From a virus, in the IMG/VR virus record IMGVR_UViG_3300033153_001873, positions 1-24,111 of that record: a DNA stretch of 24,111 nt; one strand, given 5' to 3'. Within the stretch, counting starts at the first letter, position 1; every line of letters starts with the position of its first letter. Made by a program: the position numbers and the translations under genes. The notes under the pieces are model-generated. The model was not told the origin of the DNA, made no database searches, and saw nothing but the letters and a program-made list of their open reading frames with translations. This document shows positions 1-24,111 of the stretch, piece by piece.

Positions 1-45
1 TCCTCCGTCCGGGACAACATCCAGCTACCTCGTTTCCCTATCTGA
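1..45 (+). CDS. possible 3' end of an upstream gene (partial)
   Basis: Frame 1 is open from the window edge and stops at TGA 43-45. Its codons mostly end in C or G, like the real genes here, while frame 3 (stop 60-62) has poor third-position GC. This could therefore be the last 14 codons of a gene cut by the window edge. The stretch is too short to prove coding or suggest a function. Frame 2 is also open from base 2 into the gene at 59, so an upstream start for that gene cannot be fully excluded. Confidence 0.25.
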   Translation, partial: SSVRDNIQLPRFPI

Positions 46-51
46 TAGTGT
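43..51 (+). promoter_or_regulatory. extended -10 promoter (TGA-TAGTGT) for the terminase operon
   Basis: TG at 43-44 plus one base precedes the hexamer TAGTGT (46-51), which ends 7 bases before the ATG at 59. A start site 7-8 bases after the hexamer would fall on or beside the ATG, so the transcript would be leaderless. No Shine-Dalgarno is seen before 59. The core ATCTGATA recurs at 10536 and 11464, and TCTGATA at 13107. No convincing -35 box is visible. Confidence 0.5.
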
Positions 52-58
52 TACCACC

Positions 59-421
59 ATGATCGGACTCAATATCCTGCTCGTGGCCCTCTCTGTGGCG
101 GTTCTGGCGCTCATTCCGTGGGTATGGCGGTACTTTGAGCATATTCCGGGCCTCAGGGGCGATATGGAGCGAATGACAGGGTGGATCGACACGAATGCCG
201 GTCATATCCTCGATATTGAGCGGGATATGGCCGAAATGAAGGCAGATCGGGCCAAATCGGCCGAATATGCGCCGGATGAGCCGGATTTGAGCCAACATGC
301 GCCGATCGGGACCGATATCTCGCATTTCTCGGCCCCAGACGCCCCAATCGACCCTATGGACGGGCAGATCCCGTACATTGACACCAACTGGCAGAACCCG
401 TTGGGGGATGAAGATGTATGA
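59..421 (+). CDS. small membrane-anchored protein, holin- or spanin-like candidate
   Basis: This is a 120-residue protein with one hydrophobic segment at the extreme N-terminus (about residues 4-23, ending in a WVWRYF aromatic/basic boundary). A charged stretch rich in Asp, Glu and Met follows (about 34-70, possible short coiled coil), then an acidic, Pro/Asp-rich tail. That implies a single membrane anchor with the rest on one side. It is the first gene of the terminase operon. In T7-like phages the holin and spanin genes flank the terminase genes, so a lysis role is reasonable by position only. The ATG at 59 is chosen because a -10 hexamer ends 7 bases upstream. I do not recognise the family; a membrane-bound accessory protein is equally possible. 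Confidence 0.75.
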   Translation: MIGLNILLVALSVAVLALIPWVWRYFEHIPGLRGDMERMTGWIDTNAGHILDIERDMAEMKADRAKSAEYAPDEPDLSQHAPIGTDISHFSAPDAPIDPMDGQIPYIDTNWQNPLGDEDV

Positions 422-623
422 GATCGAGGAGTTCACGGAGCAACGGGGCGTCCTCCGGGGGTCTTTCGGCTCCTACAAGCGCAACGGGCAGGGTGGGATG
501 GACCTCACCCTCACAATCATCCCTGACGACAAGCATGAGGCCCTCGACATCGTGGATGGGGGCGACATCGTGAATCTCATCACGATCCACGCCATGCCTG
601 AGGTGGAGTTCGACGATGAGTGA
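414..623 (+). CDS. small hypothetical protein
   Basis: This 69-residue acidic protein looks mostly beta: a predicted strand around DLTLTIIP and another around IVNLITIHAMP, with an EVEFDDE C-terminus. The ATG at 414 is preferred over the in-frame ATG at 408 because the GGGGG at 403-407 then sits 6 bases upstream as a ribosome-binding site; it abuts the ATG at 408. The gene overlaps the stop of the membrane-protein gene by 8 bases and the start of the next gene by 8, so translation is probably coupled. I do not recognise the family. Its place just before the terminase genes suggests a packaging or late-expression role, which is inference only. Confidence 0.7.
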   Translation: MYEIEEFTEQRGVLRGSFGSYKRNGQGGMDLTLTIIPDDKHEALDIVDGGDIVNLITIHAMPEVEFDDE

Positions 624-861
624 CGAAGAGGCAACACAGCGGATCCAAGCCGAAACCGAACGCCTGTTCGAGGCTTTGCTCGCCAAGGCCCACCACATTC
701 TCAAGGCCGGAACAACGCAGAACCAGATCGCCCTCATCAGACAGGTGATCCCCGTACTCATGAAGGAGATGGCGGACTCCAAGTCCAAGGAAGAGAACGT
801 CGAGCAGCAGAAAGCCCTCGATGACCTCTTCGCTCAGGCCCGCAAGTCGTTTGAGAAGTAA
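616..861 (+). CDS. probable small terminase subunit
   Basis: This 81-residue, almost wholly helical charged protein lies immediately upstream of the large terminase, whose ATG overlaps its TAA stop by one base (TAATG). Residues about 8-50 look like two amphipathic helices around a Gly-Thr-Thr turn; the C-terminus is a Lys/Glu-rich helix. Size and position match small terminase subunits of short-tailed phages (T7 gp18 is about 90 residues), which bind phage DNA and hand it to the large subunit. No helix-turn-helix is obvious, so the call rests on position, size and helical character. Its start overlaps the preceding gene by 8 bases. Confidence 0.5.
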   Translation: MSDEEATQRIQAETERLFEALLAKAHHILKAGTTQNQIALIRQVIPVLMKEMADSKSKEENVEQQKALDDLFAQARKSFEK

Positions 862-2510
862 TGGACCTCAAGCCGTTCGTGGAATCGCTCACGATTCTCG
901 ACAAGAACATCAACCTCGTCCCGTTCCAAGCGAACTGGGCACAAGAGGCGTATCTGGCTGAGGTCGAACGCCAGTTCGATGAGACGGGCGTGTTCCGTGG
1001 GATCGTGCTCAAAGCTCGGCAGTTGGGTCTCAGCACCCTCACCGAAGCCTGTGCATACTCAATGGCGTTCATCATGCAGAACTACCGGGCACTGATCGTC
1101 GCCCACGAGTCCGAGGCGTCCCGCAACCTGCTCAAAATGACGAAGCGGTACCACCAGTACTCGCCGTGGTCCGACAACTACGAACTCAAGCACGACACAA
1201 GGAACGATCTGGAATGGGAAGCGAACGGATCCAGCATCAAGGTTGCTACTGCGGGGAAAAAGGGAAGTGCTGGTGTTGGACGATCCTCGACAAACCACTT
1301 CATCCACGCCTCCGAGGTAGCTTTCTGGGACGATGCGGAGACCGTGTGGACCGGCCTGTCGCAGTCCATCCCACGTACAGCGGGTACGTTCGTCTGTTTC
1401 GAATCGACGGCAAATGGCACCGGCAACTTCTTCCACCGAATGTGGGAAGAAGCCGAAGCTGGGGAGAACGAGTACGCACCACTCTTCTATCCGTGGTGGA
1501 AGCACTATGAGTACACAGCCGAGTTTGCGAAGCTCCTAATCACCGATCCGGGCCTGCTGGACGAAGACGAGGAAGCCCTCAAAGACCTCCTTTGGAAGGA
1601 CGGACGGGGCGACGAGGTCAACTCCCGCATCATCTGGCGCCGCTGGGCCATTAGGAACCTCTGCAACAACAACCTCCTCATGTTCATGCAGGAGTACCCG
1701 TCCACACCCGAGGAAGCCTTCATTGCCTCTGGTATGAACGTATTTCCGCATGAGAGACTCAAACAGTGCTTTGATCGTTCTCCGGGATTTAGCGGGTACT
1801 TGTTCCGTAACGGGGATGAGATCACTTTCAAGGGAGACCCTCATGGTCCTCTAAAACTCTTTGCACGGCCTTCGGCCGCTGCTTCATACGTCATTGGTGG
1901 AGACCCGACGAAAACGGTACGAGGGGATTACGCCTGCGCCCAGATCCTGAACCGGCACACGATGGAACAGGTGGGGATCTGGAGAGGCAAGACCTCACCG
2001 GGCACCTTTGCAGAAGAGTTGTACAAGATGGGGCGCTATTTCAACGATGCACTCATCGTCCCTGAGATCGAAGGCCCCGGCCACACGACTGTCGGCATGC
2101 TCATGGGCATGAACTACCCGAACATTTACCGGCGAGGCAAGGTTGACAAGGCACGAAATAGTCCAAACGCGAACTACGGTTGGTCCACTGGCGCTCACAC
2201 GAAAGAGCTGGCGGTCGGGTGGCTCCTCCAGCACGTCGTTAACACTGACCTCGTTATTCACGACTCACATACTTTCAGTGAGATGCGTGATTACGTCACC
2301 GTGGACTCGGGAGGTTACGGTCCAGCTGACGAAAAACACGGCCATGATGACACGGTCATGGCGCTGGCGATCGCTATTACAGGCCATGCGACATCCGGCC
2401 CCCCGCCGCAGCCGGAAGATCGTACGATCGGAGACATAGTGGACCGAATGAACAACATCGAAGACCAGTCAGGCGATCCCTACGGAGATATCTACGATGC
2501 CAACGTATGA
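861..2510 (+). CDS. terL: terminase large subunit (packaging ATPase and nuclease)
   Basis: This 549-residue protein has the two-domain layout of large terminases. The ATPase domain shows a variant Walker A, KARQLGLST (residues 51-59), a Walker B-like segment around HASEVAFWDD (149-158) with Glu152 as candidate catalytic carboxylate, and a coupling motif FESTANG (180-186). The nuclease domain shows acidic residues in RNase H-like order: Asp348 in GGDPTK, Glu402/Glu404 in PEIEGPG, and Asp496-Asp497 in HGHDDT. The enzyme translocates DNA into the prohead through the portal and cuts the concatemer. Length is typical of the family. Translation is coupled to the small gene upstream (TAATG), and the zinc-ribbon gene starts inside its 3' end. 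The assignment is firm; I cannot tell the packaging mode (cos, pac or terminal repeat). Confidence 0.95.
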   Translation: MDLKPFVESLTILDKNINLVPFQANWAQEAYLAEVERQFDETGVFRGIVLKARQLGLSTLTEACAYSMAFIMQNYRALIVAHESEASRNLLKMTKRYHQYSPWSDNYELKHDTRNDLEWEANGSSIKVATAGKKGSAGVGRSSTNHFIHASEVAFWDDAETVWTGLSQSIPRTAGTFVCFESTANGTGNFFHRMWEEAEAGENEYAPLFYPWWKHYEYTAEFAKLLITDPGLLDEDEEALKDLLWKDGRGDEVNSRIIWRRWAIRNLCNNNLLMFMQEYPSTPEEAFIASGMNVFPHERLKQCFDRSPGFSGYLFRNGDEITFKGDPHGPLKLFARPSAAASYVIGGDPTKTVRGDYACAQILNRHTMEQVGIWRGKTSPGTFAEELYKMGRYFNDALIVPEIEGPGHTTVGMLMGMNYPNIYRRGKVDKARNSPNANYGWSTGAHTKELAVGWLLQHVVNTDLVIHDSHTFSEMRDYVTVDSGGYGPADEKHGHDDTVMALAIAITGHATSGPPPQPEDRTIGDIVDRMNNIEDQSGDPYGDIYDANV

Positions 2511-2811
2511 GTACAAGTGTAAGAACGACCATGTGACGGTCATGATCCAGTCCATGGACCAGCCCCGGCCCTGCGATCTGCTGTGCGAAGACTGCGGACT
2601 GCTGGCTACACGCCGGTTCTCGTTCGACTTCACCCCAATCCAGAACGAGATCCATTCCCCCAGCGTCGGGAAGCACGGATCCACCCGGTCCTACAACACA
2701 GCTCGGGACCGGCTCTCGGCAGAACACTCGGAGCGTACGGGGCAAGCCGTGACATTCGAGACCTTTGATGCTAGGGACTCGGACCAAGACCCCACAAAGA
2801 AGCTAAAGTAG
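2497..2811 (+). CDS. FmdB-like zinc-ribbon protein
   Basis: This 104-residue protein begins MPTYEYKC, the hallmark start of FmdB-type zinc ribbons. Candidate metal ligands are Cys8, Asp11 or His12, Cys30 and Cys33 (CEDCG), with an extra Cys26. The first knuckle, normally CxxC, reads C-K-N-D-H here, so one cysteine appears replaced. Residues 45-104 are polar and Lys/Asp-rich, with no recognised domain. FmdB-like ribbons are small putative regulators or nucleic-acid-binding modules whose exact role is generally unclear. The gene overlaps terL by 14 bases and precedes the portal gene, so it is expressed with the packaging genes. A role in packaging or late transcription is inference. Confidence 0.8.
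   Translation: MPTYEYKCKNDHVTVMIQSMDQPRPCDLLCEDCGLLATRRFSFDFTPIQNEIHSPSVGKHGSTRSYNTARDRLSAEHSERTGQAVTFETFDARDSDQDPTKKLK
2804..2809 (+). promoter_or_regulatory. -10 hexamer TAAAGT, predicted leaderless start of the portal gene
   Basis: TAAAGT overlaps the stop codon of the zinc-ribbon gene and ends 6 bases before the GTG start of the portal gene at 2816. No purine-rich Shine-Dalgarno stands at a useful distance. The spacing matches the other TAnnnT-N6-8-start sites here, so RNA would begin at or next to the GTG. No -35 element was recognised. Confidence 0.4.
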
Positions 2812-2815
2812 AGCC

Positions 2816-4579
2816 GTGGCACTCGACCCTCGCTCCCCTGCGCTCGTCATGGACGCTCTTTCGCTGTTCAACTATGCGAAAGAGAAGAAGCGCCCACTGC
2901 TCAAGAAGTGGATCACGAACTACAACGTGGTCCACAACCGGACGTGGAGCAAGTTCCGTGGTACCGGGTACCCGAAGACTGAAATCCCAGAGATCTACCC
3001 GATTCTGGCGTCCATCACCGCATGGGAGACCGACCAGAACCCTCAGTACTCGGTCACGTCCGAAATGCCGCCGAACTCGCCGTTCGCCATCTCATACGCC
3101 ACCCTCGCCAAGGATCTCGAATGGATCCTGAACACGAACTGGGAAGCGTTGGACTACTCCAACACCGCCCAAACTGTCCTCTGGGACGGCGAGATGTACG
3201 GCATCGGGTTCGCTAAGAACATCTGGTCACCACATACGACTGGTGGCCTCGGTGACGTGCAGATGTGCCGTGTTGACCCGTTCAACATGTACCTCGACCC
3301 GGACGCACGGGCTTGGAAAGACGTTCAGTTCCTCATCGAAACCAAGACCTGCACGAAGGAAGAGGTCAAAAAGCGGTTCCCGAAGGCCCGTGTCGATGAG
3401 TTGTACTTCTCGTCCGACACCCCTGACGGCCCCACACAGCTGGACCAGACCAACAATCCCGGTGCCCAGCGCCCCAACCTCTCACGCTTCCCCACTCCAA
3501 CCACCACAAACAACCCGACGACCACGAACGTCACGAGCACCAAAGCCAAGTACGACATGCCGTCGTCACTGGACAACTCGAACGTCGTCATCATGGAGAT
3601 GTGGTACCAGAAGCTGACGAACTCTGGGTTGACGAACGATAACGACCCAACCCCTGAGACCCCGAACAAGTCTGAAAAGCAGAACGAATGGTTCTGCCTT
3701 GTGTTCTGTGGTGACCAGATTCTCATGCACAAGTCGGCAGAGGAACTCATGGGTGTCAACATGCACCCGTACGCCCGCTACTGCCCCTTGGAAGAAGGCG
3801 AACTCTATGGCTACAGCCTCGTCGAGCAGCTGGCTCCCATGCAGATTTCTATCAACCGACTTTTTGCCTCGGTGGAGCAGAACGCTTGGCTGTCCGGTAA
3901 TCCGATCCTCGTCCAGAAAGATGGGCGTCGTACCAGCATCTCTAATCGTCCCGGTGAAAAGATTGAAGTCAACGATCCGAATCAGGACGTACGCTGGCTG
4001 ACCCCGCCGTCGATCTCTGCCCAGCACATCGAAGTCATCAACAAGCTGATTGAGGAGATGGAACGCATCTCCGGTATGAGTGCGATTGTGCGTGGAGCCA
4101 GCCCTGAAGGTCGCCCATCTGAAGGTGTTGTGAACACCATTCAGGACTCGGCCTTCGTGCGGATCCGTCAACGCCTGCGTAACTACGAGCGGTTCCTCCG
4201 TGAATGCGCTTTGATGCAGGCTTCACTCATCACCCAGTTCTACGACCAAGATCGCGTCATGTCCCGTATCGGGGATGACGGTGAAGGAACCTCGCTACAG
4301 ATCACGGAATCCCATTTCTATGTGCCCGGACCAGATGGAGTCGAACCCCTCAAATACAACCTCCGTGTCAGGGCTGGAGCGAGTGACGCTATCGGTCGAG
4401 AAGCCCGCCTTGCCATGTACGAACGCCTGTTTGCCATTGGGGCGATTGACCACGAGTCACTCCTCAAACTGTCCCGCATACCGGGCTGGCATGAGATCGC
4501 CCAGAAAGTGACACAAGAGAAGACCGCAGCGGGTACGATGGGGCAACCGCCTACGCAGAGAGCAGCTGCACGACGATGA
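2816..4579 (+). CDS. portal protein
   Basis: This 587-residue protein lies directly after the terminase genes. The segment at about residues 143-190 (GGLGDVQMCRVDPFNMYLD, then a DVQFLIETKTC strand and a TKEEVKKRFP helix) is the conserved wing/stem pattern of portal proteins. The long helix near residues 400-470, with ISGMSAIVRG and an NYERFL segment, fits the stem and crown region. A Thr/Asn/Pro-rich low-complexity insert (about 224-242) separates the two halves. The portal forms a dodecameric ring at one capsid vertex, nucleates prohead assembly and is the docking site of the terminase. The start is GTG. The stop overlaps the next ATG (ATGA). Length is within the usual range for short-tailed phage portals. 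Confidence 0.9.
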   Translation: MALDPRSPALVMDALSLFNYAKEKKRPLLKKWITNYNVVHNRTWSKFRGTGYPKTEIPEIYPILASITAWETDQNPQYSVTSEMPPNSPFAISYATLAKDLEWILNTNWEALDYSNTAQTVLWDGEMYGIGFAKNIWSPHTTGGLGDVQMCRVDPFNMYLDPDARAWKDVQFLIETKTCTKEEVKKRFPKARVDELYFSSDTPDGPTQLDQTNNPGAQRPNLSRFPTPTTTNNPTTTNVTSTKAKYDMPSSLDNSNVVIMEMWYQKLTNSGLTNDNDPTPETPNKSEKQNEWFCLVFCGDQILMHKSAEELMGVNMHPYARYCPLEEGELYGYSLVEQLAPMQISINRLFASVEQNAWLSGNPILVQKDGRRTSISNRPGEKIEVNDPNQDVRWLTPPSISAQHIEVINKLIEEMERISGMSAIVRGASPEGRPSEGVVNTIQDSAFVRIRQRLRNYERFLRECALMQASLITQFYDQDRVMSRIGDDGEGTSLQITESHFYVPGPDGVEPLKYNLRVRAGASDAIGREARLAMYERLFAIGAIDHESLLKLSRIPGWHEIAQKVTQEKTAAGTMGQPPTQRAAARR

Positions 4580-4851
4580 ACACTCTTTCCGCCTCCGTAA
4601 CCAGCACGGCAGCCCAGCTGTGGCCCGCATCTGGGTCTCCCGCTGGCGCCAAGCCCGGTATCTCGGTCCTCATCAAGAACCCTTCCACCAACGATGAAGC
4701 CGTGTACATCGGGAACTCAGACGTGGACAGCACTGACGGATTCCCACTCGCAGTCGGTGAGTCTGTCCGACTCCAAATCTTCGGCCAGTCAGTCTGGGCT
4801 GTTGCGGAAACCGCAGGCCCGGAGACTGTCTATGTTCTCTGGGGTGCGTGA
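4576..4851 (+). CDS. small beta-rich protein, probable virion component
   Basis: This 91-residue protein has alternating hydrophobic strands (SVLIKNP, EAVYIGN, PLAVGESVRLQIFG, SVWAVAE, VYVLWG), the pattern of a small all-beta domain. Similar short proteins with a 'vyiG.s.v....G.pL..Ge' pattern are frequent in structural regions of phage genomes, usually without a proven role. The ATG overlaps the portal stop by four bases (ATGA), so it is translationally coupled to the portal and heads a run of small structural-looking genes. Decoration, fiber attachment or capsid-surface roles are all possible; function unassigned. Confidence 0.7.
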   Translation: MNTLSASVTSTAAQLWPASGSPAGAKPGISVLIKNPSTNDEAVYIGNSDVDSTDGFPLAVGESVRLQIFGQSVWAVAETAGPETVYVLWGA

Positions 4852-5285
4852 TGGGTGACTTCTCGTACGGGTTCAGAGACTCCATCAACACGATGATTAC
4901 CGGGGGCACCCCCGCTACCGGGTATGGCCTCTCCGATCTCACCGAGGTTTACTACGCTCTCGTGTCCACCACCCCGGACGCCAACGACGTAGAGATTGGG
5001 GATCTCACCGAGGTCACAAGCTCCAACTACCAGCGTGTCGCCGTCAACGCCTCTTACGGGGTCGCTTCCGCCCTCGGGGTCATCACCTCAGACGCCGACA
5101 TCACTTGGCCTCAAGACACCGCAGGCGACTTTGGCCCCCTCCGAGGCTGGGTTGCAGTAGCCGGTGGCACCAAGGGCACCACTACCGACAAGATTTTCTA
5201 CTTCCACCCGTTCTCTGCTGTGACGCCTTCTGCCGGTGACACCCCCACCATTGAGGCAGGAAACGTCGGATTGACGATGACCTGA
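4851..5285 (+). CDS. beta-sandwich virion protein of the tail or decoration type
   Basis: This 144-residue protein has the layout of a common phage virion family: an N-terminal segment, a strand like YYALVSTTPDA, then NYQRVAVNASYG, an ADITWPQDTAGDFGPLRGW motif, and a C-terminal strand pair around FYFHPFSAVTPSAGDTP. Members are usually annotated as minor tail or decoration proteins; their roles vary. The ATG at 4851 is chosen over the GTG at 4848 because GGGG at 4841-4844 lies 6 bases upstream and the ATG forms the TGATG junction also used by the next genes. It sits in a fiber-like cluster, so a place on the virion surface is likely. Confidence 0.75.
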   Translation: MGDFSYGFRDSINTMITGGTPATGYGLSDLTEVYYALVSTTPDANDVEIGDLTEVTSSNYQRVAVNASYGVASALGVITSDADITWPQDTAGDFGPLRGWVAVAGGTKGTTTDKIFYFHPFSAVTPSAGDTPTIEAGNVGLTMT

Positions 5286-5731
5286 TGGCTAACAACCTTC
5301 CTACCTCCCGAATGTTCTCCCAGTGCTTCTCCGAGATGGAGGGTGTGGGGAACGGCATCCTTAACTCAGCAAACACGTTCAAGGTCTGCCCGGTTGAGAA
5401 CACGTTTGATGACACGAGCCTTGACATGGCCGCAGCTTCCACTGCTGGGGCTGGCGCACTGACGCAGGCGAACGGTGTTGACTTCGCCAACGAGGTCACG
5501 CTCACCTCTGTTTCGTTTGATGTCGATCCAACCACCGGCGTCTGGTCGATGACCTCCTCAGACTCGTCGCTCAACTTCACTGGCCTCACCGACACTTATG
5601 TCGGCTTGTTCGTCTACAACGGTACGAACAACTACGCCATTTCGGTCATCAACTTCAACGCCGAACGGACCGCTACCGCTATCGAGTACACCCCTGACAG
5701 CACCTACGGTTACGCCTCTGTGAGTCCCTGA
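5285..5731 (+). CDS. hypothetical virion protein, beta-rich
   Basis: This 148-residue protein is rich in Thr, Ser, Asn and Val, with alternating strands (VTLTSVSFDV, GVWSMTSS, TYVGLFVYNG, YAISVINFN), consistent with a beta-sandwich. It starts on the TGATG that ends the preceding gene and itself ends in another TGATG, so three consecutive genes share the same coupled junction. I do not recognise a family. Composition and neighbours point to an external structural protein, possibly a fiber or decoration subunit. Confidence 0.65.
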   Translation: MANNLPTSRMFSQCFSEMEGVGNGILNSANTFKVCPVENTFDDTSLDMAAASTAGAGALTQANGVDFANEVTLTSVSFDVDPTTGVWSMTSSDSSLNFTGLTDTYVGLFVYNGTNNYAISVINFNAERTATAIEYTPDSTYGYASVSP

Positions 5732-6081
5732 TGCCAGCTATTCAGCCTTACTCTCATCATCTCCACGACATCACCCCTGAGACGCCTGCTGACGACCCGT
5801 CACATGCAGGCGAGCACAACGAGATCAAAAGGCAGCTTGAAGCACTCGTTGACATAGTGATGTTCCATGGCCTGCTTTCAGAAAGGCCAGACTCCGCCGA
5901 TGTTCCCCTGAACTTCCTTTTCTTTGCAGACGACCTGAACATCGCCTACTGCAACCTCGCTGACGGATGGCATCAAGCGGGGTATGATGAAATCCTCTAT
6001 TCCGCCATGGCAATGGGCCACGCATACGTAACAAATATGACAGTTGGCGCTACGGAAACTTACCCCGGAGAAAGTCACTAA
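5731..6081 (+). CDS. hypothetical virion or fiber-associated protein
   Basis: In this 116-residue protein residues 8-40 carry HHLHDITPETPADDPSHAGEHN followed by an EIKRQLEALVD helix. A His-rich patch with HAxxHN followed by a short helix is common near the N-termini of phage tail-fiber and structural proteins, where it often precedes trimerising regions. The rest contains a FFADDLNIAYCNLADGWHQ segment and a Thr/Gly-rich end, with no known domain. Translation is coupled to the previous gene (TGATG). The next gene follows after two bases. A small fiber adaptor or chaperone is a guess. Confidence 0.6.
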   Translation: MPAIQPYSHHLHDITPETPADDPSHAGEHNEIKRQLEALVDIVMFHGLLSERPDSADVPLNFLFFADDLNIAYCNLADGWHQAGYDEILYSAMAMGHAYVTNMTVGATETYPGESH

Positions 6082-6083
6082 CC

Positions 6084-7004
6084 ATGTCCCACATTCTTGA
6101 ATCACTTGGTGTTTCTAAGCTGCGGCTCCGTGGCCGTGAAGCAGAGTTCAACGGCTTCGACCGTTTCTTCGCCACACTTGAGGACGCCAACGCATCCCTT
6201 GCCGACGGCGACTACGTCCCCGAGGCGGGGCGTCTGAACGCCATTCTGGTTCCGCAGGGGATCTACATCTACAGCTTCGACCTCGGACAGTTTGTGCAGG
6301 CTGGTGCGTTCGAGGAGATCGACAACCGTGCCGACCACTACCTGAAGCTCGACGGAAACGACGACTATCTTCAGTTCGATGCGGTCACTGACACGCAGAT
6401 CGGCCGGTTCGACACCGGGCACACCGGCTGGGCGGTTGGCTTCACGGTTGTGGAGATGTCCACTGTCGTTGACAGCCTCTTCATGAACGTCATCACGAAC
6501 GGTAGTAACCGTGTCATGCTCCGTCGTGGCGGGGCCAACATGGGGATCTACTACTCCAGCAACGGCACGCAGGGCGCTGGTGCAAACACTTGGCTTGCTC
6601 CGGGTGCTGGTGACCGCATACTGATCCAGTCTGAGGCCGGTTCTGGCCGTGTGCAGTACTGGGTCAACGGGGCGCTGAAGGCCAACACGGTCACGTCACA
6701 GTGGGCAGACACGACTGACGACGTGGTGAAGATCGGTGACGGCTCCGGCTTCGGTGAGTACGGCCACTTCGGTATCGACAACATGGTCATTATGGATGGC
6801 TCAACCTTCGGCACCATCGACCGCATCGAATACTTCGACTCGCAGGAACTCCCAGAGGACTGCGCCTACTACACCAACCTCACAGACTTCCTGAAGCTGA
6901 ATGGCGATGGCATCACCACGGAAGCCAACGGCGAAAAGGGTGTCTTTGAGGGCGATGTCATAAACGGGACCGCCGGTTCGTTTGTGCCTGTGCCCACTGA
7001 GTAA
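6084..7004 (+). CDS. tail-fiber protein with a LamG/concanavalin A-like domain
   Basis: This is a 306-residue protein. The N-terminal part (about 20-80) has the TLEDANASLADGDYV and LVPQGIYIYSFDLGQFVQ pattern seen in phage fiber modules. Residues about 85-255 read as a jelly-roll lectin domain of the LamG type: HYLKLDGNDDYLQFDA, then a GWAVGFTVVEMS strand, a RVQYWVNGALKANT strand pair and a FGIDNMVIMDG strand. Such domains often bind host-surface carbohydrate, so receptor binding is the likely role. It lies between small beta-rich virion genes and the esterase-domain protein. The ribosome-binding site is weak (GGAG 13 bases upstream). The fold call is good; the ligand is unknown. Confidence 0.75.
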   Translation: MSHILESLGVSKLRLRGREAEFNGFDRFFATLEDANASLADGDYVPEAGRLNAILVPQGIYIYSFDLGQFVQAGAFEEIDNRADHYLKLDGNDDYLQFDAVTDTQIGRFDTGHTGWAVGFTVVEMSTVVDSLFMNVITNGSNRVMLRRGGANMGIYYSSNGTQGAGANTWLAPGAGDRILIQSEAGSGRVQYWVNGALKANTVTSQWADTTDDVVKIGDGSGFGEYGHFGIDNMVIMDGSTFGTIDRIEYFDSQELPEDCAYYTNLTDFLKLNGDGITTEANGEKGVFEGDVINGTAGSFVPVPTE

Positions 7005-7012
7005 TACTGACG

Positions 7013-7018
7013 TAGACT
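7013..7018 (+). promoter_or_regulatory. -10 hexamer TAGACT, predicted leaderless start
   Basis: TAGACT ends 6 bases before the ATG at 7025, in the 20-base gap after the LamG-like gene. There is no Shine-Dalgarno. The same hexamer with the same 6-base spacing precedes the 1417-residue protein gene (19028-19033). Confidence 0.5.
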
Positions 7019-7024
7019 TAGGCC

Positions 7025-9319
7025 ATGTCTACCTATGACACCGGCACATTCGATTCCGGCACGTTTGATGCTCCCGGTGAACTAGGTGGACTTGGAGGTT
7101 CCTCGTCACAGATTGACGCTGAACTGACGCAGGCTCGCTCCTGCCAGATGAACGAAGCTGCGAGCGGCGGCACAGGGTTCCGTGACGGGGAAACCACATG
7201 GATCTCCCACCGTCGCCACGTCAACACCACTCTTCGTGACGTAGCAGCGTTCCGGTTCAAGATATCTGTCGATGTCGGGTCTGCTGACTCCATTGACGCA
7301 GGCGAGTTCCTTTACTACTGGGCTGCGATAAATCAGGATGCTGCCTGCTCCGTTGTGGTTGTAGCCTGTGACGACCCGATTGGCTCTGCAGCTACGAACT
7401 CGCCCAAAGACCTGTACGACTCATACGCTGGGTCCAGTGCGATTGCCCATACTTCAATAGACAACAACAGCACCACCGTTGCGAACACGGTGGATGGGGC
7501 CGACCTCAACACCATGTTGGGAGAAGCTCTCGATAACGCTACGTGGACAGGCACTGAGAAGTACATCGCTGTTGTCATGCAGGGCGACAGCGGTGGCCCT
7601 ACCAACGCTCAGACTCAAGGCGGGGTCTCTGACACGAACCCTGCCACGCTGACGTTCACGGCCACCACAACGATCCCTCCGGTTCAGGAGACTGGCAACG
7701 CTCCCAAAGCTACGTCCCACGAGATCAACGTGTCCGGGTTCCACTGGATCGGCCGCACTGACATCTCATACGACGACGGGCTGGCAGGGCTGGAGGATCA
7801 ACGCAACTACGAGCGGTTCGATCCCATCACCACGATCAACAACACTGTGCATGTCTTCTTTGCTGGTGGCGGCTACGGACAGGTTCTCTCATACTCCCAG
7901 CAGCACCGGGACGTTCTCCTCGCACAGGGCTACTCGTACATCGACGCCAACTACAAGACCACTGGCCTGTACAACGACGCTGTATTCAACGAGAACCAGA
8001 ACCTCGGTTACACATGGCCGCAGCCGATTCAGGACAGCATCTGTCTTGTAGCCCACATCGTCAACGACGACAACGGTGACGGTGACACCGACTACTACCT
8101 GTCAGGCCACAGTGCTGGCTCCCATGTCGCCCTCTCCACCGCCCTGTTCCTCAACGACGAGACCTACTACCAGTCGAACTGCACCCACGAGTACACCCGC
8201 CAGTCCACGTTCTACGGGCTGATGACAGACAACTACCAGTTCGGCTTCGATCAAGGTGTCCCGTCACGTCAGAACCTCAAGCCGCCGAAGGGTGTGTATG
8301 GGTTCTCCACGCCGATCAACCTGCAAGGCACCTACCAAGACACCTCTCTCTCCTCTGCTGTACGAACCAACCTCCGCAACGCACTGGAAGCCCTGTCTGG
8401 TGGAGTGGAAGGTTCGTTCTCTGGTGGTGCCCCCATCAACGACTACGGCGACACAGACCTCTACCTCAACGGTGAGTTCGACCTTCAGGACGCCTACGAC
8501 GGTGGCATGAGAGACTCCCGTTCGGTCTACAACCGGCGTCCCCAGCTTGACCCCCACGGGTTCGGCACCAAGATCGGGACTGGCCGCCACTCGTTCCCAT
8601 GCCCAGTACTCATCGTTGAGGGTTGCGACTCCCGCTACTACGCCTTCAACAACCCGTCACTCCCCTCTGGCCCGTTCGGTCAGGGCGACAACGTGATTGG
8701 CAACACCTCTGGCAACTGGGAAGGAATGGCAGATGCACTGGATAACGCTGGTCACCCATACACGCCAGCGCCAAATGCTGAAGATGCGACGTACGGTTCG
8801 GCATTCACACCCTCCACGGATCGTTGGTCGGGTGACGAAGAAGACCTGAGCGCAGGCCCAGTCGTCTTCACCTCCTACGACGCCGCCGGTATCTCCGGTA
8901 TCGAAGGGCTTGAGTCAGGCCACGACAACAACTACTACTACGAGGGCAAGACGATCCACACCATCAAGGCTGGTGGTTTGGTTGACAAGTGGATCGCTCA
9001 GGTGGAAGGCCCGACCACAGTCTCGATCGCAACTCATGTTGAACCCGCTGTGTCCTCTGCCGGGTACAACGGAGAGGTTGCTTCCATCCCGATTCTTGTC
9101 GGTAGCGGTCAGATTGAGACACTCACCAGCGTGGACTCGTCCCCGACGGGCATCATCTTGGAAGGCCGACTTGCGATCCCCGGCGAGCAGATCGTAACTT
9201 TCACGGCCACAACTGGTGACATCACCGGCATTACCCCACCCACTCCACCTCCTCCTTCGGAGGCTGGGCCGAGAATCCCGAACATTCCAACCATCCCGCA
9301 GGTACCCAGTATCGGATAG
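7025..9319 (+). CDS. tail protein with an alpha/beta-hydrolase (esterase) domain
   Basis: This 764-residue protein has three regions. Residues 1-220 are beta-rich and begin with a Gly/Asp/Thr repeat (DTGTF-DSGTF) typical of minor tail proteins. Residues about 270-660 form an alpha/beta-hydrolase of the carboxylesterase type: an oxyanion loop FFAGGGYG (278-285), a GYSYIDANYK strand, and the nucleophile elbow GHSAG with Ser363. Asp535 follows the strand CPVLIVEGCD, and His633 in SGHD is the likely third triad member (His645 is an alternative). A beta domain follows (about 660-735), then a Pro-rich tail. Likely role: an adsorption protein that removes ester groups from host-surface polysaccharide or lipid. 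The substrate is unknown. A lysis esterase is an alternative because the amidase gene is next. Confidence 0.85.
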   Translation: MSTYDTGTFDSGTFDAPGELGGLGGSSSQIDAELTQARSCQMNEAASGGTGFRDGETTWISHRRHVNTTLRDVAAFRFKISVDVGSADSIDAGEFLYYWAAINQDAACSVVVVACDDPIGSAATNSPKDLYDSYAGSSAIAHTSIDNNSTTVANTVDGADLNTMLGEALDNATWTGTEKYIAVVMQGDSGGPTNAQTQGGVSDTNPATLTFTATTTIPPVQETGNAPKATSHEINVSGFHWIGRTDISYDDGLAGLEDQRNYERFDPITTINNTVHVFFAGGGYGQVLSYSQQHRDVLLAQGYSYIDANYKTTGLYNDAVFNENQNLGYTWPQPIQDSICLVAHIVNDDNGDGDTDYYLSGHSAGSHVALSTALFLNDETYYQSNCTHEYTRQSTFYGLMTDNYQFGFDQGVPSRQNLKPPKGVYGFSTPINLQGTYQDTSLSSAVRTNLRNALEALSGGVEGSFSGGAPINDYGDTDLYLNGEFDLQDAYDGGMRDSRSVYNRRPQLDPHGFGTKIGTGRHSFPCPVLIVEGCDSRYYAFNNPSLPSGPFGQGDNVIGNTSGNWEGMADALDNAGHPYTPAPNAEDATYGSAFTPSTDRWSGDEEDLSAGPVVFTSYDAAGISGIEGLESGHDNNYYYEGKTIHTIKAGGLVDKWIAQVEGPTTVSIATHVEPAVSSAGYNGEVASIPILVGSGQIETLTSVDSSPTGIILEGRLAIPGEQIVTFTATTGDITGITPPTPPPPSEAGPRIPNIPTIPQVPSIG

Positions 9320-9322
9320 GAT
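9317..9322 (+). promoter_or_regulatory. -10 hexamer TAGGAT, predicted leaderless start of the amidase gene
   Basis: TAGGAT begins on the stop codon of the esterase-domain gene and ends 6 bases before the ATG at 9329. The intervening CGTGAG is at most a poor Shine-Dalgarno. This promoter would let the amidase be transcribed separately from the tail gene. Confidence 0.4.
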
Positions 9323-9328
9323 CGTGAG

Positions 9329-9874
9329 ATGGCTATCACAGTTCTCGAAAACGGTTTCGTCTTTGTTCCACGCCCCGACTGGGACTACGACGCAGACTAC
9401 CCCTCAGCATCCCTACGCACTCCTGTGTCCACGGTGTACATCCACCACACTGTCACCAACCCCACAGCGAACCCCTGCAACGACGCCCGAACCGTTGAAC
9501 GAGTCCTCGACCAGCGTGGCCTTTCGGGTTACAACTACCTCTCCCACCCTGACGGAACGATTCTGGAACTGGCTGGAGAGAAACGTGGAGCGCATACCAA
9601 GGGTCAGAACTCCACGTCGATAGCCATCTCGCTGATCGGCAACTATGACCATCTTCAGCCCACTCTCATGCAGCTTGCTAACATTGCAAGGTGCATCAAC
9701 CTCCTTCGTCTGAAGGGCGTCCTCGTGCCGGACTTGGAGAAAATCCAGATCCTCCCGCACTCTGCTGCCCCCGGTGCGGCTACCGCCTGTCCCGGTGCCA
9801 ATGTAAGGCTCCCCCGCATAAATGGCCGTACCGCCGTTGAGTGGATTCGGTGGTTTGCTGCAACCGGCGTTTGA
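9329..9874 (+). CDS. N-acetylmuramoyl-L-alanine amidase (endolysin or wall-entry enzyme)
   Basis: This 181-residue, single-domain protein of the Amidase_2/PGRP fold cleaves the bond between N-acetylmuramic acid and L-alanine in peptidoglycan. Visible motifs: YIHHT (residues 37-41) with zinc ligand His39, GYNYLSHPDGTILE (67-80), the core strand SIAISLIGNY (97-106), and PHS...ATACPG with zinc ligands His144 and Cys154. The usual His-Arg-Asp reads His-Ser here. The length matches the catalytic domain alone, so there is no separate wall-binding domain, as in T7 lysozyme. It follows the esterase-domain gene with its own predicted promoter. It may act as endolysin, or as a virion enzyme since it lies among tail genes. 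The family call is firm; its timing is open. Confidence 0.92.
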   Translation: MAITVLENGFVFVPRPDWDYDADYPSASLRTPVSTVYIHHTVTNPTANPCNDARTVERVLDQRGLSGYNYLSHPDGTILELAGEKRGAHTKGQNSTSIAISLIGNYDHLQPTLMQLANIARCINLLRLKGVLVPDLEKIQILPHSAAPGAATACPGANVRLPRINGRTAVEWIRWFAATGV

Positions 9875-9880
9875 GTCGGT

Positions 9881-9886
9881 TACACT
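9881..9886 (+). promoter_or_regulatory. -10 hexamer TACACT (tandem copy), predicted leaderless start
   Basis: TACACT at 9881-9886 ends 7 bases before the ATG at 9894. A second TACACT follows directly (9887-9892). The gap after the amidase gene is 19 bases and contains no Shine-Dalgarno. The same hexamer in an extended -10 context occurs at 13111-13116. Confidence 0.45.
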
Positions 9887-9893
9887 TACACTC

Positions 9894-10037
9894 ATGGAAA
9901 ACCCGATCGTTGCAAAGGCGAACAAGCACCGGGGCGGCACGCAAATCGTCGTGTCCGTTCAGGAGTCGCACATCAACGGCAAGAACGGGAACGCTGCTGC
10001 CAATCCGGGTAGCTCTTACAAGCCGAAGAAGGGCTGA
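9894..10037 (+). CDS. 47-residue basic hypothetical protein
   Basis: A very short ORF (47 residues), Lys/Asn/Gly-rich, with a TQIVVSVQES strand, an INGKNGNAAANPGS linker and an SYKPKKG end. It has no transmembrane segment and no recognised domain. Support for coding comes from the -10 hexamer 7 bases upstream, the tight packing with the next small ORF (5-base gap), and the absence of any other ORF that would fill this region. The basic, unstructured look would suit a small nucleic-acid- or virion-associated peptide. Function unknown. Confidence 0.5.
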   Translation: MENPIVAKANKHRGGTQIVVSVQESHINGKNGNAAANPGSSYKPKKG

Positions 10038-10042
10038 CAATC

Positions 10043-10174
10043 ATGGCAAAGTCACAGGTCACCAAGGCCAAGGGCGCTCCGATCACCAAGCTCGGTGACA
10101 CTGGCGCAAAGAATCAGGGTCGCGATGAGAAGGCACAGTCCATCATCCCGAAGCCCTACGAACAGTCGAAGTAA
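10043..10174 (+). CDS. 43-residue basic hypothetical protein
   Basis: A short ORF of 43 residues, Lys/Gln-rich (MAKSQVTKAKGAP start, IIPKPYEQSK end), with no hydrophobic segment and probably unstructured. A possible ribosome-binding site, GAAGG, lies about 11 bases upstream, inside the end of the preceding 47-residue ORF. The start is 5 bases after that gene and the stop 6 bases before the next. Like its neighbour it is basic and ends in a Lys/Pro-rich tail, so the two may act together or be diverged copies; similarity is too weak to claim duplication. Function unknown. Confidence 0.5.
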   Translation: MAKSQVTKAKGAPITKLGDTGAKNQGRDEKAQSIIPKPYEQSK

Positions 10175-10180
10175 TCTCTC

Positions 10181-10531
10181 ATGGCCGTTCGGTCAACTAA
10201 CACGTACTCCGAGGGACTTCAGTCACTCATCCAAGACATTGCGTCCTTGCAGCTTGCACCGGACGCCAATGTTGAGTTCCTGATGCAGGTCCAGCAGATG
10301 ATTATCTCTGAGGCCCAAGCCCCCCTTCTTGCGCAGGCACAGGTGGCCCAACAGGGGCCACCTACACCCGGCAACGTCCAGCCCGCACCGCCCGTTCCCG
10401 GTGTTGGCGAGGGCGGGCCGGGTGGCCTTGCAGGTCTTCTCGGCGTAGGTGGTCCCGGTGGCGGCTCTGCTCCGCTACCTCCCGGCCCCGGTGGTGCAGC
10501 CCCCGGTGAGCTGGATCGCATTCTCGGCTGA
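10181..10531 (+). CDS. Pro/Gly-rich hypothetical protein
   Basis: This 116-residue protein has an N-terminal helical part (about 8-60: YSEGLQSLIQDIASLQL, then a FLMQVQQMIISEAQAPLLAQAQVAQ helix) and a C-terminal half made almost wholly of Pro and Gly with a few hydrophobics, ending ELDRILG. The tail is presumably a disordered linker and the last residues may be a binding motif. It lies just before the scaffold operon. The ribosome-binding site is poor, so it is probably translated by coupling from the small ORF 6 bases upstream. Function unknown; an assembly or minor virion role is a guess. Confidence 0.65.
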   Translation: MAVRSTNTYSEGLQSLIQDIASLQLAPDANVEFLMQVQQMIISEAQAPLLAQAQVAQQGPPTPGNVQPAPPVPGVGEGGPGGLAGLLGVGGPGGGSAPLPPGPGGAAPGELDRILG

Positions 10532-10534
10532 CCC

Positions 10535-10546
10535 CATCTGATACAG
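10535..10546 (+). repeat. 12-base direct repeat CATCTGATACAG, copy 1
   Basis: An exact 12-base word shared with 11463-11474. Each copy lies a few bases after a stop codon and before a highly expressed head gene (scaffold here, major capsid there). It contains the extended -10 element TGATACA, so it is best read as a shared promoter core. Confidence 0.6.
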
Positions 10547-10547
10547 T
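10539..10547 (+). promoter_or_regulatory. extended -10 promoter (TGA-TACAGT) for the scaffold gene
   Basis: TGA plus TACAGT (10542-10547) forms an extended -10 element. Counting 6-7 bases after the hexamer puts the predicted transcription start at about 10554-10555. That is inside the 5' arm of the hairpin at 10546-10575, so RNA started here would keep only two or three bases of that arm and the scaffold ribosome-binding site would stay open. Confidence 0.5.
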
Positions 10548-10581
10548 CCTCCTAGCACCCCATCGCTAGGAGGACTTTCTC
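10546..10581 (+). promoter_or_regulatory. perfect 11-bp hairpin that buries the scaffold ribosome-binding site; possible terminator
   Basis: GTCCTCCTAGC (10546-10556) is the exact reverse complement of GCTAGGAGGAC (10565-10575), with the 8-base loop ACCCCATC. The 3' arm contains AGGAGG (10568-10573), the Shine-Dalgarno of the scaffold gene, 8 bases before its ATG; the 5' arm contains the complementary CCTCCT. TTTCT follows the stem, so it may also act as a weak rho-independent terminator for read-through RNA. Pairing is seen directly; the regulatory role is inferred. Confidence 0.65.
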
Positions 10582-11460
10582 ATGGGTGAGTTTGTCGGAA
10601 CTGAAGAGACTGAGACCCCTGAGGTCGATCGTTCACAGAACATTGTGGACGACCTGAACGAGATGCTGGCTGACACGGACACCCAGCCCGTGCAGGAAGA
10701 GGTTGCGCCTGAGCCGCAGCCTGAGCCGGAAGCCCCCCAGTACATTCAGGTGGGTGAGGCGCAGTACGACGCTGCGATGGCTGAGGACATCAACCAGCTT
10801 GTCAACTGGGCGTCACAGCTCACCCCTGAGCAGTACGAGATCGTCAATCAGGCTCTGTACGGCCAGCCTGAGCAGGCACCAGAACCCACGCCGGAACCCA
10901 CCCCTGAGCCTGACCCCATCTCCTATGATGGCGTCGATGAGGAAACGGCTCAGATTCTCCGTCGTCAGGAAGAGGAGCTGGAAGCACTCAAGGCCCGCCT
11001 TGAGGAGACTGCCCAGCAGTCCGCATCCACTCATGCTGAAGTCGCGCAGCGCGAGGCGGCAGAAGCGCAGGCTCAGTTCGTTGCGATAGAGCAGAACGTC
11101 CAGCAGCAGCTTGCTGAACAGTACGGCTTCGATCAGGCTGACTTCGTGCGTGCCACTGAGGTCGCTGGCGAGATGGGACTGCTCCGTGGCATGATCGCCC
11201 AGCACGGCATGGAGGACGGGATCCGTCAGACCATGATGAGTGCCATCTACGCCGATGAGGGTCTGCGCCAGAAGGTTGTTGGCAACACTGTCGATCAGGG
11301 CGTGCAGCAGAAGCTGGCCGATGAGCGCCGTGACGCACAGGCTGCACTCAACCCGCAGGGTGGAACCAACATCCCGTCGCAGGATGCACTCAACCTTCCG
11401 ATCTCCGAGAAGCGTGCAGCCATGAAGGCCGACATCGACAAGATGCTTGGCAATCTGTAA
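10582..11460 (+). CDS. capsid scaffolding protein
   Basis: This 292-residue, very acidic protein lies directly upstream of the major capsid gene, the usual place of the scaffold. Residues 36-55 and 94-112 are Pro/Glu repeats (PEPQPEPE and EPTPEPTPEPDP). Residues about 116-182 are a strongly predicted coiled coil rich in Glu, Gln and Ala, followed by a helical part and a basic, helical C-terminus (about 275-292, EKRAAMKADIDKM) of the kind that binds coat protein. Scaffolds guide prohead assembly and leave before or during packaging. No protease is visible in the window. The gene has a strong AGGAGG site that can be sequestered by the hairpin upstream. Confidence 0.82.
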   Translation: MGEFVGTEETETPEVDRSQNIVDDLNEMLADTDTQPVQEEVAPEPQPEPEAPQYIQVGEAQYDAAMAEDINQLVNWASQLTPEQYEIVNQALYGQPEQAPEPTPEPTPEPDPISYDGVDEETAQILRRQEEELEALKARLEETAQQSASTHAEVAQREAAEAQAQFVAIEQNVQQQLAEQYGFDQADFVRATEVAGEMGLLRGMIAQHGMEDGIRQTMMSAIYADEGLRQKVVGNTVDQGVQQKLADERRDAQAALNPQGGTNIPSQDALNLPISEKRAAMKADIDKMLGNL

Positions 11461-11558
11461 CTCATCTGATACAGCATGGTCACTTGTTGCGATGAGATAC
11501 GGCTACTATTACTTCGGTAAGTAACCACTACTGATCGCACCTGATAGGAGAGCGACTC
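11461..11558 (+). promoter_or_regulatory. promoter and leader of the major capsid gene
   Basis: This 98-base gap is the most AT-rich stretch nearby. It holds the extended -10 word TGATACAGC (11467-11475). It also holds a candidate promoter TTGTTG (11484-11489), 17 bases, TATTAC (11507-11512); TACTAT at 11504-11509 is an alternative -10. A short UUCG-tetraloop hairpin, TTAC-TTCG-GTAA, lies at 11509-11520. A TGATAGGAG word (11542-11550) ends 8 bases before the ATG and supplies the Shine-Dalgarno AGGAG (11546-11550). The sites are read by eye; which promoter is used is unknown. Confidence 0.5.
11463..11474 (+). repeat. 12-base direct repeat CATCTGATACAG, copy 2
   Basis: Identical to 10535-10546. 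It starts two bases after the scaffold stop codon. Here the -10 hexamer reads TACAGC and no hairpin follows, unlike copy 1. Confidence 0.6.
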
Positions 11559-12521
11559 ATGGCAACACCCATTGGTGCCGATCATATCTCGGCCATCGTT
11601 AACCGGTACCTGATGCCGGACATCATCGACCTTGCGTACGACGGAAACCCGTTGTTCTACCGCTTGCACAACAGCAACCGGCGCATGGTGGACGGTGGAC
11701 CGCACATCGAGCAGCCCGTGATGAACTCGCAGTTCACCGCTGGTGGATCGTTCTCGGATCTTGAGACCCTCGACATGACGCCGCAGGACACGCTCCGCAC
11801 CGTCGCTTGGGACTGGAAAGAGAAGTACGTCCCGGTTGCGTTCTCGAACCTCACCATGGTGAAGCTGAACACCTCTGACTCGATCGCCAACGGCGTTGAG
11901 GTTCAGGTGCAGCAGGCTTCGATGACCATGGCTGAGCTTCTCGGTCAGGGCCTCTACTCCGATGGCAGCGATGCCAAGGAGATCGACGGTCTTCAGTCCG
12001 CCATCGACACCACTGGCACCTACGGCGGCATCGCTCGCTCTGGCTCCACTGGCTGGTGGAACGGTGTCACCGACTCGAACCTGAACCTGACGCAGGACTT
12101 CGCCACGGCGATGCCCGAACTCAACACGGCTCAGACCTCGGTCACGGTTGGCGGTCGTTTCCCGACCATCGCAGTCACCAACTCCGACGTGTACAACGCG
12201 GTTTGGAACATGCTGGTTGAGAAGCAGAACTTCTACACCGTCAACGAGAAGGACACGCAGCTCGCCGCTGCTGGCTTCAACAACTTCCTCTTCAACGGCA
12301 CCCCGTTCGTTGTGGATCCGAAGTGCCCTGCCGAAGAGCTGTACTTCCTCAACGAGGACTTCATCAAGCTCGTCGTCACGCCGCTCTCGGACTTCCGCAT
12401 GGAGCCGTTCCAGCAGGCATTCAATCAGGCTGCCATCGGAGCGAAGCTGCTCTGGACCGGTAACCTGATCGTCACCGCACCCAAGCTCCAGTACCGTGGT
12501 ACTGGCGTACTCAGCGCCTAA
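11559..12521 (+). CDS. major capsid protein
   Basis: This 320-residue protein follows the scaffold and precedes a decoration-like gene. The pattern fits a capsid protein of the HK97 fold: an N-terminal region (YLMPDIIDLAYDGNPLFYRL), an extended-loop-like stretch with TVAWDWKEKYVPVAFSNL (about 86-103), a long spine-type helix (about 112-135, IANGVEVQVQQASMTMAELLGQ), and a beta-rich C-terminal part ending ApKLQYRGTGVLSA. It forms the icosahedral shell. The Shine-Dalgarno AGGAG is 8 bases upstream. No N-terminal delta domain precedes it, consistent with a separate scaffold. Assignment by position, length and pattern; close relatives were not searched. Confidence 0.88.
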   Translation: MATPIGADHISAIVNRYLMPDIIDLAYDGNPLFYRLHNSNRRMVDGGPHIEQPVMNSQFTAGGSFSDLETLDMTPQDTLRTVAWDWKEKYVPVAFSNLTMVKLNTSDSIANGVEVQVQQASMTMAELLGQGLYSDGSDAKEIDGLQSAIDTTGTYGGIARSGSTGWWNGVTDSNLNLTQDFATAMPELNTAQTSVTVGGRFPTIAVTNSDVYNAVWNMLVEKQNFYTVNEKDTQLAAAGFNNFLFNGTPFVVDPKCPAEELYFLNEDFIKLVVTPLSDFRMEPFQQAFNQAAIGAKLLWTGNLIVTAPKLQYRGTGVLSA

Positions 12522-12530
12522 TAGGAGGCG
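12515..12530 (+). promoter_or_regulatory. small hairpin over the capsid stop codon and the next ribosome-binding site
   Basis: CGCCT (12515-12519) can pair with AGGCG (12526-12530) across a 6-base loop, covering the capsid TAA (12519-12521) and part of AGGAGG (12523-12528). Ribosomes finishing the capsid gene would melt it, coupling decoration synthesis to capsid synthesis. The stem is only 5 bp, so this is tentative. Confidence 0.3.
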
Positions 12531-12533
12531 AAC

Positions 12534-13022
12534 ATGGCAACAGCAAACATCACGCCGCCTACAGTTCTGGCGACGATCGACTACAGCACTGGTAAGGGCG
12601 AGAATGACATCCCTCTGGTGTGGGCACGCAATGTCACGGGCTACCCCGCTGACTCGGCTGTCGAAGTTGGAGATGCGGTTTCGACCGTCGCTCCGACCGT
12701 TGGCACCTATGTGGACGGAAAGCTCGTCCCCGGCTCCTCCAACCCCCTGTCGGTTGAGCCTGCTGCGTCTGGCACTGAGGGTCTCGTCGCTGGTGTTGCG
12801 CTGAACAGCGCAGCTGCTGGTGAGATCGTCCGTGTCGCTGACATCGGGTACGTCCGTTCCGTTGGAGCTGCCGAAGGTGACGGGCTTTCGCCCAACACTG
12901 GCGGTGTCTGCTCCGCTGGTGGCGCCCTCGGCGCAACCGACGCCTTCGTGGCACTCGGTGACGACATCCCGAACTTCTACGACGCGGTGTCCGCCACGCT
13001 GGTCCGCACCCGTAGCGCCTAG
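12534..13022 (+). CDS. probable head decoration/stabilisation protein
   Basis: This 162-residue, small, Ala/Gly/Val-rich, beta-type protein comes immediately after the major capsid gene. The pattern PADSAVEVGDAV, later GLVAGVALNSAAAGEIVRVADIG, resembles capsid decoration proteins of the DUF2190 kind, in which a 'G.al..aaaGe.v.v...G.v' segment is typical. Decoration proteins bind the outside of the expanded capsid and stabilise it. It has a strong AGGAGG site 5 bases upstream of the ATG. A rho-independent terminator follows, so it is the last gene of the head operon. The position is strong, the family call moderate. Confidence 0.7.
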   Translation: MATANITPPTVLATIDYSTGKGENDIPLVWARNVTGYPADSAVEVGDAVSTVAPTVGTYVDGKLVPGSSNPLSVEPAASGTEGLVAGVALNSAAAGEIVRVADIGYVRSVGAAEGDGLSPNTGGVCSAGGALGATDAFVALGDDIPNFYDAVSATLVRTRSA

Positions 13023-13071
13023 TTCATCCCACCCGAGGGGACTCCTCCACCCCTCACCTCCCACTGAGATT

Positions 13072-13106
13072 GACCTCCCGGTATCACCGGGGGGTCTTTC
13101 TCGTTT
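13072..13106 (+). terminator. rho-independent terminator after the capsid operon
   Basis: GACCTCCCGGT (13072-13082) pairs with ACCGGGGGGTC (13086-13096) over 11 positions with one T-G wobble and a 3-base loop. It is followed by the T-rich tail TTTCTCGTTT (13097-13106). A weaker 6-bp inverted repeat, GAGGGG...CCCCTC, lies upstream at about 13035-13055. The rest of the 102-base gap holds only the next promoter. Confidence 0.85.
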
Positions 13107-13107
13107 C

Positions 13108-13116
13108 TGATACACT
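13108..13116 (+). promoter_or_regulatory. extended -10 promoter (TGA-TACACT)
   Basis: TGA-TACACT lies two bases after the terminator T-tract and ends 8 bases before the ATG at 13125. No Shine-Dalgarno precedes that ATG, so a leaderless or nearly leaderless transcript is predicted. It shares the TCTGATA core with the sites at 42, 10538 and 11466. Confidence 0.55.
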
Positions 13117-13124
13117 CCTAACTC

Positions 13125-13715
13125 ATGGAGATGAATCCGACCACCCCAGTCCGTGTCAAGTCGAACGAGGACGAAGAGTTCAAGTTCAAGTTCGAGCGTG
13201 AGACCTACGTCCTTGGACCGAACGCTGAGGTGTTCTGGCCGTGGAACGTGGCATGTCATCTGTTGGGTGACCCGACACTCAAGAACGAGCCTGCGTTCGC
13301 CAACGCCGATTACGTCCGTAAGCACGCCCAGAACATGTTGGGTGGCGGCAAGCGGATCGGTTCTGGTGGCGTGCTCCACAACCCCATCTCGTGGGATAAG
13401 TGGGAGCCGGTCAAGCCTTCCATCGACGTGTTCTCCATGGACGGCACCCAGATCCTGATGGCGTACCAGACGCCTCACAACGCTGAGACGTTCACCACCG
13501 GGTACACCGAGTCGGACATGAAGGTCAAGATCGCCCAGCTTGAACAACAGATGCAGAACATGAAGATGTCGATGGAGCAGGACGGAACCCCGTTCGTAGC
13601 TACCGAGTCTTCAGCTGGCGAGGATCAGGTCACGACGATGGAGGAGTTGCCCGAAGATGGCGGACCCAAGACTCGACCCCGACGACGTACTCCGCAGGCT
13701 CCAGCTAGCTCGTAA
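13125..13715 (+). CDS. hypothetical protein, possible head or connector component
   Basis: In this 196-residue protein the N-terminal 100 residues look like a mixed alpha/beta domain (EEFKFKFERETYVLGPNAEVFWPWNVACHLLG is the core, with conserved-looking Trp and Pro). Residues about 125-150 form a Met/Gln-rich amphipathic helix (MKVKIAQLEQQMQNMKMSM), and the last 45 residues are acidic then basic and probably disordered. Its place just after the capsid operon suggests a head or connector accessory protein, but I do not recognise the family. The ATG at 13125 is chosen from the promoter spacing; an in-frame ATG at 13131 is an alternative. Its 3' end overlaps the next gene by 59 bases. Confidence 0.75.
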   Translation: MEMNPTTPVRVKSNEDEEFKFKFERETYVLGPNAEVFWPWNVACHLLGDPTLKNEPAFANADYVRKHAQNMLGGGKRIGSGGVLHNPISWDKWEPVKPSIDVFSMDGTQILMAYQTPHNAETFTTGYTESDMKVKIAQLEQQMQNMKMSMEQDGTPFVATESSAGEDQVTTMEELPEDGGPKTRPRRRTPQAPASS

Positions 13716-13932
13716 AGACCGGGCTGAGATCGAGATCCAGTATCACGACGCTCGGATCAACGGCTTTCTCAACGCCCGTGCAGAGGGCGCTAAGACGGTC
13801 AAGGAGATGGAGTTCTACGGGGACTACCATGCTCTGAACCTTCACCCAGAGCTGATTCATGCCCGTGTAGTGGTAGCATCGTTGGAAGACGAACTGAGAG
13901 TGGCATGCCTTCCGACAACCTCGAATGGGTAG
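13657..13932 (+). CDS. small helical hypothetical protein
   Basis: This 91-residue protein is nearly all helical (DPDDVLRRLQLARKDRAEIEIQY, then a short GFLNARAEGAKTVKEMEFY segment, then HPELIHARVVVASLEDELRVA), like a two- or three-helix bundle. It overlaps the preceding gene by 59 bases and the nozzle-like gene by 28, in different frames. GGAGGAG (13640-13646) upstream supports an independent start. Third-position GC in its non-overlapping part fits coding. Possible roles are a small connector or a chaperone for its large neighbour; no family recognised. Confidence 0.65.
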   Translation: MADPRLDPDDVLRRLQLARKDRAEIEIQYHDARINGFLNARAEGAKTVKEMEFYGDYHALNLHPELIHARVVVASLEDELRVACLPTTSNG

Positions 13933-15962
13933 ACATAACTGACTTCTCGCCGGGGCTGTACGAGCCTCTGAACCGGCGTGACACCACCGTGAAGGCGACT
14001 AACGCCCCTGATGGTGCAGCAGACGCAGCGTACACGTACGGCTGTCGTAGCGCCCCTGACGGGGGTCTGGTGGGGTTGCCCAAGGCAATACGTGTTGTGC
14101 AGCTGGATTCCAGCAACGAGCACACCTACCGGGATGGGGCACAGCAGGCATCGGGGTACGTGTACTGCCCGCCTCCCACCGACCCGGCAGTTGCTGACTC
14201 CCGACTCATGGACTTCGACCTTCAGCAGGTTGAAGAGAACTACCAGCGTCCCATGTGGAACGACATCTCCGAGACGTGGACATGGCCGTACCCATCGAAC
14301 CCGAACACTGTGCTGGACCAGAGTCTGATCCAAGGCAACATGGTGTTCGCTGCGTGGCAGATGTACGGGGATGATGACTCACAGGACGACGTGGCGTTTG
14401 AGGTTCTCGTCAACCGCTCCTCCAACCTTGAGTACAAGGGCACGCAGTGGAAGCTGTGGCATGTGCATGACGGGGCTACAGCTGGGAGCGTGTACGAGGC
14501 TGCGAACCTTGCCACGTACTGGCATAAGGTGACTGACACTTGGTACTTCGAGGGTCAGGTCATGGATCCGTCACAGAAGCGGTACGGGTACGTTGAGATC
14601 GGAAGTATCCGTGGTTTGCGTGAGTCCACGTCCGCGTCGTTCCCCGGCTGGAAGTACGGCCAGCAGGTGTTCTGGGGTATCTACGACAACTTCTCTGACC
14701 TTGAGACCGACCAGATCTCATGGCAGACCGAGTACATCCAGAACGGGATCAACGTCCCGGCTGTGCATGGTGGCGGAATGGTCACCTGTGGTTCAGACAA
14801 CCTGACGCAGGAGAACTGGCCGGACAACCCGAACCCCACTAACTACATGGTGATCCGTGACATGCAGCAGTGGTCTGACTCACTGCTCACCACTGGTGTG
14901 AACCACGGTGGACGACTCATGTTCGCTGCCGCCCCGACCATCCTGTCAGGCTGGAGCTACGAGACTGGGGCGTCGAACAAGAACCTGTACAAGCAGAACT
15001 ACGCTGCTGCGGGTCGCAACATCTATGACGCTTCGGGCAACCTTGGTTCGCTCAACAACATGCAGCTGCATTACACCAAGATCCGATCCAACATGTATCG
15101 GGAAACTGGTACTGAGGACGGTAACGCCCCGGTGGCTCTGCCGTTCCCGAAGAACACGAAGGTGAACGCTCTGGCGTCACTGGACGCAGCACGCCTCCTC
15201 GCCCTCTCTACGACCGCTGGAGCGTGCCTGATGGAAGGCACGGTGGGTACAGCTCAGGGCACGATGCTCCCGTCTGTGGAGCCTACGTGGGGTTTCACAC
15301 CGCATCCCGTGAACATCAACGGTGGACTGGTCTACGGGTCGAAGTCCGGCCTGTGGTTGTGGGAGGGGGAAGACAGCTCCAAGCTGATCTCCCCGCAGCT
15401 CCACGGAAAGTTCTGGATGACCGATGAGTTTGACACGAATGACACCTACCAGCCTGCTGCGCCCCGTGGCCGAATGGCTTACCGTGCTCCTTACCTCTTT
15501 GCTCCAAACGGGTGGGTGTACGACACGGAACAGGGTGGATGGTGGAAGCTGTCAGACAACGAGTCGGAGAAACTCACCCACTGGCGCATCGACGAGCAGG
15601 GGAACGCTTGGGGAGCACGAGCAACCCAAGACCAGTCCTCGAAGTCCCAGCCCCTCGCCATCTCACGCACACACTCAGTTGAGATTCGAGAGATTTCAAT
15701 GACAATCCAGACGGAAGCAGACTTCCTTGTGGCTGCCGTCTCCATCTCATCCGGCGACACGGAGCTGTGGAACTCCAACTTCTTGAACGTCGCACAGTTC
15801 AACAGCGGCTACCCCGAACAGGTGTACCTGCCGTGCCACGCCATAGGTGACAACCTTCAGATCTCCATGCTGTTCCAAGGCGATGCGCCAGTCAAGGTGT
15901 CCCGCCTGTCATTCGCTTGGAAGCAGGAGCACCACCTGCGCCAGCATCCGAATGAGGCGTAA
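13905..15962 (+). CDS. tail nozzle-like protein (beta-propeller type)
   Basis: This 685-residue protein begins with an EWVDITDFSPGLYEP motif, like the start of nozzle or stabilisation proteins of short-tailed phages. It contains repeated blade-like strands rich in Trp, Tyr and Gly (for example GGLVYGSKSGLWLWEGEDSS, RMAYRAPYLFAPNGWVYD and GGWWKLSDNESEKLTHWRID). This suits the beta-propeller core of nozzles such as T7 gp12 (about 790 residues). Such a protein caps the portal-adaptor tube and retains DNA. It could instead be another large hub or fiber-like virion protein; no single decisive motif is present. Its start overlaps the preceding gene by 28 bases, with GAGAG 7 bases upstream. The stop is part of TAATG. 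Confidence 0.6.
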   Translation: MPSDNLEWVDITDFSPGLYEPLNRRDTTVKATNAPDGAADAAYTYGCRSAPDGGLVGLPKAIRVVQLDSSNEHTYRDGAQQASGYVYCPPPTDPAVADSRLMDFDLQQVEENYQRPMWNDISETWTWPYPSNPNTVLDQSLIQGNMVFAAWQMYGDDDSQDDVAFEVLVNRSSNLEYKGTQWKLWHVHDGATAGSVYEAANLATYWHKVTDTWYFEGQVMDPSQKRYGYVEIGSIRGLRESTSASFPGWKYGQQVFWGIYDNFSDLETDQISWQTEYIQNGINVPAVHGGGMVTCGSDNLTQENWPDNPNPTNYMVIRDMQQWSDSLLTTGVNHGGRLMFAAAPTILSGWSYETGASNKNLYKQNYAAAGRNIYDASGNLGSLNNMQLHYTKIRSNMYRETGTEDGNAPVALPFPKNTKVNALASLDAARLLALSTTAGACLMEGTVGTAQGTMLPSVEPTWGFTPHPVNINGGLVYGSKSGLWLWEGEDSSKLISPQLHGKFWMTDEFDTNDTYQPAAPRGRMAYRAPYLFAPNGWVYDTEQGGWWKLSDNESEKLTHWRIDEQGNAWGARATQDQSSKSQPLAISRTHSVEIREISMTIQTEADFLVAAVSISSGDTELWNSNFLNVAQFNSGYPEQVYLPCHAIGDNLQISMLFQGDAPVKVSRLSFAWKQEHHLRQHPNEA

Positions 15963-16753
15963 TGCCAGTTGATGTCAACCAGCAGGTATCGACCCGTATC
16001 GAAGCGGAGTTCAAGGCCAAGTACCCGCAGGCTGCCCGGAGTATCGAAAGGCTCGGCACCAAGTACAACGGGCAGCTGCGCCCCACTTCGTACGGGCAGA
16101 CATACGCTGCTCCCACCAGTGACTACAACAACCTCCCGACATGGGATCTGTTGGGGACCAGTAGCGGGGCAGCGACATACCCTGCACCTATCTGGCATTC
16201 AGGGCAGCATGGCCAGACCATGCAAGTCCTGTCCCGGTTCATCTTCATCAAGGAACACGCACACACCGATGTCCGCATTGACTTCGGTGGGCGTGTCAAG
16301 AACAACGTGTTGGGTATTAACCAGCCATCCGAATGGGCGCACACAACTGAATGGTTCTGCCAGATCACTGATGTCGGGGACTACAAAGGTGACTGTGACC
16401 CGGACAACGGTTCTGGCAAGACTGGCTGGTACATGGGCAGGCAGTCCCATATGTTGCCCGAAGTTGTTGGCGCTTCCTACACCGTGAGCGACTTCTCGAT
16501 ACAGAGGTACTTCCCGATCGACCCTAATGCCAACATCAATACGCAGGGAGCTGCCCCAGATTTCCGTATCCATCCGGGGGTGTACGGGGTTGAGTTGTGG
16601 ACGAGAGTGTGGTCGAACTACACCAATGTTCAGGTAGAAGTGGACCGTACCCGCATGTACCTGTCCGAAGTGGCCCCTGTCCCACCCGAATACGACACCC
16701 AAATCTCATGGGATGCCATCGGATGGACCAAGCCCAACGTGATGATTCCTTGA
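15962..16753 (+). CDS. beta-sandwich virion protein
   Basis: This is a 263-residue protein. The N-terminal 25 residues look helical (VNQQVSTRIEAEFKAKYPQAARSI is the region). The remainder alternates strands: QVLSRFIFIKEH, DVRIDFGGRVKN, a Trp-rich segment, then VYGVELWTRVWSN and VQVEVDRTRMYLSEVA, the last pair being typical of a jelly-roll sandwich. An internal DPDNGSGKTGW loop resembles a P-loop by chance but has no supporting motifs. It is coupled to the nozzle-like gene (TAATG) and probably forms part of the tail complex, perhaps a fiber or carbohydrate-binding subunit. Function unproven. Confidence 0.65.
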   Translation: MPVDVNQQVSTRIEAEFKAKYPQAARSIERLGTKYNGQLRPTSYGQTYAAPTSDYNNLPTWDLLGTSSGAATYPAPIWHSGQHGQTMQVLSRFIFIKEHAHTDVRIDFGGRVKNNVLGINQPSEWAHTTEWFCQITDVGDYKGDCDPDNGSGKTGWYMGRQSHMLPEVVGASYTVSDFSIQRYFPIDPNANINTQGAAPDFRIHPGVYGVELWTRVWSNYTNVQVEVDRTRMYLSEVAPVPPEYDTQISWDAIGWTKPNVMIP

Positions 16754-16755
16754 GT

Positions 16756-16761
16756 TAGAAT
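16756..16761 (+). promoter_or_regulatory. -10 hexamer TAGAAT, predicted leaderless start of the adaptor gene
   Basis: TAGAAT is one mismatch from TATAAT and ends 6 bases before the ATG at 16768. The 14-base gap between genes has no good Shine-Dalgarno (GAGTGG adjoins the ATG). It is the best match to the consensus -10 among the nine sites. Confidence 0.5.
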
Positions 16762-16767
16762 GAGTGG

Positions 16768-17616
16768 ATGCAGCTTCAGGAACTCCGCTCTCAGCTTCGT
16801 GACCGTCTGAACGAGCAGACCCCTGCTGCGTGGACGGATGCTGAGCTTGATACGTGGCTGAATGAAGCTGTGCGAGATATCAGTATCCGCACGGAATGCA
16901 ACATGTACAGGTCTGAGGTGATTGTGCCTGAGAACGTGTACCTGATTCAGTTCCCGCCGATCACCGCCGAGTACTACACCATCTCTGAATCCGGTTCGAT
17001 TATCGGTAGCCACGACTCCACCGACATCCAAGCTGTGCGGATCAGCAGGTGTGCGTGGGTGGACGACACCGCTTCGACGTTCAGTACTGTCCCTGACGGC
17101 GGCACCCTGTCAATCACCTCCGCTTCCGCCACCGACCCGTTCCTCAACAACTACGACGACGAGTACCAGAATCAGGAATACCCCATGGAGTACCGGGGTA
17201 TCAACACGATGGACTCGATGAAGGGGTCAGGCCAGCAGACCTCGAACGGCATCCCCACGTTCTACTCCACATGGGGTCAGTCGGGGAACATCAAGATCGT
17301 CCTGTACCCCAAGCCTTCCGACACCGGCCACCTCCGCATCTACTTCTACGGCACCCCTGCTCCCATGTCTGACGACACGGATGAAGACGGGTTGCCTCGT
17401 GGCTGGGAATCACTCATCCTCGCCTACGCCCAGTACCGTGCCCAGATGCGGGACGGCAACCAGATGTGGACCGCTGCGAAGGGTGACTACGAGCAGCTGA
17501 TCGCTGACTACGAGGCACAGTTCAAGAGGCTGACTGATGCCAATGAACCCCTGTTCACCGACGCCTTCTGGCACGGCATGAACGACTACAACCAAGCCTA
17601 CGATGGGTGGTACTGA
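16768..17616 (+). CDS. head-tail adaptor (tail tubular A / gp4-like)
   Basis: This 282-residue protein has the two halves expected of adaptor proteins. The N-terminal helices (residues 1-45) carry LQELRSQLRDRLNE and the WTDAELDTWLNEAVRDI motif, which is widespread in phage adaptors. A beta-rich middle follows, then a C-terminal helical pair near residues 208-255 (PRGWESLILAYAQYRAQM and YEQLIADYEAQFKRL). The adaptor binds the portal and extends the channel toward the nozzle (T7 gp11 and P22 gp4 are functional parallels). It comes after the nozzle-like gene rather than before it, unlike the T7 order. The next gene starts on its stop (TGATG). Confidence 0.78.
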   Translation: MQLQELRSQLRDRLNEQTPAAWTDAELDTWLNEAVRDISIRTECNMYRSEVIVPENVYLIQFPPITAEYYTISESGSIIGSHDSTDIQAVRISRCAWVDDTASTFSTVPDGGTLSITSASATDPFLNNYDDEYQNQEYPMEYRGINTMDSMKGSGQQTSNGIPTFYSTWGQSGNIKIVLYPKPSDTGHLRIYFYGTPAPMSDDTDEDGLPRGWESLILAYAQYRAQMRDGNQMWTAAKGDYEQLIADYEAQFKRLTDANEPLFTDAFWHGMNDYNQAYDGWY

Positions 17617-19022
17617 TGGCTGGCTGGAATCTTGGTGGCGGCGGAACGACTTGGGGTTTCCCCAACCCGTTTGCCGGACAGAGGACCAGTGGCTCTGCGC
17701 CGATCAATGGTGGCACCACTGCTAGCTACGAGTGGGTAGACCCGCATGGCGGTCAGCCCAATGAACCCGGCTATGGCTATGACGGTCAGGCCAATCAGGA
17801 CTGGGCGAACACCGAACGTCAGAACCTTGCCGACAACATGCCTTCAGGCAGGTACGGCTCCCCCGCCCCTTCGCCCAGCAACAGGAGCGTCTATGACAGG
17901 CCCATTCCGGGGCTGGATCCGACACTTCAGATGTTCGCCCAGCATGACGAGAACTCGCTGTTCAAGCAGTGGTTTGATGGTTTGAATGGGTACAACGACG
18001 TTGGGTTGGAGAGTCAGAGGCGGCAGGCGCATGAGGCTGCGGCACTGAGAAGGAGGCTCGCCAACTCATCTTCCACCCTGTCCGGCAACCTTGCGGGGCT
18101 GGATGAGTCGCTGCTGTTCAACATGTTGAACATGGACAACAAGGCGTACGACGTAAACGTGGGCGACATCAACGCCATGAAGAAGTCGTTGCTAGAGGGA
18201 TTGGGGTTTCGCAATGACGCCAGAAATACTCAGCGGGCTTACTATGGCTCGAAGAAAAGTGAGGCAAGGACCGCTCTCGAATCCGCATTGGCTGGCTCCG
18301 ATGAAGACCGGGAGGCTGGCGAACATGTACGCAGTGCGAATGACGACCAGCTCCTTGACGCCTTCTCCGGTCGTGGCATGGCACTCTCTCGGGGATTTGA
18401 GCAGGCTCGTTGGCGCAATAACCAGCAGCACGATGACCTTCTTAAGTCCATCGCCCGTCGCGACACAAACACTCGTAACGATTACCAGTCAACTCTCACC
18501 GACATTCGCAACGCGCTTGACAAGATCAAGCACGCCCAGACTCAAGACACTCACGATTGGCGGGAGAATAACCGAGGATTCGATACGGATCTCACACGCC
18601 TTTCTCAGGATAAGGAACGTGGAGGGTTCAAGTTCATGCACGGTGTTGCGGCTGCGAGAGAACGAAAAGCTGCTGCTGAGCGAGAAAAGAATCTGGCAAG
18701 CATGCAAATGGCGTTGGCGAAGAGGCAAGCTGATGCGGCAATGGCTCAGGCGCAAGCAGAGACGCAAGCAGAGACTCGACGCAACTCATTCATAACTGCT
18801 GCCAACCAGCAGATGGCTTGGGACCAGAACAAGCACACGTTCTACAACGCCATGACGAACGACGATATCAAGGACCAGATGGCTGCCGCTTGGCAGAATG
18901 GCAACACCCAGCTGTTCAACGAGATGAAGTTCATGGGGGCAACCAGAGGACTGTGGGGTGGCAGCACGCCATCTTCGGGGTCATCCGGGGGTGGCTACCG
19001 AGGCGTGTGGGGTGGCCTCTGA
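17616..19022 (+). CDS. internal virion / ejection-type protein, 468 residues
   Basis: This protein is Gly-rich at both ends (AGWNLGGGGTTWGF at the start, SSGSSGGGYRGVWGGL at the end) and almost entirely helical between. A charged middle (about residues 120-340) leads into an Ala/Gln/Lys/Glu coiled coil (about 345-392). By position after the adaptor and before a giant protein, it parallels the internal proteins of T7 (gp14 to gp16), which leave the capsid and form a conduit for DNA. No enzymatic motif is seen. ATG 17616 is chosen over GTG 17607: it makes the TGATG junction, with GGGTGG (17605-17610) 5 bases upstream. An alternative is a tail-length or assembly protein. Confidence 0.6.
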   Translation: MAGWNLGGGGTTWGFPNPFAGQRTSGSAPINGGTTASYEWVDPHGGQPNEPGYGYDGQANQDWANTERQNLADNMPSGRYGSPAPSPSNRSVYDRPIPGLDPTLQMFAQHDENSLFKQWFDGLNGYNDVGLESQRRQAHEAAALRRRLANSSSTLSGNLAGLDESLLFNMLNMDNKAYDVNVGDINAMKKSLLEGLGFRNDARNTQRAYYGSKKSEARTALESALAGSDEDREAGEHVRSANDDQLLDAFSGRGMALSRGFEQARWRNNQQHDDLLKSIARRDTNTRNDYQSTLTDIRNALDKIKHAQTQDTHDWRENNRGFDTDLTRLSQDKERGGFKFMHGVAAARERKAAAEREKNLASMQMALAKRQADAAMAQAQAETQAETRRNSFITAANQQMAWDQNKHTFYNAMTNDDIKDQMAAAWQNGNTQLFNEMKFMGATRGLWGGSTPSSGSSGGGYRGVWGGL

Positions 19023-19027
19023 TCCCC

Positions 19028-19033
19028 TAGACT
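19028..19033 (+). promoter_or_regulatory. -10 hexamer TAGACT, predicted leaderless start
   Basis: TAGACT ends 6 bases before the ATG at 19040; the spacer is GGGGCG. It is identical in sequence and spacing to the site before the esterase-domain gene (7013-7018). The GGGG could also act as a very close Shine-Dalgarno. Confidence 0.45.
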
Positions 19034-19039
19034 GGGGCG

Positions 19040-22000
19040 ATGGCTAAGGACGCATTCGATGAACTCGGCCCCAGCATTGAGCTGCGTGGGGACAAGGGCT
19101 ACCGCATTGGCAAGATCATTGACGACCTCCTTGCCGGGGCTATCGACGACACGGAAGACGTAGCCAAAGCCCTTGCGAACACAGGCATCGAGCTGTCTCC
19201 CACCATGGACTCCATGGCTGAGAACGTGGACGGCTGGATCCTTGAGTTCAAGGATGAGAAGCAGTTGCAGGAAGCGTTCGATGTCCTGCTGGATAACCAG
19301 TCGAAGCTCCCCGCTGTCAACTCAACGAACAAGGGTGGCAAGACTGGGTTCGCTGCTGCGTTCAAGGACGCCACCACCCCTGCGCTGAGGAAGGCTGGGA
19401 TCGAACTGTCTGATGGGGCGATGACCCACAATCAGGCCAAGAAGTTTGTTAACGACCTCATCAAGGAAGGGTTCGAGGCTTCCCAGAAGAACTACGGCTT
19501 CGACCCCAACACCATCACCGCGCTGGGTAAAACCCCCGGCGTTGACTCCGTTGAGTCTCTGCTCCCTGATGCGACGAAGGATCAGCTGGCCCGCATCGTC
19601 CAGACCCGCAAAGCCCCCAGCGCCCAACTTCGTGCAGACATCCTCACCACCATCGACGAGGCGTTGGACAAGAAGACCAAGCCGACACGTCCCAAGGGCC
19701 AGTCCGCTCCGATGGTGCCGGACACAGAGAAGCTCGCTGCTGAGAAGGCCAGCACTGATGAGCTGCTCGCTAGGCAGGCGACCGAGGCTGACAATGCTGC
19801 GACAAGGAAAGCCGTAGGGGAGTTTGACTCCAAGACGGCATCGCTACTCGACGGGGCAGGTGAACAGAAGGCCCTGCCCCGTCGAGCCACGGTCAGGCCC
19901 GAGGATCGCAAGCTCAGGGCGACGCAGGCATCGCTGGCTGACGACAAGATCGTTGACGCAGCCGAGTACGACTCACCCACACATAAGAGGTTCGACGCAC
20001 GGCTGGATGAGAAGGGACGCCTCCCCGGTGACCCTGCGTTCAAGGGACGCCAGAGTGTTGGCCCCCGCTTCACCGACATCATTGACGACCTCATCACCCG
20101 CAGCCCCGAAGGTGGGCGCTACGTGGTGGACATGGAAGGGTTGCAGGAACTGCTGGATGCCGGGGATGAGAAGTCGAACCAGCGTCTGATAAACGAGATC
20201 GGTAAGCGTGTTGACTTCCCGTACGACACCCCAGACATGGACGCCAACCCGGAGCTGTACAAGCAGGTCGTTGATGGCGAAGGGAACGTCAGCAACAGGC
20301 TGATCGGACAGGCAGGGGATGAGATTCCTGAGCACTTCAGGACTTACAAGCTGCCTTCCACCGAACCGGACCCCACCATCGAAACCCCCGCATCAATCCA
20401 AGAGTCCATTGACGCTGGTGTGAAGAAGCAAGCTCCGGTCATGGATGCCGTCAAGCGGTTCGCCCCTGACGCCTACTCCGACTGGGAGAAGATCCAGAAC
20501 CTGTCCCCTGCCGAACGCAAGTACGCAGTGGCGAGCTTCGACGCCAAGCATGGTGAGCAGGTCAACCGGCTGATCGGCAAGCTGTCCGGCAAGTACTTCC
20601 CCGGCTCTGCTTCTTCCGCAGGCCAGTTGGAGATGCTTCCCCTGTCCGGTCAGATGCTGCGAGGCAACACTTCGTACACTGCAATGTCTCGTCTGATGGA
20701 AGAGGCAGCGAACCTCAACCCTGAGGTCGCCTCTCTGGCCGACCAGTACTCCCGTGTGGACGGTTCAGGCAACGCCGCCCCTGTGACACCCGAGCAGCGG
20801 GAAGCCTCACAGAACGCAGCACAGAAGCGTTACGACAAGCTCGACGCTTTCGATGAAAGGAACGCAGGTAAAGCTGTGGCTCAGAACCCGAAGACCGCTC
20901 GTGCAGTAACCCCTCTCACCAACCGTCACTTCGGCCCTGACATGCTGGCAAGAGAAGCGTTGGAGAAGCTGGAGAGGGGCGAATCCCTCAACCGTGTAGA
21001 CCACTACATGATTGAACAGCAGTACGCCGATTGGATCGAAGACGCAGGGAGTACTGAAGAGGTCCGGGCGCTTGAAGCCGAGTTCATTGACGTTGAGGAC
21101 AAGATCAAGGCTGATCGGTTCTTCAACGGCACGCCCGGTGAAGAGGCAGTTGCGGTCGAGCGTGGCGTGCAGACAGGTTCCGGTCGCTACACCCACAAGA
21201 AGGGTGACCCCGCCTACGTCAGCAAGGGCGGTAAGGAACTTGAGAAGATGGCTGCCAACGGTGACGTTGGGGCACAGGACGAGATCGACCGTCGCGCTGG
21301 CAACAAGGCTGCGAAGAAGGGTGCAGGAGAGGCGGCTGCCGCCGCCGAAACCACCCCCCCCGCCAAGGGTGTGAGCGGTGTTGAAGAGCCTCTCGACACC
21401 CCTGAGAACCCGCTCGACAACTCACGTCACGGTTCTGACGGTAGGCGACTGAGGGCGAAGTTCAACCCTGAAGCTGCCGCTGACGCAGCCGAAGCTGACT
21501 ACCTGAACCGTGGCTTCGTTGACGAAGACATGGGTGCGATTGCACGAGCAGACGAGATGGGTGTCGAGTTGCCTGACCCTCGTGGTGCTGCCAGTGCGAC
21601 AGGAGAAGCCCCAGCTGCAACCCTGCTGGACGAGGTGGCTGGTGCAGGTCAGCTCGGTACTGAAGAGATGGCAGAGATCGACGAGCTGGTCAAGGCGGGG
21701 ATGATAAGTCCCGAGGCTGGCGATGAGTTGAAGACGAAGATCAAGGCTGTTATCGACGATCCGAACATTGACACGAACGTGACTCCTCGGGGTGTGCCTG
21801 CCGGTGTGAAGCAGGATCCCGGCTTGGAGTTCGGTCAGCGTGCTGCCGCTGCTGCTGGACCTGATGGTCCCCCTCCCGGTGGTGGTGGTGGTGGCGGTGG
21901 TGGTGGTGGCATCAGTGGAGAAGCACCCCCCACTCTGCTGGAAGAAGGACCGGGCCTCGGACGCCACGGCGACCAGTTCCTTGACTCTCGTGGCATGGGT

Positions 22001-23293
22001 GCGGTTCCTCGTGGCCTGTATCAGGACGGCCAGTTCATGCCGCCCGATCCGACAGCAAGGTTCGTTCCCCCCTCCCAGCCTGTAGCCGACCCTACCGCTG
22101 GGAGGGCGGGAACAGCAGACCCGTCCATGTTTGACGACTGGGCAGGTCCGGGGTTCCAGCAGGACATCCCCACCAACGCTGGTGTTGTGGATGACTTCAC
22201 TGACTGGGCGCTCCCCAAGGGCGTGTCCGGCGACGATTACCTCAAGGCTGGGGCAAGGCTCGGGTTCGACAACGAAGCGTTGAGGGCTGCCGCCACCGGC
22301 GGCACTGCTCTCGGTGCGCCCCAGTTCCTGAACTCAATGAAGGCCAACGCCAAGGGTCGCATCCCTGCCTACGCAAAGGCAGTGGATGACTTGGCGGCGG
22401 TTGGCAAGCTCGGTGCCAAGCCCGGATTCGCCAAGTTCGGACTCAAGGCTGGCCCCGGATTCGTTGCTGGTCTTGGCCTCGAAGCTGCGATCAACAAGTT
22501 TGATGACACGGCTACGGACACGGATCCGACTGCTGGCCTCAAGGGCGCAGGTCGTGGCGCTCTCCTCGGCTCAGGCATCGGCTCCATGATCGCCCCCGGT
22601 ATCGGTACTCTCATCGGTGGCGGTCTTGGCGCTATCGGTGGTGGCCTCTGGGGTGTGCTTGGCAACGACCAAGGCCCCGAAGGTGGCATGGTTAGCGAAG
22701 GTGACTTCGTCAATGACTTCCGCCGTCAGGCAGAGAGGGACGGCACCGACCCTCGCATCGTTGACAACATCATGTCCCAGTACCGGGCACAGCGTCAGGC
22801 CCCGGAACATCTGTTCGGTGGCAAGAGCTACGACCAGTTGTCGGCAGATCAGATGCGTGCCTACAACACTGCGGCCCGTGCACTCCACCGTGATGTCAAC
22901 TCCATGTACTCACAGTGGGCTGGCACCCCTACCCCCACCCCGTTCTCACCTGACATCGAGAAGCTCGCCCGGTTCGCCACCATGGCAAACATGGGTAACA
23001 GCGAACTGGTACAGGCAGCACCTGAGTACGAGCGGGCAGGGCTGGCACAGTCTCTCGCCTTCGCACCCACCATGGCTCTCAGCGAGTACATGATGAGTCC
23101 GAACTACGCCCAGTACCAGCAGCAGCAGCAGGAAATGCTCATGGGTCGTCCCGGTTACGGGATGCCGATGATGGGTGGCAGCATGCCCGGTATGGGGATG
23201 AGTCCTCAGATGGGCGCATCCATGGCACCGCAGATGATGCAGGGTGCTATGGACCCGCAAGCCTTTACAGCTGCCGCTCTCGCAATGCCGTAA
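19040..23293 (+). CDS. giant internal virion / ejection protein, 1417 residues
   Basis: The largest complete gene here, similar in length to T7 gp16 (about 1318). Most of it is hydrophilic, with many Ala, Glu, Lys and Asp helices. A Pro-then-poly-Gly tract (PPPGGGGGGGGG, near residue 945) marks a flexible hinge. Near residues 1166-1210 is a glycine-zipper stretch (GALLGSGIGSMIAPGIGTL and GGGLGAIGGGLWGVLG), the type that inserts in membranes in ejection proteins and pore formers. The last 60 residues are Met/Gln/Gly-rich. I see no lytic transglycosylase or peptidase motif. Likely role: part of the channel that carries DNA through the envelope. A tape-measure protein is the alternative, but no tail-tube genes accompany it. 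Confidence 0.65.
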   Translation: MAKDAFDELGPSIELRGDKGYRIGKIIDDLLAGAIDDTEDVAKALANTGIELSPTMDSMAENVDGWILEFKDEKQLQEAFDVLLDNQSKLPAVNSTNKGGKTGFAAAFKDATTPALRKAGIELSDGAMTHNQAKKFVNDLIKEGFEASQKNYGFDPNTITALGKTPGVDSVESLLPDATKDQLARIVQTRKAPSAQLRADILTTIDEALDKKTKPTRPKGQSAPMVPDTEKLAAEKASTDELLARQATEADNAATRKAVGEFDSKTASLLDGAGEQKALPRRATVRPEDRKLRATQASLADDKIVDAAEYDSPTHKRFDARLDEKGRLPGDPAFKGRQSVGPRFTDIIDDLITRSPEGGRYVVDMEGLQELLDAGDEKSNQRLINEIGKRVDFPYDTPDMDANPELYKQVVDGEGNVSNRLIGQAGDEIPEHFRTYKLPSTEPDPTIETPASIQESIDAGVKKQAPVMDAVKRFAPDAYSDWEKIQNLSPAERKYAVASFDAKHGEQVNRLIGKLSGKYFPGSASSAGQLEMLPLSGQMLRGNTSYTAMSRLMEEAANLNPEVASLADQYSRVDGSGNAAPVTPEQREASQNAAQKRYDKLDAFDERNAGKAVAQNPKTARAVTPLTNRHFGPDMLAREALEKLERGESLNRVDHYMIEQQYADWIEDAGSTEEVRALEAEFIDVEDKIKADRFFNGTPGEEAVAVERGVQTGSGRYTHKKGDPAYVSKGGKELEKMAANGDVGAQDEIDRRAGNKAAKKGAGEAAAAAETTPPAKGVSGVEEPLDTPENPLDNSRHGSDGRRLRAKFNPEAAADAAEADYLNRGFVDEDMGAIARADEMGVELPDPRGAASATGEAPAATLLDEVAGAGQLGTEEMAEIDELVKAGMISPEAGDELKTKIKAVIDDPNIDTNVTPRGVPAGVKQDPGLEFGQRAAAAAGPDGPPPGGGGGGGGGGGISGEAPPTLLEEGPGLGRHGDQFLDSRGMGAVPRGLYQDGQFMPPDPTARFVPPSQPVADPTAGRAGTADPSMFDDWAGPGFQQDIPTNAGVVDDFTDWALPKGVSGDDYLKAGARLGFDNEALRAAATGGTALGAPQFLNSMKANAKGRIPAYAKAVDDLAAVGKLGAKPGFAKFGLKAGPGFVAGLGLEAAINKFDDTATDTDPTAGLKGAGRGALLGSGIGSMIAPGIGTLIGGGLGAIGGGLWGVLGNDQGPEGGMVSEGDFVNDFRRQAERDGTDPRIVDNIMSQYRAQRQAPEHLFGGKSYDQLSADQMRAYNTAARALHRDVNSMYSQWAGTPTPTPFSPDIEKLARFATMANMGNSELVQAAPEYERAGLAQSLAFAPTMALSEYMMSPNYAQYQQQQQEMLMGRPGYGMPMMGGSMPGMGMSPQMGASMAPQMMQGAMDPQAFTAAALAMP

Positions 23294-23296
23294 ACT
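23291..23296 (+). promoter_or_regulatory. -10 hexamer TAAACT, predicted leaderless start
   Basis: TAAACT starts on the stop codon of the 1417-residue protein gene and ends 6 bases before the ATG at 23303. There is no Shine-Dalgarno in the spacer AGCTCC. Confidence 0.45.
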
Positions 23297-23302
23297 AGCT
23301 CC

Positions 23303-24111
23303 ATGAGTGAGCAGCTGGGGTCGTTTATGAGGAAGTGGGGCCAAGCCCCACCGTCCTCCCCTGAGCAGACTGCCATCATGGAGTTGGATCAGCAGCGGGT
23401 TGCTCGTGGCAAGTTCCCTCTCTCTCAGGAACAGACGTTCGCTGCTGTTAGTGCGGCCACGAACAGGGAACAGTTCACTCCCACCCCTGAATCCAACATG
23501 TGGAACGTGCCGTCGAACGCGGTGTCGGACATCACGTCTCTTGTCCGGGGTATCCCTCAGCTGCCCATGGGGATCCTGAACCTCGGCAAGAACATCATGC
23601 AGGATCCGTTCGGCAGGCCCGAGGGTGGCAACATTGCGGATGCCAACATCCTTCAGGCCCTCCCCGGTGCGTTCATTGCCTCCGCAATCCTCCCCGGTGG
23701 TGTACCGGCAGGGGATTTGGCACGTCGTCCTGTCTCCGCTGCTCTTGATGCCCTCCCATTCGCCTCCAGTGGCGTCAACAGGGCTGCTCTCAACACCGTA
23801 AGGGGATTCCACCCCGGCGCACAGCTCCGCTCTCACGGCACAGCACAGCAGCTTAGAGCGAGGATGCAGCCCGGACGCATCGAAGGCAACGAGCTGTTCA
23901 ACCCGGACATCCCACTGCCCGAACTCAACCGTCAGCAGCGACGGGCCATGCAGGCAGTTATCGCATCGGGTGAAGGTGGCCGTGTCCTCCCCAACCTCGC
24001 CACCCGCCGTATCCTCCCCGGCCCACAGGGACGTTACCTCGAAGCAGACCAGCGTTGGCTGGCCCGTGCCAAGGAAAACCCGGCAGTCCGAGGGTTCGTC
24101 ACCAAACTCTC
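23303..24111 (+). CDS. N-terminal part of a large internal virion protein (truncated by the window)
   Basis: The reading frame is open from the ATG at 23303 to the window end (269 codons and two bases, no stop), so the gene is cut here and its real length is unknown. The protein starts MSEQLGSFMRKWGQAPPSSP. It has a hydrophobic Gly/Pro stretch (ILQALPGAFIASAILPGGVPAG, about residues 115-136) and an Arg/Gln-rich region after residue 160 (LNRQQRRAMQAVIASGEGG). Codon usage matches the other genes. Position and composition suggest a third ejection-type protein or another giant virion protein. The visible part has no recognised domain; enzymatic domains could lie downstream. Confidence 0.7.
   Translation, partial: MSEQLGSFMRKWGQAPPSSPEQTAIMELDQQRVARGKFPLSQEQTFAAVSAATNREQFTPTPESNMWNVPSNAVSDITSLVRGIPQLPMGILNLGKNIMQDPFGRPEGGNIADANILQALPGAFIASAILPGGVPAGDLARRPVSAALDALPFASSGVNRAALNTVRGFHPGAQLRSHGTAQQLRARMQPGRIEGNELFNPDIPLPELNRQQRRAMQAVIASGEGGRVLPNLATRRILPGPQGRYLEADQRWLARAKENPAVRGFVTKL

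Follow-up and report, generated by a model that had tools for sequence, protein, structure and literature searches.

The window, which is the whole stretch of 24,111 nucleotides analysed here, covers bases 1-24111 of a 44,266-base IMG/VR record (IMGVR_UViG_3300033153_001873) whose phage is labelled W in the comparisons. Its + strand carries a tailed phage's late module; the remaining record (L002 and L003) contains a tRNA-Asn and mostly minus-strand genes labelled early, among them those for a helicase, AAA ATPases and a metallophosphoesterase. These labels were derived from gene content and strand, not from expression data. When the whole window was searched for near-identical sequence among GenBank phages, there was no match; no close isolate is present there. 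The following late genes were assigned by PHROGs or Pfam matches:

861..2510, + strand: terminase large subunit gene (phrog_2, 4.5e-28)
2816..4579, + strand: portal protein gene, GTG start, predicted leaderless (phrog_156, 4e-39)
9329..9874, + strand: N-acetylmuramoyl-L-alanine amidase (endolysin-like) gene (PF01510, 1.5e-15)
11559..12521, + strand: major capsid protein gene with a Shine-Dalgarno (SD) leader (phrog_9953, 3.6e-49)
16768..17616, + strand: SU10-adaptor-like head-tail connector gene (PF24175, 4e-18)

The module also includes a scaffold-like protein gene at 10582 and two genes for large proteins with no assigned role (19040 and 23303), and an HTH-regulator-like gene (L002:3272-3568, record base 27271) ends the late cluster. 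Genes were called with a codon model blind to upstream sequence and trained on homologous ORFs, so the starts were not hand-picked. A late start was considered free when 3 nt or more separated it from the previous gene; 17 such starts were called in the record, 16 of those inside the window, more than the rough dozen counted in the initial annotation.

Upstream of nine starts of the window we found a TAnnnT hexamer, at the positions and offsets (6, 7 or 8 nt) given by the initial annotation:

46..51, + strand: TAGTGT, predicted -10 box (extended, TGA TAGTGT), 7 nt before the ATG of gene 59-421
2804..2809, + strand: TAAAGT, predicted -10 box, 6 nt before the portal gene 2816 (GTG)
7013..7018, + strand: TAGACT, predicted -10 box, 6 nt before gene 7025 (764 aa)
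9317..9322, + strand: TAGGAT, predicted -10 box, 6 nt before the amidase gene 9329
9881..9886, + strand: TACACT, predicted -10 box, 7 nt before the small gene 9894
13111..13116, + strand: TACACT inside TCTGATACACT, predicted extended -10, 8 nt before gene 13125
16756..16761, + strand: TAGAAT, predicted -10 box, 6 nt before the SU10-adaptor-like gene 16768
19028..19033, + strand: TAGACT, predicted -10 box, 6 nt before gene 19040 (1417 aa)
23291..23296, + strand: TAAACT, predicted -10 box, 6 nt before gene 23303

A tenth hexamer, TAAGAT, lies outside the window, where it precedes the ATG of the HTH-regulator-like gene by 6 nt. The hexamer is absent from free starts such as 10043 and 10181, and also from 10582, 11559 and 12534, which have SD leaders. 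At some junctions the hexamer overlaps the stop of the preceding gene: the last T of TAAAGT is the T of a TAG (2809-2811), TAGGAT before the amidase gene includes a TAG (9317-9319), and TAAACT before 23303 includes a TAA (23291-23293). Such sharing of bases makes for a very compact junction, also observed at L012:10333-10335 and L013:7025-7027.

In W, 9 of 17 free late starts carry TAnnnT at 6-8 nt, against 27 of 3382 other ATG/GTG codons (0.8%, Fisher p=1.3e-14). This share is about half, and not the "nearly all" first claimed; the remark that overlapped starts lack the hexamer largely stands (1 of 10 overlapped late starts has it), and none of the 22 early minus-strand starts shows it. The enrichment far above chance holds under four nulls (other codons, two kinds of shuffles and decoy ORFs). 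Dinucleotide shuffles of the 40 nt upstream, a check proposed in the initial annotation, match far less often than the observed 9, with a mean of 0.68 and a maximum of 4 in 5000. The hits are concentrated in position: in W, offset 6 has 6 starts, offset 7 has 3 and offset 8 has 1, and no other offset from 0 to 40 has more than 2.

Searches of IMG/VR with capsid, terminase and portal recovered the related phages A (G001, GC 55%), B (G002, GC 68%) and C (G003, GC 47%). The same peak is seen in phage B (3, 3 and 2 starts at offsets 6, 7 and 8, at most 1 elsewhere). With three related phages pooled, TAnnnT at 6-8 is present at 19 of 49 starts, against 0.30 expected, and ranks first of 17,920 three-letter pattern-offset combinations in a de novo ranking, so the pattern was not cherry-picked.

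It could be argued that the hexamer is a by-product of stop codons, the TAA or TAG of short junctions supplying a TA at the right place, and bases are indeed shared with the previous stop in three W hexamers (2816, 9329, 23303) and four more in A and B. We find this very hard to credit. Shuffles with the previous stop codon held fixed average 0.93 hits, with a maximum of 7 in 20000 and never the 9 found in W, and decoy ORFs, in which the first ATG/GTG lies near an in-frame stop, have TAnnnT in 4 of 348 cases (1.1%) in W and 0% in B. Most hexamers are also clear of the previous stop (59, 7025, 9894, 13125, 16768, 19040), and offsets 7 and 8 are used too. Mis-annotation of starts was likewise tested and rejected.

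Pairing with the anti-SD is weak at the hexamer starts, with a median of -2.3 kcal/mol against -6.95 at the other free late starts (p=0.006). The lack of a usable SD claimed for all nine holds at eight, which pair weaker than -5 kcal/mol, and fails at 9329, where a possible SD reaches -8.7 kcal/mol. Every start with a hexamer, whether in W, A or B, is an ATG or a GTG and never a TTG, which agrees with leaderless starts of the mycobacterial type (ATG/GTG, not TTG/CTG); in mycobacteria either codon is enough for a leaderless mRNA to be translated (PMC4633059). Upstream of the hexamers no -35 consensus can be seen, and a scan of 9800-13800 for the sigma-70 consensus (TTGACA/TATAAT) gave no match, as expected if the promoters are TAnnnT-only. 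In M. tuberculosis promoters, a -35 motif was likewise not found (PMC3898074).

In high-GC Actinobacteria and in Deinococcus-Thermus, TAnnnT about 12 bp upstream is the signature by which leaderless genes are recognised (Zheng 2011, PMC3160421), and its role as their -10 is also described in PMC3898074 (Cortes 2013) and PMC12340547 (Life Sci Alliance 2025). Features of the TA-led class of Zheng et al. 2011 are found in W: TAnnnT lies about 12 bp upstream, it exceeds dinucleotide shuffles, and the SD is lacking at eight of the nine window starts, 9329 being the exception. The W genes thus resemble those bacterial genes in the hexamer, the first T about 12 nt upstream, the lack of SD, the ATG/GTG starts and the lack of a -35 consensus; they differ in that the bacterial set is chromosomal and the W set comprises phage late virion and lysis genes.

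From these features we infer, with good confidence, that the hexamers are -10 boxes of the sigma-A type and that the late mRNAs they drive are leaderless, in the manner of Actinomycetota or Deinococcota. With a spacing of 6-8 nt the expected transcription start falls on the start codon, and a host-type sigma-A promoter with its -10 so placed would begin transcription at the ATG/GTG or within 1-2 bases of it. The ribosome would then bind the 5'-terminal RTG codon directly, and the late mRNA would be translated without an SD. About half of the free late (virion and lysis) genes thus appear to be read from mRNAs beginning at the start codon, and SD leaders would be retained by the early genes and by the head operon with scaffold and capsid. 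The wide leaderless use first suggested is well supported for many late genes by the statistics, the lack of SD and the conservation in A and B, but does not extend to the early genes (0/22) or the SD-led head genes.

The related phages keep the hexamer to different degrees. In phage B, 7 of 15 free late starts have it versus a background of 0.19%, though TA is rare in its DNA. Phage A has a weaker excess (3 of 17 free late starts, stop-fixed shuffle p=0.04), several of its starts orthologous to W hexamer starts being devoid of it, and phage C has mostly SD-like leaders with a single hexamer, at the portal. The comparison with related phages that the initial annotation called for is favourable for B and for several junctions, but weaker for A and nearly negative for C. 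The junctions compared are:

Portal: TAAAGT in W, TAACAT in A, TAAGGT in C
9894: TACACT in W, TAGGGT at offset 7 in A, TACCCT at offset 8 in B
13125: TACACT in TCTGATACACT in W; TCTGATACCCT at offset 7, leaderless, in B; TCTGATACGCT with an SD leader in A
16768: TAGAAT in W, TATGAT at offset 6 in B
19040: TAGACT in W, TAGGAT at offset 6 in A and at offset 7 in B
23303: TAAACT in W, TAGCAT at offset 6 (GTG start) in B
HTH-regulator-like gene (record base 27271): TAAGAT in W, TACGAT in B; leadered with SD in A

Equivalent junctions hold the T, A and T of the hexamer while the flanking bases differ. With W and B junctions paired by homology, or by position where homology is weak, 6 of 7 W-hexamer junctions also have a hexamer in B, versus 0 of 8 other junctions (p=0.0014); TAGGAT of the amidase gene is not kept in B. 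At 13125, all three of W, A and B have a TCTGATACnCT box ahead of the gene; in W and B the start is leaderless, and in A the box is followed by a leader with GGAGG. Since the box is common to the three phages whether leadered or leaderless, it behaves like a promoter, and the gain or loss of a leader seems to happen around it. The amidase of phage B is 73% identical to one encoded at L035:65-607, on a phage contig of 56.8 kb; the part examined has 47% GC and no further match to the W family, and an exchange of a lysis gene is possible.

The head genes (scaffold 10582, major capsid 11559 and the next gene, 12534) carry SD leaders. Around them we found:

10537..10547, + strand: TCTGATACAGT, predicted extended -10 of the scaffold-like gene 10582, which has a leader of about 30 nt with the SD AGGAGG
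11465..11472, + strand: TCTGATAC, candidate promoter of the major capsid gene, about 90 nt ahead of it; the gene is leadered with an SD
13072..13096, + strand: strong terminator-like GC hairpin followed by TTTCTCGTTT (T-rich tail), directly upstream of the TCTGATACACT predicted promoter of 13125

The TCTGATACAGT box is kept in A and B. TCTGATAC occurs three times in the window, always on the + strand and in gaps, and precedes both the scaffold and capsid genes (10537, 11465). Upstream of the capsid gene the sixth -10 position is C, and we consider this copy a candidate promoter only. In the scaffold leader (10548-10581), just downstream of the TCTGATACAGT box, an inverted repeat CCTCCTAGC...GCTAGGAGG contains the SD; it could hide the SD or serve as an attenuator.

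The hairpin at 13072-13096 is the one convincing terminator-like structure in the scanned sub-region 9800-13800. Transcripts that nest or overlap are therefore no less likely than separate units, and the division into many short independent units proposed in the initial annotation is unsupported. The scarcity of such hairpins there would also suit a different reading, in which the -10 boxes are real but long read-through mRNAs with coupling or reinitiation dominate, leaderless transcripts being a minor supplement. Only 9-20 nt separate most hexamer starts from the previous stop, which would allow reinitiation after translation of the upstream gene. Nevertheless, 13125 sits behind the hairpin and a 102-nt gap and is thus uncoupled, and most overlapping starts, where coupling would be expected, are without the hexamer, an SD being frequent among them. 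We regard dominance of read-through as improbable.

The leaderless reading with an ordinary host sigma-A has a somewhat stronger competitor, which we still judge unlikely: a phage-modified or alternative sigma factor could read the late promoters. This would explain why only late genes have hexamers (0/22 for the early ones), and the HTH regulator gene that closes the late cluster (L002:3272) has itself a leaderless-type start. However, high-GC hosts use TAnnnT as their ordinary -10, and PHROGs and Pfam scans revealed no phage sigma factor or RNA polymerase among the proteins scanned, with many early proteins giving no match.

An actinobacterial host is likely but unproven, and the leaderless reading would call for such a host or another competent in leaderless translation. 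For the early DUF7192 protein, 88 of 90 matching records are Mycobacterium and Gordonia phages; the early AAA ATPase has its best matches in Gordonia phages, with many other phages besides. The pair formed by these genes (L002:14991-17371) is common to Gordonia/Mycobacterium phages and a Manatee Spring podovirus record. The capsid and terminase have as best matches phages of proteobacteria and environmental phages. The capsid profile found no match in bacterial genomes; the amidase profile gave one weak match there, and neither scan found a prophage relative. The amidase match lies in a gammaproteobacterial MAG, which is uninformative for the host.

A phage with leaderless genes usually has just one, for example a repressor; the classic case is lambda cI, transcribed from PRM. 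Among annotated lambda starts, cI is the only one of 36 free starts with TAnnnT at 6-8 and served as a positive control; its -10 box lies 6 nt before the ATG (TAGATT TAACGT ATG), as in W, but this is one gene against about half of the free late genes. The late transcripts of Thermus phage P23-45 are leaderless. Its middle and late promoters belong to the extended -10 class, according to Berdygulova 2011 as cited in PMC7403470. W resembles P23-45 in having phage late genes behind extended -10 promoters with a short or no leader, but TAnnnT at 6-8 is found at only 3 of 52 free starts of P23-45 (first 50 kb, annotated starts). The other controls gave 2/38 (PA6), 0/38 (phiC31) and 0/39 (BFK20) with annotated starts, 0/18 (D29) and 0/12 (Gordonia Sephiroth) in late regions, and 3/40 and 0/15 in two distant environmental phages. 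The nine control phages have 0-3 such starts each, so the few well-known actinophages tested lack the pattern at the scale of W. Leaderless genes are known, but among the phages checked it is unusual to find them so widely used for late functions. No paper describing the pattern was found in the openly accessible literature; most subscription papers lay outside this scope, and novelty is provisional.

A further possibility, which we hold to be speculative and rather doubtful, is that the translation mode switches during infection, with early genes SD-led and many late genes leaderless. If so, a late change in ribosomes or initiation factors could favour the synthesis of virion proteins, and the trait would be gained and lost fast among relatives, according to the host. 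In practice, SD-based gene callers can misplace starts in phages of this kind, and TAnnnT enrichment at 6-8 nt may be a host clue for uncultivated phages. With portal, lysin and tail genes predicted to be leaderless, W would offer a natural test of the efficiency of leaderless translation at high expression, and its lineage one of how phages take up the initiation habits of their hosts.

Follow-up and report, generated by a model that had tools for sequence, protein, structure and literature searches.

The leader of the scaffold-position gene is predicted to act as a translation switch that distinguishes transcripts by their origin, a reading which we hold to be somewhat more probable than its alternatives taken together. 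A polymerase that has already transcribed the packaging and portal genes upstream would produce an RNA in which 10545-10576 is folded as a 12-bp hairpin, burying the scaffold Shine-Dalgarno (SD) sequence, and little scaffold protein would be made from such read-through RNA. The gene's own extended -10 promoter would give an RNA beginning at about 10555, past the 5' arm of the hairpin, with a 26-28-nt leader carrying the identical SD in open form. Scaffold output would thus be set by the gene's own promoter and insulated from read-through. The computed basis for this prediction consists of the hairpin, the conservation of the promoter, the geometry of the start site, the difference in accessibility between the two RNAs, and the layout of two genes in the relative L007. 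Read-through RNA is presumably present in sufficient amount, the two RNAs would differ in translation, and insulation may be the purpose for which the arrangement was selected.

Genomic context

The window, the whole stretch of DNA analysed here, spans positions 1-24,111 of an IMG/VR virus record that is 44,266 bases long. Its relevant features are as follows.

41-51, + strand: promoter-like TCTGATAGTGT; the ORF that follows it, at 59, looks leaderless
861-2510: terminase, a packaging gene
2816-4579: portal
9329-9874: amidase, lysis-type
10181-10531, + strand: small conserved gene upstream of the hairpin, its stop codon 13 nt before the stem
10537-10547, + strand: extended -10 element TCTGATACAGT; G000 (the window's genome), G001/G002 and G003 all keep TCTGATACnnT ahead of the scaffold gene
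10545-10556, + strand: 5' arm (anti-SD), which takes in the last bases of the -10 and those between it and the start site
10554-10556, + strand: predicted transcription start, best at 10555-10556, from the spacing at apparently leaderless genes
10565-10576, + strand: 3' arm
10568-10573, + strand: Shine-Dalgarno AGGAGG, 8 nt before the ATG at 10582
10582-11460, + strand: scaffold-position gene, 292 aa, immediately 5' of the major capsid gene
11465-11475, + strand: the promoter element again (TCTGATACAGC), in a second copy that precedes the major capsid gene and has no occluding hairpin
11559-12521, + strand: major capsid protein (MCP) gene (PHROG major head protein, E 3.6e-49)
13106-13116, + strand: the promoter element once more, straight after a terminator (13072-13096) and before an apparently leaderless gene at 13125

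The gene at 10582-11460 is called scaffold by position and composition only (acidic/proline-rich). It has relatives in L005, L007, and L026, and its protein gave no informative match among families or solved structures.

Promoter and start site

The initial annotation had placed an extended -10 across the 5' arm of a hairpin, and TGATACAGT is indeed found at 10539-10547. That this is a real promoter is well supported by conservation. Comparing G000 with its relatives G001 and G003, exact matches to TCTGATACnnT number two, three, and three respectively, all eight on the forward strand and none on the reverse, about 20-75-fold above the expectation of 0.04-0.1 per genome. The places of the element are syntenic, with the scaffold gene preceded by it in three of three lineages and the capsid gene in two of three. 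It also stands before the post-capsid gene and the next small gene in three of three lineages, with a terminator directly upstream in the window and in L005. Near matches occur at the first ORF of the window (41) and at two capsid genes, the window's own (11465) and that of L007 (3195). No -35 box is evident by eye at these promoters.

The start codon lies 8 or 9 nt past the last T of the -10 at 59 and 13125 in the window, at 4857 in L007, at an ATG after 15914 in G003, and at a GTG near 58 in G001, such that these genes look leaderless; for the pair formed by 13125 and its L007 counterpart, the N-termini of related proteins support the start codon. Transferred to the scaffold promoter, this spacing predicts initiation where the 5' arm ends, at 10555-10556. 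Counting +7 in the textbook manner yields 10554, the value of the earlier estimate (about 10554, near the end of that arm). Promoter elements 8-9 nt before start codons, as at 41-59 of the window, are also seen at L018 5915 and L019 40, which are probable leaderless genes. The order at 13072-13125 of the window is terminator, shared promoter, and apparently leaderless gene; the same terminator-promoter order recurs at about 7500-7571 of L005, but there the gene has an SD leader. The probable leaderless genes suggest a host that translates leaderless mRNA well.

Hairpin across the scaffold ribosome-binding site

The 11-bp stem first described at 10546-10556/10565-10575 is exact, and lengthens through the pair A10545-T10576 to a perfect 12 bp (10545-10556/10565-10576) with a loop of 8 nt. 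The AGGAGG that it was said to hide lies wholly inside the 3' arm, and the TTTCT reported to follow it is present at 10576-10580. Three further outer pairs give arms of 10539-10556 and 10565-10582 with 89% complementarity, extending as far as the A of the scaffold start codon. Folding of a 121-nt region yielded -46.3 kcal/mol (z = -3.1), with an equally stable structure in one of 200 shuffles. The 44-kb genome contains two perfect inverted repeats of at least 11 bp with a loop of at most 20 nt, compared with about 0.5 expected (a value slightly inflated by runs of N), and the scaffold hairpin is the only one of the two to cover the ribosome site of a called gene. No Rfam family was matched in the window when gathering thresholds were applied. 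As the stop codon of the small upstream gene precedes the stem by 13 nt, ribosomes terminating at that codon would be expected to leave most of the stem intact.

Predicted accessibility of the ribosome site

The SD of the window's scaffold gene has a predicted unpaired probability of 0.0002 in read-through RNA versus 0.449 in own-promoter RNA, the latter close to the genome median of 0.41. This computed folding bears out the proposal that RNA started at the gene's own promoter would expose the site. The site is the most occluded of the 41 SD-bearing starts in the record, and none of 300 shuffled upstream segments closed it to the same degree. Any start site from about 10550 onwards opens the SD, and the accessibility result is therefore independent of the exact position of initiation.

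Two genes of L007 behave similarly. Its scaffold SD has an unpaired probability of 0.0010 in read-through RNA versus 0.365 in its own RNA (0 of 300 shuffles as low), and its capsid SD 0.0053 versus 0.322 (0.7% of shuffles as low), ranking first and third in occlusion among 27 starts. Shuffling only the 11 nt around -10/+1, with pyrimidine content kept, gave p < 0.0003 for the window's scaffold gene, p = 0.016-0.026 for the scaffold gene of L007, and p ~0.001 for its capsid gene. Combined by Fisher's method, the five promoter-bearing loci outside the site of discovery gave p ~0.003, where the loci are not fully independent and both strong ones belong to L007. The capsid gene of the window has the promoter, and shows no SD occlusion in read-through RNA.

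Conservation in relatives

Protein-based scans of IMG/VR identified the near lineages G001/G002, G003, and L026, and the distant L011/L015. Protein-based scans of GTDB genomes, and one portal scan likewise, found no relatives, and INPHARED offered no DNA match and only MCP relatives of <30% identity, too far for leader comparison.

L007 shares 71% identity with the window in MCP and about 30% in the scaffold protein. Its scaffold hairpin (CGGTTCTCC/GGAGGACTG) has nine pairs, including two G-U, and a loop of 10, with the 5' arm likewise sitting between the -10 and the start site. The hairpin of its capsid gene (CTCCTCGG/CCGAGGAG) has eight Watson-Crick pairs and a loop of 36, and the 5' arm ends just before the predicted start site. 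Within the part that they share, the arms of L007 and the window differ on one side only (A-U to G-U, C-G to U-G), so that pairing is consistent with these changes but not proven by covariation. As to the covariation sought between the arms in relatives, pairing is kept in L007 and strong covariation is absent. L007 is the only informative diverged relative, and all significant support outside the discovery locus comes from this single genome.

The nested arrangement is kept at the two L007 genes but not in L005/L006, which lack the nested arm. These keep the promoter, but their stem is just 7 bp long, with a 5' arm that shares bases with the upstream stop codon. Their SD is predicted to be unpaired with a probability of 0.17 in read-through RNA versus 0.60 in own RNA, an occlusion that is not significant (10% of shuffles as low). 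Given that overlap and the lack of significance, the 7-bp stem of L005 was not counted as a third case. As L005/L006 retain the promoter without the nested arm, the device is not universal. In L026 (59% identity in the capsid protein), a strong terminator-like hairpin with TTTTT lies at 10247-10285, in the gap that separates the scaffold gene from the conserved small gene, and is a possible functional substitute for the hairpin of the window. In the distant L011, the genes nearly overlap. The nested hairpin is thus lineage-specific, with insulation elsewhere achieved by other means or not at all.

A pattern scan across IMG/VR for promoter, anti-SD, and SD returned 16 stretches, with a plausible start (an ATG at the right spacing) only in L007; the others look like chance. 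The capsid-gene leader of L005, at about 5950-5995, contains the nested stems GTGTAAC/GTTACAC and TTGTCCC/GGGACAA just before an AGGAG.

Alternative explanations

The pairing might be a by-product of pyrimidine-rich promoter starts complementing purine-rich SD sequences, with the long stem of the window a chance extension that plays no role. At several genes the promoter start region is C/T-rich, and neither L005 nor the capsid gene of the window shows significant pairing, in keeping with such an origin. However, composition-preserving shuffles reject it at three loci and the pairs reach beyond the SD (CTAGC/GCTAG, CGG/CCG), leaving this explanation unlikely. Intrinsic termination is also quite unlikely; in this reading the hairpin would be a terminator laid over the promoter, stopping upstream polymerases, and RNA from the gene's own promoter would be unable to form it. 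The CTTTCTC after the 12-bp stem resembles TTTCTCGTTT, which forms the tail of the terminator at 13072-13096. The same promoter element adjoins both this terminator and another in L005, and the terminator-like hairpin of L026 also precedes the scaffold gene. Against this, the CUUUCUC tail is a weak U tract that was unflagged by a terminator scan, and the two hairpins of L007 lack a U tract, the bases after them being AATG and TCCCCC; the feature common to all is occlusion of the SD. With the U tract poor in the window and absent in L007, termination is a weaker reading than a translation switch, and the original proposal that read-through RNA would fold and be terminated or untranslatable is retained for the predicted closure of the site, with termination finding no support.

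The inverted repeat could also act at the DNA level, as an operator bound by a dimeric regulator or as another protein-bound element over the promoter, given that a near-perfect dyad spans the -10 and start site with arm centres about two helical turns apart. The 11-nt half-site, however, has no second copy within one mismatch in the 44-kb genome, and the arms of L007 differ in sequence and are spaced by 10 and 36 nt whilst the SD is always included in the pairing. As the arm is single-copy, and arm sequence and spacing vary whilst SD pairing stays, an operator is very unlikely. There is only a slight chance that the hairpin, which sits just 3' of the upstream gene's stop codon, is a processing or 3'-end-protecting structure of the upstream mRNA, since this would not account for three loci at which -10, start site, and SD coincide.

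Comparison with known systems

The mechanism proposed here, a translation switch set by transcript origin, is already known. In bacteriophage T4, a hairpin hides the ribosome site of gene e (lysozyme) and of I-TevI in read-through RNA; for gene e, the promoter is situated in the sequence that encodes the 5' strand, RNA initiated at that point lacks the strand and is translated, and the structure cuts lysozyme synthesis about 100-fold, whilst soc and gene 49 are named as further genes with inhibitory structures (review PMC3014915). The likeness predicted for the window comprises an SD sequestered in upstream RNA, a promoter lying within the 5'-strand sequence with its start site after that strand, and an open SD in the gene's own RNA. 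Given the precedent of gene e and I-TevI, the switch in the window would be a new case of a known mechanism, apparently unrelated and in a new place. T4 employs its own late promoter (TATAAATA), whereas the window phage employs an extended -10 used at several genes. Furthermore, the T4 device delays expression in time, whilst the role here is likely insulation inside a structural operon, and the genes concerned are e and I-TevI in T4 but the scaffold gene and, in L007, the capsid gene here.

The transposase genes of IS10 and IS50 are similarly protected, with a structure formed only in RNA from outside blocking the ribosome site, and the native RNA lacking the 5' strand. The resemblance lies in protection of the ribosome site against read-through; IS10 and IS50 use transposon-end repeats, unlike the promoter-nested arm within a phage operon predicted here. 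Inverted repeats beside translation starts are also known from the extended start-associated sequences (ESAS) of cluster K mycobacteriophages, with a 13-bp consensus (GGGATAGGAGCCC) present in many copies at non-structural genes and 17-bp inverted repeats upstream (PMC3203893). ESAS are thus many-copy with repeats upstream of the consensus, whereas the hairpin of the window is single-copy and includes the SD; the ESAS 13-mer is not found at the scaffold start, and the arm sequence occurs once in the genome.

More tentatively, and less probably than not, these phages may form a family with a standard extended -10 whose start region doubles as an anti-SD. Capsid-assembly genes would then be translated only from their own transcripts, the amounts of scaffold and capsid protein would be independent of the polycistronic packaging-portal RNA, and some lineages would have swapped the hairpin for a terminator. 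If the switch is real, the trick of T4 gene e would be carried to an unrelated, uncultured phage group, and would reach the genes for scaffold and capsid, proteins whose ratios govern assembly. It would also suggest that promoter-nested ribosome-site hairpins serve insulation within an operon, beyond timing alone. An anti-SD between the -10 and +1 provides a search rule for further cases.

Additional features

In its structural region the window encodes a 764-aa protein (7025-9319) that contains GHSAG, a motif typical for serine hydrolases, and has no PHROG match. The lysis-type amidase lies within the head gene block, 5' of the scaffold gene in the window and 3' of it in L007 (2500-3039). An open frame of 750 aa that runs antisense to the capsid gene (11295-13547, minus strand) is probably an artefact of codon bias. 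The right part of the phage genome carries a tRNA-Asn gene (GTT) at 2627-2699 of L017, corresponding to about 36726-36798 of G000.
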